A stretch of DNA of 64,000 nucleotides. Source: Clostridiales bacterium. Lineage in GTDB: Bacteria; Bacillota; Clostridia; Christensenellales; Aristaeellaceae. This document shows positions 1 to 64,000 of this stretch, one piece after another (position 1 is the first letter of the stretch; the number at the start of each line of letters is the position of its first letter). The stretch lies in assembly GCA_017569285.1 (NCBI GenBank), contig CP069419.1, positions 1,550,001 to 1,614,000 on the forward strand, in the 5' to 3' direction. A program made the translations under genes and the position numbers. The notes beneath the pieces were generated by a model. It was not told where the DNA came from. It saw nothing but the letters and a program-made list of their open reading frames with translations, and ran no database searches.

Positions 1-542
<542 letters not shown>

Positions 543-567
<25 letters not shown>

Positions 568-1355
568 CCTGCGACGATCTCTGTGATTTCCTGCGTAATG
601 GAGTTCTGCCGTGCCCGGTTGTACTGCAGCTGCAGCCGGTCGATCATCTCCTGCGCGTTCTTGCCGGCGGAGTCCATCGCCATCCGGCGGGCCGCCACCT
701 CGCAGGCGAAGCTTTCCCGGATGCAGGCGCTGATCAGGCCGCTCACATAGGTGGGCACCGCGCCGTTCAGCACGGTCTGCTCGTCCGGCTCGAAAATCGG
801 CTCCGCTTTCCCGGTCTTTTCCGTCTTTTCCAGCGGCAGCACCCACTTCAGGGTGGCTTCCTGGCTCAGCATCGACCGGTACCGGGTGTACAGGATTCCA
901 AGCTTCCCGTACTTTCCCTCCACGAAGTCCCGGCACAGCCGGTCCGCGATTTCCTTCACCTTGACAGACGGCACCTTTTCGGAGGAGATGACCTCCTGTC
1001 CGAACCGCTCGCAGGCCCGTTTCCCGATGGCGATCACCTCGTCAGCCTTTACCGTGGCTGCCAGGCGGAACACATTGGCGTTATAGCCGCCCGCAAGCCC
1101 GCGGTCACCGGCAATCACGATCAGCCGGATTCCCTCGCCCGAAGGCTGCATGTACGGCGAACGCTCGCATTCCGGCGCGGCGCGGAGCAGGTCCACCACG
1201 CTGTCCATGGCGGATACGTACTCGCGGGTCCGGTTCATATCCCGGGTTGCCCGGCGGATCTTGGAGGAAGCCACCAGGCCCATGGCCCTGGTCAGGTGCA
1301 GCGTGGAGTCCACACTGCGGATCCGGCTCCTCAGGGATTTGATATCTGCGCCCAT
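543..1355 (-). CDS. atpG: F-type ATP synthase subunit gamma
   Basis: Central rotor stalk of F1, 270 residues, slightly short for the family (about 285). The N-terminus MGADIKSLRSRIRSVDSTLH and the block LTRAMGLVASSKIRRA are the typical first coiled-coil helix; IVIAGDRGLAGGYNANV is the conserved nucleotide-fold strand-loop; the C-terminal helix NRARQNSITQEITEIV is the second coiled-coil arm. It starts 3 bases after atpA ends. The last residues (about GVGDNR) and the stop codon are encoded inside the right end of the palindromic repeat, so the usual C-terminal tail appears to have been replaced by repeat-derived sequence. Function should be unaffected because the tail beyond EIV is variable. 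Confidence 0.97.
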
Positions 1356-1358
1356 GCC

Positions 1359-2852
1359 TTACCTCTTATAGCCTTTCAGGGCTTCCTTCAGGGTCTCCAC
1401 GTCGGAGGCTTCCCACTGGCCCTGCTCAATACGGACAAGCAGGTCTTCATACCGGGCCTGGAGATATTCATACAGGCCGTCCTCATATGCCGCGACATCC
1501 TTCGGCTCCACGTCGTTCAGGTAGCCGTTGATGACCGCATAGACGATCGCCACCTGGCCGCCGACCCGGACCGGGCGGGAGCGCTTCTGCTTCAGCACTT
1601 CCACAATCCGGGCACCCAGTGCAAGACGGGCCTTGGTATCCGCGTCCAGGTCGCTGCCGAACTGGGCAAACGCCTGCAGCTCACGGTACTGCGCGTACAG
1701 CAGCTTCAGTTCGCCGGCCACCTTCTTCATACCCTTGATCTGGGCAGCGCCGCCGACGCGGCTGACCGAGATACCGGGGTTGATGGCGGGCCGTATACCG
1801 CTGTGGAACAGTTCGGTTTCCAGGAAGATCTGGCCGTCGGTGATGGAGATGACGTTCGTGGGGATATAAGCGGAAACGTCGCCCGCCTGGGTTTCAATGA
1901 TCGGCAGGGCGGTAATGGAACCTCCGCCGTATTCCGGCGCCACACAGGCCGCGCGTTCCAGCAGCCGGCTGTGCAGGTAGAACACGTCGCCGGGATATGC
2001 TTCACGTCCCGGAGGCCGGCGGATCAGCAGGCTCAGTGCGCGGTAAGCCACCGCGTGCTTGCTCAGGTCGTCATAGACGATCAGCACGTCCTTGCCCTGT
2101 GCGCGGAAGTATTCCGCCATGGCGCAGCCGGCGTAGGGCGCGATATACTGCAGCGGGGCGCTTTCCGCCGCCGATGCGGAAACGATGATCGTGTAGGGCA
2201 TCGCGCCGGCCTTTTCCAGTTCCTGCGCGATCTGCACAACGCTCGTACGCTTCTGGCCGATGGCCACGTAGATGCAGATGACCCCCGTGTCCTTCTGGTT
2301 CATGATCGTATCCACCGCAATGGTGGTTTTACCGGTCTGGCGGTCGCCGATAATCAGCTCGCGCTGTCCCCGGCCAATCGGGATCATACTGTCGATTGCC
2401 TTGATACCGGTCTGCAGCGGAACACTGACGCCCTTGCGCTGGATAATGCCCGGCGCAGGGGATTCCACAGGCCGGATCTCGGTTGTCTCCGCGGGGCCCT
2501 TGCCGTCAATCGGGATGCCCAGCGCGTTGACCACGCGGCCCAGCAGCGCTTCGCCGACCGGTACGCTCAGCGGCTCACCGGTGCGGTACACCACAGAACC
2601 CTCACGGATTGTATCCTTGTCGCTCAGGATTGCGACGGACACCGTTTCCTCCTCCAGGTTCTGCGCCACACCGAAGCTGCCGTCCTCAAATCGGAGCAGC
2701 TCGTTGGCCATGCAGGCACGAAGACCGTACACCGTTGCGATACCGTCGCCGACGGTAATGACGGTGCCGTTTTCCTTCATTTCAATTTTGGATTCGTACT
2801 GCCGGATTTGCTCCTTGATAATACTGCTGATTTCTACTGCCTTGGAGCTCAC
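1359..2852 (-). CDS. atpA: F-type ATP synthase subunit alpha
   Basis: Non-catalytic nucleotide-binding subunit of the F1 hexamer, 497 residues (family about 500). The Walker A motif GDRQTGKT follows RGQRELIIG, the Walker B strand is in [17 protein letters not shown], and the signature [14 protein letters not shown] is intact. The N-terminal beta-barrel includes [14 protein letters not shown]. The start overlaps the end of atpH by 4 bases (ATGA type), implying coupled translation. Nothing is missing or broken. Confidence 0.98.
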
Positions 2853-3379
2853 GAATTCATCACTTCCTTGATCTGCTCAAGTTTGTTCCTGATACTGCCG
2901 TCGATCACCTTGCCGTCCACTTCCACGCGGACGCCGCCGATCAGGGCCGGATCCACCCGGCACTGCAGCGTAACCCCGTGGCCGATCCGGTTTTCCATTT
3001 CCTTCCGGATCGCGACAGCTTCCGCTTCCTTCAGCGGAACCGCAGAGGTAACGTAGGCAACGGATTCTCCCCGGTACTGGCGGACCAGCGCGTCATATTC
3101 CCGGCCCATTGCTTCCAGGCCCGAGATATGGCCGCGGGATACCATCATGCGGAGCACGCCCATCAGCACCTGCGGCACTTTTCCGCCGAAGGCTTCATCC
3201 AGGGCCTGGATCCGTTTTTCCTTGCCGATGGCGGGGCTGGCCAGCAGCTGCCCGAACTCGGGCGCCTGCATTACCGCGCTGATCACGGTTTCCAGGCCGG
3301 CGGTCGTTTCATCCGCCTGCTCCGCCTGGATAGCCAGCTCAAACAGTGCCTCGGCATATTCCCTGTTAGTTGTTGTCAT
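2849..3379 (-). CDS. atpH: F-type ATP synthase subunit delta
   Basis: Peripheral-stalk subunit linking F1 to the b dimer (OSCP family), 176 residues. The N-terminal six-helix domain begins [14 protein letters not shown], the classic Y-A-x-A-L-F pattern, and the C-terminal part has the conserved [26 protein letters not shown]-type segment (G-G-x-x-x-x-G...D-x-S). It overlaps atpF by 14 bases upstream and atpA by 4 downstream, so it is embedded in the operon. Sequence conservation of this subunit is generally low, but motif and position make the call firm. Confidence 0.95.
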
Positions 3380-3878
3380 TTTCTGTTCCTATCTCCTGCA
3401 GGAAGGAATCGATCAGCGCCCGGTGATCCTCTTCGTTGATCTCACGCTGCAGCAGCTTCCCGGTCAGCCGCGCCGACACGTCCGCGATCTCCCGCTTCAT
3501 GTCGTCCTCGGCCTTTTTCCGCTCCAGCAGGGCATCGGCTTCCGCCTGCCGGCGGATATCCGTTGCCTTTTCCCGGGCTTCTGCCACGATTTCGCTGCCC
3601 CGGTGCTCCGCCATGCGGGTCGCATCGGAGATAATCTGGTCCGACGTCTGCTGCGCGGCCGCCATGGCAGCCTCATAGTTCAGCCGGTCTTCCTCCGCCT
3701 CCGCCTTCGCGGCGGCGGCCTGCGCGTAATCCGCGTCAATCGCGGCACGCCGGGCGTCCAGGATCTTCTTCACCGGCTTGAACAAAAAGCGTTTCAGGAT
3801 CCACGTCAAAAGCAGCAGGTTCGCCAGCGAGGCCAGAATCTGCCAGATGTTGACGGAAATCACATCTAAGTTAAACAT
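3366..3878 (-). CDS. atpF: F-type ATP synthase subunit b
   Basis: Membrane-anchored peripheral stalk subunit, 170 residues. One N-terminal hydrophobic segment (IWQILASLANLLLLTWIL, about residues 11-28) is followed by KRFLFKPVKKILDARR and a long charged alpha-helix rich in Ala, Glu, Arg and Lys, the right-handed coiled coil that reaches delta. The PVKKILDxR motif is the standard b-subunit signature. The gene lies 15 bases downstream of atpE and overlaps atpH. Only one b-type gene is present, so the stalk is presumably a homodimer, as in most heterotrophic bacteria. Confidence 0.96.
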   Translation of the reverse strand: MFNLDVISVNIWQILASLANLLLLTWILKRFLFKPVKKILDARRAAIDADYAQAAAAKAEAEEDRLNYEAAMAAAQQTSDQIISDATRMAEHRGSEIVAEAREKATDIRRQAEADALLERKKAEDDMKREIADVSARLTGKLLQREINEEDHRALIDSFLQEIGTENDNN

Positions 3879-3893
3879 AAGCGCCCTCTCGGA

Positions 3894-4202
<309 letters not shown>

Positions 4203-5135
4203 TTACGCGGCCGTATTTTGGATTTCCGGTTTGTTTTGTTTTTTCCTGCGGGCGTTCCAGTCATCCCACGGAACGGCGCCCGCCACATTCAGCATCGTCA
4301 GCATGGCAAAGATGAACGCCTGCATCAGGCCGCTGAATACATCAAAGTAAATGCTCAGGACCGCCGGGAGACCCACCCGCAGCAGCGGGATGTCCCCGAG
4401 GAATCCGGGCAGGAATCCAAGCACCGATTTGCTCAGCCCCGTCAGCGCCGATCCGATCAGCGCGGAGATCACCGCGCCGCTCAGGATGTTGCCGTAGTGA
4501 CGGAAGGCCATGCTCACCGGGGTGGCGAATTCGCCGATCACATTCATCGGCGCAAACACGGGAATGGGCTTGAACAGGCCCTTCGTGTAGTTCCACACGC
4601 CGCCGCGGAACTTGTAGTACATGATCATGAAGAACACCAGGATCGCCCAGCCGAAGGTGATGTTCACGTCGCCTGTCGGCGAGAACAGGCCCAGCAGGCA
4701 GATCAGGCTGCTGAACGCGCTCAGTCCCATGATCGCCGCGATGAACGGAGCCCACTCCTTAAAGTAGCCGCCCATGTTGTTCCGGACCAGGGCTTCGCAC
4801 TTCTCCACCATCCATTCCGCCACCAGCTGGCGCTTCAGCTCAGCCTTCGCGGTCAGGCCGTGGGTCAGGTACAGGCACAGTCCCAGGATCGAGATCATCA
4901 CGCCCCAGGAGTTTACCTGGCTCTCCGAGAGGTAAATCGGCATCAGCGGCGCCGGAATCTCCAGGAACACCAGTGCGCCGGCAATCTGGACGCCTTCCCC
5001 GGCTGCCGGTGTAAACAGCACCTTCAGCACAATCAGCGCCAGGATCGGCAGGATAATCATCGCGATCAGCGCGTGGTCCACCCGGCGGAATTTCGCGCTT
5101 TTCACGTCCACCGCCGGAGCGGCTTTCTCAGTCAA
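4203..5135 (-). CDS. atpB: F-type ATP synthase subunit a
   Basis: Stator channel subunit of Fo, 310 residues, with at least five hydrophobic segments. The essential stator arginine is in MAFRHYGNILSG, a variant of the usual S-x-R-L-F/x-G-N motif, and the C-terminal helix LMQAFIFAMLTMLNVAGA has the conserved Q-A-x-x-F pattern. The protein is longer than many a subunits because of an extended N-terminus and a loop near residues 55-80. Its start overlaps the end of the atpI-like gene by 8 bases. Consistent with either H+ or Na+ coupling; the c subunit is the better predictor. Confidence 0.96.
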   Translation of the reverse strand: MTEKAAPAVDVKSAKFRRVDHALIAMIILPILALIVLKVLFTPAAGEGVQIAGALVFLEIPAPLMPIYLSESQVNSWGVMISILGLCLYLTHGLTAKAELKRQLVAEWMVEKCEALVRNNMGGYFKEWAPFIAAIMGLSAFSSLICLLGLFSPTGDVNITFGWAILVFFMIMYYKFRGGVWNYTKGLFKPIPVFAPMNVIGEFATPVSMAFRHYGNILSGAVISALIGSALTGLSKSVLGFLPGFLGDIPLLRVGLPAVLSIYFDVFSGLMQAFIFAMLTMLNVAGAVPWDDWNARRKKQNKPEIQNTAA

Positions 5136-5547
5136 TCAGATCACTTCCTTCCGTCCCCGTGTTCCCTGTTCCGCGTTTCCGGTCCAGAATCGGCCGGAAC
5201 GCGATGGCAACCCGGGGGAAAAGCAACGGAATCAGCGTTGCAAAAACATTGGTTTTGAACACACCGATAAGCAGCGCGCTCAGCGCGCCGACTCCGATCA
5301 GGCGCAGGGTGGCTGTCGCCTTCACCCGCTGGGCGGCTTCCTCGGGTTTCCCCTTGTCCACCGCGCGGCTGACCGTATAGGCCAGCAGGAAGAAATTCCC
5401 CACCGCCAGCACGGCGCCGCCCAGGTTTCCGAACAGCACAGAAAGATCCCACTGACGGATGATCAGGAATACCGCTTCCATCAGCAGGCTCAGCAGAAGC
5501 ACCCATACGGTAATATACCCGGTTTCCTTTTTTACAGCCGGATCCAT
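5128..5547 (-). CDS. atpI: AtpI-like membrane protein, first gene of the atp operon
   Basis: Small integral membrane protein, 139 residues, with about four hydrophobic segments (around VWVLLLSLLMEAVFLII, GAVLAVGNFFLLAY, LRLIGVGALSALLIGV and the ATLIPLLFPRVAIAF stretch). Sequence similarity to the ATP synthase I family is modest; the call leans on topology, size and position immediately upstream of, and overlapping, atpB. In other bacteria this subunit helps assemble the c ring and may carry Mg2+. It follows a strong promoter by about 40 bases, so it is the operon's first gene. Confidence 0.8.
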   Translation of the reverse strand: MDPAVKKETGYITVWVLLLSLLMEAVFLIIRQWDLSVLFGNLGGAVLAVGNFFLLAYTVSRAVDKGKPEEAAQRVKATATLRLIGVGALSALLIGVFKTNVFATLIPLLFPRVAIAFRPILDRKRGTGNTGTEGSDLID

Positions 5548-5589
5548 CCCCGAAAAGGCCCTCCTTCCCTGTTATACAACCTAACGGAT

Positions 5590-5618
5590 ATTGTAACAAA
5601 TCAACCCTCTTTTTGCAA
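5590..5618 (-). promoter_or_regulatory. Promoter of the atp operon
   Basis: On the minus strand a -35 TTGCAA (5613-5618) and a -10 TACAAT (5590-5595) are separated by exactly 17 bases, 43 bases before the atpI start. It is a sigma-A-type promoter by sequence; the transcription start is inferred. Confidence 0.8.
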
Positions 5619-5687
5619 CCATAGCCTCCGGTGAAAATGGAGAAAAATCAACAGAAAACGGCAAAGCGGAAGGCGAAAAAAAAGAAG

Positions 5688-5716
5688 TGGCAAAGCGCCC
5701 GGAAATGCGGTAAAAT
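5688..5716 (+). promoter_or_regulatory. Possible promoter for the zinc-finger membrane protein gene
   Basis: A TAAAAT at 5711-5716 is preceded at 17 bases by a poor -35 (TGGCAA, 5688-5693). A second TAAAAT at 5725-5730 is an alternative. The ribosome-binding site AAGGGAG (5752-5758) is clear, the promoter is not. Confidence 0.35.
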
Positions 5717-5764
5717 GATATTGGTAAAATTTCGCTTCAACATCCGGATATAAGGGAGTTATAT

Positions 5765-6889
5765 ATGGGAAAGCTTGTCATGGGTTACTGGGACTGCCCG
5801 GTCTGCGGTACGAAAGAGATCCGCGGCGACGTGCAGAACTGTCCCGCCTGCGGCCGGGCCCGCGGGGATGTCAAATTCTACATGAAAAACTATACCGAAG
5901 GCGAGATCCGCGAGGAGAATGAGCGCGGCGATATCGAGTACCTGTCGGAGGATGAGGCAAAATACGTCAGTAAAAATCCGGACTGGTACTGCTCCTTCTG
6001 CAATTCCCTCAACAGCGACAACGCCGAATACTGCAGCAACTGCGGTTCCAGCCGCAAGGATTCGGAAAGCAACTACTTCGACCAGCTGAAAAAGCGGAAG
6101 GAGCGCGAAGAAGCCGAGCTGGCCGCCCAACCGCATACCGCGGTTCCGCAGAAGAGCAGCAAAAAGCCGCTGTTCATTCTCGCCCTTGTCGTTCTGGCAA
6201 TTATCCTGCTGTTCTCCTGGATGAACGGAAACAAAACCGCCGGCGACCTGAAGGTCACCGCGCTGAACTGGGTCCGGAACATCAATATTGAGAAGAACAT
6301 CCAGTACAGCGAATCCGGCTGGGCTTTGCCGGCCGGCGCGGAACTGGTTGATCAGAAAGAGGAATACCACCACTCAGATTCTGTACTCACCGGCTATATT
6401 CCCCGGGAAGTCGAGCGCTCCCGCCGGGTGCTGGACCACTATGAAACCTACTACACTTACGAGGATATGGGCAACGGCTACATGCAGGAAGTCCCCCATG
6501 AGCGCCCGGTTTACAAAACCGAATACTATACGGAGACCATCGATGAACCGGTCTATGCCCAGGTTCCCCGCTACGCGACGAAATACTACTATACCATCTG
6601 GCGTTGGTCGCCCGGGCGCGATGTGACCTCCTCCGGGGACAATCACGAAACCGCCTGGCCGGAATATACGCTGGAGGAAAACGAGCGGGAGGGAAAGCGC
6701 TCCGAGGCTTACAGCTTCACGGTGACGAACAGCAAGGGCGAAACCGCCGAATACCGCCTGGCAGAAAAGGACTGGATGAACCTCAATGCGGGTGACAGCA
6801 TCTTCATCACCGCAAAACGCACCGGTGCGGAACCGTATATTTCCGATGAAAAAGGCAACAAAATTGCTGATATTGTCCAGATCCGGTAA
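5765..6889 (+). CDS. Membrane protein with a zinc ribbon, a RanBP2-type zinc finger and a large extracytoplasmic domain
   Basis: 374 residues of unknown function. The cytoplasmic N-terminus has four cysteines C11, C14, C26, C29 (zinc ribbon, CPVC and CPAC) and then W74, C76, C79, N83, C90, C93, an exact W-x-C-x2-C-x3-N-x6-C-x2-C RanBP2 zinc finger. A charged helix (about 104-121) leads to one membrane segment (about 136-152). The outer part is Tyr-rich with repeated aromatic pairs (HYETYYTYED, TEYYTE, KYYYTIWRW). It starts at ATG after AAGGGAG and is monocistronic, ended by a bidirectional terminator. The topology suggests coupling of an internal metal- or RNA-binding module to an outside domain, but that is speculation; I do not recognise a named family for the outer half. 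Confidence 0.85.
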   Translation: MGKLVMGYWDCPVCGTKEIRGDVQNCPACGRARGDVKFYMKNYTEGEIREENERGDIEYLSEDEAKYVSKNPDWYCSFCNSLNSDNAEYCSNCGSSRKDSESNYFDQLKKRKEREEAELAAQPHTAVPQKSSKKPLFILALVVLAIILLFSWMNGNKTAGDLKVTALNWVRNINIEKNIQYSESGWALPAGAELVDQKEEYHHSDSVLTGYIPREVERSRRVLDHYETYYTYEDMGNGYMQEVPHERPVYKTEYYTETIDEPVYAQVPRYATKYYYTIWRWSPGRDVTSSGDNHETAWPEYTLEENEREGKRSEAYSFTVTNSKGETAEYRLAEKDWMNLNAGDSIFITAKRTGAEPYISDEKGNKIADIVQIR

Positions 6890-6904
6890 TACAGACAGTA
6901 AAAG

Positions 6905-6931
6905 CGCGGGTGACTCAGTCACCCGCGTTTT
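6905..6931. terminator. Bidirectional terminator between convergent genes
   Basis: A perfect 11-bp inverted repeat (6905-6915 with 6917-6927, CGCGGGTGACT core) is followed on the plus strand by TTTT and on the minus strand by CTTTT. It serves the zinc-finger gene and the leftward aldo/keto reductase operon. Confidence 0.88.
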
Positions 6932-6932
6932 G

Positions 6933-8126
6933 TTATGCTTTCCGTTTCCTTTTGAACAGCCACCAGCGCGCCGCGCTGATTGCGCCTTTCACCCACCAGG
7001 GTCGCAGCGCCCTGTCTGCGTTTTTCAGTTCCTGGATAATCGGCAGGTGCTGGGGACAGTGCTTCTCGCACTTTCCGCACCCGACGCACTGGGAAGCGAA
7101 TACCGGCTCCTTGCGCATGGCTACGGACTGGAAGTAATCCCGCAGTCCGGATACGCGTCCTTCGGTCGACAGCTTGTTGTAGCAGAAAAACGTTCCCGGA
7201 ATGTTCACTCCCTGCGGGCACGGCATGCAGTAGCCGCATCCGGTGCAGCCGACGCGGATTCCGGCGTTGATTGCCTTCCGGACCCCGTCGATCAGGGCGC
7301 GGTCCGCGTCCGTAAAGGAGCCGGGCAGTGCGTCTGACACAGTACGACAGTTCTCCTCCAGCATTTCCAGCGAATTCATGCCGGAAAGCACACACGTAAC
7401 CTCCGGCTGGTTCCACAGCCAGCGGAATGCCAGCTCAGCGGGGCTCCGATGCGCCGGATCGGCGTTGATCAGCCGTTTTGCCTCCTGCGGCAGCAGGTTC
7501 ACCAGCTTGCCGCCCCGCAGCGGTTCCATGATAATCACGGGAATTCCTTTGGCCGCGGCGGCCTGCAGGCCTTTCCGTCCGGCCTGGGAAACCTCGTCCA
7601 TATAGTTGTACTGGATCTGGCAGAAATCCCAGTCATACGCGTCCAGGATCTCCAGGAATGTCGCCGTGTTGCCATGGAAGGAGAACCCGATCTGCCCGAT
7701 TGCACCGGTCCGCTTTTTCTCCGCGATCCAGTCCTCGATCCCCAGCGCCTGCAGCTTCTGCCAGGCGTCCAGGTCCGTCAGCATATGCATCAGGTAGAAA
7801 TCCACATGGTCGGTCCGCAGGCGGCTCAGCTGCTCATCAAAATACCGGTCAATCGCCTCGCGGCTGCGGATCATATACTGCGGCAGCTTGGTCGCGATAT
7901 ATACTTTGCCGCGCAGGCTGTACTTTTCCAGCGCTTCGCCCAGGCAGGCTTCGCTGCCCGAATAGATATACGCCGTGTCAAAATAATTGACGCCCAGCTC
8001 CACTGCCCGCAGGATTTCCCGCTCGGCTTCCTCCTGGTCGATACCCGTGCCCTTCCGGCAGAAGCGCATGCATCCGAATCCCAGTGCGGAGATGTCCCGG
8101 CCGTTCCGGTCCTTCCGATACTGCAT
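6933..8126 (-). CDS. Aldo/keto reductase with C-terminal 4Fe-4S ferredoxin-like domain
   Basis: 397 residues. The N-terminal two thirds form an aldo/keto reductase barrel: start RNGRDISALGFGCMR, catalytic-type Asp/Tyr in NYFDTAYIYSGSE, Lys in IATKLP and His in YLMHML. The C-terminal part adds a cysteine-rich domain, CTGCGYCMPCPQGVNIP followed by CVGCGKCEKHCPQ, typical of the clostridial YhdN-like oxidoreductases that carry iron-sulfur clusters. It probably reduces an aldehyde or ketone with NADPH in the cytoplasm, with electrons possibly passed through the clusters; the substrate is unknown. It is the last gene of the mrfA-mrfB-TPR-lepB operon, 9 bases after lepB. Confidence 0.92.
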   Translation of the reverse strand: MQYRKDRNGRDISALGFGCMRFCRKGTGIDQEEAEREILRAVELGVNYFDTAYIYSGSEACLGEALEKYSLRGKVYIATKLPQYMIRSREAIDRYFDEQLSRLRTDHVDFYLMHMLTDLDAWQKLQALGIEDWIAEKKRTGAIGQIGFSFHGNTATFLEILDAYDWDFCQIQYNYMDEVSQAGRKGLQAAAAKGIPVIIMEPLRGGKLVNLLPQEAKRLINADPAHRSPAELAFRWLWNQPEVTCVLSGMNSLEMLEENCRTVSDALPGSFTDADRALIDGVRKAINAGIRVGCTGCGYCMPCPQGVNIPGTFFCYNKLSTEGRVSGLRDYFQSVAMRKEPVFASQCVGCGKCEKHCPQHLPIIQELKNADRALRPWWVKGAISAARWWLFKRKRKA

Positions 8127-8135
8127 AGCTTTCCT

Positions 8136-9080
8136 TTACTCCACGCCCCGCCAGCTGTTGAAGGGATACAGGACCCGGCGCACATGGCCGATGATCATAT
8201 CCCGCTCAATCGCGCCGACCGCGCGGCTGTCGTTCGAGTTGTTCCGGTGGTCGCCCATCACAAAGTAGTAATCCCGGTCCACCGTAAATTCCTTCCCGAT
8301 CAGGTCCGGGCATTCCGCCAGCCAGGCGTTGAAATCCCATTCCTTCCCATCATAGGCCACAACCGTTTCGGTCGCCTCGCGCTTTCCTCCCCGGCTGCTG
8401 TCATTCACCTTCCGGTCATAGATCTTCAGGATCTTTCCGTCCGCATCCTTCGCGGTTACGGCGGTCATTTTCCGTTCCCATGCTGCACCGTTGACCTGAA
8501 TATCCAGGTTGCTGTCGGCAATCGTCAGCGTATCGCCTTTCTTCGGCACATAGTACGGGCCGAAGGAAGCGGCGCTGTAGCCCGCACGGTAGGCATCCGT
8601 AATGCCTTCGATTTCGCTTTCCTCTTTCACCTGTTCCCCGTTGATATACAGGAAGCCTTCCCGCAGCTCCACCGTATCGCCGGGCAGGCCAGCCACGCGC
8701 TTCACAAAGTCCACCGCACCGCGGGCCGGATAGCGGCAGATCACCACATCCAGCCGTGCCGGCGTCCCGTAGGAAATCCGGGCTGCCTTCTGGGCTGCGT
8801 TATCGCTCTGGAAGGGCAGGTTGAACCAGATGCCGGAGTAGTCATACTTGCTCACAAACATGATTTCCCCGTCGTTCAGGGTATCCAGCATGGACTCCCC
8901 GTCCACACGGACCATCTCAAACACCACGGAACGGATCACCAGCGCGGCGGCCAGCGCCACGACAATCGTCAGCACCCATTCCAGAATTTCGCGTCCCACC
9001 GACTTTTTGACCTTTTCCTTTTTGCCTTTTTTCTTTTGATCCGGCTGCTGCTCCGGTGTTTCGATCTTCTCCTCGCTCAT
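8136..9080 (-). CDS. lepB: Signal peptidase I with an unusually large extracytoplasmic insertion
   Basis: Membrane-bound serine protease that removes Sec and Tat signal peptides. A Lys-rich cytoplasmic tail precedes one membrane helix (about residues 34-50). Catalytic Ser63 lies in GESM and general-base Lys127 in DFVKRVAGLPGD; the box E motif GDHRNNSNDSR is intact. At 314 residues it is much longer than typical Gram-positive type I peptidases (about 170-200). The extra length falls mainly between the substrate-binding region and box E (about residues 170-270), where an additional beta-rich domain containing DADGKILKIYDRK is inserted. Its ATG overlaps the stop codon of the TPR gene (TGATG), so translation is coupled. 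Confidence 0.95.
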   Translation of the reverse strand: MSEEKIETPEQQPDQKKKGKKEKVKKSVGREILEWVLTIVVALAAALVIRSVVFEMVRVDGESMLDTLNDGEIMFVSKYDYSGIWFNLPFQSDNAAQKAARISYGTPARLDVVICRYPARGAVDFVKRVAGLPGDTVELREGFLYINGEQVKEESEIEGITDAYRAGYSAASFGPYYVPKKGDTLTIADSNLDIQVNGAAWERKMTAVTAKDADGKILKIYDRKVNDSSRGGKREATETVVAYDGKEWDFNAWLAECPDLIGKEFTVDRDYYFVMGDHRNNSNDSRAVGAIERDMIIGHVRRVLYPFNSWRGVE

Positions 9081-9913
9081 CAGACCGTTTCTCCTTTCAG
9101 GCGGGCGACTTCCTGTTCCGCCATCTCCTTGCTGCAGAAATTCAGCGGGGAGAACCGGCCTTCCAGTGTCTTTTCCATCTTCGCCAGCGCGGCGGTCCGG
9201 TTGCCTTCCTCTTCATCGTACCGGCTCAGGAAATACAGCGTATCGATCTGCCCTTCCTTGCGGGCAAGCGCCTTCTCAAACCACTCCCGGGCTGCGGTCT
9301 TGTCGCCCTGCACCCGGTAGATATACTGGGCCATGTTGTCCAGGCAGACGGAATCCTCTTCATCATATTCAACGGACCTGCGGATGAACTCCCCGGCCTT
9401 TTCCACGCCCGCGTTCCAGTCTTCTTCCGGTGTCATCGGCTTTTCCGCCGTCTCATCTTCCGCGCTTTCCGCAGCTTCCGTGTTTTCCGGTTCAGCTGTA
9501 TCCGCAGTCACCGCCTGGAAATCCGGCTTGTTGGCCAGGTCATATTTCTCAATATACAGGTAGCCGAGCGTCTGGTACAGCAGTCCGGTTTCACCCTTCT
9601 GCGCCTGCTGTTCCAGCGCGCTGATGCCCTTGTCCACATTGCCGAGCCGCATGCAGCATGTCGCATAATACACCAGCAGCTCCGTCCGCTGCTGGGGCGT
9701 CATGCCCGGCACCCGCTGATGCGCCACCAGGAAATCCTTGGCCTTCTGGTACTGTCCGTCCCGGATCAGCAGCAGGGCATACGGCAGCAGGTAACGGGGA
9801 TCGTTCAGGCCGTCGGCGATTGCTTCCTCATACAGGTGCATCGCTTCTTCCTTCTGTCCCTTCCGCTGCAGGGCAAGCGCCCGGTTTCCCTTGATGAATG
9901 ACTTAAGTCCCAT
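9080..9913 (-). CDS. Tetratricopeptide-repeat protein
   Basis: 277 residues made of TPR-like helix pairs: GNRALALQRKGQKEEAMHLYEEAI at the N-terminus, then repeats around AKDFLVAHQR, LLVYYATCCMRLGNVDKGISALE and AREWFEKALARKEGQIDTLYFLSRY. A Glu/Ala-rich acidic linker (about 150-175) splits two TPR blocks. There is no signal peptide, so it is probably a cytoplasmic scaffold. It overlaps the end of mrfB by 11 bases and the start of lepB by 1, so it belongs to the repair/secretion operon. Function unknown. Confidence 0.85.
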   Translation of the reverse strand: MGLKSFIKGNRALALQRKGQKEEAMHLYEEAIADGLNDPRYLLPYALLLIRDGQYQKAKDFLVAHQRVPGMTPQQRTELLVYYATCCMRLGNVDKGISALEQQAQKGETGLLYQTLGYLYIEKYDLANKPDFQAVTADTAEPENTEAAESAEDETAEKPMTPEEDWNAGVEKAGEFIRRSVEYDEEDSVCLDNMAQYIYRVQGDKTAAREWFEKALARKEGQIDTLYFLSRYDEEEGNRTAALAKMEKTLEGRFSPLNFCSKEMAEQEVARLKGETV

Positions 9914-11057
9914 CCTGTTCCTTCTCCTTTATCCTGCGCTTCAGGCGCTGATAGCGGTATTGTAACTCATTTTGCAGCTGTTGTACAGTTCCGTCCGCCC
10001 GCAGCGAAGGCTCGCTCAGGCGGATCATCGCCTGCTCGGTCCAGTTCAGCGCGGCGGGATAATTCCGCCGGACGTGCTCCTCATACTTGGCCAGCTCCAC
10101 ATACGGCTCAATGCCGCCCCGCCGTTCCCGGACCATTTCCTGCCATACGCGGACCGCCTCCTCGCGTTCGCCGGTGCGGCGGTAGCTCACCGCCAGTGCG
10201 GACCCGGCCAGGTCGCCCATGCGCCCCCTCCGGGCCAGCCGGTAGCACCGCCGCGCGTCCTCGGTCCGCTCCAGCTTTTCCAGTGCCCGGCCCATGGAAT
10301 ACACATCCTCGCTGAAGCGGATCTTCTCGGGGTGCCGGTACAGGTCGGCCATATGGTTCAGCAGCACGCACAGCGAAGCGATATCCTGCGCGTTGTGCTT
10401 CAGGATATCCTCCAGCAGCTCCATTCGTTTTGTTTTCAGATAGGTAAAATACCGCTGGGGCACCTCACTTCCGGGCAGGTCATCCACCCGGGGCTTCCCC
10501 AGGATTACTTCCTCCAGCCGGCCGAGGTTGCATCTGCCCAGCCGCAGCTTCCACAGCCGGCGGCACATATGCAGCAGGTCCAGGTGCGGCAGGTCCAGGC
10601 AGCTCCGGTCCATCCGGTTCATCAGGAGCCGGCTTTCCAGCAGCGGTACGTCGAACGTGGTCCCGTTGAAGGTGCAAAGCACGTCGAACTTCCCGAGGCC
10701 GGCCGCCACATGTTTCAGCAGGTACGGCTCCTCCGGATAGTCGCGCATCAGGAACTGGTGCACCTCAAACCCATTGTCTCCCAGGAATCCCATGCCCACC
10801 AGGAAGGCGACGGTTCCGCTGCCGCCCAGTCCCGTGGTCTCCGTATCCAGGTACAGGATCCGCCGGGGATCCAGGTCCTCCGGCAGTTCCCGGTCGCTCA
10901 TCATCCGCAGCGTTTCCGCCGACAGGTCATACGCGCCGGGAAATTCCTCCGCCGGCCGGTATACCGCGAAGTGCCGGCAATCCGTGGACGCCTCCCCCGC
11001 GGGCCGCGGGGATCCGCCCGTCCCGCCGACGGCACGGAGCTTGTCCCGCAGGTTCAT
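9903..11057 (-). CDS. mrfB: MrfB-like (YprB) DEDD-family metal-dependent exonuclease with TPR tail
   Basis: 384 residues. RNase H-like exonuclease fold of the YprB family: DTETTGLGGSG gives the D-x-E metal ligands, CTFNGTTFDVPLL the second motif, and HNAQDIASLCVLL the last Asp. The C-terminal 130 residues are TPR-like (DARRCYRLARRG, EEAVRVWQEMV). In Bacillus subtilis MrfB works with helicase MrfA in excision of mitomycin-type adducts independently of UvrABC. I chose the ATG at 11057 because it overlaps the mrfA stop codon (ATGA); an upstream in-frame start would extend deep into mrfA and encodes Gly/Arg-rich shadow sequence. Confidence 0.9.
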   Translation of the reverse strand: MNLRDKLRAVGGTGGSPRPAGEASTDCRHFAVYRPAEEFPGAYDLSAETLRMMSDRELPEDLDPRRILYLDTETTGLGGSGTVAFLVGMGFLGDNGFEVHQFLMRDYPEEPYLLKHVAAGLGKFDVLCTFNGTTFDVPLLESRLLMNRMDRSCLDLPHLDLLHMCRRLWKLRLGRCNLGRLEEVILGKPRVDDLPGSEVPQRYFTYLKTKRMELLEDILKHNAQDIASLCVLLNHMADLYRHPEKIRFSEDVYSMGRALEKLERTEDARRCYRLARRGRMGDLAGSALAVSYRRTGEREEAVRVWQEMVRERRGGIEPYVELAKYEEHVRRNYPAALNWTEQAMIRLSEPSLRADGTVQQLQNELQYRYQRLKRRIKEKEQDGT

Positions 11058-13324
11058 TTTGTCAGCTCCTTCAGCAGGCGGACCGCTGTCCGCTTTCCGT
11101 CCTCCCCGACCTCGCCCACCGGGCCGACACAGGAGGGACAGCCGTATTCGCACGGGCAGTCCTCCGCCACCTGCAGCGCCTTCTGAAGCAGCAGGTCCCG
11201 CATGCCGTAGGCCTTATGCGCCAGGCCGATACCGCCGGGGCAGTTGTCGTAGAAGATGATGGTCGGCTTGTCCGTAATCGGGCTGCGCACCTGGTAGACC
11301 ACCGCGATATCCTGCGGGGCGCACATCAGGTACAGCGGGCACACAATCCGCAGCAGGTTTGCGATGCCCATCATCCCGTTCTTCAGCCGGTCGCTCGGGA
11401 TCTTTTCCGCCAGCTCATCCGGCAGCGTCCACCACATGGCGGTGGTGTGCATATCCGTTTCCGGCAGGCGCACATGCCCGAATCCGAGCGTCTCGTGCGT
11501 GTCGAATTTGATTTTCTTGAACATTGTCACCAGGGCGGTTACCTTGATCTCGCCCAGTCCGGCCACTGCCGTCCCGGCGAACGGTTCTTCCTTTTCCACG
11601 TCCAGCAGGCTCAGGTTGATGTTCAGGTCCGCGTCGGTGTAGTAGCCGACGTCCACCGCCCGGATAAAGGCCTTGCAGGCGTCAAAGTCCAGCTTTTCCA
11701 CCTGGAACTGGCGCCCCTCATGCATGTAGATGGCGTTCTCATGCAGCAGCATCGGCGCGGTGAACCGGTCCATCTCCCCCACCACCCGGTGATGCGCCGG
11801 ATCGGTAATGTCCACGATAATGAAGTTCTCGGCCGCGGCGGAGCGCAGGGAGATCTCGCTGGCGGGGAAATCTTCCGCCGACCAGTGGTACCGGCCCTCC
11901 GCATGGTGCAGGATGCCCTGCTCATCCAGGTATTCCAGGATATCCTTCGACCCGGGGGCGTTGCCGAACTGGTCATTGTCCTCAAACGGCAGCTCAAATG
12001 CCGCGCACTTGAAGTGGCTCATCAGGATATACAGGTTGTCCGGGTTCAGCAGCGCGTTCTCCGGACTCTGGTGCAGGAAATAATCCGGATGGTTCACGAT
12101 ATACTGGTCAATCGCTGCGGAGGACGCGACGAAAAATACAATGCTGGTTCCCCGGCGGCGGCCGGCACGGCCTGCCTGCTGCCAGGCACTGGCAATGGTG
12201 CCCGGATATCCGCACATCACGCACGCGTCCAGCGCGCCGATGTCGATTCCAAGCTCCAGTGCGTTGGTGGAAATCACCGCGTCCACCTTTCCGGCCCGGA
12301 GGCCGCGCTCAATCTCCCGCCGCTCGCCTGGCAGGTACCCGCCCCGGTATCCGCGCACGCGGCCGGCATTCCCCAGCGGGTCGCGGACCATGTCCTTCAG
12401 GTAGCGGGTCAGCACCTCCACCGTCAGGCGGGAGCGCGCAAAGGTAATCGCCTGGATTCCGTTCTTCAGCAGCATGCCGGAAATCGACCGGACCACCGGC
12501 ACGGCGCCCTGGCGGATACCCAGCTGCCGGTTGACCACCGGCGGGTTGTAGAACACAAAATGCCGTTCTCCCATCGGCGCGCCGTTGTCATCCACCAGCG
12601 TTACCGGGCGTCCGATCAGCGTCTCCGCCAGCTCCCGGGGGTTGGCGATGGTCGCGCTGCAGAGGATGTACTGCGGATGGCTGCCGTAGAATTCACACAG
12701 GCGCATCAGCCGGCGCAGGACATTGGCCAGGTTGCTGCCGAACACGCCCCGGTAGGTATGGATTTCATCGATCACGATGTAGCGAAGGTTTTCGAACAGC
12801 TTCACCCATTTGGTATGGTGCGGCAAGATGCCCGAGTGCAGCATGTCCGGGTTGGTCACCACAATATGCCCGGCCTGGCGGACCGCCCGGCGTGCGGCCG
12901 CCGGCGTATCCCCGTCATAGGTGTAGGTTTTGATGTCCACACCCATTTCCTCGATCATGTCGTACAGTTCGCTGACCTGGTCGGCGGAGAGCGCCTTTGT
13001 CGGGAACAGGTAAAGCGCGCGGGTGTCCGGATCCTTCAGGATCGCGGACAGCACCGGCAGGTTGTAGCACATGGTTTTGCCGGACGCGGTCGGCGTAACG
13101 ACCGTAACGTCCTCCCCGCGGGCAATCGCCTCCAGGCTTTTCGCCTGGTGGGTATACAGCTCATGGATCCCGCGGCGTGCCAGCGCGGGCTTCAGGCGTT
13201 CGTCCATGGAGGCGGGGAAAGGCATGGTGCGTGCCTCACGGGCTGGGATAACCTCCCACCGGGTCACATCCTTCATGAACATATGGTCCCGCCTGAGCTG
13301 ATCAGCCAGCTGCGATACGTTCAT
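11054..13324 (-). CDS. mrfA: MrfA-family DEAD/DEAH helicase (DUF1998 C-terminus)
   Basis: 756 residues (Bacillus YprA about 750). Superfamily 2 helicase: Q-type motif YTHQAKSLEAI, Walker A TPTASGKT (about 77-84), motif II DEIH, motif III CSATIANP and motif VI QQAGRAGRRRG. The C-terminal DUF1998 domain ends in a four-cysteine metal site, CPCEYGCPSC. With MrfB it forms the mitomycin-repair pair in Bacillus subtilis; MrfA is a 3'-5' translocase. It is the first gene of a five-gene operon with its own near-consensus promoter and a GGAGG ribosome-binding site. Confidence 0.94.
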   Translation of the reverse strand: MNVSQLADQLRRDHMFMKDVTRWEVIPAREARTMPFPASMDERLKPALARRGIHELYTHQAKSLEAIARGEDVTVVTPTASGKTMCYNLPVLSAILKDPDTRALYLFPTKALSADQVSELYDMIEEMGVDIKTYTYDGDTPAAARRAVRQAGHIVVTNPDMLHSGILPHHTKWVKLFENLRYIVIDEIHTYRGVFGSNLANVLRRLMRLCEFYGSHPQYILCSATIANPRELAETLIGRPVTLVDDNGAPMGERHFVFYNPPVVNRQLGIRQGAVPVVRSISGMLLKNGIQAITFARSRLTVEVLTRYLKDMVRDPLGNAGRVRGYRGGYLPGERREIERGLRAGKVDAVISTNALELGIDIGALDACVMCGYPGTIASAWQQAGRAGRRRGTSIVFFVASSAAIDQYIVNHPDYFLHQSPENALLNPDNLYILMSHFKCAAFELPFEDNDQFGNAPGSKDILEYLDEQGILHHAEGRYHWSAEDFPASEISLRSAAAENFIIVDITDPAHHRVVGEMDRFTAPMLLHENAIYMHEGRQFQVEKLDFDACKAFIRAVDVGYYTDADLNINLSLLDVEKEEPFAGTAVAGLGEIKVTALVTMFKKIKFDTHETLGFGHVRLPETDMHTTAMWWTLPDELAEKIPSDRLKNGMMGIANLLRIVCPLYLMCAPQDIAVVYQVRSPITDKPTIIFYDNCPGGIGLAHKAYGMRDLLLQKALQVAEDCPCEYGCPSCVGPVGEVGEDGKRTAVRLLKELTK

Positions 13325-13357
13325 CCGCCCGCCTCCTTTGTCCGTCTTTTTTTTCTC

Positions 13358-13386
13358 ATTATAAAATCAACCCCCGCGCATTGCAA
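13358..13386 (-). promoter_or_regulatory. Promoter of the mrfA operon
   Basis: Minus strand -35 TTGCAA (13381-13386) and -10 TATAAT (13358-13363), 17-base spacing, 34 bases before the mrfA start. No SOS box (CGAACnnnnGTTCG type) is evident next to it. Confidence 0.85.
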
Positions 13387-13404
13387 GGCGAACAAAACTT
13401 TTTG

Positions 13405-13434
13405 TTCCGTTTTCCGCGGGTCCTGTGGTATACT
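13405..13434 (+). promoter_or_regulatory. Promoter of glgA
   Basis: -10 TATACT at 13429-13434 is convincing; the -35 is weak (TTCCGT, 13405-13410, 18-base spacing). It overlaps the region of the divergent mrfA promoter, so the two may compete. Confidence 0.55.
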
Positions 13435-13500
13435 GATCTCAGATATGGGACCTGTGCCGGCACACCGGCAAAACCATTCTTCGGACGGAGGAAAGTGAAT

Positions 13501-14946
13501 ATGAAGATCGCCTTTATCGGTTCTGAGTGTTATCCGTTTGTCAAAACCGGCGGCCTCGGGGACGTGATGTACGCCCTTCCGCGGGCGCTTGTCCGTGAAG
13601 GCTGTGAAGCGCGCGTCATCCTGCCCCTCTACAACTGCATCCCTGATAAATTCAAGGAAAAGATGGTTTACCAGGGTTCTTTCATGATGGACCTGACCAG
13701 CGACGGGCGGACCTTCTACGTCGGCATCATGGAAACCGTGATGGACGGAGTCACCTACGATTTCATCGACAACCGGGAATTCTTTGACTGGGGCAATCCC
13801 TATACCGGCCTCTGGGAGGACATCCCGAAGTACTGCTTCTTCTCCAAGGCTTCCCTGGCCATCCTGAATTACCTGGACTGGATCCCCGATATCGTCCACT
13901 GCCATGACTGGCAGGCCGGGCTGGTTCCCCTGTACCTCCGCACAAAGTTCGATTCCACACCCGTCGGGCGCGCCCGTTCCATCGTGACCATCCACAACCT
14001 GCGGTTCCAGGGCATCTGCAGTATTGAGCACCTGAAGTACTGGTCCGGGCTGTCCGATATGCTGTTCGACTATCCCGTGCTCAAGCACAACGAGAACGAA
14101 GCCAACATGTTCAAGGGCGGCCTCGCATACGCGGACCGGGTCACCACCGTCAGCAGCACCTATGCCCGTGAAATCCAGACGCCGGATTACGGCGAAGGCC
14201 TGGACGGCCACCTCCGCTACCACAGCGGCAAGCTCAGCGGAATCGTCAACGGCATCGATGTGGATCTGTGGGACAGCGCCACGGACAAGCTGCTCGCCGC
14301 GCAGTATGACCGGAATTCCGTTCTGGCCAGCAAGCCCCTGAACAAGAATGCCTTGCAGAAAGCGCTCGGCCTGGATCCCGACGGCGGAAAGATCATCCTC
14401 GGCCTGATCTCCCGCCTCACCGACCAGAAAGGCCTGGACCTGGTCAACGACATTCTGCCTCACCTGATCGACGGCAATACGCAGATCGTTGTCCTGGGTA
14501 CCGGCGATCCCCGGTATGAGAACGCCTTCCGCTACTATGAAAGCAAGTATAAAGGCACCGTATGCGCCTATATTTCCTACAACGAAGGCCTGGCCCATCA
14601 GATCTATGCCGGTGCCGACGCGCTTCTGGTTCCCAGCCTGTTCGAGCCCTGCGGCCTGACCCAGCTGATCGCCATGCGCTACGGCACCATCCCGATCGTC
14701 CGCGAAACCGGCGGCCTGAAGGATACGGTCGAGCCCTACAGCTGGGACGAGGATACCGGAAACGGCTTCTCCTTCAACTGGTATGATTCCGGCCTGCTGC
14801 TCGGTGCGATTAACCAGGCGAAAACCCTGTTCTTTACCGACCGTGCCCGCTGGGACAGAATGGTCTGCCGCGATATGGAAAAGGATGTCTCCTGGGAGCG
14901 CTCCGCGACGCAGTACCTGGAGCTGTACCGGTCCCTGGAAAGATAA
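13501..14946 (+). CDS. glgA: Glycogen synthase (ADP-glucose type, GT5)
   Basis: 481 residues. Transfers glucose from ADP-glucose to growing alpha-1,4-glucan. The N-terminal KTGGLGDVMYALPRAL is the ADP-glucose binding loop, HCHDWQAGLVPLYL is a conserved GT-B segment, and the C-terminal domain has SRLTDQKGLDLV and the EPCGLTQLIAMRYGTIP signature. The ATG at 13501 follows GGAGGAAAG by 6 bases and gives the standard MKIAFIGSECYPF start. It stands alone; no glgB, glgC or glgP is nearby. A strong hairpin follows the gene. Confidence 0.96.
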   Translation: MKIAFIGSECYPFVKTGGLGDVMYALPRALVREGCEARVILPLYNCIPDKFKEKMVYQGSFMMDLTSDGRTFYVGIMETVMDGVTYDFIDNREFFDWGNPYTGLWEDIPKYCFFSKASLAILNYLDWIPDIVHCHDWQAGLVPLYLRTKFDSTPVGRARSIVTIHNLRFQGICSIEHLKYWSGLSDMLFDYPVLKHNENEANMFKGGLAYADRVTTVSSTYAREIQTPDYGEGLDGHLRYHSGKLSGIVNGIDVDLWDSATDKLLAAQYDRNSVLASKPLNKNALQKALGLDPDGGKIILGLISRLTDQKGLDLVNDILPHLIDGNTQIVVLGTGDPRYENAFRYYESKYKGTVCAYISYNEGLAHQIYAGADALLVPSLFEPCGLTQLIAMRYGTIPIVRETGGLKDTVEPYSWDEDTGNGFSFNWYDSGLLLGAINQAKTLFFTDRARWDRMVCRDMEKDVSWERSATQYLELYRSLER

Positions 14947-14976
14947 AAAGCGCGGAAGTCCTCCGCGCAGACAGGA

Positions 14977-15011
14977 AAATGGCCTGCCCGGTTAATCCGG
15001 GCAGGCCATTT
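14977..15011. terminator. Bidirectional terminator between glgA and arsR-like gene
   Basis: A perfect 15-bp stem (14977-14991 with 14997-15011) with a TTAAT loop. It overlaps the last codons of the leftward ArsR-family gene. A smaller hairpin (GCGCGGA with TCCGCGC, 14950-14967) lies just before it. Confidence 0.8.
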
Positions 15012-15351
15012 CTGCTACCTGCTCAATCATGTGGTGCAGTGCGTCCGCGCGGGGGGTATCCGCCGCCCGGTAGTACACTTCCTTTCCCTCCCGGCGGGCA
15101 GTGATCAGGCCTTCCGCCTTCAGGATCTTCAGGTGGTGGGAAAGTGCCGGGCTGGACATGCCCATCATCACGCCCAGGTCCAGCAGGCATTCCTCGCAGT
15201 GGCACAGCAGCCAGAACAGCCGGATCCGGGTGCCGTCGCTCATCAGGCGGAACATTTCCGCCGCCCCGGCAAACTCCTCCGGCGCGGGCATATGGTCAAA
15301 AATCCGTTCCGCGTTCAGGTCGTGCTGGTGCGGCAGTCGGGTATTCTCCAT
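14992..15351 (-). CDS. ArsR/SmtB-family metal-responsive repressor
   Basis: 119 residues, winged helix-turn-helix: MFRLMSDGTRIRLFWLLC, then CEECLLDLGVMMGMSSPALSHHLKILKAEGLI (recognition helix SSPALSHHLKIL) and the wing ARREGKEVYYRAA. The CHCEEC cluster at the start of the DNA-binding helix region is at the position of the alpha-3 metal site of CadC/ArsR proteins, suggesting thiolate sensing of a soft metal such as Cd, Pb or Zn. The N-terminal segment also has several His residues (LPHQHD). It is the last gene of the efflux operon, 17 bases after the ATPase, so it probably represses its own operon at the 26-base palindrome upstream. Confidence 0.92.
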   Translation of the reverse strand: MENTRLPHQHDLNAERIFDHMPAPEEFAGAAEMFRLMSDGTRIRLFWLLCHCEECLLDLGVMMGMSSPALSHHLKILKAEGLITARREGKEVYYRAADTPRADALHHMIEQVAEMACPD

Positions 15352-15368
15352 CGGTTCCTGCTCCTTCC

Positions 15369-17264
15369 TTACAGCTGGCTGACAAACAGCGCCCGGATGG
15401 CGTTCAGCACGGCGATGATCATCACGCCCACATCGGCGAAGATCGCCAGTCCCATGTTGGCAATTCCCAGTGCGCCCAGGATCAGGCAGACCGCCTTCAC
15501 CCCGATGGCAAACACGATATTCTCATACACAATCCGCATGCACTTGCGGGAAATCCGGATTGCCTTGGCAATCTTCAGGGGATTGTCGTCCATCAGCACG
15601 ATATCCGCCGCCTCAATCGCCGCGTCCGATCCCATGGCGCCCATGGCAATGCCCAGGTCCGCCCGGCTCAGCACCGGCGCGTCGTTGATCCCGTCCCCTG
15701 CAAATGCCAGGATTTCACGTCCCTGCTTTTCCGCCAGCAGCGCTTCCACCCGTTCCACCTTATCTCCGGGCAGCAGCTCGCTGTATACCCGGTCGATTTC
15801 CAGGCGCGCGGCCGTTTCCTCCGCCACGGCTTTCCGGTCCCCGGTCAGCATGACCGTCTGGCGGACGCCGGCGTTCTTCAACGCCTGCACGGCTTCCTTC
15901 GCCGCCGGCTTCTCAACATCGGAAATCACAATATGTCCGGCGTATTCCCCGTCAATCGCCATATGGACGATCGTTCCGGTCCGGTGGCAGTCGCGGTAGG
16001 CAATGCCCAGCCGGTCCATCAGCCGTCCGTTGCCGGCGGCAACTTCCTTCCCGTCAATCCGCACTACCACACCGTTCCCGCTGATCTCCTCCACGTCGCT
16101 CACGCGGCTCAGGTCCAGTTCCTTCCCGTGCGCCTTCCGGATACTCACCGCAATCGGGTGGGAGGACGCGGATTCCGCCAGCGCGGCATATTCCAGCAGT
16201 TCTTCCTCTTCCATCGGGCTGTGGTGGATCGCCGCCACCTCAAACTCGCCCTTGGTCAGCGTGCCGGTTTTGTCAAACACCATCACGCCTGTCCGGGCCA
16301 GCTCCTCCAGGTAGTTCGATCCCTTCACCAGGATACCGGCTTTCCCGGCGCCGCCGATTCCGGCGAAAAAGCTCAGCGGAATGCTGATCACCAGCGCGCA
16401 CGGGCAGCTGATCACCAGGAACGTCAGCGCCCGGTAAATCCAGTCGCCCCATTCCGGATCCAGTCCCATAAACAGGCCGCGCACCGCCGGCGGCAGGACC
16501 GCCAGCGCCAGCGCGCCGAATACCACGGCCGGCGTATAGTACTTCGCGAACCGGGAGATAAAGTTCTCCGAGCGGGACTTCCGGGAGCTCGCGTTTTCCA
16601 CCAGGTCCAGGATCTTCGATACCGTGCTCTCGCCGAATTCCCGGGTCGTGCGGATCTTCAGTACACCGCTCATATTCACACAGCCGCTGACAACCTCGTC
16701 GCCCGGCTGCACATCCCGCGGCAGGCTTTCGCCGGTCAGGGCGCTGGTGTTCAGGGTCGCGGAGCCCTCTTCCACGATACCGTCAATCGGGATCTTTTCC
16801 CCAGGCTGCACCACGATCTGGGTGCCGGTCTCCACCTCATCCGGATCCACGCGGGTCAGCTGGCCGTCCGCCATTACGTTCGCGTAGTCCGGCCGGATGT
16901 TCATCATCTCGCTGATGTTCCGACGGCTCTTGCCCACGGCATAGCTCTGGAACAGCTCGCCGATCTGGTAGAACAGCATCACCGCCACGGCTTCCACATA
17001 GTCCCCGGTCTTCGCCAGCCCGATCGCCAGCGCGCCAACGGTTGCCACCGCCATCAGGAAATTCTCGTCAAACACCTGGCGGTTCAGGATTCCCTTCCCC
17101 GCCTTCTTCAGGATATCGTATCCCACCGTCAGGTAAGGAACCAGGTACATTAGGAACAGCGGAATTCCCTGCAGCGGCCCGTCCTCCGGCACAAAATGCA
17201 GCGCGATCAGCATCGCGGCTGCCGCCAGGATCCGGATCAGCATCTTCTTTTGCTTCTTCGTCAT
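15369..17264 (-). CDS. P1B-type heavy-metal ATPase (Zn/Cd/Pb class)
   Basis: 631 residues. Exports divalent soft metals using ATP. The membrane metal site is SCPCALVIS; TM8 carries DVG in IFADVGVMIIAVLNAIRAL, the D-x-G of the Zn/Cd/Pb (P1B-2) class. Actuator TGES, phosphorylation motif DKTGTLTKG, the HP motif in SASSHPIAV and hinge GDGINDAPVL are all present. There is no N-terminal metal-binding domain; a separate HMA protein encoded just upstream supplies one. The operon with an ArsR regulator fits a ZntA/CadA-type resistance pump. Confidence 0.94.
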   Translation of the reverse strand: MTKKQKKMLIRILAAAAMLIALHFVPEDGPLQGIPLFLMYLVPYLTVGYDILKKAGKGILNRQVFDENFLMAVATVGALAIGLAKTGDYVEAVAVMLFYQIGELFQSYAVGKSRRNISEMMNIRPDYANVMADGQLTRVDPDEVETGTQIVVQPGEKIPIDGIVEEGSATLNTSALTGESLPRDVQPGDEVVSGCVNMSGVLKIRTTREFGESTVSKILDLVENASSRKSRSENFISRFAKYYTPAVVFGALALAVLPPAVRGLFMGLDPEWGDWIYRALTFLVISCPCALVISIPLSFFAGIGGAGKAGILVKGSNYLEELARTGVMVFDKTGTLTKGEFEVAAIHHSPMEEEELLEYAALAESASSHPIAVSIRKAHGKELDLSRVSDVEEISGNGVVVRIDGKEVAAGNGRLMDRLGIAYRDCHRTGTIVHMAIDGEYAGHIVISDVEKPAAKEAVQALKNAGVRQTVMLTGDRKAVAEETAARLEIDRVYSELLPGDKVERVEALLAEKQGREILAFAGDGINDAPVLSRADLGIAMGAMGSDAAIEAADIVLMDDNPLKIAKAIRISRKCMRIVYENIVFAIGVKAVCLILGALGIANMGLAIFADVGVMIIAVLNAIRALFVSQL

Positions 17265-17299
17265 GGGATATCCCCTTCTTTCTGTTCCTGTTTCCGGTT

Positions 17300-17518
17300 T
17301 TACAGGTAAATCTCGCAGTCGTCCTCCACCTTTTTGCAGCGGGCCAGCACGTCCTGCATGACTGTTTCGGGTTCCGCACCCTCCTCAAAGACAACGATCA
17401 TCTTCTGGGTCATGAAATTGACCGTAACCTCCCGGATACCGGGTGCCTTCTTTGCGGCTTCCTCCATCTTGTTGGCGCAGTTGGCGCAGTCGACTTCGAT
17501 TTTGTAGGTCTTCTTCAT
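17300..17518 (-). CDS. HMA-domain metal-binding protein (stand-alone)
   Basis: 72 residues, a single ferredoxin-like HMA fold: YKIEVDCANCANKMEEAAKKAPGI contains the metal-binding C-x2-C (DCANC), then a second half TVNFMTQKMIVVFEEG. I start it at the ATG at 17518, which follows AAAGGAG by 10 bases; an ATG 27 bases upstream is in frame but lacks a good site and lies next to the operator. It is the first gene of the efflux operon, 35 bases before the ATPase that lacks an N-terminal HMA domain, so the two likely work as a split ZntA/CadA. Confidence 0.92.
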   Translation of the reverse strand: MKKTYKIEVDCANCANKMEEAAKKAPGIREVTVNFMTQKMIVVFEEGAEPETVMQDVLARCKKVEDDCEIYL

Positions 17519-17544
17519 GTCCTGGGCACTCCTTTGCTTCATCA

Positions 17545-17570
17545 ATTAAACGATTGTTTAATCGTTTAAT
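17545..17570. promoter_or_regulatory. Operator of the metal-efflux operon (ArsR-family palindrome)
   Basis: A 26-base inverted repeat with perfect 11-bp arms (ATTAAACGATT and AATCGTTTAAT) around a GTTT spacer. It lies between the -10 box and the ribosome-binding site, over the expected transcription start, the usual place for an ArsR/SmtB operator. The repressor assignment is inferred from the operon. Confidence 0.85.
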
Positions 17571-17573
17571 CAG

Positions 17574-17602
17574 ATATTACACCCTGATTCCGGATTTGTC
17601 AA
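17574..17602 (-). promoter_or_regulatory. Promoter of the metal-efflux operon
   Basis: Minus strand consensus -35 TTGACA (17597-17602) and -10 TAATAT (17574-17579) with 17-base spacing, immediately upstream of the palindromic operator. Confidence 0.88.
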
Positions 17603-17616
17603 TGCCTGAAATTGAA

Positions 17617-17640
17617 CAAAAAAATAACCGGAAGCTCCGG
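17617..17640 (-). terminator. Terminator of the NUDIX gene
   Basis: On the minus strand a CCGGA-GCT-TCCGG hairpin (17628-17640) is followed by TTATTTTTTT, 36 bases beyond the stop codon of the NUDIX gene. The stem is short but the U-run is good. Confidence 0.65.
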
Positions 17641-17675
17641 CCTGCCTTGCCGAAATCCCCGGTTGATTTTATAAT

Positions 17676-18107
17676 TCACTCAGCGGCATCCGGTGCCGGA
17701 CGGTTCACTGCCGGAAGCAGTTCCCGCAGGCGGCTGATCACTGTTTCATCCGCCGGCAGCCAGCGGACGTCATCCAGCCGGTCCCGGTCCAGCCACGCGG
17801 CATCCTCGTGCTCCTTCAGCACCAGGCTTCCGCGGATCACCCGGCAGGTAAAGCACTGCATGGAGAGATGGAACTCCGGGTAGTCATATTCCACCCGGGC
17901 AAACGGGGCTTCCACGGCGATCTCCGTATCCAGTTCCTCCCGGATTTCCCGTTCCAGCGCTTCCTCCGCGGTTTCCCCGGGTTCAATCTTGCCTCCCGGG
18001 AATTCCCAGTAGTCCTTGTAGGCGCCGTATCCCCGCTGGGTGGCAAACACCTTCCCGTCCCGGAGGATTACCGCCGCAGCCACACTGACCGTTTTCATCT
18101 TCATCAC
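17676..18107 (-). CDS. NUDIX hydrolase, MutT-like
   Basis: 143 residues. The NUDIX box is complete: GGKIEPGETAEEALEREIREEL fits G-x5-E-x7-R-E-x2-E-E. The N-terminus VSVAAAVILRDGKVFATQRGYG and WEFPGG resemble the 8-oxo-dGTP diphosphatases (MutT), which clean oxidised nucleotides from the pool; ADP-ribose or other substrates cannot be excluded. Start codons GTG 18107, ATG 18104 and ATG 18098 are all in frame and none has a strong ribosome-binding site. The predicted promoter would place the transcript start almost at the first of these. Confidence 0.9.
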   Translation of the reverse strand: MMKMKTVSVAAAVILRDGKVFATQRGYGAYKDYWEFPGGKIEPGETAEEALEREIREELDTEIAVEAPFARVEYDYPEFHLSMQCFTCRVIRGSLVLKEHEDAAWLDRDRLDDVRWLPADETVISRLRELLPAVNRPAPDAAE

Positions 18108-18115
18108 CCGGATCT

Positions 18116-18144
18116 ATCATACGCGGATTTCCGCCCCGGTTCAA
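18116..18144 (-). promoter_or_regulatory. Promoter of the NUDIX gene
   Basis: Minus strand -35 TTGAAC (18139-18144) and -10 TATGAT (18116-18121), 17-base spacing. The -10 ends only 8 bases from the first possible start codon. On the plus strand TTTTCA (18092-18097) and TATCAT (18115-18120) could form an overlapping divergent promoter for the next gene. Confidence 0.65.
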
Positions 18145-18179
18145 GCGCGGTTTCCGTTTTCCTGAAAGGAGACTTTCCC

Positions 18180-18794
18180 GTGAACAGTTCGGATTACATT
18201 TCCCTCTCCCCTTCCACCATGCTGAATCCCACCCCGGTGGTGCTGGTCAGCTGCGCGGATAAAGAAAACCCGGAAAACCGGGACATGGTCACGGCCGCCT
18301 GGGCCGGTACGGTCAACTCCGAACCGCCGATGGTGTCCGTCAGCCTGCGGAAGGAGCGTTATTCCCACGGGCTCATTGAATCCTCCGGGGAGTTTGTGGT
18401 CAACCTGCCCGATGAAGCCATGTGCAAAGCCGTGGATTTCTGCGGCGTCCGCAGCGGCCGTGATACCGACAAGAGCCGGGAAACCGGCCTGCGGTACATC
18501 CCGGCGGAAAACCTGGAAACCGCCCCCGCCGTGGACGGTGCACCCGTCAGCCTCAGCTGCCGGGTCAGGCAGGTCATCCCGCTGGGCAGCCATGATATGT
18601 TCCTGGGTGAGGTCGTAGCCGTCCGGGTCCGGAAGGACCTGGTGGACGAAAAGGGCAGCCTGCACCTGGAAAAGGCGCACCTGATCGTCTACAGCCACGG
18701 GCTGTACCAGAAGCTGGGGGATGTCATGGGCTTTTTCGGCTGGTCTGTTGCCCGGGAGGAAGTCCGGAAAAAGCGGATGGCGCAGTACCGGTAA
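18180..18794 (+). CDS. Flavin reductase-like (FMN-binding split-barrel) protein
   Basis: 204 residues. The sequence LNPTPVVLVSCADKENPENRDMVTAAWAGTVNSEPPMVSVSLRK is the typical flavin-reductase domain opening, followed by FVVNLPDEAMCKAVDFCGVRSGRDTDK, the family's conserved N-(L/I)-P ... G-x-x-S-G-R-D-x-D-K block. It likely binds FMN and either reduces flavin or serves in an electron-transfer reaction; partner unknown. I start it at a GTG (18180) 8 bases after AAAGGAG because upstream sequence in frame overlaps the NUDIX gene and does not match the family. Strong terminator follows. Confidence 0.9.
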   Translation: MNSSDYISLSPSTMLNPTPVVLVSCADKENPENRDMVTAAWAGTVNSEPPMVSVSLRKERYSHGLIESSGEFVVNLPDEAMCKAVDFCGVRSGRDTDKSRETGLRYIPAENLETAPAVDGAPVSLSCRVRQVIPLGSHDMFLGEVVAVRVRKDLVDEKGSLHLEKAHLIVYSHGLYQKLGDVMGFFGWSVAREEVRKKRMAQYR

Positions 18795-18801
18795 ACACCG
18801 C

Positions 18802-18831
18802 AAAAGGGAGCGGCAGGTGCCGCTCCCTTTT
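18802..18831. terminator. Terminator after flavin reductase-like gene
   Basis: Perfect 14-bp stem (18802-18815 with 18818-18831) ending in TTTT on the plus strand, with AAAA at its 5' side. Confidence 0.9.
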
Positions 18832-18914
18832 GGATTGCGCTCCGTGTTTTTCTCCGGCAGCTTCGCCTTTTCATAATGAACGGGAAAAATACAGGATTCC
18901 AGGGCAAAAGCATG

Positions 18915-18920
18915 TATAAT
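18915..18920 (+). promoter_or_regulatory. -10 box for the PTS IIC gene
   Basis: A perfect TATAAT 47 bases upstream of the start codon. No recognisable -35 lies 16-18 bases before it, so the promoter may need an activator or be weak. Confidence 0.5.
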
Positions 18921-18966
18921 CATTCCTTGAAATACGATTCGGGGCAGTGGAGAGCCCGGAGGAAGC

Positions 18967-20058
18967 ATGAAAGAGTTTTTGAAGAGAAAGAACATTGAAA
19001 TTTCCCTGAAACGGTACGGGATCGACGCGCTGGGCGCCATGGCGCAGGGCCTGTTCTGTTCCCTGCTCATCGGCACGATCATCGACACGGTCGGCAAGCA
19101 GTTCGGGATTCCGTTCCTGACGCAGACGGTTGCCACCCTCAAATCCGGCAGCAATACAGTCAATTACACGGTTGGCGGTCTCGCCTCCGCCATGAGCGGC
19201 CCGGCCATGGCCATTGCCATCGGCTATGCGCTCAAGTGCCCGCCGCTGGCCCTGTTTTCCCTGGCCGCGGTCGGTTTTGCAGCCAACATCCTGGGCGGTG
19301 CCGGCGGCCCGCTGGCCGTTCTCTTTATCGCGATTATCGCCGCTGAATTCGGCAAAGCGGTTTCCAAAGAAACCAAAGTGGATATCCTGGTCACACCCCT
19401 GGTCACCATCGCGGTCGGCGTATTCCTGTCCTGGCTGATCGCCCCGCCGCTTGGCCGGGCGGCGATGTCTGTCGGTGAGCTCATCAAATGGGCCACCGAG
19501 CTCCAGCCCTTCCTGATGGGGATCCTCGTATCGGTCATCGTCGGTATTGCGCTGACGCTTCCGATTTCCTCCGCCGCGATCTGCGCCGCGCTCGGCCTCA
19601 CCGGCCTGGCCGGCGGAGCTGCCGTCGCGGGCTGCTGCGCGCAGATGATCGGCTTCGCCGTCATCTCCTTCCGGGAAAACAAGGTCGGCGGCCTGGTCTC
19701 CCAGGGCCTTGGTACCTCCATGCTGCAGATGCCCAATATCATCAAAAATCCACGGATCTGGATTGCCCCCACCCTGGCCTCGGCAATCACCGGCCCCATT
19801 GCGACCTGCATTTTCCGCATGGAAATGAACGGCGCCGCCATCTCCTCCGGGATGGGTACCTGCGGTATGGTCGGCCCGCTGGGGGTTTATACCGGCTGGG
19901 TCAATGATATCGCGGCCGGCACAAAGGCAGCCATCACCGGAACCGACTGGCTGGGTCTTGCCCTCGTCTGCATCGTCCTGCCCGCAGTCCTGTCCCTGCT
20001 GATCCATCTGGCCGTCCGCCGCTTCGGCTGGGTCAAGGACGGCGATATGAAAATTTAA
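18967..20058 (+). CDS. Orphan PTS-type IIC membrane protein (PTS_EIIC_2 family)
   Basis: 363 residues, about nine or ten hydrophobic segments. Gly-rich repeated cores such as YTVGGLASAMSGPAMAIAIGYALKCPP and MNGAAISSGMGTCGMVGPLGVYTGW are characteristic of the PTS_EIIC_2 family of sugar-permease-like proteins. No EIIA or EIIB domain or gene is adjacent and no EIIB cysteine site is visible in the protein, so phosphotransfer by this protein alone is unlikely; it may work with distant IIAB or as a transporter or sensor. ATG start follows GGAGGA by 5 bases. Substrate unknown. Confidence 0.87.
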   Translation: MKEFLKRKNIEISLKRYGIDALGAMAQGLFCSLLIGTIIDTVGKQFGIPFLTQTVATLKSGSNTVNYTVGGLASAMSGPAMAIAIGYALKCPPLALFSLAAVGFAANILGGAGGPLAVLFIAIIAAEFGKAVSKETKVDILVTPLVTIAVGVFLSWLIAPPLGRAAMSVGELIKWATELQPFLMGILVSVIVGIALTLPISSAAICAALGLTGLAGGAAVAGCCAQMIGFAVISFRENKVGGLVSQGLGTSMLQMPNIIKNPRIWIAPTLASAITGPIATCIFRMEMNGAAISSGMGTCGMVGPLGVYTGWVNDIAAGTKAAITGTDWLGLALVCIVLPAVLSLLIHLAVRRFGWVKDGDMKI

Positions 20059-20066
20059 CCCGAATG

Positions 20067-20103
20067 AAAACCGGGCCTTCCCGATCAGGGAAGGCCCGGT
20101 TTT
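20067..20103. terminator. Bidirectional terminator between PTS IIC and mnmA
   Basis: Perfect 16-bp stem (20067-20082 with 20088-20103), loop GATCA, with A-run and T-run on either side, so it can end both convergent transcripts. Confidence 0.93.
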
Positions 20104-20123
20104 ATCATGCTGTTTTTTTGCCT

Positions 20124-22480
<2,357 letters not shown>

Positions 22481-22516
22481 ACCATTCCTCATCCGCCGCC
22501 GGCGGTCATCTCAGGG

Positions 22517-23779
22517 TCAGGCTTCGACGCGGATCACGTTCTCCACCTGGCAGATTTCCGGATTCAGGGCTTTCACCACACGCTGCACGGCTTTTTCCGG
22601 CGCGATGTGCGTAATCACAATCAGGGTGGCCTTTCCGCCCGGGGCGGCGCCCTTCTGCATCATGGCGGAAACAGAGATGCCCTCTCCCGCCAGCAGGCCT
22701 GTCACTTCAGCCAGCACGCCGGGAGCGTCCTTGGCTTTCATGCGGATAAAGTATTTGCTCTGCCAGTCATCAGCTACCGGCTTCGGGTTGTCCTGCAGGT
22801 ACGGCATCGGATGCACCGCATTCTGCGCAGCCTGAATGATGTCGCCCACGATGGCGCTGGCCGTCGGCGCGTCGCCGGCGCCCCGGCCTTCCAGCATCAT
22901 GTCCTTGAAGGAGTGGCCGTACAGGTATACCGCGTTCAGGGAACCGTCCACACGGGCCAGCGGATGGTCCGCCGGCAGGAACACCGGGTGGACCCGGGCT
23001 TCAATGGTATCGCCGTTGTCCTTGCCGATCGCCAGCAGCTTCAGCACATAGCCCATTTCCCGGCCGAAGGCGATATCCTCGGCGGACACCTTCGTGATGC
23101 CCTCCCGGTATACGTTCTCCACCTTCACCCGGCTGTGGAAAGCCAGGGAGCCCAGGATGCTCAGCTTATAGGCCGCGTCGAAGCCCTCGACATCCGCCGT
23201 GGGATCGGGCTCGGCCAGGCCCAGCCGCTGCGCGTCCTTCAGCACGTCCTCATATTCGGCGCCTTCCGCCGCCATCCGGGTCAGGATGTAGTTGGTTGTG
23301 CCGTTCACAATCCCCATGATCTGTTCAATATGGTTTGCGATCAGCGGGCTCTGGATTGCGTTGATGATCGGGATCGCGCCGCCGACACTGGCTTCGTAGT
23401 ACAGCCCCGCGCCGGTCTTCTTCGCCATGGCGCGCAGCTCGTCAAAGTGCAGGCACAGCGCCATCTTATTGGCGGTCACCACGGATTTCCCGTTTTCCAG
23501 CGCGCGCAGCATCATGGAGGCTGCCGGCTGTTCGCCGCCGAGGAACTCACAGACGATCTGGATCTCCGGATCCTCCAGGATATCATTCTTGTCCGTGGTC
23601 AGCACCTCGTCCGGAACATCCTTGCCGCCGTGGAAGCGCTTGTCCAGCACCAGGGCCTTTTTCACGCGCAGCGGCACGCCCGTCCGGGTTTCCACCTCGC
23701 TGCCGAATGTCCGGATCAGGTCCCAGACACCTCCGCCGATATTCCCCAGTCCGAGCAGTCCCAGCACAACCTCTTTCAT
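22517..23779 (-). CDS. hom: Homoserine dehydrogenase
   Basis: About 420 residues. NAD(P)-dependent reduction of aspartate semialdehyde to homoserine for threonine and methionine synthesis. N-terminal Rossmann motif LGLGNIGGGV; catalytic-domain signature around ANKMALCLHFDEL, GIVNGTTNYILTRM, AEPDPTADVEGFDAAYK; C-terminal ACT domain (KDAPGVLAEVTGLLAGEGISVSAMMQ) for feedback control by threonine. Two ATGs (23785 and 23779) are possible; the second has the better spacing (9 bases) from GGGGG. It follows coaX directly and precedes the HAD-tmk fusion. Confidence 0.96.
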   Translation of the reverse strand: MKEVVLGLLGLGNIGGGVWDLIRTFGSEVETRTGVPLRVKKALVLDKRFHGGKDVPDEVLTTDKNDILEDPEIQIVCEFLGGEQPAASMMLRALENGKSVVTANKMALCLHFDELRAMAKKTGAGLYYEASVGGAIPIINAIQSPLIANHIEQIMGIVNGTTNYILTRMAAEGAEYEDVLKDAQRLGLAEPDPTADVEGFDAAYKLSILGSLAFHSRVKVENVYREGITKVSAEDIAFGREMGYVLKLLAIGKDNGDTIEARVHPVFLPADHPLARVDGSLNAVYLYGHSFKDMMLEGRGAGDAPTASAIVGDIIQAAQNAVHPMPYLQDNPKPVADDWQSKYFIRMKAKDAPGVLAEVTGLLAGEGISVSAMMQKGAAPGGKATLIVITHIAPEKAVQRVVKALNPEICQVENVIRVEA

Positions 23780-23781
23780 TG

Positions 23782-24561
23782 TCATTTTCCCCCTTCAGTT
23801 GAATTCCGTTCATAAATCAGGCGCAGGCCTTTCAGGGTCAGCAGTCCGTCCAGCTTGTCGATCACGTTGCTCTCCTCCGCAATCATCAGGGCCATACCGC
23901 CCGTCGCCACGACGTACGCTTCCTTGCCAAGCTCCTGTTTGATCTTTCGCACGATATTCCGCACCAGGCCGACATAGCCGTAGAACATACCGCTCTGCAG
24001 GTTGGTCAGCGTTGTCTTCCCGATCACGTTCTCCGGCCGGGCCAGCTCAAACCGGGGCAGCTTTGCGGTGCCGGATACCAGCGCCTCGCTGCTCAGTTTG
24101 ATGCCGGGGCAGATCGTACCGCCCAGGAACGCGCCGTCCGCGTCGATCACCCCGAAGGTTGTCGCTGTACCGAAATCGATGAAGATGCACGGCCCGCCAT
24201 ACTCATCGTATGCCGCCACCGCGTTCGCGATCCGGTCGCTGCCCAGCTCCCGGGGGTTTTCATAACGGATATTGATACCCGTTTTCACCCCGGGGGCCAC
24301 AAACAGCGGCGCCTTGCCGAAGTAATTCTGCAGCATGTGGTCGATGGTGAAATTGATCGTCGGTACCACGCTCGATACCACGATGCCGTCCACCACGCTG
24401 GTCGGTACGCCTTCATGCGCAAACATGGAGGACAGCCGGACGCCGTATTCGTCGGAAGTGGATGTGGTGCTGGTGGACATCCGCCAGTACTTGTACATCT
24501 CTTTCCCGTCGAACAGCGCCGTCTTGATATTGGTGTTGCCGATATCCATGGTCAGGATCAT
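23782..24561 (-). CDS. coaX: Type III pantothenate kinase
   Basis: 259 residues. First step of CoA synthesis, ASKHA-fold kinase that needs a monovalent cation. The phosphate-binding loop is MDIGNTNIKTALFDG; other motifs are NPRELGSDRIANAVAAYDEYG, FIDFGTATTFGVID and the GGTICPGIKLSSEAL stretch. It lies 42 bases downstream of an ECF S-component gene, consistent with uptake and phosphorylation of pantothenate. Complete and of usual length. Confidence 0.97.
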   Translation of the reverse strand: MILTMDIGNTNIKTALFDGKEMYKYWRMSTSTTSTSDEYGVRLSSMFAHEGVPTSVVDGIVVSSVVPTINFTIDHMLQNYFGKAPLFVAPGVKTGINIRYENPRELGSDRIANAVAAYDEYGGPCIFIDFGTATTFGVIDADGAFLGGTICPGIKLSSEALVSGTAKLPRFELARPENVIGKTTLTNLQSGMFYGYVGLVRNIVRKIKQELGKEAYVVATGGMALMIAEESNVIDKLDGLLTLKGLRLIYERNSTEGGK

Positions 24562-24603
24562 CTGTCCGGACTCCTTTCCTCCATGTCGATGAACAGTTCT
24601 TGC

Positions 24604-25209
24604 TTACAGCATCCTCGCCTTGCGGAGTGCCGTGCCGACCGCGCCGGTCACAACGGCGGCCACCGCCATCTCTACCACGGCGTTGATGCCAACGGACGAA
24701 ATGATGTACATCAGCACACCTTTCTCCGCAATCGATCCCGCCAGTTTCTCGGAAGTTCCGAAGAAAAGCACAAGCAGGCTCATAAAGAACAGGGTATTGA
24801 AGAACGCGGATGAGAAACCGGTCACCAGGCCCTTCACATACAGGGGCGCCCGCGTCCGGTCCATTGCCTTGTATACCAGCGCTGCCAGTACGCCGACCAT
24901 TACCCGGGAAACAAACCGCTGGATAAACATCAGCACCGGGCTGATATTCACCAGTGCCGCGCCCAGCGCGCTGAATCCGAAAACGCCGAAGCACTGCAGG
25001 AAGCTGATCAGGCCGAACGCACCGCCGACGATCATACCGCCGGGAAGCCCCATCGCCATTGCCGCAACCGCAACCGGGATCATGTTGAACGTGATGCTCA
25101 GGCCGAACGGCATCGGGATGTTCACATAGGCAAGTACGATCAAAACCGCTACCAGCAGGGCCAGCAGCGTCATCCGGGAAACCTTGGTTCTTCTGACATT
25201 CTGAGACAT
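24604..25209 (-). CDS. ECF transporter substrate-binding (S) component, probable pantothenate type
   Basis: 201 residues, five to six hydrophobic segments (LLALLVAVLIVLAYV, ITFNMIPVAVAAMAMG, GLISFLQCFGVFGF, FVSRVMVGVLAALVY, GFSSAFFNTLFFMSLLVLFFG, SVGINAVVEMAVAAVVTGAVG). The IPMPFGLSITFNMIPVAVAAMAMGLPGGMIVGGAFGLISF region is typical of vitamin S-components. Position directly before coaX suggests pantothenate as substrate (PanT-like); the shared energising module would be elsewhere in the genome. It is preceded by a promoter with about a 110-base leader. Confidence 0.85.
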   Translation of the reverse strand: MSQNVRRTKVSRMTLLALLVAVLIVLAYVNIPMPFGLSITFNMIPVAVAAMAMGLPGGMIVGGAFGLISFLQCFGVFGFSALGAALVNISPVLMFIQRFVSRVMVGVLAALVYKAMDRTRAPLYVKGLVTGFSSAFFNTLFFMSLLVLFFGTSEKLAGSIAEKGVLMYIISSVGINAVVEMAVAAVVTGAVGTALRKARML

Positions 25210-25325
25210 GGTTTTTACCTCCGTTCAGGTTCCTTTCGGATACCCGTCGAAAAAAAATAGTATTTCCGCGTTCTTTTGCGTCCGGGGCTTTCGCTCCCGG
25301 CGCCGAACCTTGTGCGGATGTCCCT

Positions 25326-25353
25326 ATTATACAGGTTTTTACCGGAATGTAAA
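25326..25353 (-). promoter_or_regulatory. Promoter of the ECF-S/coaX/hom/tmk/mnmA operon
   Basis: Minus strand -35 TTTACA (25348-25353), -10 TATAAT (25326-25331), 16-base spacing. The leader to the ATG is about 110 bases and contains a CCGGG-A-GC-GAAA-GC-CCCGG hairpin and a T7 run, but I cannot match it to a known riboswitch. Confidence 0.75.
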
Positions 25354-25357
25354 GAAA

Positions 25358-25383
25358 ACAGCCCCTGAAAAAACAGAGGCTGT
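25358..25383 (-). terminator. Terminator of luxS
   Basis: ACAGCCCCTG (25358-25367) pairs with CAGAGGCTGT (25374-25383) with one mismatch; on the minus strand it is followed by TTTTCTTT. It separates luxS from the next promoter. Confidence 0.75.
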
Positions 25384-25400
25384 CCCGTCTGAACCCTTGC

Positions 25401-25862
25401 TTATTCCGGATACACCATCGTATTCTCCGAGCAGTTCTCCAGTACCCGCAGGTACGCGGCGGCCTCACGCTTCGCTTCCGCCAGGTCATGCTCCAGGTAA
25501 TTCCCGCATTCCCGCTTCGCTGCGCCGGGAATCGTTCCCTCAAACGCCGCGGAGAATGCGAACGCTTCGCGGATCAGCTCCAGTGCCTTTCCGGCCGGTA
25601 CCGTGTCCCGCATCACGATGTAGAATCCCGTCCGGCAGCCCATCGGGCCGACGTACACGATCTCATCACTGCTTCCGGTGTTCCGCAGGTAAGTCGCCAG
25701 CAGGTGCTCCAGTGTATGCAGTCCTTTCTGGTCCAGGTAATCGCCGGCATTCGGCGTCTTCATGCGCAGGTCATAGGTAATGCAGTCGCCGTCGATCCGG
25801 GAGATATACATGCCCGGCGTCAGCGCGTCATGGTTGATCGAAAAAGAAGCAATCCGTTTCAT
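25401..25862 (-). CDS. luxS: S-ribosylhomocysteine lyase
   Basis: 153 residues. Splits S-ribosylhomocysteine into homocysteine and DPD, the autoinducer-2 precursor. The Fe-binding motif HTLEHLLATYLRN and the catalytic cysteine in GPMGCRTGFYIV are intact, and the N-terminal SINHDALTPGMYISRID matches the family. ATG follows AGGGAG by about 10 bases. It is the last gene of a leftward cluster with a serine hydrolase and a nucleoside phosphorylase; no mtn (pfs) gene is in the window. Confidence 0.97.
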   Translation of the reverse strand: MKRIASFSINHDALTPGMYISRIDGDCITYDLRMKTPNAGDYLDQKGLHTLEHLLATYLRNTGSSDEIVYVGPMGCRTGFYIVMRDTVPAGKALELIREAFAFSAAFEGTIPGAAKRECGNYLEHDLAEAKREAAAYLRVLENCSENTMVYPE

Positions 25863-25887
25863 CTTTGCCCGGCTCCCTCATTTGTTC

Positions 25888-27051
25888 TTACAGTCCGGCT
25901 TCCGCCGCCAGGATATTCCGGCACCGGCGCGTAACCGGCGCCGTCCCGGTATCCGTTGCGTTCTGGTTCAGCAGGAAGGTAATCCCGGATTCCGGCAGGT
26001 TCGCGAAATAGGTGCCCAGCCAGCCGTCCCATCCGTATTCGCCCGGCTCGGTGAAGCATCCGCAGGCGCCCGGCAGGTCGCATACCCGCATCAGGCATCC
26101 GTAATTGTATCCGCCCAGGCCGTCCCAGATGTCCCGCCGTACCTCCGGCCGCATCCTCGGCGACCGCATATAGCGCACCGATGCTTCGGACAGGATCCGT
26201 TCCCCGTGGTACTCGCCGCCGTTCAGCAGCATCGTCGCGAAAGCGGAGTAGTCCTGCAGGGTGGACACCAGCCCCGCCCCGCCGGATTCGAAAACCGGCA
26301 GCCGGTCATACCGGCCCACGGCCAGGTGCATTCCGCCAAAGGGCTCCAGACCGCCTTCCGTGCGCTTATAGCAGGTGACCAGCCGTTCCCGCTTCTCCTC
26401 CGGCACATAGAAATCCGTATCCGCCATGCCCAGGGGATCCAGCAGCTCATCCTTCAGGAACTGCCGGAAGGATTTTCCGGAAGCCGCCTCGATCACCGCA
26501 CCGAGCACGTCCGCGCTGGTCCCGTACCGCCAGTGGGTGCCGGGTGCAAAAGCCAGCGGCTGTTTCCCGAGTTCGTTGCAGAATTCCACCGTACCCATCC
26601 CGCCGCCGGCGGCGATCTGGGCCTGTTCCTCTTCAAAAACACGCGCCGCGTACTGCCCGGCGGGATCCGCGTCCGGATAGCACAGTCCGGAGGTCATTCC
26701 CAGCAGTTCCAATACCCACGGTGCCCGGGGCGCCGGAACGATTTCTCCGTCCGGCCGGGCAATCCGGGGATTGCGGAACCCCGGCAGGTACAGATCCACG
26801 CCGGCCTGCAGGTCCAGCTGTCCCCGCTCCGCGAGGATCATCGCGGCCGCAGCCGTCACCGGCTTGGTCTGGCTGTACAGCCGGAAAATGGAATCCCGCC
26901 GGATCTTCTTTCCGCTTTCGATATCCGCATACCCGGCTTCCGCGTAGCAAAGCGGCTTCCCGTTCCGCAGCACCAGCAGGTTGAAGCCCGCGGCTTCCCG
27001 GTTTTCCACCGCCTGCTCCAGGCAGGCGGTCAGTTTTTCCTTCAGCGTCAT
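25888..27051 (-). CDS. Serine hydrolase of the beta-lactamase/penicillin-binding-protein fold
   Basis: 387 residues. The nucleophile motif S-x-x-K is in LYSQTKPVTAAAAM, and the second motif in HWRYGTSADVLG; the third, usually H/K-x-G, appears as EYGWDGWLGTYF, similar to EstB-like esterases and class C beta-lactamases. There is no signal peptide, so a cytoplasmic esterase or peptidase is more likely than cell-wall or drug action. Start chosen at ATG 27051, which is 9 bases after GGAGG; the ATG two codons upstream is too close. It follows the nucleoside phosphorylase by 16 bases and is probably co-transcribed. Confidence 0.88.
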   Translation of the reverse strand: MTLKEKLTACLEQAVENREAAGFNLLVLRNGKPLCYAEAGYADIESGKKIRRDSIFRLYSQTKPVTAAAAMILAERGQLDLQAGVDLYLPGFRNPRIARPDGEIVPAPRAPWVLELLGMTSGLCYPDADPAGQYAARVFEEEQAQIAAGGGMGTVEFCNELGKQPLAFAPGTHWRYGTSADVLGAVIEAASGKSFRQFLKDELLDPLGMADTDFYVPEEKRERLVTCYKRTEGGLEPFGGMHLAVGRYDRLPVFESGGAGLVSTLQDYSAFATMLLNGGEYHGERILSEASVRYMRSPRMRPEVRRDIWDGLGGYNYGCLMRVCDLPGACGCFTEPGEYGWDGWLGTYFANLPESGITFLLNQNATDTGTAPVTRRCRNILAAEAGL

Positions 27052-27067
27052 GTACATTTTCCTCCGG

Positions 27068-28375
27068 TCATTCGGTAATCACGGCATAGAACAGCGGCGG
27101 CTTTTCCGCCGGTTCCGGACCGATCCGGATGGCCGCTTTGATTGCCGCTTCCGCCCGCGCCGCGTCCGCTTCATTCTTCGCGTGAAGCTCAACCAGGGGC
27201 GTATCCGCTTCCACCCTGTCGCCCAGGCGGACTTTCAGCACATAACCGACCGAGTAATCCAGCTGGTCTTCCATCGTTTCCCGTCCGGCGCCCATCGCCT
27301 GGGACGCAAGTCCCAGCGCTTCGGTATCCATTTTCTGCACATATCCGGCCTTTCCACATACCGCGGTACGGATTACCGCCGCCTGCGGCAGCAGCTTCAC
27401 GTCATCGCATACCGCCGGATCGCCGCCCTGTGCCGCAATCATTTCCTTCAGCTTCTGCAGTCCGGCGCCGGAGGCAATCGCTTCCCGCATCCGCTCTTCG
27501 CCTTCCTCCGCGGTTTCCGTAATACCTGCCAGCTTCAGCATCCATCCGCCGATTCCCAGGGATACCTCCAGCAGGTCGCCGCTTGCCCGTCCGGCCAGGA
27601 GGTCGATGGCTTCCTTCACCTCCAGGGCATTCCCGACGTGGGTGCCCAGCGGCTGGCTCATATCCGTCACCAGTGCGACCATCGGCTTTCCGGCCAGTTT
27701 GCCGACCCGCACCATTCCCTCCGCCAGCGCCTTGCTGTCCTCCAGCGTATGCATAATCGCGCCGCTGCCGGTCTTGACGTCCAGCACGATCGCGTCCACA
27801 CCGGACGCCAGCTTCTTGCTCATGATGGAGGAAATGATCAGCGGCAGGGAATCCACCGTGGACGTCACGTCCCGCAGTGCGTACAGCGTCTTGTCCGCCG
27901 GGGCCAGGTATCCCGACTGCGCCGCCACCACCAGGCCGATCTCATTCACCTGGCGGATAAACTGCTCCGTGCTCATCGCGACCTTCATTCCGGGAATGGA
28001 TTCCAGCTTGTCCAGCGTGCCGCCGGTATGGCCCAGGCCCCGGCCGCTGATTTTGGCCACGGGCACGCCGCACGCTGCTGCCAGCGGTGTCAGCACCAGG
28101 GTGGTGGTATCGCCGACGCCGCCGGTGGAATGCTTGTCCACCTTGATACCCGGAATCGCGGACAGGTCCGCAACGTCTCCGGAATCACGCATTTCCAGCG
28201 TCAGGTCCGTTGTCTCCCGGTCGGTCATCCCGTTCAGGCGGATCGCCATCAGCAGGGCCGCCAGCTGGTAGTCCGGCACGGATTTCTCCGCTGCCGCCTT
28301 CGCGAAAAAGTGGATTTCTTCCCGGCTCAGTTCCCCATGCAGTTTTTTCTTCTCAATGATTTCCAGCATCGTCAT
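27068..28375 (-). CDS. deoA: Pyrimidine-nucleoside phosphorylase
   Basis: 435 residues. Phosphorolysis of thymidine, uridine and deoxyuridine. Signatures: KHSTGGVGDTTTLVLTPLAAACGVPVAKISGRGLGHTGGT (phosphate and base site), AMSTEQFIRQVNEIGLVVAAQSG, and DVKTGSGAIM. The ATG at 28375 follows GGGAGGAA by 6 bases and yields the family's MxMLEIIEKKK start. It probably supplies ribose- or deoxyribose-1-phosphate from scavenged nucleosides. Pdp and DeoA are hard to tell apart by sequence alone; both activities overlap. Confidence 0.94.
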   Translation of the reverse strand: MTMLEIIEKKKLHGELSREEIHFFAKAAAEKSVPDYQLAALLMAIRLNGMTDRETTDLTLEMRDSGDVADLSAIPGIKVDKHSTGGVGDTTTLVLTPLAAACGVPVAKISGRGLGHTGGTLDKLESIPGMKVAMSTEQFIRQVNEIGLVVAAQSGYLAPADKTLYALRDVTSTVDSLPLIISSIMSKKLASGVDAIVLDVKTGSGAIMHTLEDSKALAEGMVRVGKLAGKPMVALVTDMSQPLGTHVGNALEVKEAIDLLAGRASGDLLEVSLGIGGWMLKLAGITETAEEGEERMREAIASGAGLQKLKEMIAAQGGDPAVCDDVKLLPQAAVIRTAVCGKAGYVQKMDTEALGLASQAMGAGRETMEDQLDYSVGYVLKVRLGDRVEADTPLVELHAKNEADAARAEAAIKAAIRIGPEPAEKPPLFYAVITE

Positions 28376-28399
28376 AAGCCGTTCCTCCCGAAACAAAAT

Positions 28400-28428
28400 G
28401 CCGCCGTCCCGGTCCGGGCAGCGGCGGC
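28400..28428 (-). terminator. Probable terminator of yebC
   Basis: GCCGCC (28400-28405) pairs with GGCGGC (28423-28428) around an inner CCCGG/CCGGG stem; on the minus strand the hairpin is followed by ATTTTGTTT. It lies between yebC and the deoA ribosome-binding site, so it may only partly stop transcription. Confidence 0.55.
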
Positions 28429-28441
28429 AGTTGCAATGCGG

Positions 28442-29188
28442 TTATTCTTCTTCGTCCTCGTCAGGCAGATCCGCGTTGTGATACACGTTCTGCACGTCGT
28501 CGCTCTCCTCCAGCAGGTCCAGCATCTTCTGGATCTTCTGGATGGTATCGGGATCCGTCACCTCAACGGTGTTCTGCGGAATCTTCTGCACCTCGGCGGA
28601 CAGGAAGGAGAAGCCCTGCTTTTCCAGGTTCTCGCGGACCGTGCTGAAATCGGCCGGTGCGGTCAGGATTTCAAACACATCTTCTTCCACCTTCACGTCC
28701 TCGGCACCGGCGTCCAGGGCGATCATCATCATCTCGTCCTCATCGCTGCCGGGCTCGCGTTCCACAACCAGCACGCCGCGCTCGTCAAACATGAATCCGA
28801 CGGAACCGGTGGTGCCCAGGTTGCCGCCGTACTTGGCGAAGCAGTGGCGCACATCGCTGGCCGTACGGTTCCGGTTGTCGGAAATCGTATCGACGATCAC
28901 CGCCACGCCGCCGGGAGCATAACCTTCATAGGTGATCTCCTCGTACACAACGTTGCTCAGCTCGCCGCTGGCCTTCTTGATGGAGCGCTGGATATTATCG
29001 TTGGGCATGTTGTTGGCTTTCGCCTTGGCGATGATATCACGCAGTTTGCCGTTGGATTCCGGATTGGCGCCGCCTTCCCGGACCGCAATCGCGATTTCAC
29101 GGCCGATCTTGGTGAAGATCGCGCCGCGCTGCGCGTCAGCCTTGCCCTTCTTTGCCTGAATATTATGCCACTTGGAATGACCGGACAT
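28442..29188 (-). CDS. yebC: YebC/PmpR-family protein (TACO1-like)
   Basis: 248 residues. Highly conserved family: [27 protein letters not shown] start, [30 protein letters not shown], and [47 protein letters not shown]. Members act as transcription factors or, by recent work, relieve ribosome stalling at proline-rich stretches. Own promoter overlaps the end of uvrA; ribosome-binding site GGGAGGG. Complete. Confidence 0.95.
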
Positions 29189-29231
29189 CGTATCCCTCCC
29201 AGAAAAATGTACAGAATGCTTTAACTCAAGG

Positions 29232-29261
29232 ATTATAGCATTGAAAAATCAACTGCGTCAA
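29232..29261 (-). promoter_or_regulatory. Promoter of yebC
   Basis: Minus strand -35 TTGACG (29256-29261) overlaps the uvrA stop codon; -10 TATAAT at 29232-29237, 18-base spacing. Confidence 0.78.
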
Positions 29262-32098
29262 GCCTTCGGAGCATTTTCCAGCACCCGCCGCAGGTATTCC
29301 CCGGTAAAGGATCCCGGTGCCGCCGCCACCTGCTCCGGCGTTCCCTCGGCCACGACCGTGCCGCCGCCGTCGCCGCCCTCGGGTCCGAGGTCGATGATCC
29401 GGTCGGATACCTTGATCACGTCCAGGTTATGCTCAATCACCAGGACCGTGTTCCCGGCGTCGGTCAGCCGCTGCAGCACGTGCACCAGCCGGTCCACGTC
29501 CGCCATGTGCAGGCCGGTCGTCGGTTCATCCAGCAGGTAGATGGTCCGCCCCGTCGCCTTCCGGCTCAGCTCGGTCGCCAGCTTCACGCGCTGGGCCTCG
29601 CCGCCGGACAGCGTGGTGGATGCCTGCCCGAGCTTCATGTATCCCAGGCCAACATCGGCCAGCGTTTCCAGCTTCCGCTCAATCGCCGGATGGTTTTCGA
29701 AGAAGGCCAGCGCCTCCTCGATCGTCATGTCGAGTACTTCGCTGATATTCTTCCCCTGCCAGGTCACCTCCAGGGTTTCCCGGTTGTACCGCTGCCCGTG
29801 GCATACGTCGCAGGGCACGTACAGGTCCGGCAGGAAGTGCATCTCGATCTTCTTCATACCGTCGCCCTGGCAGGCCTCGCACCGGCCGCCCTTCACGTTG
29901 AAGGAGAACCGGTTCTCCCGGTATCCGCGGGCTTTGGCCTCCGGGCTCAGCGCAAACAGCTTCCGGATCTGGTCAAACAGGCCCGTATAGGTGGCAGGAT
30001 TGCTCCGGGGCGTCCGCCCGATGGGGCTCTGGTCAATCATAATGATCTTGTCCAGCTTTTCCAGCCCGTCCATGCTGTCAAACGCGCCCGGACGGGTCTT
30101 CGCCCGGTTCAGCACACGGGCCAGGTGCTTGTACAGGATCTCATTCACCAGGCTGCTCTTTCCGCTGCCGCTCACGCCGGTCACGCAGGTCAGCACACCC
30201 AGGGGAATCTTCACGTCAATATGCTTCAGGTTATGCTCCGAAGCGCCGTACACGGTCAGGTACCCGGTGGGTTTCCGCCGCTTCTTCGGCACGGGAATGA
30301 ACTTCCGGCCGCTCAGGTACTGCCCCGTCAGGCTGTCCGGGCTGGCTTTGATATCCTCCGCCGTACCCTCCGCTACGATGTAGCCGCCGTGGATGCCCGC
30401 CCCGGGGCCAACGTCCACAATCCAGTCCGCCGCCATCATGGTTTCCTCGTCGTGTTCCACCACGATCACGGTATTGCCGATATCCCGCATCCGCCGCAGC
30501 GTTGCGATCAGCTTTGCGTTGTCCCGCTGGTGCAGGCCGATGGACGGCTCGTCCAGGATGTACATCACACCCATCAGCGCGCTGCCGATCTGGGTAGCCA
30601 GGCGGATCCGCTGCGCTTCGCCGCCGGACAGCGTCCCCGCGCCGCGGCTCAGTGTCAGGTAGCCCAGTCCCACGTCGCCCAGGAATCCCAGCCGGGCATC
30701 GATCTCCTTCAGGATCTGCGCTGCGATCACCTGGCTGCTGCCTTCCAGCTTCAGCTCCCGGAAGAACTTCCGCGCTTCCGTAATGCTCATGTCGCTGACC
30801 TCAGGCAGACTCTTCCCGCCCACGGTCACCGCCCGCGCTTCCGGCTTCAGCCGCTGCCCGCGGCATTCCGGGCAAGTCTCCTCGGCCATGTATTCCTCAT
30901 AAGCCTGCTTCATCGCTTCGGAGGTGGTCTCGCGGTACCGCCGCTCCAGCGTCGGAATCACACCCTCAAAGGATGTGGTATACTCGCTCATTCCCCGGAC
31001 GCCCTCATAGGTAATCCGGATCTTTTCATCCCCGGTGCCATAGAGGATGGCGTTCATGCCTTCCTCGTTGATGTCGCCCACGGGGGTATCCATCGTAAAG
31101 CCGTACTTCTGGCCCATCGCCGCGAAGTACTGTGCGGCAATTCCGTTGTCCTCACCGGTATTGAAGCCCATCGCGGTCAGCGCGCCCTCCCGCAGGCTCA
31201 GCCGGTCATCCGGGAAAATCGCGTCCTTGCTGATCTTCATGCGGATACCGAGGCCGCTGCACGCCGGGCAGGCACCAAACGGGCTGTTGAAGGAGAACAT
31301 CCGCGGCGCCAGCTCCTCGATGGAAACACCGCAGTCCGGGCAGGCATAATTCATGCTGTACAGGGTTTCCCCTTCGCCGATCCGGTCGATGATCACCAGC
31401 CCCGCGCTCTTCGCGGAAGCCGTCTCGATATCCTCCGCCAGCCGCTGGGTGAATTCCTTGCCCTCGCGGCGGATCAGTCGGTCCACCACGATCTCGATCG
31501 TGTGCTTCTTCTTTTTGTCCAGCTCCGGCGTATCTTCCAGGTCGTACATGGTGCCGTCGATCCGCACGCGCACATAACCGCTTTTCCGGGCGTTCGCGAG
31601 GATATCCCGGTGCTCGCCCTTCCGGGCGCGTACCAGCGGCGCCAGCACCTGCATCCGGGTGCCCTCCGGTGCGGCGCATACCGCGTCCACAATCTCGTCC
31701 ACGCTCTGCTTTCGGATTTCCCGGCCGCAGTTCGGGCAGTGGGGCACGCCGGTCCGCGCCCACAGCAGGCGCAGGTAATCATGGATTTCCGTCACCGTGC
31801 CCACGGTGGACCGGGGATTCCGTCCGGTCGTCTTCTGATCAATGGAAATCGCCGGGCTCAGTCCGTCGATAGTATCCACATCCGGCTTGTCCATCTGTCC
31901 CAGGAACTGCCGGGCATAGCTGCTCAGGCTTTCCACATAGCGGCGCTGGCCTTCCGCGTAGATCGTATCAAAAGCAAGGGAGCTTTTGCCGCTTCCGCTC
32001 AGGCCGGTGATCACCGTCAGCTTGTCCCGGGGGATTTTTACAGATATGTTCTTGAGGTTATGCTCTCGCGCGCCCCGTATTTCCAAGTATTCGTTCAT
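29258..32098 (-). CDS. uvrA: Excinuclease ABC subunit A
   Basis: 946 residues. DNA damage recognition ATPase of nucleotide excision repair. Two ABC modules: Walker [24 protein letters not shown] and [15 protein letters not shown], signature LSGGEAQR in both halves. Zinc fingers: CPNCG, CPDCG ... CPACSG, and [29 protein letters not shown] (the third essential for DNA binding). First residues [20 protein letters not shown] are standard. The start overlaps the gtrA-like gene by 4 bases; no uvrB is adjacent. Confidence 0.98.
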
Positions 32099-32565
32099 GC
32101 TTCCTTATCCTGCTGCTTCCTGGCCCGTTCGTTCGTATCGATCGTGCCACGGTACACCACAAATTTCTGGTACAGAAACTCGGTAACGAAATTGATCAGC
32201 ATCGTACCGATCTGGACCACATAGTTGTTCACCAGCGGTTCGCCGGAAGCGGCCGCACCGGTAAACGGGTTCTCGCCGGTCAGCGCTGCTGTCCACCAGG
32301 TGCTCAGCGGAGTAAACACCAGGTAGAACAGGCCGACCAGCAGCATGCTCCGTTTGATATCCGCGTCGCTGCGGAAAGTGTACTTCCGGTTGAAGGTAAA
32401 GTTCCACAGCACGCTCAGGATCAGGGAAACCAGATAGCTCAGCCAAGGCGCCCAGTGCAGTACCTCGTACATCAGCGTGTACGTGACGATCTGGATAATC
32501 CCGGCTGACGCGCTGAACAGCGTAAATTTCAGTGCCTGCCATGCCTCGTGCTTTCCGTTGCCCAT
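32095..32565 (-). CDS. GtrA-family membrane protein
   Basis: 156 residues, four hydrophobic segments. [50 protein letters not shown] (the family's N-F-x-x-N-R-x-Y-T-F motif), and [22 protein letters not shown] define GtrA, thought to flip polyprenyl-phosphate sugars for cell-surface glycosylation. Start chosen at ATG 32565 after GGGGGGCGGGCA; the open frame continues upstream but is only shadow sequence over tsaD. No glycosyltransferase gene is adjacent. The stop codon overlaps the uvrA start. Confidence 0.88.
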
Positions 32566-32588
32566 TGCCCGCCCCCCTGTTCTGTCCG

Positions 32589-33668
32589 TTACTGTTCGCT
32601 CATCACCAGCCGGAGTGCCGGTTCGGCGTTCATGTTCAGCCCGGCGGTTTCCCCCCGCCGCAGCTGGTAATATGCCGCGCTTCCGATCATCGCTCCGTTG
32701 TCCGTGCACAGCTTGATTTCCGGCATATACAGCCGTACACCCAGCTCATCACACATTGCCTGTGCCATCCGCCGCAGCTCCCGGTTGGCGGATACGCCGC
32801 CCGCAAGCGCCATACCGCCCGCGGCAGTTTCTGGCCGTTCGCGGATCAGGATCCGCGCCTTGTCGGTCAGTTCCCTGCAGACCGCCCGGCGGAATGACGC
32901 CGCCAGGTCTGCCCGGGGCAGCGGTTCTCCCCGCTGTTCAATCCCGTGCACCGTGTTGATGAACGCGGTCTTCAGTCCGCTGAAGCTGTAATCATACCGT
33001 CCCGCGGTCTTCGGTTCCGGAAGGCGGAACGCCTCCGGATCTCCCTCCTCGGCCAGCGCGTCAATCCTTGGGCCGCCGGGATACGGCAGGCCGAGCGCGC
33101 GGGCCGCCTTGTCAAACGCTTCGCCCGCCGCGTCATCCGCCGTCTGCCCCAGCAGCCGGTATACGCCGTAATCCCGGACCTCCACCAGGTGGCTGTGCCC
33201 GCCGGAAACCACCAGGCACAGGAATGGGGGTTCCAGGTCCGGATTCGTCAGGTAGTTTGCGCTCACATGGCCTTCGATATGGTTCACGCCGATCAGCGGC
33301 TTTCCCGCCGCGAAGGCCAGTCCCTTCATGCAGTTGACACCGGTCAGCAGTGCGCCGACCAGTCCGGGGCCTTTGGTGACCGCCAGCGCGTCCACATCCG
33401 CCAGTTCCATGCCGGCCGCGCGCAGCGCCTCATCCACCACCCGGTCGCATGCTTCCATGTGCGCCCGGCTCGCGATCTCCGGCACGACGCCGCCGTACAG
33501 CTCGTGCAGGTCGATCTGGCTGAACACGATATTGCTCAGGATTTTGCGTCCATCCTCAATCACCGCCGCGGCAGTCTCGTCGCAGCTGGTTTCCAGCGCC
33601 AGGATCCGGACGCCCTTCTTGTCCCGCAGTGCCTCCGCCTGCCGGCGGGAGGCCTCCTCATAGGTCAT
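32589..33668 (-). CDS. tsaD: tRNA N6-threonylcarbamoyladenosine transferase TsaD
   Basis: 359 residues. Transfers threonylcarbamoyl to A37 of ANN-decoding tRNAs. ASKHA fold: LALETSCDETAAAVIEDGRKILSN, metal-binding His residues in EIASRAHMEAC and NHIEGHVSANYL, and GLVGALLTGVNCMKGLAF. ATG at 33668 follows AAGGAG by 8 bases and overlaps the stop of the upstream gene (ATGA). tsaB, tsaC and tsaE are not in the window. Confidence 0.97.
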   Translation of the reverse strand: MTYEEASRRQAEALRDKKGVRILALETSCDETAAAVIEDGRKILSNIVFSQIDLHELYGGVVPEIASRAHMEACDRVVDEALRAAGMELADVDALAVTKGPGLVGALLTGVNCMKGLAFAAGKPLIGVNHIEGHVSANYLTNPDLEPPFLCLVVSGGHSHLVEVRDYGVYRLLGQTADDAAGEAFDKAARALGLPYPGGPRIDALAEEGDPEAFRLPEPKTAGRYDYSFSGLKTAFINTVHGIEQRGEPLPRADLAASFRRAVCRELTDKARILIRERPETAAGGMALAGGVSANRELRRMAQAMCDELGVRLYMPEIKLCTDNGAMIGSAAYYQLRRGETAGLNMNAEPALRLVMSEQ

Positions 33669-34357
33669 GGTTTTTGCTCCTTGTTTCTGGTCCGGTATAT
33701 TCCGGCCCGGGCCGCGGCTTCCAGCAGGATTGGCATGGCCAGTGCCCGCATGGCGCCCCGGATACCCAGGCGGATAAAGAAATCCAGCGGCATCAGGCGG
33801 ATCAGCAGGTCCGTCTGCGGATTCAGCAGCCATCCGCCGTTGGGGAATGCCGCCTTGTGAAAGGTGACAAACAGGCCGGTAAAGTCTGCCAGCGCCCAGA
33901 TCAGCAGTGCGGCAAGCACGCCGCCCATGATCCGCAGTCCGGTCAGGATACCCCGGCAGAACCGTTCCCGGTTTCCGCGCAGCAGCACGGCGGCGGTCAG
34001 CACCAGCGCCGACACACCTGCCAGGATCATCACCGTCCGGTCCAGGGATATCAGTGCCCGGCAGTCCGCCATGTGCGCTGCCTCATAGTCATGGAAGCAC
34101 GGGGCATTCTGCCCCGCGCTGTCCGTAACTGTATATTGGAATTCCGCAATCCGGCCGGTCAGGTATCCGGTGGTCATGTCCACAATTCCCGGATATTCCG
34201 CCGCGGCCAGCCCGGTCGTTTCCGGCGGCGCGCACTGCATCATTTCCGCTTCCATCAGATGGCCGTCCCCGGCAATCTGCAGGATGACGGCGGTAATCCA
34301 GAACATGATCCAGAGAATGGCTGCGGCTGCACCGATGGCTTTGGAATACTTCTTCAC
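33665..34357 (-). CDS. DUF1461 (TIGR01906-type) integral membrane protein
   Basis: 230 residues, about five membrane segments (N-terminal IGAAAAILWIMFWITAVI, ILAGVSALVLTAAVLL, ILTGLRIMGGVLAALLIWALADF and the last LAMPILLEAAARAG). The family's extracytoplasmic DYEAAHMADCRALI and the FHKAAFPNGGWLLNPQTDLLIRLMPLDFF block are recognisable. Function is unknown. Start is GTG (34357), 3 bases after AGGAGGC. First gene of the tsaD-gtrA-uvrA group, 20 bases downstream of the structured repeat. Confidence 0.85.
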   Translation of the reverse strand: MKKYSKAIGAAAAILWIMFWITAVILQIAGDGHLMEAEMMQCAPPETTGLAAAEYPGIVDMTTGYLTGRIAEFQYTVTDSAGQNAPCFHDYEAAHMADCRALISLDRTVMILAGVSALVLTAAVLLRGNRERFCRGILTGLRIMGGVLAALLIWALADFTGLFVTFHKAAFPNGGWLLNPQTDLLIRLMPLDFFIRLGIRGAMRALAMPILLEAAARAGIYRTRNKEQKP

Positions 34358-34377
34358 GCTGCCTCCTGTGGCGCCTT

Positions 34378-34480
34378 GCGATCGCCGTTACCCATTCCTG
34401 CTTCGCTTACGACTCGCAGCAATGGACGGCTGTAGCATGCGAAGCACGTTACGCGCTGAAGCGCGTGTGCTTCTGCATCA
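34378..34480 (-). repeat. Dispersed two-hairpin repeat, copy A (after prfB)
   Basis: About 100 bases, homologous to 57933-58035. Read on the minus strand it starts at the prfB stop codon (TGA) and forms hairpin 1, GAAGCAC/GTGCTTC with ACGCGC-TTCA-GCGCGT inside, then hairpin 2, GCCGT and CCATT pairing with AATGG and ACGGC. Conserved single-strand parts are GCTACAGC between the hairpins and GGTAAC near the end, and both copies finish with GCGATCGC. There is no open frame in common. It lies in an otherwise empty 120-base gap before the GTG of the DUF1461 gene. Confidence 0.85.
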
Positions 34481-35578
34481 TTGCATCTTCAGGTACGCTG
34501 TCACGAAACCTTCCAGGTTGCCGTTCATGACGTCGTCAATGTTGCCGGATTCGTAGTTCGTCCGGTGGTCCTTCACCATCGTGTAGGGCTGGAAGACGTA
34601 GGAGCGGATCTGGCTGCCCCATTCAATCTTCTTCATCTCGCCCTTGATGTCCGCCATCTGCTGTTCCTTTTCCCGCTCACGCAGTTCCAGCAGCTTGGCT
34701 TTCAGCATTTTCAGACAGGTCGCGCGGTTCTGAACCTGGTCGCGCTCCGTCTGGCAGGCCACCACGATACCCGTGGGGAAGTGCGTCATCCGGACGGCGG
34801 AACTGGTCTTGTTGACGTTCTGTCCGCCGGCGCCGCTGGAGTGGTAGGTATCCACCCGCACGTCCTTCATGTCAATCTTGATCTCGTCGCCGTCATCCTC
34901 GAGCATCGGCGCAACATCCAGGCTGGAGAAGCTGGTGTGCCGCCGGGCGTTCGCGTCGAAAGGACTGATGCGCACCAGCCGGTGCACGCCCTTTTCTCCG
35001 CGCAGGTAGCCGTAGGCATGGTCGCCGCTTACCTCGAACGTCACGCTCTTGATGCCGGCTTCATCGCCGTCCAGCAGGTCCAGCAGCTTCACCTCGAAGC
35101 CCATCCGCTCGCAATACCGGGTATACATCCGGTACAGCATCTGCGTCCAGTCCTGCGCTTCCGTTCCGCCGGCGCCGGCGTGCAGGCTCAGCACCGCGTC
35201 GCTGTCGTCATAGTCGCCCCGCATCAGGGTTTCCAGCTCCAGCGCATCCGACTGTTCCTTCAGCTTTTCCAGTTCCTCGCCGACCTCGCGCACCATATCC
35301 TCGTCATTTTCTTCCTTCGCCAGTTCCATCATGGTGTCGATGTCATCAGCGGTGGAGAGCAGGTGCTCATAATGATTCAGTTTGTTTTTCAGATGGCCCA
35401 GCTTCTGGTTCACCTTGGTGGACCGTTCCGTATCATTCCAGAATTCCGGCTGGTTCATTTCCTCGGTCAGCTCGTCGATCTGCTCCCGCATATGGTCGAT
35501 ATGCAGTGCCTCGCCGGCCGCCAGGATGCTCTTCCGGATTCCGTTGATGTCCTGGGCGTATTGTTCCAGTTCAATCAT
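34478..35578 (-). CDS. prfB: Peptide chain release factor 2
   Basis: 366 residues. Recognises UGA and UAA. The SPF anticodon-like tripeptide is in RISPFDANARRH and the catalytic GGQ in SSGAGGQNVNKTSSAVRM. The whole protein is in a single frame: the usual in-frame UGA and frameshift slippery site near codon 25 is absent (read-through ILAAGEALHIDHMREQIDEL). The stop codon itself is at the border of the dispersed structured repeat. An 82-base gap separates it from secA upstream. Confidence 0.97.
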   Translation of the reverse strand: MIELEQYAQDINGIRKSILAAGEALHIDHMREQIDELTEEMNQPEFWNDTERSTKVNQKLGHLKNKLNHYEHLLSTADDIDTMMELAKEENDEDMVREVGEELEKLKEQSDALELETLMRGDYDDSDAVLSLHAGAGGTEAQDWTQMLYRMYTRYCERMGFEVKLLDLLDGDEAGIKSVTFEVSGDHAYGYLRGEKGVHRLVRISPFDANARRHTSFSSLDVAPMLEDDGDEIKIDMKDVRVDTYHSSGAGGQNVNKTSSAVRMTHFPTGIVVACQTERDQVQNRATCLKMLKAKLLELREREKEQQMADIKGEMKKIEWGSQIRSYVFQPYTMVKDHRTNYESGNIDDVMNGNLEGFVTAYLKMQ

Positions 35579-35660
35579 GGTTATTTCTCCTTTGTTTGGG
35601 TCCCCTGCGTCAGTTTTCCGCAGTCAGTCAATTACGTCCGTTTCATTCACCAACCGCACT

Positions 35661-38360
<2,700 letters not shown>

Positions 38361-38420
38361 CGGTGTACTCCTCACGTTCGCTTTGTCCGCAGCAAAAAAA
38401 CGGACATATATAGACAAATT

Positions 38421-38449
38421 ATTATACCACCCCAACCCCCTGCCCGCAA
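38421..38449 (-). promoter_or_regulatory. Promoter of secA
   Basis: Minus strand -35 TTGCGG (38444-38449), -10 TATAAT (38421-38426), 17-base spacing; about 60 bases upstream of the start codon. Confidence 0.78.
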
Positions 38450-38488
38450 CCACAAAACATCCGGATGCCCGCTGCCTGCCGTCGGGAC

Positions 38489-38521
38489 AAAAAAGTCCGG
38501 AACCCGTATCGGGTTCCGGAC
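38489..38521 (-). terminator. Terminator of the surface-protein gene
   Basis: Perfect 12-bp stem (38495-38506 with 38510-38521), loop TAT, then T6 on the minus strand (38489-38494). It insulates secA from the gene at 38544-40502. Confidence 0.9.
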
Positions 38522-38543
38522 CCTTTGTCTTCAGTTCAGGGAA

Positions 38544-40502
38544 TCAGCCCTTCTTTGCCCTGCGGCGGTGGGCGGCTTCCGCTGTCTGCACGGCGGTATC
38601 CGCGGCGTCCTTCAGGGCTTCGCCGGCATCCTCCGCCGCTTCCCCGGCAGCTTCCTTCACGTCGTCAGCCGCTTCTTCCACGGTCTCTGCGGCCGCTTCC
38701 GCTGCCTGCTCCGCGTCTTCCTTCTTCTCGGAATACAACCGGCGCAGCGTTTCCGCCATCGGAGCTGCTTCATCCGAGATATCCGCCTTCTCCTCTGCGG
38801 GAGCCGGTGTTTCTTCCGGAGCGGCTGCCGTTTCCGCCTCTTCCTGCGGTTTATCCTCGTCCGTACCGCTGCGGATCTCGTTTCTCCGTCCGCGCTTCGG
38901 TGTGGCGCTGTAGTCGCGGTACAGGCCGCCGTCCAGGTGGTCCATCGCCTTGTTGGACTGGCTCTTGCTGATCGCCCGGCGCACCGCGCCGATCAGCAGC
39001 AGGATGGCCAGCACACCGGCCACAGCCGCCAGGATCCATTTCGCTGAATCCGCGATGCCTTCCGCCTGGCTGATCCAGGTGGGTTCCGCGGTTGCCGGGG
39101 GATAGGTGACCTGCACCGGGGCCGGCGGGGTAATCACCGGGGTCGCCGTCGGTTCCGGCGTCGGCGGTGCGTGTTTGATCGGAATCGCATTGCTCGGGAA
39201 GCTCAGGGTCTGGCCCAGCTGGTCATTCACCCGCGCCTCAAACTGGAATGTACCCTTGTCGCTGATCAGCACGTCCCGGGTAAAGGTTTTGCTCTCCCGC
39301 GGGGCAATGGAAGCGAATGTATACAGCCGCGTATTCACCGCGTACACCGCGATATTGCTGACGTCCATCGTGCTGTCATTGGTCACGGTCACCGTGAAAC
39401 GAACCTGTGCGGGAATCGTGTAAACGTTGTCCCGGTCCGCTTCTGCGGTCACTTTCAGCGCGATCTGCTGGGTGGGATCGGTGGCAATCACCTTCACCTG
39501 GCCGGTCGCGGTTTCCACCGCCTGGCCTTTTTCGTCTTCGCCCTTCACGGTAAACAGCAGGTCCTGCGTCTCCGTGATGGTCAGGTCCTTTTCCAGCGTC
39601 AGGGACTGTCCCTTCGGAACCGTCACATCTTCAAACACGGTCCCCAGTTTCTCATCCGTCACAACGACGTTCTTGTAATCGGTGGAGCCGGAGTTCTTCA
39701 GCTTCAGGGTCAGTTTAACCACATCACCCGGTGCACCGCCCTTTTTGTCGGCGGTCAGCGTGGCGCTCAGGTTGATCTTGCCGTATTTGATGGTGGCGCT
39801 GTCCACCTTGCTGGTATAGCTCTTGCCGCCGGCCTTGTAGGAAACGGTGGCTGCGCTGGTCAGGTCCTTCTTGCCCATCTTGACGGTGAAAACATGCTTC
39901 GCGGTTTCACCGGCCTTGATGCTTCCGATGGAGGCGTTGTCCTTCGCAATCGAGGAGTTCTCCTTGATGGTGACGGAGGAAACATCCGCAGAGCCTTTGT
40001 TGGTGATTTCATAAATCACGCTGACTTCCTGTCCGTCTGAGGCCGTCTGCGGGATGATGGAACGCTTCACTTCCAGTTCCGGTTCCGCGCCGGAATAATG
40101 GATATGCCGGGTGATGCCGGCAGCGTAGGATTTCAGTTCGCCTTCTTCGTTATACACGGAATAGCGGACAATGAAGGTGATCTTGCCTTCGTCCAGTTCC
40201 TTCTGCGTCACGGACCAGGGACCGCTCCAGTTCTTGCTGGACCCGACAGTCAGTGTGGGAGAGCCGAACTCATCCACCTGCTTCCCGCTGGGATAGTACA
40301 GGGTTACCGGTCCGGGGAGATCGCTTTCACCCGCGTTGCTCACCGTAATGGAAACCGTGATGGTTTTGGGCTCGGAGAAAGTGTCGTCGCTCAGTTCCAT
40401 ATTGAACTTCAGCGAATCGTTGGCCGCCAGCGCCGAACCCGTCACCAGAAGGATCAGCGCGATGCCAAGCGCCAGTACCAGCCACAGCCGTTTTCTGCTC
40501 AT
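38544..40502 (-). CDS. Large surface-exposed repeat protein with membrane anchor and Ala/Glu-rich cytoplasmic tail
   Basis: 652 residues, no recognised function. Signal peptide 1-26 (VLALGIALILLVTGSALA-A). The outer part (about 27-445) holds four to five beta-sandwich repeats of CARDB/DUF11 type, each with an ITVSNAG-, YEITNKGS-, LKLKNSG- or VTVTNDS-like strand, then a Pro/Thr-rich linker (HAPPTPEPTATPVITPP). One membrane helix (about 488-507) is followed by a 145-residue cytoplasmic tail ending in a long Ala/Glu/Asp/Lys helix (EQAAEAAAETVEEAADDV and on) and a basic tip HRRRAKKG. This resembles COG1361-type secreted or S-layer-like proteins. Own promoter; ended by a terminator. Confidence 0.88.
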   Translation of the reverse strand: MSRKRLWLVLALGIALILLVTGSALAANDSLKFNMELSDDTFSEPKTITVSITVSNAGESDLPGPVTLYYPSGKQVDEFGSPTLTVGSSKNWSGPWSVTQKELDEGKITFIVRYSVYNEEGELKSYAAGITRHIHYSGAEPELEVKRSIIPQTASDGQEVSVIYEITNKGSADVSSVTIKENSSIAKDNASIGSIKAGETAKHVFTVKMGKKDLTSAATVSYKAGGKSYTSKVDSATIKYGKINLSATLTADKKGGAPGDVVKLTLKLKNSGSTDYKNVVVTDEKLGTVFEDVTVPKGQSLTLEKDLTITETQDLLFTVKGEDEKGQAVETATGQVKVIATDPTQQIALKVTAEADRDNVYTIPAQVRFTVTVTNDSTMDVSNIAVYAVNTRLYTFASIAPRESKTFTRDVLISDKGTFQFEARVNDQLGQTLSFPSNAIPIKHAPPTPEPTATPVITPPAPVQVTYPPATAEPTWISQAEGIADSAKWILAAVAGVLAILLLIGAVRRAISKSQSNKAMDHLDGGLYRDYSATPKRGRRNEIRSGTDEDKPQEEAETAAAPEETPAPAEEKADISDEAAPMAETLRRLYSEKKEDAEQAAEAAAETVEEAADDVKEAAGEAAEDAGEALKDAADTAVQTAEAAHRRRAKKG

Positions 40503-40593
40503 AATGTTTCGGAGCCCCCGCTCCTTCCTCCTTCCTCCGGTGGATGCCTCCGCCGGACCCGCTATGAATTTACGGTTACAGGATGTCTATGAT

Positions 40594-40622
40594 ATTTTAC
40601 CGGCTAAGCCATGCCATGTCAA
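40594..40622 (-). promoter_or_regulatory. Promoter of the surface-protein gene
   Basis: Minus strand -35 TTGACA (40617-40622) overlaps the stop of the upstream gene; -10 TAAAAT (40594-40599), 17-base spacing; about 90-base leader before ATG 40502. Confidence 0.8.
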
Positions 40623-41464
40623 GCTTTCGGCTCCTCTTCGGCGAAATCCGCCGGCGGAATCTCCCCTTCCGGCGGAGCGGGCTCCGCAAACGAATCCGCC
40701 CAGGCCGGTTCCATTTCGTCCATCCGGATCTGCTCCACGGCCGGTTCCCGGACCGCGCTGCGCCTTGCCGCAGGCGCGTCCTGCGCCATGGACGGCGGCA
40801 GTTTCACCTTTTTCTTCTTCCCCAGTTTCTCCTGGGCAAAGCCGATGGTATCATCCCAGGAGAATGGCGTGCAGATCGTGGGAATCCGCAGCCACCAGGC
40901 CGGGGCATAGAAGAGAATCATGCATTTTTCAGGCCACAGCTGCACCCGGGCTACGTCCTTCCAGGCCAGGTCCCTGCGGGAAAGCATCAGCACCCGGGTA
41001 TCCCCGCCCTCGGCCTGTTTCGCCGCCGCCGGGGATTTCATCCGCATCAGCAGTTTCAGCGGGGTCGGATCCGGCAGATAGCGGGTCTCATGGATTCCCC
41101 GGCTGTCCACCACAAAGTCGGACAGTTCCTTTCCCTGAAGCAGCAGGACGGCAAACACCGCCAGCAGGGCCGCTGCCAGCAGGATCAGCAGGGTCAGCGG
41201 GAAACCGGAAGTCATCATCCGCTCCACCGCGGCGATTCCTCCGCTCACCGCCTCCAGGACCAGCACCAGCACCAGGATAACCAGCGCCGCTGGCAGCAGC
41301 ACGCGCATCACGCTGTTCCAGTACATCCAGTCCTTCACCGGCGTGCGTTCCACGCACCATGCGGCATGCGCGGCATTTTTCCCCAGCCGGGTTCCGCAGC
41401 GGGGGCAGATCTCCCCCGGCTCCACTTCCCGGCCGCATTTTTTGCAGTATGCTGTCAGTGCCAT
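40619..41464 (-). CDS. Zinc-ribbon membrane protein of unknown function
   Basis: 281 residues. An N-terminal zinc ribbon (CKKCGREVEPGEICPRCGTRLG, C-x2-C...C-x2-C) precedes two membrane segments (VLLPAALVILVLVLVLEAV and LTLLILLAAALLAVFAVLLL). The following 100 residues (LSDFVVDSRGIHETRYLPDPTPLKLLMRMKSP ... VLMLSRRDLAWKDVARVQLWPEKCMILFYAPAWWLRIPT) look like a PH-like (bPH) beta domain, with an acidic, Pro-rich tail. Similar architectures are common in Clostridia without a known role. Own promoter; upstream of the surface protein gene but with that gene's own promoter between. Confidence 0.83.
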   Translation of the reverse strand: MALTAYCKKCGREVEPGEICPRCGTRLGKNAAHAAWCVERTPVKDWMYWNSVMRVLLPAALVILVLVLVLEAVSGGIAAVERMMTSGFPLTLLILLAAALLAVFAVLLLQGKELSDFVVDSRGIHETRYLPDPTPLKLLMRMKSPAAAKQAEGGDTRVLMLSRRDLAWKDVARVQLWPEKCMILFYAPAWWLRIPTICTPFSWDDTIGFAQEKLGKKKKVKLPPSMAQDAPAARRSAVREPAVEQIRMDEMEPAWADSFAEPAPPEGEIPPADFAEEEPKA

Positions 41465-41504
41465 TCCCGGCCTCCCTTGCGGCGTGACGCCGTCTGTCGC
41501 ATTG

Positions 41505-41533
41505 ATTATACATCAGAACCCGCCCTGGGGCAA
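41505..41533 (-). promoter_or_regulatory. Promoter of the zinc-ribbon membrane protein
   Basis: Minus strand -35 TTGCCC (41528-41533), -10 TATAAT (41505-41510), 17-base spacing. Confidence 0.72.
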
Positions 41534-41561
41534 AGCTTTTGCACCGGTATCCGTCCAAACG

Positions 41562-41592
41562 AAAAGGATGCCGCCCGCCGGGCAGCATCCTT
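41562..41592 (-). terminator. Terminator of the MATE gene
   Basis: AAGGATGC (41564-41571) pairs with GCATCCTT (41585-41592), with an inner GCCCG/CGGGC; on the minus strand TTTTCGTTT follows. Confidence 0.8.
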
Positions 41593-41614
41593 CTCCGTTT
41601 CCCTCTTCCGGGAA

Positions 41615-42997
41615 TCATGCGTCCAGCACATTCTCCCGGGTAATGTTCCGCAGCCATTTCCGGCTCCGGTAGTGCCGGAATACCCATGGCCACTTCACAA
41701 ACTCATCCGTGCACAGCAGGAAATAAACCGCCAGCGGCGGAAGTTTCAGCGCCGCCGCGGCCAGGAAACCCAGCGGAACCGCGTAGCACCACATATCAAT
41801 CGTGTCGCAGACAAAGCCGAACCGGCTGTCTCCCCCCGCCCGGAAGATCCCGGCGATCAGGGTGGTGTTCACCGCCTGCCCCATCACGTAATAGGTGTTG
41901 ATCAGCAGCATTCCCTTCAGGTATCCCCGTCCGGCTTCCGTCAGGTTCGCGAACCGCAGTGCCGGCGGGATGCAGGCCAGCACCACCAGGCCGCCCGCAA
42001 TGCCGGACAGTACCGTCAGTTTCATCAGCACCTTCGCGCCCTGCTCCGCTTCCTTCATCTGCCCGTTCCCGAGCAGCTGCCCCAGCAGGATTCCCCCGCC
42101 GCTGGCCACGCTGAAGCACAGCACCGTACCGAAGTTCCGCACCAGGGAGGTAAAAGAGTTGGCAGCCACCATATCTGTCCCGAGAAACTGCCCGATGATC
42201 ACGGAATACATCGAGAATGCCAGTCCCCAGGAAACGTCGTTCAGCGTGACCGGCATGGCCATCCGCAGGAAATCGCGGAAAAGCGCCTTGCTCCGGATCA
42301 GCATATACGACAGCTTCAGCTTTACGTCCCGGCTCCGGCCGGATACCGCCAGCGCCAGAATCAGTTCCACGATCCGTGAGATGGATGTCGCCAGGGCCAC
42401 ACCCGCTGCGCCGAGCTTCGGCGCGCCGAACAGCCCGAAGATAAACACTGCGTTCAGCAGGATATTCAGCAGGAATGCCGTGGTGTTCAGCGCCGTGCTG
42501 ATCCCCACCCGCCCCACGGAGCGCAGCGTGGCGAGGTAGATTTCAATCAGGCCCCAGCAGAGGTAGGCAGCAGACACATTCCGCAGGTATTCCGCGCCGA
42601 TGGCGATCAGCTCCGGATCCGGTGTAAACACCCGCATCATCTGTTCCGGAATCAGCAGGGCCGCGGCTGCCAGCATCGCTGTCACAATCACGGAGAATCG
42701 CAGCGCGATGCCTTCCACCGCATCCACAGCCTTCAGGTCGCCCCGGCCGAAATACTGGGCGCTCAGCATGGTCACGCCGGTTCCCAGCCCGTACAGCACC
42801 ATAAACAGGACGCTGGCATACTGGGCTGCCAGGGAAACCGCCGATATATGCGCCTGCCCCACGAAATTCAGCATCACCACGTCCGCGGAGTTGACCGCTG
42901 CGCTCAGCAGGTTCTGCAGGATGATCGGGCCGGTCAGCTTCATGATCTGCCTGCACACCGGGCGTTCATCCCGGGTGATCCGGATTCTGTTGATCAT
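41615..42997 (-). CDS. MATE-family multidrug/toxin exporter
   Basis: 460 residues with twelve predicted membrane helices. N-terminal KLTGPIILQNLLSAAVNSADVVMLNFVGQAHISAVSLAAQ is the MATE signature; the second half repeats it with AMPVTLNDVSWGLAFSMYSVIIGQFLGTDMVAANSF. Na+- or H+-driven efflux of cationic compounds; substrate unknown. It sits alone between the ABC importer and the zinc-ribbon gene. The GGAGG lies 13 bases before the ATG, slightly far, but no better start is seen. Confidence 0.93.
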   Translation of the reverse strand: MINRIRITRDERPVCRQIMKLTGPIILQNLLSAAVNSADVVMLNFVGQAHISAVSLAAQYASVLFMVLYGLGTGVTMLSAQYFGRGDLKAVDAVEGIALRFSVIVTAMLAAAALLIPEQMMRVFTPDPELIAIGAEYLRNVSAAYLCWGLIEIYLATLRSVGRVGISTALNTTAFLLNILLNAVFIFGLFGAPKLGAAGVALATSISRIVELILALAVSGRSRDVKLKLSYMLIRSKALFRDFLRMAMPVTLNDVSWGLAFSMYSVIIGQFLGTDMVAANSFTSLVRNFGTVLCFSVASGGGILLGQLLGNGQMKEAEQGAKVLMKLTVLSGIAGGLVVLACIPPALRFANLTEAGRGYLKGMLLINTYYVMGQAVNTTLIAGIFRAGGDSRFGFVCDTIDMWCYAVPLGFLAAAALKLPPLAVYFLLCTDEFVKWPWVFRHYRSRKWLRNITRENVLDA

Positions 42998-43106
42998 ACC
43001 GGTTGTGTTTCCTCCGTCCCTGGCACTCCGGGCGTAGTCAGTTCAGCCTTGTTCTTTCCGTTGTTTCCGGGCCTTCTGTCCATGCCCGCAATCGTTTGCT
43101 TTCCGT

Positions 43107-43135
43107 ACTGTATCATGGACCGCCCGGAATTTCAA
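43107..43135 (-). promoter_or_regulatory. Promoter of the MATE gene
   Basis: Minus strand -35 TTGAAA (43130-43135), -10 TACAGT (43107-43112), 17-base spacing, about 110 bases before the start codon. Confidence 0.6.
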
Positions 43136-43146
43136 TCCCACAAAAA

Positions 43147-43176
43147 CAGAATCCCGGAGTATCTTCCGGGATTCTG
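43147..43176 (-). terminator. Terminator of the sugar ABC importer operon
   Basis: Perfect 12-bp stem (43147-43158 with 43165-43176); followed on the minus strand by TTTTTG. Confidence 0.9.
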
Positions 43177-43192
43177 GGAAAAAACAGGCCGA

Positions 43193-44065
43193 TCAGCCCT
43201 TGACCGCACCGGCGATGAAACTGTCCTGGATCCGTTTGCTCAGCAGGACGTACACAATCAGCGTCGGGATGGTGGCAATCGAAAGGGATGCGCCGATGGC
43301 GCCCCACTCCGTAGAGTACTGGCCCACCAGGCCCTGGATACCCACCGGCAGCGTCTTCAGGGCTTCCTTGCTGTTGAAGATCGTTGCGAACATCAGCTCG
43401 TTCCAGCACTGCAGGAAGGTATAAATACCCACGGTGGAAACCGCCGGAACCATCAGCGGGGCAATGACGCGGAAGAAAATTCCCCAGACACCGCAGCCGT
43501 CCAGGAAGGCGGCCTCGTCCAGGTCATAGGGAATGTCCCCCATGAACCCGGTACTGATCAGGATCGCCATCGCCAGCGAGAACGCTGAATAGGGAATGAT
43601 CAGCGCTCCGTAACTGTTCAGCATGCCTACCCTGCTGAGCACCACATATAGGGGAACAATGGCCGCGTGGATCGGGATGGTCAGCCCGAGCATGAAGAAC
43701 TTGTTCATGGTCTCCCGGCCCTTCCACACCAGCCGCGTCATCGCGTAAGTCGCCATAACTGCCGCAATAAGTGTAAAGAGGATGGAAGATACGGCAATAA
43801 CCAGGCTGTTGAGGAAATACCGGCCCATACTGCCGGTGTGCAGCGCCCGGTCATAGTTCTCCCACGCCCAGTAATTCGGCAGTCCGATCACATTGGATCC
43901 GAATATTTCGGAATTGTTCTTCAGGGAGAAGGTCAGCATCCAGTAAACTGGAAAAAGGCTGACAAACGCCCATACAATCAGAACGGTGAAGATCAGCACC
44001 GTACGGACCGAAAGCTTGTTGCCGGCAGTATGAGCCCGGCCGGCTTTGATTTCAACTGTGCTCAT
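43193..44065 (-). CDS. Carbohydrate ABC transporter permease (MalG-like)
   Basis: 290 residues, six membrane helices. The EAA loop that contacts the ATPase is EAAFLDGCGVWGIFFRVIAPLMVPAV. N-terminal LIVWAFVSLFPVYWMLTFSLK and the GLTIPIHAAIVPLYVVLSRVGMLNSYGALIIPYSAF block are typical of the MalG/UgpE group (CUT1 family). Its start overlaps the upstream permease stop by 4 bases. Operon order is binding protein, permease 1, permease 2; no ATPase gene is present, so a shared MsmK-type ATPase must be supplied elsewhere. Confidence 0.95.
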   Translation of the reverse strand: MSTVEIKAGRAHTAGNKLSVRTVLIFTVLIVWAFVSLFPVYWMLTFSLKNNSEIFGSNVIGLPNYWAWENYDRALHTGSMGRYFLNSLVIAVSSILFTLIAAVMATYAMTRLVWKGRETMNKFFMLGLTIPIHAAIVPLYVVLSRVGMLNSYGALIIPYSAFSLAMAILISTGFMGDIPYDLDEAAFLDGCGVWGIFFRVIAPLMVPAVSTVGIYTFLQCWNELMFATIFNSKEALKTLPVGIQGLVGQYSTEWGAIGASLSIATIPTLIVYVLLSKRIQDSFIAGAVKG

Positions 44066-44946
44066 ACTACCTTATCCTTTCTGAAAATCATATTGATCAG
44101 CAGCGCAAACAGGAAGCACAGCAGAATCAGCATCACAGCGATTGCTGATCCCATGCCGTAGCGGTTGCGCAGGAACAGCAGGTTAATCATCAGCGTGCTG
44201 GGCACTTCTGTTGCGTGGACCGGTCCGCCGTTGGTAAGAACGTAGATCAGGTCAAAAGCTTTCAGGGAGCCTGTAACCGCAAAGATTACGCTGACCCGAA
44301 GGATGGGCTTGATATAGGGAATAACGATGTACCGGTTCAGCTTGCTGTCATTGCAGCCATCGAGCATGCCGGCTTCCCGTAGTTCCGGCGGAACACTCTT
44401 GACTCCCGCATACATCAGCAGCATATGATAGCCCACATACTGCCACAGCATCGGGACAAAAGCCGCTCCAAGCGCTGTATTCCGGTCTCCCAGCCAGATC
44501 TGGCACCAGCTGTCCAGCCCCAGGCTCCGCAGAAGCGTATTCAGTACGCCGTATTCCGGGTTGTAGATCTTGATCCACAGCTGGCCGATAACAACGGTGG
44601 AAATCAGCACGGGCAGGAAGAATACGGAAAGGAAAAACCGTTCTCCCCGAACCCCCTTTGCCAGCTTCAGGGCCAGCCACAGTGCAAACGGGAGCTGGAT
44701 AATTACGGAAAACAGTGCCAGCAGAAGGGCATTTTTCAATGCCCGCGGGAAATTGATGGACATGCTGGTAAACAGTTCCACATAGTTTTTGAGGCCGATG
44801 AACACCGGCGTATCAAATCCGCTCCACTTATGAAGGCTGTAAAATGCGGACATGGCAATAGGCGCGATCAGCACGCCTATAAACAGGAAGAGCGCCGGAA
44901 GTAAAAACAGGAAAATGTTGATCCGGTAACCTATCGTCTTTTTCAT
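44062..44946 (-). CDS. Carbohydrate ABC transporter permease (MalF/UgpA-like)
   Basis: 294 residues, six membrane helices. N-terminal NIFLFLLPALFLFIGVLIAPIAMSAFYSLHKWSGFDTPVFIGLKNYVELF is the common CUT1 opening; the EAA-type loop is REAGMLDGCNDSKLNRYIVIPYIKPIL. Partner of the permease encoded next. Located about 115 bases after the binding-protein gene, across a long hairpin that may set the relative expression of the two. Confidence 0.95.
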   Translation of the reverse strand: MKKTIGYRINIFLFLLPALFLFIGVLIAPIAMSAFYSLHKWSGFDTPVFIGLKNYVELFTSMSINFPRALKNALLLALFSVIIQLPFALWLALKLAKGVRGERFFLSVFFLPVLISTVVIGQLWIKIYNPEYGVLNTLLRSLGLDSWCQIWLGDRNTALGAAFVPMLWQYVGYHMLLMYAGVKSVPPELREAGMLDGCNDSKLNRYIVIPYIKPILRVSVIFAVTGSLKAFDLIYVLTNGGPVHATEVPSTLMINLLFLRNRYGMGSAIAVMLILLCFLFALLINMIFRKDKVV

Positions 44947-44972
44947 TTCTGAAATTCCCCTTCAAGAAAAGG

Positions 44973-45018
44973 AGGGAGGCGGTCCCTGCCGGGTTCCCCC
45001 TTTGGGGACCGTCTCCCT
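44973..45018 (-). terminator. Intra-operon hairpin between binding protein and permease genes
   Basis: AGGGAGGCGGTCCC (44973-44986) pairs with GGGACCGTCTCCCT (45005-45018) with one G-T wobble; on the minus strand TCCTTTTCTTG follows. Such structures after binding-protein genes usually act as partial terminators or mRNA 3'-end stabilisers. Confidence 0.75.
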
Positions 45019-45062
45019 GAATTCACTGGGATTTGACTGTATAATGATCCTTTACGGATACA

Positions 45063-46301
45063 TTACTGAGCCTGCAGTTCAGCAGCCAGGCCCTTGGCGA
45101 AGCCTTCAGCGTCGATATCGCCGGCGAAGATCTGGGCGATGAAGTCCAGATAGGTGTTGGCGGCATCAGCGGACAGGAAGTTGTCTCCGAACAGGACCAT
45201 GCCCTGGGACTGAGCGACCATCTCAGCAACCTGATTGCTCAGGTACTTGACGTTGGTGGTGTCATAGTCCACGGCCCAGGTGGGCAGGCCGGCGCCATTC
45301 AGGTTGCCTTCGCGGGAGATGGTGCAGCCCAGGTCGAAAGCGGCCTTCGCGCACACAGCGGGATCCGCGCAGGTAGCGGTAACAGCCAGCGTATCGTTGG
45401 GGCCGCCGACCATTTCGTACAGGGTCGCCTTTTCAGCGTCAACCACGGGGAACATGCAGGCAGCAGCGGTGAACTGAGCCTTGTCGGAAATGTCGCCGCA
45501 GTTCCAGGAACCATTCTGATAGAAAGCGTACTTTCCATCGATGAAGGCCTGCTTCACTTCTTCGTTGCCCAGGGCGGCAGCGTTGGGATCGATGTACTCT
45601 TTCAGCTCAATGAACTTGTTCATGGCTTCGATGACTCCGGGCTGGTCCCAGGAAGCAGCGCCGGTGTAGCAGTCTTCCAGGCCCTTGGCGCCGATGGTCT
45701 TCACCAGCAGGGGCTCGGTGTACTCAGACAGGCACCAGTTTTCCTTGCCGGAAACGCCAAAGGGGATGATGTCAGCAGCCTTCAGGGCTTTGCAGACTTC
45801 GATCAGCTCGTCATAGGTCTCCGGAACCTTTTCGCAGCCAACCTTGGCCAGCAGGTCCATGTTGGCGAACAGGGTAACCACGTTCATGGTCAGCGGCACA
45901 CCGTAGTGCTTTCCTTCATAGGTGGTGTTGGCCAGCACGGTGTCGGTCAGCTTGTCCTTGTACTCGGGCAGGACGTCATCCAGGCACAGCACGCGGCCGG
46001 CGTTGACGAAGTCGCCCAGGAAGGACATGGACCAGGTGAAGAAGATGTCCGGCAGATCAGTGCCAGCGTTCATAGCGGCCTTGATCTTGGTCTTGTAGGC
46101 TTCATTCTCGGTGGGTTCCATGGTCATTTCGAAATCGGGGTTCGCAGCGTTGAAAGCATCAACGGCGGCCAGGTAGGCAGCACGGTTGGAGTCGCCTTCA
46201 ACAGCGATGGACCACAGGGTCAGAGGGGTCTTGTCAGCAAAAGCGGCGCTGATGCTGAGGACCATGATGGTGGCCAGAACCAGGGCAAGTACCTTTTTCA
46301 T
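45063..46301 (-). CDS. Extracellular sugar-binding protein of the ABC importer
   Basis: 412 residues, SBP family 1. Signal peptide MKKVLALVLATIMVLSISAAFA, then TPLTLWSIAVEGDSNRAAYLAAVDAFNAANPDFEM and the conserved TDLPDIFFTW ... EGKHYGVPLTMNVVTLFANMDLL ... VPETYDELIEVCKAL. It captures a mono- or oligosaccharide outside the cell. There is no lipobox cysteine after the signal peptide, unusual for a monoderm binding protein, so it may be released or held by another means. First gene of the importer operon with promoter TTGAGC/TAAAAT and GGAGG site. Confidence 0.95.
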   Translation of the reverse strand: MKKVLALVLATIMVLSISAAFADKTPLTLWSIAVEGDSNRAAYLAAVDAFNAANPDFEMTMEPTENEAYKTKIKAAMNAGTDLPDIFFTWSMSFLGDFVNAGRVLCLDDVLPEYKDKLTDTVLANTTYEGKHYGVPLTMNVVTLFANMDLLAKVGCEKVPETYDELIEVCKALKAADIIPFGVSGKENWCLSEYTEPLLVKTIGAKGLEDCYTGAASWDQPGVIEAMNKFIELKEYIDPNAAALGNEEVKQAFIDGKYAFYQNGSWNCGDISDKAQFTAAACMFPVVDAEKATLYEMVGGPNDTLAVTATCADPAVCAKAAFDLGCTISREGNLNGAGLPTWAVDYDTTNVKYLSNQVAEMVAQSQGMVLFGDNFLSADAANTYLDFIAQIFAGDIDAEGFAKGLAAELQAQ

Positions 46302-46326
46302 AAGAATCCTCCTATAAAAAATATAA

Positions 46327-46354
46327 ATTTTAGCCTCCGCTAAAAGAAGCTCAA
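46327..46354 (-). promoter_or_regulatory. Promoter of the sugar ABC importer operon
   Basis: Minus strand -35 TTGAGC (46349-46354), -10 TAAAAT (46327-46332), 16-base spacing; GGAGG follows near the start codon. No clear LacI-type operator overlaps it. Confidence 0.65.
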
Positions 46355-46398
46355 AGGGATTGCCGCGCCCGGGCTGTTCCGGATTGCGGCCGTATGCC

Positions 46399-46965
46399 TT
46401 ACGGCGCCGGGGCTGCCTGTGTTTCCACCATGGTCCAGGGGTAATCCACCGTCAGGGCGTCATTCCCGTCCATGTGGAAATAGCAGAGCGTGTCATCAAA
46501 ATACCGGATGTAAACCAGCAGGAATGATTCGGCCTCTTCGTCAATCCGGAAGGTTCCGGTAAACGTTCCGTCCTCCAGGAACCGGTTGTCTTCCCGGAAG
46601 ATGAAGGTGCTTCCTTCACGTTCCTTCCCGATCCATGCTCCGTACAGGCCTTCGCCGGGATACTCCTCCGCGCGGATATACTCCGTCGGGATGTAAAGCA
46701 GGGTCTTCTCTTCGGTGGTCACGAAACGGAGTGAAATCTCTTCTCCGCTCTCCGCGGCCAGCCGGATGAATTCCCCGTCACCGGTCCAGCTGTATTCCTG
46801 CCCCTTAAAGACCGCTATTCCGTCTTCCCGCAGCAGCAGGACCGATTCTTCTGGCGCATGTGTGAACGCCCAGTCTCCCGCGGTGATCTGTGTGCTTTCT
46901 GACACCGCTGTCCCGACTGCACACAGGGCAAACAGAAGAAGCAGGCAAACAAGCTTTCTGATCAC
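46399..46965 (-). CDS. Small secreted protein of unknown function
   Basis: 188 residues from a GTG start at 46965, 10 bases after AAGGAG. Signal peptide IRKLVCLLLLFALCAVGTAVSES. The mature part is acidic, beta-rich and aromatic (DWAFTHAPEESVLLLREDGIAVFKGQEYSWTGDGEFIRL, GLYGAWIGKEREGSTFIFREDNRFLEDGTFTGTF), a pattern of lipocalin-like or copper-amine-type small barrels seen in clostridial secreted proteins. Two short repeats (E-D-G/N) suggest duplicated hairpins. It stands between the ABC importer and the GH3 gene with its own promoter; a part in sugar use is only positional. Confidence 0.75.
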   Translation of the reverse strand: MIRKLVCLLLLFALCAVGTAVSESTQITAGDWAFTHAPEESVLLLREDGIAVFKGQEYSWTGDGEFIRLAAESGEEISLRFVTTEEKTLLYIPTEYIRAEEYPGEGLYGAWIGKEREGSTFIFREDNRFLEDGTFTGTFRIDEEAESFLLVYIRYFDDTLCYFHMDGNDALTVDYPWTMVETQAAPAP

Positions 46966-47058
46966 GCGGCTGGGTCTCCTTACATGAATCGCTTTATGCC
47001 GGATCATCAGCACAAAACGGTTAAATATCATTCCGATTCGTCACATCATGCAGGGAAC

Positions 47059-47087
47059 AGTATACCCTCCCTCTCCCTTTTTTGCAA
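47059..47087 (-). promoter_or_regulatory. Promoter of the small secreted protein gene
   Basis: Minus strand -35 TTGCAA (47082-47087), -10 TATACT (47059-47064), 17-base spacing. The gap 46966-47324 also holds an A+T-rich stretch (47100-47220), a terminator and two palindromes listed separately; no gene is supported there. Confidence 0.78.
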
Positions 47088-47168
47088 GCACAAAATGTAG
47101 GATTTGCATACATTCTTCCCCTTTTTGCACATGCCCCGAAAGTTATGGTATCGTTATCAACCCTTGTA

Positions 47169-47182
47169 AACCAACGTTTGTT
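47169..47182. promoter_or_regulatory. LacI-type operator-like near-palindrome
   Basis: AACCAACGTTTGTT is a 12 of 14 match to a perfect inverted repeat with a central CG, the hallmark of LacI/CcpA-family sites. It lies about 80 bases upstream of the secreted-protein promoter in an A+T-rich gap. The candidate regulator is not encoded here. Confidence 0.35.
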
Positions 47183-47266
47183 AATTATTGTTCTTTTTGT
47201 GGTTTTGCCCGTTTTCTACCGGTTTTACCGGAAATTCATCTGCTTTGTCGGAAAAAAGGGCGGAAT

Positions 47267-47298
47267 AAAACCGGAACGGCGTATTCCGTTCCGGTTTT
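47267..47298. terminator. Terminator of the GH3 gene
   Basis: Perfect 13-bp stem (47267-47279 with 47286-47298), loop CGTATT; on the minus strand the right arm ends in TTTT followed by ATTCC. 27 bases after the GH3 stop. Confidence 0.85.
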
Positions 47299-47300
47299 CC

Positions 47301-47318
47301 ACCACAATATATTGTGGT
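47301..47318. repeat. Perfect 18-base palindrome after the GH3 stop codon
   Basis: ACCACAATATATTGTGGT is a perfect inverted repeat with no spacer, 7 bases beyond the GH3 stop and directly before the terminator. Its role is unknown; it could be a protein site or extend the terminator structure. Confidence 0.8.
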
Positions 47319-47324
47319 TGCGCA

Positions 47325-49604
47325 TCATAATATGCTGTTCAGTTTTTCCACCAGTTTTTCCACATCTTCCGCGGAGCCCCCGCCAAGGCTGGCAGCGCCG
47401 CGAAGGGGCATATAGTTCATCATGGCCAGGTTCATTTCATCAGAAATTGCTTCCTTTGCCGCATCCGATCCGCTGTCCTGGCCGCCGCCGTTCCCGAACA
47501 TCCCGGCTGCTTCCTTCATATATTCCCGCATCACCGGCGCGGCTTTCGGATCGGCCATAATATCCATAAAGATACTGTCCGCTGTATAGCAGTGCGGCAG
47601 CTCCGTTGTGGACTCCACCGTCACCTCCGCGCTCAGCGGAAGGTCCCGGCTGGATCCGCCGGCCTCCACGGTAAACGCGCCCGTTTCCACATGCCAGTCG
47701 TGAATCTGCCGGTTCCAGTAAGCAAACGCCCGCTTTCCAAGCGTAAAGGACACCTCCCGGCTTTCCCCGGGCTGCAGGAGCACCTTCGTAAAATCCTTCA
47801 GTTCCCGCACCGGCCGGATGGGCGTGCTTTCCACATCTCCGACATACAGCTGGACCACCGCCTTACCGGCACGGTTCCCGGTGTTCTTTACGGTCACCGT
47901 TGCCGTCAGTTCCTCCGTATCCCGGATCCTGTCCGCACTCAGCTTCAGCCCGCTGTACTCAAACGTGGTGTAGGACAGCCCGTGTCCGAAGGGAAACAAG
48001 ACCTCCATCCGCTTTTTGTCGTAATACCGGTAGCCGACAAAGACGCCCTCCCGGTATTCCGCCACATTCCCTTCCCCGCCGTAGAACAGGTAAGAGGGGT
48101 TATCCTCCAGCCGTATCGGAAACGTTTCCGGCAGGTGTCCGCACGGATTCACATCGCCGAACAGCACCCGGACCGCCGCCTCCCCGACCGCCTGTCCGCC
48201 GAGATAGGCTTCCAGGACCGCCTTCACCCGGCCGATCCATGGCATCTCCACCGGGGCGCCGTTATGCAGCACCACAATGGTATTCGGATTGGCTGCCGCC
48301 ACTGCCTCAATCACACGGTTCTGGCATTCCGGCAGGCGCAGGTGCGTACGGTCATATCCTTCGGACTCATAGGAATCCGGAAGGCCCGCAAACACCACCG
48401 CCGCCTTCGCGCGCCTGGCCGCTTCCGCCGCGGCGGCAATATCCGGTTCGGACGCTTCATCCTTTTCCACGGAATACCCGCGGGCAAACTCTACCTGCAG
48501 TCCCCGGCTTCCGGCGGCTTCCAGGGCGCCCGTTACCCGGAAACAGTTGATATGGCTGCTTCCGCCGCCCTGGAAGCGCGGTTTCTCCGCAAATTCGCCG
48601 ATAAACGCAATCCGGTCCTCTTTGCCGAGCGGCAGGAGCTCTCCTTCGTTTTTCAGCAGGACCATGCATTCCGCTGCGGCCTCCGCCGCCTGCGCATGCT
48701 GTGCTTCCATATCCCACGGCGTATCCGGCTTCGCGTTTTCCAGGTACCGGTACACAATCCCCAGGATCCGCTCGCATGCCTGGTCCACCAGCTTTTCATC
48801 CAGCTTTCCGCCCCGGACAGCTTCCACGATCTTCCGGTCATTGGCGCCGCCGGAAGCGGGCATTTCAAGGTCCAGCCCCGCGGCCACCCCGGCCGGCCGG
48901 TTGGATACCGCGCCCCAGTCGGACACTGTATATCCGTCAAATCCCCATTCCTTCCGCAGGACGTCCGTCAGCAGCCAGGCATTCTCCGAGGCAAACACCC
49001 CGTTGATCTTATTGTAGGAACACATAACCGTCCACGGCCGTGCTTCCTTCACCGCCATCTCAAACGCCGGAAAATAGATTTCCCGGATGGTCCGCTCATC
49101 CGCGTCGGAGGAGGAACTCATGCGGCGGTGCTCCTGGCTGTTCAGCGCAAAATGCTTGATGCTGGTGCCCACATTCCGGCTCTGTACGCCCCGGATCATC
49201 GCCGTGGCCATCCGGCCGGCGAGAACGGGGTCCTCGGAGAAGTACTCAAAATTCCGCCCGCACAGGGGGCTCCGCTTGATGTTCACCGCGGGCCCCAGCA
49301 CCACCGATACCCGTTCATGCTGGCAGCTGTCCCCGATGGCTTCCCCGATCGCCCGGATCAGTTCCGGGTCAAAGGATGCCGCTGTGGCGCATGCGGTAGG
49401 AAAACACACCGCCTTAATGCTGTCGTTGATTCCCAGGTGATCTGCCTTGTCGTCCTGCTTCCGAAGCCCGTGCGGGCCGTCGCTGACCATGGATCTCGGA
49501 ATCCCCAGGCGTTCCACCGCCTTGGTGTGCCAGAAATCGTCGCCGGAGCAAAGCCCGGCCTTCTCCTCCAGGGTCATCTGTGAAACCAGCGATTTAATAT
49601 CCAT
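47325..49604 (-). CDS. GH3-family beta-glycosidase (beta-glucosidase-like)
   Basis: 759 residues. N-terminal (beta/alpha)8 domain with the catalytic nucleophile D229 in YTVSDWGAV, substrate-binding SIKHFALN (K150-H151) and GRNFEYFSEDP; then the alpha/beta sandwich domain (AVVFAGLPDSYESEGYDRTHLRLPE) with NPxxPxxVLHNGAPVEMPW, and a C-terminal fibronectin III-like domain (TVTVKNTGNRAGKAVVQLYVGD). No signal peptide, so it hydrolyses imported oligosaccharides in the cytoplasm, in keeping with the neighbouring ABC importer. Start chosen at ATG 49604 after GGGACGG. Confidence 0.95.
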   Translation of the reverse strand: MDIKSLVSQMTLEEKAGLCSGDDFWHTKAVERLGIPRSMVSDGPHGLRKQDDKADHLGINDSIKAVCFPTACATAASFDPELIRAIGEAIGDSCQHERVSVVLGPAVNIKRSPLCGRNFEYFSEDPVLAGRMATAMIRGVQSRNVGTSIKHFALNSQEHRRMSSSSDADERTIREIYFPAFEMAVKEARPWTVMCSYNKINGVFASENAWLLTDVLRKEWGFDGYTVSDWGAVSNRPAGVAAGLDLEMPASGGANDRKIVEAVRGGKLDEKLVDQACERILGIVYRYLENAKPDTPWDMEAQHAQAAEAAAECMVLLKNEGELLPLGKEDRIAFIGEFAEKPRFQGGGSSHINCFRVTGALEAAGSRGLQVEFARGYSVEKDEASEPDIAAAAEAARRAKAAVVFAGLPDSYESEGYDRTHLRLPECQNRVIEAVAAANPNTIVVLHNGAPVEMPWIGRVKAVLEAYLGGQAVGEAAVRVLFGDVNPCGHLPETFPIRLEDNPSYLFYGGEGNVAEYREGVFVGYRYYDKKRMEVLFPFGHGLSYTTFEYSGLKLSADRIRDTEELTATVTVKNTGNRAGKAVVQLYVGDVESTPIRPVRELKDFTKVLLQPGESREVSFTLGKRAFAYWNRQIHDWHVETGAFTVEAGGSSRDLPLSAEVTVESTTELPHCYTADSIFMDIMADPKAAPVMREYMKEAAGMFGNGGGQDSGSDAAKEAISDEMNLAMMNYMPLRGAASLGGGSAEDVEKLVEKLNSIL

Positions 49605-49667
49605 ACGTTCCGTCCCTTTCTGTCCGATGCATCTGTCGGCAGGCTGCAATTTTCAGCTCTTTTACTT

Positions 49668-49697
49668 ATTATGTCATCTCCTCCGGACGAATGTCAA
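49668..49697 (-). promoter_or_regulatory. Promoter of the GH3 gene
   Basis: Minus strand -35 TTGACA (49692-49697), -10 CATAAT (49668-49673), 18-base spacing, about 60 bases before the start codon. Confidence 0.72.
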
Positions 49698-49768
49698 CCG
49701 GCCTTCTTCCGGGAACCGTCCCGGATCCTGTCCGCTTTTGTTCGCTTTTCTTTCCTTTGGATATACGT

Positions 49769-49774
49769 TATAAT
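49769..49774 (+). promoter_or_regulatory. -10 box of rarA
   Basis: TATAAT 30 bases upstream of the rarA ATG. The -35 region (49745-49751, T-rich) has no good match. Divergent from the GH3 promoter. Confidence 0.5.
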
Positions 49775-49804
49775 AAGCATATCAAGGAAAACGGAGGCGC
49801 TCCC

Positions 49805-51139
49805 ATGAACGAACCCACCCTGCTGCCGGAAGAAACGCCGAACCCGGCCGGCCAGCCGCTGGCAGCCCGGATGCGTCCGGCCACGCTGGATGAAATTGCC
49901 GGCCAGCGGCATCTGCTGGGCCCGGGGAAGGTGCTGCGCCGCCTGATCGAGTCGGACGTCATTACCTCCATGATCTTCTGGGGTCCTCCCGGCGTCGGCA
50001 AAACCACGATTGCCCGGGTCATCGCCCTGCGGACCAAGGCCGCGTTCATCGATTTCTCCGCCGTCACCAGCGGCATCAGGGAAATCCGCCAGGTCATGCA
50101 GCAAGCGGAAGAAAACCGTGTCTACGGCGCACGGACGATCGTCTTTGTGGACGAAATCCACCGCTTCAACAAAGCCCAGCAGGATGCCTTCCTTCCCTTT
50201 GTGGAAAAGGGCAGCATCGTGCTCATCGGCGCAACCACCGAAAACCCTTCCTTCGAGGTTAACAGCGCGCTTCTGTCCCGCTGCAAGGTCTTTGTGCTGC
50301 AGGCCCTCAGCCGGGAGGATATCCTGTCCCTGCTCCGCCGGGCCCTCACGGATGAGCGCGGTTTCGGGCGGGACCACGTCACGATCAGCGAAAAAGCCCT
50401 GGACGCCATCGCCGGCTTCTGCAACGGAGATGCCCGCAGCGCCCTGAGCACGCTGGAGATGGTCGTCCTCAACGGCGAAGCCGGGGAAACCGGAATCCAT
50501 GTGACGGATGAGATCGTCGCCCAGTGCCTCAGCCGGAAAAACCTCATGTACGACAAGGACGGCGAGGAGCATTACAACCTTATCTCCGCCCTGCATAAAT
50601 CCATGCGCAATTCCGATCCCGATGCCGCCGTCTACTGGATGATGCGGATGCTCGAGGGCGGCGAAGATCCGCTGTACATCGCGCGGCGGGTGCTGCGCTT
50701 TGCTGCCGAGGATGTCGGCCTGGCCGATCCGCGGGCCATGGAGGTTGCGGTGGCCGCCTACCAGGCCTGCCATTTCATCGGGGTGCCAGAATGCAACGTG
50801 CACCTGGCGGAAGCCGTGGTTTACATGTCCCTGGCGTCCAAGTCCAACGCGATGGAAATTGCCACCATGGAGGCAAAGGAAGCCATCGAGAAGGAGCCGG
50901 ACGCACCGGTTCCGCTCGTCATCCGCAACGCCCCCACCACCCTGATGAAAAACCTGTCCTACGGCAAGGGTTACCAGTACGCGCATGACTATGAGGAAAA
51001 GATCACGGCCATGCAGTGCCTGCCTGATGCCCTGAAGGACCGGAAGTTCTACCACCCCACCACCCAGGGGCTGGAAGCCAAATATAAGGAACGCCTCGAA
51101 CAGATCGAAGCCTGGAAGAAAGAACATAGGGGTAAATAA
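49805..51139 (+). CDS. rarA: Replication-associated recombination protein RarA (MgsA)
   Basis: 444 residues. AAA+ ATPase acting at stalled forks, related to clamp loaders. LAARMRPATLDEIAGQRHLLGPGKVLRRLIE is the family opening; Walker A WGPPGVGKTTIARVI, Walker B VDEIHRFNKAQQDAFLPF, sensor 1 LIGATTENPSFEVNSALLSRCKVF, and the C-terminal tetramerisation domain DPDAAVYWMMRMLEGGEDPLYIARR. ATG at 49805 follows CGGAGG by 7 bases. Convergent with fhs across a shared terminator. Confidence 0.96.
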   Translation: MNEPTLLPEETPNPAGQPLAARMRPATLDEIAGQRHLLGPGKVLRRLIESDVITSMIFWGPPGVGKTTIARVIALRTKAAFIDFSAVTSGIREIRQVMQQAEENRVYGARTIVFVDEIHRFNKAQQDAFLPFVEKGSIVLIGATTENPSFEVNSALLSRCKVFVLQALSREDILSLLRRALTDERGFGRDHVTISEKALDAIAGFCNGDARSALSTLEMVVLNGEAGETGIHVTDEIVAQCLSRKNLMYDKDGEEHYNLISALHKSMRNSDPDAAVYWMMRMLEGGEDPLYIARRVLRFAAEDVGLADPRAMEVAVAAYQACHFIGVPECNVHLAEAVVYMSLASKSNAMEIATMEAKEAIEKEPDAPVPLVIRNAPTTLMKNLSYGKGYQYAHDYEEKITAMQCLPDALKDRKFYHPTTQGLEAKYKERLEQIEAWKKEHRGK

Positions 51140-51157
51140 TCTGTCCGAACATCACAA

Positions 51158-51187
51158 AAGGCACACGCGCCGAAGCGCGTGTGCCTT
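51158..51187. terminator. Terminator shared by rarA and the purine operon
   Basis: Perfect 12-bp stem (51158-51169 with 51176-51187), loop CCGAAG; T-rich on the plus side, AAAA then mixed on the other. Confidence 0.8.
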
Positions 51188-51202
51188 GCTTTATATCTGC
51201 GA

Positions 51203-52882
51203 TCAGAACAGGCCGGTGATCTTGCCGGTGTTCTCGTCCACGTCGATGCGTTCCGCCGCCGGGGACTTCGGCAGGCCGGGCATCGTCATGATCTCGCCGG
51301 TCAGTGCGACCAGGAAGCCGGCGCCTGCGGAAACCTTCAGGTTGCGGACGGTCACGGTGAATCCTTCCGGTGCGCCCAGCAGGGCGGGATCGTCGGAGAA
51401 GGAGTACTGCGTCTTGGCCACGCAGATGGGGAGCTTGTCAAAGCCCAGCTCGGTCAGCCGTTCCGCCTGCTTCTTCGCCGCAGGAGTCAGGGCAACGCCG
51501 GCGCCGCCGTAGATCTTCTTCGTCACGGCTTCCAGCTTCTCCTCAATGCTCATATCCAGGTCATAGCTGAAGGTGAAGTTGCCCTTCTCCTCCTCGCACA
51601 GCCGGACCACTTCGCGGGCCAGCTCCTCGCCGCCCTTGCCGCCTTCCGCCCACACGGTGCTCAGCACGGTGTTGACGCCCAGCTCGCGGCACTTCTTCAC
51701 GATGAAATCGATCTCCGCGTCGGTGTCCGTCGGGAAGCGGTTGATCGCCACCACGCAGGGCAGCTGGTAAACGGTCGTGATATTGTTCACATGGCGCAGC
51801 AGGTTCGGGATACCCTTCTCCAGGGCCGCCAGGTCCTCGGTGGCCAGCTGCTTCTTGTCCAGGCCGCCGTGCATCTTCAGTGCGCGCACCGTGCCGACCA
51901 CGACCACCGCGTCGGGGGTCAGGCCCGCCATCCGGCACTTGATGTCCAGGAACTTCTCCGCGCCCAGGTCGGCACCGAAGCCGGCTTCCGTCACGGTATA
52001 GTCGCCCATCCGCATCGCCATGCGGGTCGCCATCACAGAGTTGCATCCGTGGGCAATATTCGCGAACGGTCCGCCGTGAACGAACGCGGGAGTGCCTTCC
52101 AGCGTCTGCACCAGGTTCGGCTTCAGCGCGTCGCGCAGCAGGGCCGCCATGGCGCCGGTCGCCTTCAGGTCGCCGGCGGTCACGGGCTTGTCGTCATAGG
52201 TGTACGCCACGATGATCCGGCTCAGGCGTTTCTTCAGGTCCGCCATATCGCTGGCGAGGCAGAACACCGCCATGATCTCGCTGGCCACGGTGATATCAAA
52301 GCCGTCCTCACGCGGAACGCCGTTTGCCTTGCCGCCGAGGCCGTCCACCACAAACCGCAGCTGCCGGTCATTCATGTCCACGCAGCGCTTCCAGGTGATC
52401 TTCTTCACGTCGATTCCCAGGGCATTTCCCTGCTGGATATGGTTGTCCAGCATAGCCGCCAGCAGGTTGTTCGCCGCGCCGATGGCATGGAAATCGCCGG
52501 TGAAATGCAGGTTGATATCCTCCATGGGCACGACCTGGGCATAGCCGCCGCCGGCGGCGCCGCCCTTGACGCCGAACACCGGGCCCAGGCTGGGCTCGCG
52601 CAGCGCCACGGTTACGTCCTTGCCGATCCGGCTCAGGCCGTCAGCCAGGCCGATCGTGGTCGTGGTCTTGCCTTCTCCGGCGGGAGTCGGCGTGATCGCG
52701 GTCACCAGCACCAGCTTGCCGGGCTTCCGGTCGGTCTCGGTGATCAGGGCGGGATCGATCTTGGCTTTGTAGCGGCCGTACTGCTCGATGTACTTCTCAT
52801 CGACATGGGCCTTTTTCGCAATCTCGGTAATGGGCTGCATTTTGCACTGCTGTGCAATCTCAATGTCGGTAAGGTATGCCAT
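51203..52882 (-). CDS. fhs: Formate-tetrahydrofolate ligase
   Basis: 559 residues. ATP-dependent formation of 10-formyl-THF from formate and THF. P-loop [16 protein letters not shown]; also [31 protein letters not shown] and the C-terminal [20 protein letters not shown] block are intact. It ends the purine operon, 31 bases after purL, so it likely serves the two formyl-transfer steps (PurN and AICAR formyltransferase) rather than acetogenesis alone. No other Wood-Ljungdahl genes are in the window. Confidence 0.97.
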
Positions 52883-52913
52883 GGTCTGCCTCCTTGTTAT
52901 GGTTCGTTGGTTC

Positions 52914-55900
52914 TCATCCTTTGAAATATTTCACTGCGGATTCAAACATCCGGATATCGTAATTGCCGGGTACATTCTTATACAGTCCGGCGCCGACACG
53001 CTCGCTGTGGCCCATCTTGCCGAATACACGGCCATCAGGGCTCGTGATGCCCTCAATTGCCATGCGGCTGCCGTTCGGGTTGAAGCGCACATCCATCGTC
53101 GCGTTGCCGTCCAGGTCTACATACTGCGTGGCAACCTGCCCGTTTTCGATCAGGCGGGCAATCGTCGCGTCATCTGCGAGGAAACGGCCTTCGCCGTGGC
53201 TGATCGGTACGGAGTAAATATCCCCGACCTGGGTTCCCTGCAGCCAGGGGCTGCGGTTGCTCGCGATCCGGGTCCGCACCATGCGGCTCTGGTGGCGGCC
53301 GATGATGTTGAAGGTCAGCGTCGGGCAGGTCTCATCCGTGTCGATGATCTTTCCGAAGGGCACCAGTCCCAGCTTGATCAGGGCCTGGAAGCCGTTGCAG
53401 ATACCGCACATCAGGCCGTCGCGCTTCTCCAGCAGCTCGGTCACACCCTCGCGGACCGCCTGGTTCCGGAAGAACGCGGTAATGAACTTGGCGCTGCCGT
53501 CCGGTTCGTCGCCGCCGCTGAAGCCGCCGGGGATAAAGATCGCCTGGCTCCGGCCGATTTCGCGGGCGAAATCCTCCACGCTGCGGGCAATGCCTTCCGC
53601 CGTCAGGTTGTTGATCACCATGATGCGGGCATCCGCGCCGGCATCCCGGACCGCCCGGGCGCTGTCATATTCGCAGTTTGTTCCGGGGAACGCGGGAATC
53701 AGAATCCGCGGCCGCGCGGTCTTCACCGCAGGCGCCGCCCAGCTTTCCGCCGGGAAGGAAATATTCTCCGCCTTCTCATCCGGTGTCGGAATATTGCAGG
53801 GATATACGGATTCCAGCTTGTCTTCCCACAGGCACTGCAGGCTGGCCAGGGAAATGCTTTCGTCGCCCAGGGTCAGTCTGCCGTCGTCCGTCACTTCGCC
53901 CAGCAGCCGGCCGGCTTCCGCGTCATCCGTCTCCACCAGGAAGTCGCCGTAGCGGTAGCAGGTCAGCTCATCGACCGTCCAGCCCTCCGCGTAGCGGACG
54001 CCCAGGCCGTTGCCAAAGCTCATCTTCATGACCGCCTCGGCGATTCCGCCGAGTCCCGGCGTAAAGCAGGCATATACCTTGCCTTCCCGGGCCAGCTTTG
54101 TCACCTTGTCAAAGGTGGCCAGCAGGGATGCCGTATCCGGCAGTCCGTCTGCGTTGGTTTCCGTGTGCAGCAGCACCAGCTTGTGGCCGGCCTGCTTGGT
54201 TTCCGGGGAAATGATGTCGCCGGTCTTCGCCATGGTCACCGCGAAGGAGACCAGTGTCGGCGGAACGTCCAGCTTCTCAAAGGAGCCGCTCATGGAGTCC
54301 TTGCCGCCGATGGCGCCGATTCCCAGCGCCTTCTGGGCTTCAAAGGCACCCAGCAGGGCCGCCAGGGGCTTGCCCCAGCGCCGTCCGTCCTTCCCGGGCT
54401 TCTCAAAGTATTCCTGGAAGGTCAGGTATACGTCACTGAACTCCGCGCCGGAGGCAATCAGCTTGCTCACGGATTCCACCACCGCCAGGTAGGCGCCGTG
54501 GTAGGGGCTCTTTTCCGTGATAAAGGGGTTGTATCCCCAGGCCATCAGGGAGCAGTCGTCGGTATGCTTCTGCTCCATGCTTACCTTCTGTACCATCGCC
54601 TGCACGGGGGTCAGCTGGTTCTTTCCGCCGAAGGGCATCATCACGCTGCCCGCGCCGATGGTGGAGTCAAACCGCTCGCCCAGGCCGCGCTTGGAGCACA
54701 TATTCAGGTCCGTGGCCATGGCCTTCATATTGTCGGTGAAGCTTCCGGAAACCTTCCGCTGCCAGTCTTCCGGCTTTGCGGGGTTGATCCGGATATGCTT
54801 CGGCGCACCGTTGGAATTCAGGAATTCGCGGCTGATATCCACGATGGTCTTACCGTTCCAGTTCATCCGCAGCCGCGGCTCTTCCTTCACGACCGCCACC
54901 GGGCAGGCCTGCAGGTTCTCCTCACCGGCCAGCTTCAGGAACGCATCCACGTCTTCCGCCGCAACCACAACGGCCATCCGTTCCTGGCTTTCGGAAATCG
55001 CCAGTTCCGTGCCGTCCAGTCCTTCGTACTTCTTCGGCACCGCGTTCAGGTTGATTTCCAGCCCGTCCGCCAGCTCGCCGATGGCGACGCTCACGCCGCC
55101 CGCGCCGAAGTCATTGCACCGCTTGATCATCCGGCAGGCATCGCCGTTCCGGAACAGGCGCTGCAGCTTGCGCTCCTCAGGTGCGTTGCCCTTCTGGACC
55201 TCCGCACCGCAGGTCTCCACGCTGTGGGCGTTATGCGCCTTGGAGGAGCCCGTCGCGCCGCCGATGCCGTCGCGTCCGGTGCTTCCGCCCAGCAGGATCA
55301 CCACGTCTCCGGGGGCCGGACGCTCCCGGCGGACGTTTTCCGCCGGCGCCGCCGCGATCACCGCGCCGATTTCCATGCGCTTCGCGGCATAGCCGGGATG
55401 GTAAATCTCATCCACAATACCGGTCGCCAGGCCGATCTGGTTGCCGTAGGAGGCATATCCGGCCGCCGCCGTGGAAACCAGCTTGCGCTGCGGCAGCTTA
55501 CCGGGAATCGTTTCGCTCACGGGCACGGTCGGGTCGGCCGCGCCGGTCACGCGCATCGCGCCGTAGACATAGGCCCGGCCGCTCAACGGGTCGCGGATCG
55601 CGCCGCCGATGCAGGTAGCCGCGCCGCCGAAGGGTTCAATCTCCGTCGGATGGTTGTGGGTTTCATTCTTAAACAGCAGCAGCCAGGGCTCTTTCTTCCC
55701 GTCGGCTTCCACTTCGATCTTGACCGTGCAGGCATTGATTTCTTCGCTCTCATCCAGCTTCGGCAGTTTGCCGTTCGCTTTCAGCCAGCGCACCGCCACG
55801 GTGGCGATGTCCATCAGGCAGACCGGCTTGGTCCGGCCCAGCTCCTTCCGCACCGCCAGGTAATCCGCGTATGCCTTCTCCAGCACCGGATCCTCAAAGG

Positions 55901-56603
55901 TGACCCCGTCGATCTCCGTCAGGAAGGTGGTGTGGCGGCAGTGGTCGCTCCAGTAGGTGTCCAGCATCCGGATCTCGGTAATGGTGGGCTCCCGCTTCTC
56001 GCTCCGGAAGTATTCCTGGCAGAACGCGATATCGTCCGCGTCCATGGCCAGGCCATAGCTTTCCACAAAGCGCTCCAGGCCGGCCCGGTCCAGCGCGGTA
56101 AAGCCGTCCAGCGTGGCCACTTCCGTGGGCACAGCGTATTCAGCCTTCAGCGTGGCGGGCTTTTCCAGCGAAGCTTCCCGGGCTTCCACCGGGTTGATCA
56201 CATACTTCTTGATCTCCGCGATTTCCGCGTCTCCCAGGTTCCCGTACAGCACGTACAGGCGCGCGCTGTGAATCAGCGGCCGTTCGCCCTGGCTGATGAT
56301 CTGGATGCACTGGGCCGCGGAGTCCGCCCGCTGGTCAAACTGGCCGGGCAGGTATTCCACCGCGAAAACCGTCGCGCCTTCCGTATCCACCGCGGTCGTC
56401 GCGATGTCGAGCTGCGGCTCGGAGAATACGGTCTTCACCGCGTAATTGAACAGCTCTTCCGAAATGTTCTCCGCGTCATAGCGGTTCAGCAGCCGGACCT
56501 TCTCCAGGCCCTGGATGCCCAGCAGCGTTTTCGCGTCATTCTCCAGTGCCCGGGCTTCGTTGTCCAGGCCGGGTTTCTTTTCCACAAATATTCTGTAGAC
56601 CAT
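52914..56603 (-). CDS. purL: Phosphoribosylformylglycinamidine synthase, large single-chain type
   Basis: 1229 residues. Converts FGAR to FGAM with glutamine and ATP. N-terminal PurS-like and linker region, two PurM-like ATP-binding halves ([18 protein letters not shown] with [32 protein letters not shown], and [24 protein letters not shown]) and a C-terminal class I glutaminase domain: [31 protein letters not shown], nucleophile in [16 protein letters not shown] and final PISHGEGRF. All parts are present in one chain, as in some Clostridia and Proteobacteria, so separate purS and purQ are not needed. 28 bases after purD. Confidence 0.97.
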
Positions 56604-56631
56604 AATGTCTCTCCTGATTGCTGTGCTTTTT

Positions 56632-57891
56632 TCAGGCGTTCAGCGCCCGTGCCGCGATATCCCGCCGGCAGTACTTGTTTTCAAACTCAATCCGGTCCGC
56701 CATCGCGTAGGCTTCGTCGCGCGCTTCCTGCAGGGTTCCCGCCACCGCGGTCACACCCAGCACCCGCCCGCCGGAAGTCACCAGTTTTCCGTCTTTTTCC
56801 GCGGCGCCCGCCACATACACATGGGGCAGCACATCCGCCGGAATCGTGATCTCATATCCCTTGCTGTAGGAAACCGGATACCCGGCGGAAGCCAGCACCA
56901 CGCAGCACGCGTTCGCGTCACGGAACTTCACTTCGCACTCCGCCAGCTTCCCGGCCGTCACCGCCTGCATCACCGTCAGCAGGTCGCTTTCCAGCAGGGG
57001 CAGCACCACCTGGGTTTCGGGGTCGCCGAAACGGCAGTTGTACTCAATCACCTTCGGCCCGTCCTTCGTAATCATCAGGCCGAAGTACAGGCAGCCGCGG
57101 AACTCACGGCCTTCCGCCTTCATCGCCCGGATCGTGGGCAGGAAAATCGTTTCCATGCACTGCGCAGCCACCGCGTCGGTGTAGAAGGGGTTCGGCGCCA
57201 CCGTGCCCATACCGCCGGTATTCGGGCCGGTATCGCCGTCCCCGGCGCGCTTGTGGTCCATGCTGGAAATCATCGGCACCACAGTGGTTCCGTCCGTGAA
57301 GCTCAGCACGGAAACCTCCGGCCCTTCCAGATACTCTTCGATCACAATCTGGTCGCCGCTCGCGCCGAATTTCTTGTCCTCCATGGCCTCGCGCACGGCA
57401 GCTTCCGCATCCTCCCGGGTCATGGCCACGGTCACGCCCTTTCCCAGGGCCAGGCCGTCCGCCTTCACCACCGTGGGAATCGGCGCTTCCTTCAGGTACT
57501 CCAGCGCATCTTCCGCGTTGTCAAACACCCGGTATTCCGCGGTCGGAATGCCGTATTTCTTCATCAGGTCCTTGGAGAACACCTTGCTGCCTTCAATGAT
57601 GGCCGCGTTCTTCCGGGGCCCGAAGCAGGGAATCCCGATTGCTTCCAGCGCATCCACGCAGCCCAGCACCAGCGGATCATCCGGTGCGACCACCGCGTAA
57701 TCCACGGGGTTTTCCTTCGCGAAGCGGACAATTCCGTCAATGTCGGTCGCCTTGATCGGCACGCAGGTCGCGTCCGCCGCGATGCCGCCGTTTCCCGGCA
57801 GGGCCCAGATGGTATCCACCGCGGGATTCTCCCGCAGCTTTTTGATAATGGCATGTTCACGGCCGCCGCCGCCAATCACCATCAGCTTCAT
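56632..57891 (-). CDS. purD: Phosphoribosylamine-glycine ligase
   Basis: 419 residues. GAR synthetase, ATP-grasp enzyme. N-terminal MKLMVIGGGGREHAIIKKLRENP, ATP-binding PTVVKADGLALGKGVTVA, EEYLEGPEVSVLSFTDG and metal-binding RFGDPETQVVLPLLESD. Follows the structured repeat copy B after the AICAR formyltransferase gene. Ribosome-binding site AGGACAG-like; ATG is standard. Confidence 0.96.
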   Translation of the reverse strand: MKLMVIGGGGREHAIIKKLRENPAVDTIWALPGNGGIAADATCVPIKATDIDGIVRFAKENPVDYAVVAPDDPLVLGCVDALEAIGIPCFGPRKNAAIIEGSKVFSKDLMKKYGIPTAEYRVFDNAEDALEYLKEAPIPTVVKADGLALGKGVTVAMTREDAEAAVREAMEDKKFGASGDQIVIEEYLEGPEVSVLSFTDGTTVVPMISSMDHKRAGDGDTGPNTGGMGTVAPNPFYTDAVAAQCMETIFLPTIRAMKAEGREFRGCLYFGLMITKDGPKVIEYNCRFGDPETQVVLPLLESDLLTVMQAVTAGKLAECEVKFRDANACCVVLASAGYPVSYSKGYEITIPADVLPHVYVAGAAEKDGKLVTSGGRVLGVTAVAGTLQEARDEAYAMADRIEFENKYCRRDIAARALNA

Positions 57892-57932
57892 ATTCTGTCC
57901 TCGCTATGATTTATTGAATTTCACCATGCAGT

Positions 57933-58035
57933 GCGATCGCTGTTACCCATTCCCGCATCGCCTGCGGCTCGCGGGAATGGACAGCTGTAGCACGGGAGCC
58001 ATTCGCCGCGCTGAAGCGCGGATGGCTCTCCGTCA
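57933..58035 (-). repeat. Dispersed two-hairpin repeat, copy B (after AICAR formyltransferase)
   Basis: About 100 bases, homologous to 34378-34480 and in the same orientation relative to its upstream gene. On the minus strand it begins at the TGA stop and forms hairpin 1, AGCCAT/ATGGCT with CCGCGC-TTCA-GCGCGG, and hairpin 2, GCTGT and CCATTCCCGC with GCGGGAATGG and ACAGC. Stem bases differ from copy A in pairs (ACGCGC/GCGCGT to CCGCGC/GCGCGG; GCCGT/ACGGC to GCTGT/ACAGC), keeping the fold, while the TTCA loop and GCTACAGC are conserved. Confidence 0.87.
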
Positions 58036-59217
58036 ATGATGGAACAGCCGCATGTGAGTGAAGCACATGGTCATGCCGTACTTGTCGGCACATTCGATCA
58101 CGGCGTCATCGCGGATGGATCCGCCGGGCTCGGCGATGTACTTCACGCCGCTGCGGTACGCACGTTCGATGTTGTCGCTGAAGGGGAAGAACGCGTCGGA
58201 GCCCAGGGCCACATTCTGGCGGGTGCTCAGGAAGGCTTTCTTCTCCGCATCGGTCAGGGGCGCCGGCTGGGTCTCAAAGTACTTCTGCCAGTTGCCGTCC
58301 GCACAGACGTCTTCTTCGTTCTGGTTGATATAGCCGTCGATCACGTTGTCGCGCTCCGGCCGGCCCAGGTCCGCCCGGAAGGGCAGGTTCAGGACCTTCT
58401 CATGCTGCCGCAGGAACCAGGTATCCGCCTTGGAGCCCGCCAGCCGCGTGCAGTGGATGCGGCTCTGCTGGCCGGCGCCCACGCCGATGGCCTGTCCGTC
58501 CACCGCGTAGCACACGGAGTTGGACTGGGTATATTTCAGGGTGATCAGGGCGATGATCAGGTCGCGTGCCGCGGAATCCGGCAGTTCCTTGTTCTTCGTC
58601 ACGATCTCGCTCAGCAGCGCCCGGTTGATTTCGAAGTTGTTCCGGCCCTGTTCAAAGGTGATGCCGAACACCTGCTTGCGCTCCTGGGCTTCCGGTACAT
58701 AGTTCGGATCAATCTGCACGATGTTGTAGTTGCCCTTGCGCTTGGTCTTCAGGATCTCCAGGGCTTCAGGCTCGTAACCGGGGGCGATCACACCGTCGGA
58801 AACTTCGCGCTTCAGCATCTTCGCGGTGGTCACGTCGCACACGTCGCTCATCGCCACCCAGTCACCGAAGGAGCACATCCGGTCGGTGCCGCGGGCACGG
58901 GCATAGGCGCACGCCAGGGGGGAATCATCCAGGCCTTCGATATCATCCACAAAGCAGGCCTTTTTCAGGTCATCGCTCAGCGGAATGCCAACCGCGGCAG
59001 AGGTGGGGCTCACATGCTTGAAGGAGGTGACCGCGGGCAGTCCCAGCGCTTCCTTCAGCTCCTTGACCAGCTGCCAGGAGTTGAACGCGTCGAGGAAGTT
59101 GATGTAGCCCGGACGGCCGGACAGGATCTGGATCGGCAGCTCGCTGCCGTCGTTCATGTAGATTTTCGCGGGCTTCTGGTTGGGGTTGCAGCCATACTTC
59201 AGTTCAAATTCTTTCAT
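58033..59217 (-). CDS. AICAR formyltransferase, stand-alone (PurH C-terminal type)
   Basis: 394 residues. Transfers formyl from 10-formyl-THF to AICAR. LKYGCNPNQKPAKIYM, SFKHVSPTSAAVGIPL (the K-H catalytic pair), VGAGQQSRIHCTRLAGSKAD and DAFFPFSDNIERAYRSGVKYIAEPGGSIRDD are characteristic. The MGS-like IMP cyclohydrolase half of normal PurH is missing from the N-terminus; the next enzyme upstream in the operon supplies that step. It is a known split form in some Bacteroidota, Clostridia and archaea. Its stop codon lies at the edge of the structured repeat. Confidence 0.94.
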   Translation of the reverse strand: MKEFELKYGCNPNQKPAKIYMNDGSELPIQILSGRPGYINFLDAFNSWQLVKELKEALGLPAVTSFKHVSPTSAAVGIPLSDDLKKACFVDDIEGLDDSPLACAYARARGTDRMCSFGDWVAMSDVCDVTTAKMLKREVSDGVIAPGYEPEALEILKTKRKGNYNIVQIDPNYVPEAQERKQVFGITFEQGRNNFEINRALLSEIVTKNKELPDSAARDLIIALITLKYTQSNSVCYAVDGQAIGVGAGQQSRIHCTRLAGSKADTWFLRQHEKVLNLPFRADLGRPERDNVIDGYINQNEEDVCADGNWQKYFETQPAPLTDAEKKAFLSTRQNVALGSDAFFPFSDNIERAYRSGVKYIAEPGGSIRDDAVIECADKYGMTMCFTHMRLFHH

Positions 59218-59233
59218 GGTCCTGTCTCCTTTA

Positions 59234-59953
59234 TTACTTGTTCTTGTTCACCAGGCGGTTCTCCACAGCGCCGGTTTCGAGGTCCACATAGCGGACATAG
59301 AGGCTGATCTTGTTCTGCTCGTTCAGGGCGTTCCATACGCGCTCGGTCATCTCGTCGATGCAGTCGCAGATGGCGATGCGCTCCGGCTCGCCCTGGAAGG
59401 TCGGAATCGGGTTGCCGTCGCACACATAGGTGTGGAGGAAGTGGCCCAGTCCGCTCTTTGGCGCGTACTTGTAGGTGAAGCGGTTGCATGCGGAGCCTTC
59501 TGCGTCCGCGCTCTTGAGGATGTTCATCTGGTAAGTGAAGTCCCCGTCGGCAAAGGTCAGCATGCCGCTGATGCGGGGGGTAAAGTTCGGGCCGTCGGGC
59601 TCGAATTCACGGCTCTCCAGCGCGCAGCTGAAGCACTTGCCGTCCTTCAGGCCGTCGTAGATCGTATCGGTCTGGTTGCCGTTGGTCACGATCAGGTTAT
59701 TCTCAAACGTCCGGATGGCGGCGTAGATGATCAGGGAAGGATCCTGCACCTTCGCGGCGTCAAAGGGCTCGGTGAACACTTCGCCGTTCTTCTCGGTGAA
59801 GATCCGGTTCCGGCTGTTCTCGCTGCGGCCCATGATGAAGTAGGCCGTCATGGCTTTCTTTCCGTCCGGCGTCTTGCCGATGATGATGCCGCGTCCGGGA
59901 TACGTGTTGTTCTCCAGCAGTTCTTCCGGGGTATTGATGCGATAGATGTCCAT
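59234..59953 (-). CDS. purO: IMP cyclohydrolase, archaeal PurO-like family
   Basis: 239 residues. Closes FAICAR to IMP. MDIYRINTPEELLENNTYPGRGIIIGKTPDGKKAMTAYFIMGRSENSRNRIF fits the PurO (IMP_cyclohyd) family, with the conserved Y-P-G-R-G and G-R-S-x-N-S-R-N-R motifs near the N-terminus. It has no relation to the MGS-fold domain of PurH. Placed 16 bases before the AICAR formyltransferase, so the pair replaces bifunctional PurH. Ribosome-binding site AAGGAGG before ATG. Confidence 0.93.
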   Translation of the reverse strand: MDIYRINTPEELLENNTYPGRGIIIGKTPDGKKAMTAYFIMGRSENSRNRIFTEKNGEVFTEPFDAAKVQDPSLIIYAAIRTFENNLIVTNGNQTDTIYDGLKDGKCFSCALESREFEPDGPNFTPRISGMLTFADGDFTYQMNILKSADAEGSACNRFTYKYAPKSGLGHFLHTYVCDGNPIPTFQGEPERIAICDCIDEMTERVWNALNEQNKISLYVRYVDLETGAVENRLVNKNK

Positions 59954-59975
59954 GTTGTCCTTCTCCTCCTTGTAT

Positions 59976-60590
59976 TTATGCCTTCCGGGCTGCTACTTCC
60001 GCGGAAACCTTCTCCACACTCTGCGGAAGTATAATCCACTCTGCCTGTTCCATCACCCGGCGCTGCAGGATCTCCGGTGTGTCACCGTCCCGGATCTCCA
60101 CAGCCTTCTGGGCAATGATCTCTCCCCCGTCGGGGATCTCGTTTACGAAATGCACCGTCGCGCCGGTTACCTTTACGCCCCGGGCCAGTGCCGCCTCATG
60201 CACCTTCAGTCCGTAGAACCCCGCGCCGCAGAAGCTCGGAATCAGGCTCGGGTGCACATTGATAATCCGGCGGGGGTACCGGGCCGTAAAGTTCTCAGTC
60301 AGGATGCTCAGGAACCCTGCCAGCACGATCAGGTCAATCCGGTTTTCCTCCAGCGCCGCGATCAGCTTCTCCTCGAAGGGAGCCTGTCCGCCGCAGGCCT
60401 TCTTGTTGATCTCCAGGCCCGGGATTCCGGCTTTCGCCGCGCGCTCCAGCGCATAGGCGCCGGCCCGGTCGCTGATGACCACAACCACCTCGCCGTCCGG
60501 GATCTCCCCCCGTGCTCCGGCATCCAGGATCGCCTGCAGGTTGGTTCCGCCGCCGGAAACCAGTACGGCAATACGGGCTTTTCCGCTCAT
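59976..60590 (-). CDS. purN: Phosphoribosylglycinamide formyltransferase PurN
   Basis: 204 residues. GAR to FGAR using 10-formyl-THF. IAVLVSGGGTNLQAILDAG is the phosphate-binding start; NVHPSLIPSFCGAGFYG the folate/active site with catalytic N-H; HFVNEIPDGGEIIAQ holds the last catalytic Asp (usually HFVDE, here HFVNE). I chose the ATG at 60590, 5 bases after GGAGG; an upstream ATG would add MSDRQTEVR but lacks a site. Close to purM (19 bases). Confidence 0.95.
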   Translation of the reverse strand: MSGKARIAVLVSGGGTNLQAILDAGARGEIPDGEVVVVISDRAGAYALERAAKAGIPGLEINKKACGGQAPFEEKLIAALEENRIDLIVLAGFLSILTENFTARYPRRIINVHPSLIPSFCGAGFYGLKVHEAALARGVKVTGATVHFVNEIPDGGEIIAQKAVEIRDGDTPEILQRRVMEQAEWIILPQSVEKVSAEVAARKA

Positions 60591-60609
60591 ACGCACCTCC
60601 GTCTGTCGG

Positions 60610-61653
60610 TCAGACAATCGTGATTTTTTCCGTACTTTCCTCGATCTCGCCGATGATATAGGCGTCCTCGCCGTAATCCCGCAGGATATTCAGCGCCTTC
60701 TCCGCGTCTTCCGGAGCCACCACGATGCTCATGCCCACGCCCATGTTGTAGGTGTTGAACATGTCGCGCTCGCTGACGTTCCCCGCTTCCGCGATCAGGT
60801 CGAAAATCGGAAGTACCCGGACCTTGCTGCGTTCGATCTTCGCACCGAGGCCGTCCGGAATGCTCCGCGGGATATTCTCGTAGAATCCGCCGCCGGTGAT
60901 GTGGCTGATGCCCTTGACGTCCGCTTCCTTCAGCAGCGCCAGCACCGGCTTCACATAGATGCGGGTGGGCTCCAGCAGGGCCTCTCCCAGGCTCTTCCCG
61001 CCCAGCCGTTCCACCGGGCTGGTCAGGTCTGCGTTCTCCACGTCGAACACCTTCCGCACCAGGCTGAAGCCGTTCGAATGAACTCCGGAGGAGGCCAGCG
61101 CGATGATCACGTCCCCGGCCTTCATCCGGCTGTTGTCAATCATCTTTGCCTTGTCCACAATGCCGGTGGTGTAACCCGCCAGGTCGTACTCATCCTCCGG
61201 CATCATGCCGGGATGCTCCGCCGTCTCGCCGCCGATCAGCGCGGCGCCGGCCTGCACGCATCCGTCGCATACACCTTTCACAATCTGCTCGATTACTTCC
61301 GGAACGTTCTTGCCGCAGGCAATGTAGTCCAGGAAGAACAGCGGCTGCGCGCCGCAGCAGATGATATCGTTCACGCACATCGCCACGCAGTCGATGCCGA
61401 TTGTGTCATGCTTGTTCATCAGGAAGGCGATCTTCAGCTTGGTGCCGACGCCGTCCGTTCCGGAAACCAGGATCGGCTGCTTCATGCCCGCCAGGTCCGG
61501 CTCAAACAGGCCGCCGAAACCGCCCACTTCCGTGTCGGCGCCGGGAGTCTTGGTCCGGCTGATATGCTTCTTCATCAGTTCTACCGCGCGGTATCCCGCG
61601 GTGATATCCACACCAGCCGCCGCGTAGGCTTCGGATTTCGAATTCTCAATCAT
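60610..61653 (-). CDS. purM: Phosphoribosylformylglycinamidine cyclo-ligase
   Basis: 347 residues. AIR synthetase. N-terminal [25 protein letters not shown]-binding [11 protein letters not shown] ... [54 protein letters not shown], and [16 protein letters not shown]. Complete. Separated from purF by 85 bases with no structure that I can see and from purN by 19. Confidence 0.97.
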
Positions 61654-61738
61654 GGACTTTTATCCTCCGTCCGTTATCTTTCCAGTTCCTCATCCTCGTT
61701 CATTGTTTCTGGTTCTTGGAGCTGGTTCGCTGTACGTT

Positions 61739-63163
61739 TTATTCTTTACCGTTCCAGCAGTAAGTGCAGAGTTCACACGGATTCAGGCCGATGGCCTTGA
61801 TCACGCCTTCCAGCGTCTGGAATTCCAGGGAAGCGAAATGGAATTTTTCGCAGATCGTTTCCCGCAGCTTCTTCCCGCGTTCTGTACTGCCGTCGGCGTA
61901 CTCGTCGATGTACTTCAGGCCTTCCTCGCCTTCCAGCTCCACGATCACCCGGCGGGCAATCAGTTCCATATCGCTGTTGGAGCGGGAGAAGTTCAGGTAC
62001 TTGCAGGCGTACATGATCGGCGGGCATGCGCTGCGCATATGCACGCTCTTGGCGCCGCTTTCGTACAGGAACTCAACCGTTTCGCGCAGCTGTGTTCCGC
62101 GGACGATGGAGTCATCCACAAACAGCAGGTTCTTGCCCCGGATCAGTTCGTTCACGGGGATCTGCTTCATCTTCGCGATCTTGTCCCGGTCCTTCTGGCT
62201 GGCCGGCATAAAGCTGCGGCTCCAAGTGGGCGTGTATTTGATGAACGCCCGGGCAAAGGGAACGCCGCTCTCGTTGGCGTATCCGATCGCGTGGGGGGTA
62301 CCGGAATCCGGCACGCCGCCGACGTAGTCGATCGGGTCATTCCGCCCGGCTGCCTTGTCGTTTTCCGCCAGGATCGCACCGTTGCGGTAGCGCATCTCCT
62401 CCACGTTCACGCCCTCGTAGGTGGAGGTGGGATATCCGTAATAGCTCCACAGGAAGGAGCAGATCTTCTTTTCCTTCAAGGGCGGGGACAGCCGGGTCAT
62501 CTTGTCGGGCGTCAGCTCCACGATTTCCCCAGGCCCAAGCTCGCAGACATCTTCAAATCCCGTCTTGTGATACGCGAAGGATTCAAACGCGACCGCGTAT
62601 CCGTCTTCCCGCTTTCCAACCGCCACCGGCAGCCGGCCCATGCGGTCCCGCGCGGCAATCAGCGTACCCCGCTCCGTCAGGATCAGGATGGATGCCGTGC
62701 CGACAATGGACTTCTGGGCAAAACGGATGCCCTCGGCGAAATTGCTCTTCTGGTTGATCAGCGCACTCAGCAGCTCGGTCTGGTTGATCTGGCCGCCGGT
62801 CATGGAATCGAAATGACCGCCGCTGAAGCTCAGGTACTGCTCAATCAGCGCGTCCGCGTTGTTGATCACACCGGTCATGCAAATCGCGTACGTGCCCAGG
62901 TTGGAGCGGATCAGCAGCGGCTGCGGATCTGCGTCCGAGATGCAGCCGATGGCCGATGTGCCGCGCATTTCTTCAAAGATGTGCTCAAATTTCGTACGGA
63001 ACGGCGCGTTGCAGATGTTGTGGATCTTGCGCTGCAGTCCGATTTCCTTGTCCCACGCCGCCATGCCGGCTCTCCGGGTGCCCAGGTGGCTGTGGTAGTC
63101 CACGCCAAAGAACACGTCCAGCATGCAGTCGTTCTTGGATGCGATTCCGAAATATCCTCCCAT
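61739..63163 (-). CDS. purF: Amidophosphoribosyltransferase-like protein, N-terminal catalytic Cys replaced by Gly
   Basis: 474 residues. Committed step of purine synthesis. The PRPP loop NLLFVDDSIVRGTQLRETVEFL and GVPDSGTPHAIGYANESGVPFARAFIKYTPTWSRSFM are intact, and the C-terminal CELCTYCWNGKE is like the iron-sulfur ligands of Bacillus PurF. The N-terminus, however, reads MGGYFGIASKNDCMLDV; in active Ntn-type PurF the residue after Met (or a propeptide) is Cys, here Gly. No upstream start restoring Cys is seen. The later KNDC cysteine is at the wrong position. Known relatives with MGGFFG starts exist. It may use free ammonia or a partner. Confidence 0.92.
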   Translation of the reverse strand: MGGYFGIASKNDCMLDVFFGVDYHSHLGTRRAGMAAWDKEIGLQRKIHNICNAPFRTKFEHIFEEMRGTSAIGCISDADPQPLLIRSNLGTYAICMTGVINNADALIEQYLSFSGGHFDSMTGGQINQTELLSALINQKSNFAEGIRFAQKSIVGTASILILTERGTLIAARDRMGRLPVAVGKREDGYAVAFESFAYHKTGFEDVCELGPGEIVELTPDKMTRLSPPLKEKKICSFLWSYYGYPTSTYEGVNVEEMRYRNGAILAENDKAAGRNDPIDYVGGVPDSGTPHAIGYANESGVPFARAFIKYTPTWSRSFMPASQKDRDKIAKMKQIPVNELIRGKNLLFVDDSIVRGTQLRETVEFLYESGAKSVHMRSACPPIMYACKYLNFSRSNSDMELIARRVIVELEGEEGLKYIDEYADGSTERGKKLRETICEKFHFASLEFQTLEGVIKAIGLNPCELCTYCWNGKE

Positions 63164-63190
63164 ATTTCCCCGCTCTTTTCCTTATTGATA

Positions 63191-63691
63191 TTATTTGGCT
63201 TCCTTCAGCCTCGCCATGATCCCGGCGTCCTTCTCCAGCACGTTCCGGGCATCCTTTTCCCGCTTGGCTTCCAGCTTCTCCGCCAGTCCGGCGTCTTCCA
63301 GCGCCAGGATCTGGGCCGCCAGCAGCGCGGCGTTTCCGCCGCCGTTCACCGCCACCGTAGCCACCGGAATCCCCGTCGGCATCTGAACGGTGCTCAGCAG
63401 CGCATCCAGCCCTTCCAGGCAGGGACCCGTGCATGGAATCCCGATCACCGGCAGGGTGGTGTTGGCTGCGATGGCGCCCGCCAGGTGCGCGGCCATTCCC
63501 GCAGCAGCAATCAGCACACCGAATCCGTTTTCCCGCGCGCGGATCGCGAAGTCCCGCGCCTGGACCGGTGTACGGTGTGCTGAGTATACATGGGCTTCAT
63601 AGGGAATCCCCAGGCTGTCCAGCATATCTGTCGCTTTTCTGATCACCGGCAGGTCGCTGTCGCTGCCCATGATGATCCCGACCTTTTTCAT
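63191..63691 (-). CDS. purE: N5-CAIR mutase PurE (class I)
   Basis: 166 residues. GSDSDLPVIRKATDMLDSLGIPYEAHVYSAHRTP is the class I motif with S-D-L-P, followed by VLIAAAGMAAHLAGAIAANTTLPVIGIPC. First gene of the purine operon, just downstream of the promoter and PurBox. purK is not next to it and not in the window. ATG follows AAAGGAG by 10 bases. Confidence 0.96.
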   Translation of the reverse strand: MKKVGIIMGSDSDLPVIRKATDMLDSLGIPYEAHVYSAHRTPVQARDFAIRARENGFGVLIAAAGMAAHLAGAIAANTTLPVIGIPCTGPCLEGLDALLSTVQMPTGIPVATVAVNGGGNAALLAAQILALEDAGLAEKLEAKREKDARNVLEKDAGIMARLKEAK

Positions 63692-63753
63692 CGATCCGTC
63701 GCTCCTTTGCTTTCCGCGGTGTCAGCCGCGCCAATCGCTGAATTTCCGTTATC

Positions 63754-63782
63754 ATAATAGTCCTAAATCCGAACATTGTCAA
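63754..63782 (-). promoter_or_regulatory. Promoter of the purine operon
   Basis: Minus strand -35 TTGACA (63777-63782), -10 TATTAT (63754-63759), 17-base spacing, about 60 bases before purE. The spacer contains the PurBox. The gene-free stretch 63692-64000 holds this promoter, the PurBox, a palindrome and an upstream gene's terminator. Confidence 0.88.
63765..63777 (+). promoter_or_regulatory. PurBox (PurR-type operator)
   Basis: AAATCCGAACATT matches the Gram-positive PurBox consensus AWWWCCGAACWWT at every position and lies between the -35 and -10 boxes. A 12 of 13 match (AAAACCGAACGTT) lies on the opposite strand at 63825-63837. PurR itself is not in the window. Regulation by PRPP-sensing PurR is inferred. 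Confidence 0.72.
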
Positions 63783-63816
63783 CGCAAAAATCATAAATAA
63801 TCCGGAAATAGACCCA

Positions 63817-63852
63817 AAAACACGAACGTTCGGTTTTGAACGTTCGTGTTTT
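63817..63852. promoter_or_regulatory. Long palindrome upstream of the purine promoter
   Basis: Perfect 15-bp arms (63817-63831 with 63838-63852) with GAACGTTC palindromes inside each arm and A/T runs outside. Either a rho-independent terminator with U-run on both strands, or a double operator next to the PurBox; the GAACGTTC halves overlap PurBox-like CCGAAC. Confidence 0.7.
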
Positions 63853-63931
63853 GTCCGTTCTGGTTGATACTTTTCCATTCTGCTATTCCCGGTTTTTTCC
63901 ATGCGGTGATGCAAAAATCCCGGATTGCGTG

Positions 63932-63969
63932 AAAAAAACCGCCCGGAAGGCATTTGCGCTTCCGGGCGG
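63932..63969 (-). terminator. Terminator of the gene beyond the right edge
   Basis: CCGCCCGGAA (63939-63948) pairs with TTCCGGGCGG (63960-63969); T7 follows on the minus strand (63932-63938). It must end a leftward gene that lies outside the window. Confidence 0.85.
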
Positions 63970-64000
63970 GGATGATTCTGTCAGATATCCGCAGCCTTGG

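What the first reader, a model, noticed from the sequence alone, without database searches (positions are those of the whole stretch)
34378..58035. Two dispersed copies of a two-hairpin element with compensatory base changes, each starting at a stop codon
Copies at 34378-34480 (after prfB) and 57933-58035 (after AICAR formyltransferase) are homologous, in the same orientation relative to the upstream gene, and begin at the TGA stop. Stem bases change in pairs (ACGCGC/GCGCGT to CCGCGC/GCGCGG; GAAGCAC/GTGCTTC to AGCCAT/ATGGCT; GCCGT/ACGGC to GCTGT/ACAGC) while the TTCA loop, GCTACAGC linker and GCGATCGC end are constant. That is covariation, the mark of a selected RNA fold rather than a random repeat. 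It is not followed by a U-run, so it is not a plain terminator. It may be a mobile REP-like unit, an mRNA 3'-end protector or a small-RNA element.
Basis: seen in the sequence. Interest (0 to 1): 0.78.

Follow-up and report, generated by a model that had tools for sequence, protein, structure and literature searches.

The report
Mobile two-hairpin repeats in rumen Clostridia
The two matching hairpin pairs belong to a family of roughly 100-base jumping DNA pieces, present in many copies in one group of gut bacteria, that keep their folded shape while their sequence changes and that sometimes hold related pieces inside them; what moves them is unknown.

Summary
Window 34377-34478(-) and 57932-58033(-) are copies of a 102-nt two-hairpin element whose stems differ by paired changes. 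They belong to a family: 8 matches in this genome, 33 of 45 genus genomes, up to 44 per genome; 2 weak matches outside the genus among 297 order genomes. Covariation is strong: 98.9% of 2882 stem cells pair, 24 of 28 pairs change on both sides.

The interpretation needs changing. It is mobile DNA: 6 of 8 copies in two G031 stretches are missing from G001, a close relative. It is not, as a class, a sense 3'-UTR RNA: of 102 copies the nearest gene is antisense for 60, sense for 42. Resident copies rarely covary: six stem changes between close same-site copies each make or remove a mismatch, one more gives a G-U pair. Two-sided changes come as whole-hairpin exchange. Related hairpins lie inside its loop or bulge.

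Best reading: a non-autonomous, shape-conserved palindromic mobile repeat, REP/SDR-like, probably moving as a folded single strand. No enzyme was identified.

The parts
34377..34478 (-). Element copy A (between prfB and a Lit-like gene)
   Evidence: cmsearch R1 92.2 bits (row is in the training set), blastn with copy B, E 1.2e-16
34438..34477 (-). Copy A hairpin 1: lower stem, 3-nt bulge on the 3' arm, upper stem with TTCA loop
   Evidence: fold and model alignment
34377..34437 (-). Copy A hairpin 2 with TGC(TACA)GC ... GC(GATC)GCA base and 3-nt bulge
57932..58033 (-). Element copy B (between formyltransferase and purD)
   Evidence: cmsearch R1 94.2 bits (row is in the training set)
57993..58032 (-). 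Copy B hairpin 1
57932..57992 (-). Copy B hairpin 2
34478..35578 (-). prfB, upstream neighbour; its stop codon abuts copy A
   Evidence: TIGR00020, 510 bits
58033..59217 (-). phosphoribosylaminoimidazolecarboxamide formyltransferase, upstream neighbour; its stop codon abuts copy B
   Evidence: NF005492, 688 bits

Best explanation
A family of non-autonomous mobile palindromic DNA repeats of one genus of rumen Clostridia; the 108 copies of alignment A4 are 85-118 nt long. Each unit is two bulged hairpins joined by CATGC-TACAGC and ending GCGATCGCA. SHOWN: many copies, fixed geometry with free stem sequence, presence/absence between close relatives, position mostly beside gene 3' ends and often next to short AT-rich direct repeats, tandem copies, whole-hairpin exchange at a fixed site, and related hairpins lying inside its loop or bulge. 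INFERRED: that the unit moves as a folded single strand (ssDNA more likely than RNA), that the fold is what the moving machinery recognises (so stems co-vary between lineages but decay once resident), and that the enzyme acts in trans. The enzyme is not identified.
For: 33 of 45 genus genomes match, G031 44 times. Pairing 98.9% of 2882 cells, 24 of 28 pairs changed on both sides, 0 of 500 shuffles as high on four of five measures and 1 of 500 on pair types; sliding partners by 1-3 columns drops pairing to 33-44%. Of 8 copies in two 19.9-kb G031 stretches, 6 are absent at the same place in G001 and 5 in G007. 82 of 102 copies have a gene's 3' end as the nearest gene end. Left-flank 6-mers GAATTG, AAGTTA, CAGTTA or TAATTG in 64 of 108; 5-mers on the two sides identical in 34 of 108, against 11.6 on average and 22 at most when flank pairs are shuffled, at an offset chosen after seeing the flanks. 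Tandem copies abut (L290, L377). Hairpin 1 replaced while hairpin 2 is kept: secY-adk in G000 against G006 and L271 against L289. A 107-nt hairpin sits in the bulge in G001, not in G031; a second type sits at a hairpin loop in 12 of 12 hits, judged by eye and not all independent.
Against: No transposase was found: 0 of 36 scanned Y1-transposase loci carry the element (more Y1 genes exist in the genus), and three of nine genomes with 19 or more copies (G018, G021, G038; 89, 70 and 60% complete) have no Y1 hit. Copy number correlates weakly with Y1 count (rho 0.30, p 0.043, all 45; rho 0.32, p 0.12 in 25 genomes at least 85% complete), but also with completeness (rho 0.40). Empty sites lie in variable short repeats, so exact ends and a target duplication cannot be proven. 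GU exceeds AC, 33 to 17, and one same-site change and two tandem-copy changes are between G-U and a Watson-Crick pair, which leaves room for some strand-specific constraint. Ectopic gene conversion alone could move hairpins among existing copies.
Confidence: 0.82

Rival explanations
1. A cis-acting RNA element of mRNA 3' ends (stabiliser or processing site), kept by selection on its RNA fold.
For: Strong covariation; in the window and 13 other copies it starts at or near the stop codon of a sense gene; the prfB copy is shared by G000 and G006 (L003, L112); GU 33 against AC 17.
Against: Nearest gene antisense for 60 and sense for 42 of 102 copies; among nearest 3' ends 54 antisense, 28 sense. 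Six of seven one-sided stem differences between close same-site copies make or remove a mismatch. Most secY-adk and purH-purD loci read lack it: 24 of 28 and 25 of 30.
Confidence: 0.08
2. A REP/REPIN-type repeat moved by a Y1 (RAYT) transposase of the host.
For: Bulged palindromes, extragenic, tandem copies, compensatory changes as described for REPINs (PMC3116915, passages); Y1 genes exist in 28 of 45 genus genomes, one tested passes the REP-associated transposase cut-off; weak correlation rho 0.30.
Against: 0 of 36 Y1 loci carry the element; the three long Y1 genes of G000 are flanked by other palindromes; three of nine rich genomes show no Y1 hit; no GTRG head at the foot.
Confidence: 0.25
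3. Retrotransposition through an RNA copy.
For: Stable fold of one strand; RNA intermediates proposed for cyanobacterial SDRs (recalled, paper not held).
Against: PF00078 reverse transcriptase has no match in G001, G002, G007, G027 and G031 (95-99% complete, 26-44 copies), nor in 7 of the 9 genomes with 19 or more copies; rho 0.02 over 45 genomes.
Confidence: 0.08
4. No dedicated enzyme: replication template switching and gene conversion copy palindromes between sites and restore arm symmetry.
For: Near-perfect arms with few GU, whole-hairpin swaps at fixed sites, tandem copies, sites in short repeats.
Against: The asymmetric 3-nt bulge, linker and 3' end are kept across copies, and no element-like sequence was seen at the empty sites printed.
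Confidence: 0.2

Closest known systems
REP / REPIN / BIME elements of gammaproteobacteria with RAYT transposases
   Same: Short extragenic palindromes, doublets, tandem clusters, compensatory changes, non-autonomous mobility (PMC3116915 and PMC2817692, passages read).
   Different: No GTRG head, not found at the Y1 loci scanned, two different hairpins in fixed order with bulge and linker, free stem sequence, nesting.
Small dispersed repeats (SDR) of Nostoc and relatives (Elhai et al. 2008)
   Same: By recall only (paper not held; cited in PMC2884548 and PMC3116915, passages): compensatory changes, lie in heptameric tandem repeats, nest in copies of themselves, confined to one subgroup.
   Different: SDRs are recalled as 21-27 nt with a simpler fold; this unit is about 100 nt with two hairpins, in Clostridia.
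Double-hairpin elements and GC clusters of fungal mitochondria
   Same: Two-hairpin or palindromic mobile units (titles in listing; passages of PMC4478555); that they lack an enzyme of their own is recalled.
   Different: Mitochondrial; kinship not tested.
Insertion sequences that target REP palindromes (IS1397, IS621)
   Same: Insertion inside palindromic repeats (PMC1525189, passages).
   Different: Here the inserted pieces are themselves small hairpin repeats.

Membership tests
REP/RAYT (REPIN) | rayt gene flanked by the same repeat | tested here: not met
   0 of 36 Y1 loci scanned, flanks about 1.5 kb or shorter for most; not all Y1 loci of the genus were scanned
REP/RAYT (REPIN) | GT(A/G)G head at the hairpin foot | tested here: not met
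   Foot is TG(A/C); GTA lies in the bulge
REP/RAYT (REPIN) | extragenic, palindromic, multi-copy | tested here: met
   104 of 108 copies outside predicted genes; 8-44 matches in own genome and the rich genomes
MITE of a DDE transposon | terminal inverted repeats | tested here: not met
   Ends TTGAGG/TGATGC and GCGATCGCA are not inverted copies, read from the alignment
MITE of a DDE transposon | target-site duplication | tested here: inconclusive
   Identical flanking 5-mers 34 of 108, shuffled mean 11.6, but sites are in short repeats
SDR (Elhai; features recalled) | compensatory stem changes | tested here: met
SDR (Elhai; features recalled) | lies in 7-nt tandem repeats | tested here: inconclusive
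   Seen by eye at filled/empty sites; lag-7/8 score 30% against 12% of controls at threshold 0.5, 9% against 6% at 0.6, 0 against 1.5% at 0.7
SDR (Elhai; features recalled) | nests in copies of itself or kin | tested here: met
   Kin nested in loop or bulge; the same canonical unit inside itself was not looked for systematically
SDR (Elhai; features recalled) | 21-27 nt size | tested here: not met
   85-118 nt in the 108 copies of A4
Intrinsic terminator | U-run after the stem | tested here: not met
   Window copies only
Known Rfam family | score over gathering cut-off | tested here: not met
   0 matches in window; none over cut-off in 4 loci
Mobile element | presence/absence at one site between close relatives | tested here: met
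   6 of 8 sites empty of it in G001, 5 of 8 in G007

The most novel reading that the evidence does not exclude
A self-nesting mobile element whose identity is its shape: an unknown enzyme recognises bulged hairpins on a single strand rather than their sequence, so stems are free to change in pairs, and the loops and bulges of earlier copies become landing sites for later kin, building hairpins inside hairpins.
Probability: 0.3. Interest if true: 0.8.

Novelty: new variant of a known kind. Interest (0 to 1): 0.58.

Why it matters
It is a clear case in which strong covariation, normally read as proof of a functional RNA, comes with mobile DNA whose resident copies mostly do not covary. It warns RNA-discovery pipelines, and it gives a system with finished relatives in which shape-guided mobility of a tiny element could be tested.

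Tried and rejected
RAYT partner: searched Y1_Tnp in own genome and genus, read three long Y1 genes of G000 and their flanks, scanned 36 Y1 loci: no element. IS200 or RAYT ends as parent: ends of 13 loci printed, no resemblance seen by eye. Reverse transcriptase: no tracking. Rfam: none over cut-off. Hairpin 1 5' arm as target-derived sequence: a few copies repeat it after the element, but it is not in the empty sites printed, so I read these as partial tandem copies; they remain poorly explained. Over 59 copies the longest-match distribution otherwise looked like the control.

Rows dropped. Of 88 distinct elements 68 went into A3. Left out were 18 loci whose hairpin 1 was not canonical, two of which (L057, L060) had merely imperfect stems, one degenerate tandem copy of L136, and one duplicate. 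This favours high pairing. A4 is limited to E<=1e-11 and fitted to the model, so it leans to the structure too. One search uses a codon-usage gene finder of my own whose genes were not checked beyond a stretch of the window. One search scored only 13 candidates per genome with strict filters, so absence outside the genus is weakly tested.

Full report
What is there. The two intervals hold homologous 102-nt elements on the minus strand, 34377-34478 and 57932-58033. The upstream genes are prfB and phosphoribosylaminoimidazolecarboxamide formyltransferase, the downstream ones a Lit-like membrane protein gene and purD. Both fold into two hairpins better than 200 of 200 dinucleotide shuffles.

The family. 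Blastn with copy B finds three further places in the own genome at E<=3e-11, copy A among them (a last row at E 0.64 is not one), and matches in 20 of 45 genus genomes at E<=0.001. A pattern of linker, gap and 3' end hits 57 stretches of genome contigs, all titled Clostridia or Clostridiales bacterium, many from ruminant guts, and 3 viral contigs. From 88 distinct elements I kept 68 for alignment A3 and model R1. R1 matches at E<=0.001 in 33 of 45 genus genomes: G031 44, G002 36, G001 30, G027 29, G007 26, G038 26, G018 23, G021 22, G008 19, own genome 8. Twelve genomes have none. In 297 genomes of the order, 6 have a match: four of this genus and two of another family with weak matches, E 2e-6 and 2e-4 (strict filters, 13 candidates scored per genome). 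Those two fold alike in hairpin 1 but have another 3' end. The genus carries no name here; Aristaeella is my guess from recall and was not tested.

Anatomy. 5' TG, one unpaired A or C, an 8-bp lower stem, an upper stem, and 3 unpaired bases on the 3' arm; then CA, TGC, a TACA/GATC internal loop (63 of 68 rows), a 5-bp stem GCYGT, an upper stem of free length, a GTA bulge (61 of 68) and GCA. Upper stems of hairpin 1 are mainly of two types, CCGYG/GCRCGG and CCAAAT/ATTTGG. In A3 98.8% of 1904 cells pair and 22 of 28 pairs change on both sides; 0 of 500 shuffles reach this on four measures, but 59 of 500 reach the number of pair types. In the 108 copies of A4 (103 distinct) it is 98.9% of 2882 cells and 24 of 28, with 0 of 500 shuffles on four measures and 1 of 500 on pair types. 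Both alignments lean to the structure by selection or fitting, but the slid controls, at 33-44% paired, show the scale.

Covariation is mostly not maintained in place. A4 holds 33 GU, 17 AC and 18 other mismatched cells of 3022; 11 GU cells are at one pair. I clustered the 108 copies by outer flanks: 15 clusters, two of them tandem copies within one genome, 13 shared sites. Leaving out pairs with a whole hairpin changed, six stem changes separate close same-site copies (L267/L280, L270/L404, L273/L283 two, L275/L403, L266/L434); each makes or removes a mismatch, none is compensated. One further one-sided change, at secY-adk, gives a G-U pair; the tandem pairs show one mismatch (L290) and two G-U changes (L377). 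Two-sided changes come as blocks: secY-adk in G000 against G006, flanks 95-97% identical, differs at 6 modelled pairs on both sides, through a whole-hairpin-1 swap with hairpin 2 retained. L271 (G031) and L289 (G001) likewise differ in hairpin 1 with hairpin 2 much alike (flanks 95% on one side, 85% on the other). At purH-purD G000 and G006 differ in both hairpins. The L401/L415/L420 site and L417 against L266/L434 also differ by several two-sided changes, at 84-90% and 73-77% flank identity, where the order of events cannot be told.

Mobility. Two 19.9-kb G031 stretches hold 8 copies. At the same places G001 lacks 6 and has 2 (one with a nested insert); G007 lacks 5 and has 3. At one of the six, G001 carries a different insertion. 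Identity of the aligned parts is 84-99% with G001 (most of the length 92-99%) and 86-98% with G007. Filled sites lie in short repeats such as AAGTTTT, GAATTCT or GAGTGAA that themselves vary, so ends are uncertain by a few bases. The 5 bases left of the last base before the element equal the 5 bases after it in 34 of 108, against a shuffled mean of 11.6 and maximum of 22 (offset chosen after seeing the flanks): compatible with target duplication or with the repeat context. A lag-7/8 repeat score is raised only at low thresholds (30% against 12% at 0.5; 9% against 6% at 0.6; 0 against 1.5% at 0.7). At secY-adk, of 28 loci read out of 30 fetched (40 genomes matched), four have the element: G000, G006, G030, G024. 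At purH-purD, of 30 loci fetched, four have a full element (G000, G006, G017, G034), one a partial one (G038), and in three the downstream gene was not found nearby.

Position. Of 108 copies, 102 lie outside predicted genes with both neighbours known, 4 lie inside a predicted gene, 2 lack one neighbour. The nearest gene end is a 3' end in 82 of 102 (54 of an antisense gene, 28 of a sense gene) and a 5' end in 20 (6 antisense, 14 sense). An earlier count on 54 copies gave neighbour patterns of the same kind. So the window copies, in sense and at the stop codon, are the minority arrangement.

Nesting. The G031 copy L256:12789 is plain; its G001 counterpart carries a 107-nt hairpin in the hairpin-1 bulge. 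Relatives of that piece occur at other fetched loci, and its last 45-47 nt match the window at 256-302, 360-404 and 463-507 at 81-82%. A second two-hairpin type lies directly after CTTCAG- or CTTTAG-like loop sequence in 12 of 12 hits of a pattern, judged by eye, once inside another such unit (L135). The pattern was made from nested examples, so stand-alone variants could be missed, some of the 12 may be the same site in two genomes, and presence/absence was not tested for this type.

What moves it. The three long Y1 genes of G000 have their own palindromes around them; the one scanned is called REP-associated tyrosine transposase. None of 36 Y1 loci carries the element. Over 45 genomes rho with Y1 count is 0.30 (p 0.043), with reverse transcriptase count 0.02, with completeness 0.40. 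The partner is unknown. Movement as a folded single strand is inference from the strand-asymmetric fold, the nested pieces in loops and bulges, and the analogy with REPINs.

Known or new. REPINs share compensatory changes and tandem clusters (PMC3116915, passages). REPs go with flanking rayt genes and a GTRG head (PMC2817692, passages), neither met here. The nearest match I recall is the cyanobacterial SDR family; that paper is not held, only citations were seen. The listings of six searches (one search listed 10 of 26 papers) showed nothing on such a family in Clostridia, and a search on the guessed genus name listed no repeat paper among the 10 of 14 titles shown. I call it a new variant of a known kind.

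Noticed in passing
window 207-563: Tandem repeats of about 103 bp whose parts match, at 81-82%, the hairpin found nested in the element's bulge in G001.
   Followed up: partly
L042, L043, L044 (G000:C1:1810930, 2935271, 2899018): Three long Y1 transposase genes with their own short palindromes nearby (GGGACGGTC/GACCGTCCC and others); a separate repeat system in the same genome.
   Followed up: partly
L123, L138, L147, L234, L292:2245: The sequence right after the element repeats the 5' arm of its own hairpin 1, 7 to 23 nt; partial tandem copy or a trace of the insertion mechanism.
   Followed up: partly
L293 (G075), L294 (G194): Distant relatives in another family of the order, similar hairpin 1 but ending CAGCCTACTGCC, possibly a sister family.
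   Followed up: partly
L121, L130: A shared small hairpin (CCTGTGCCCTTTATGGG) sits in the loop of hairpin 1 at two loci.
   Followed up: no
L136 (same place as L394): A degenerate copy in tandem with an intact one.
   Followed up: no
L147, L148, L149: Copies on short contigs of the viral collection; whether they are phage or host sequence was not tested.
   Followed up: no
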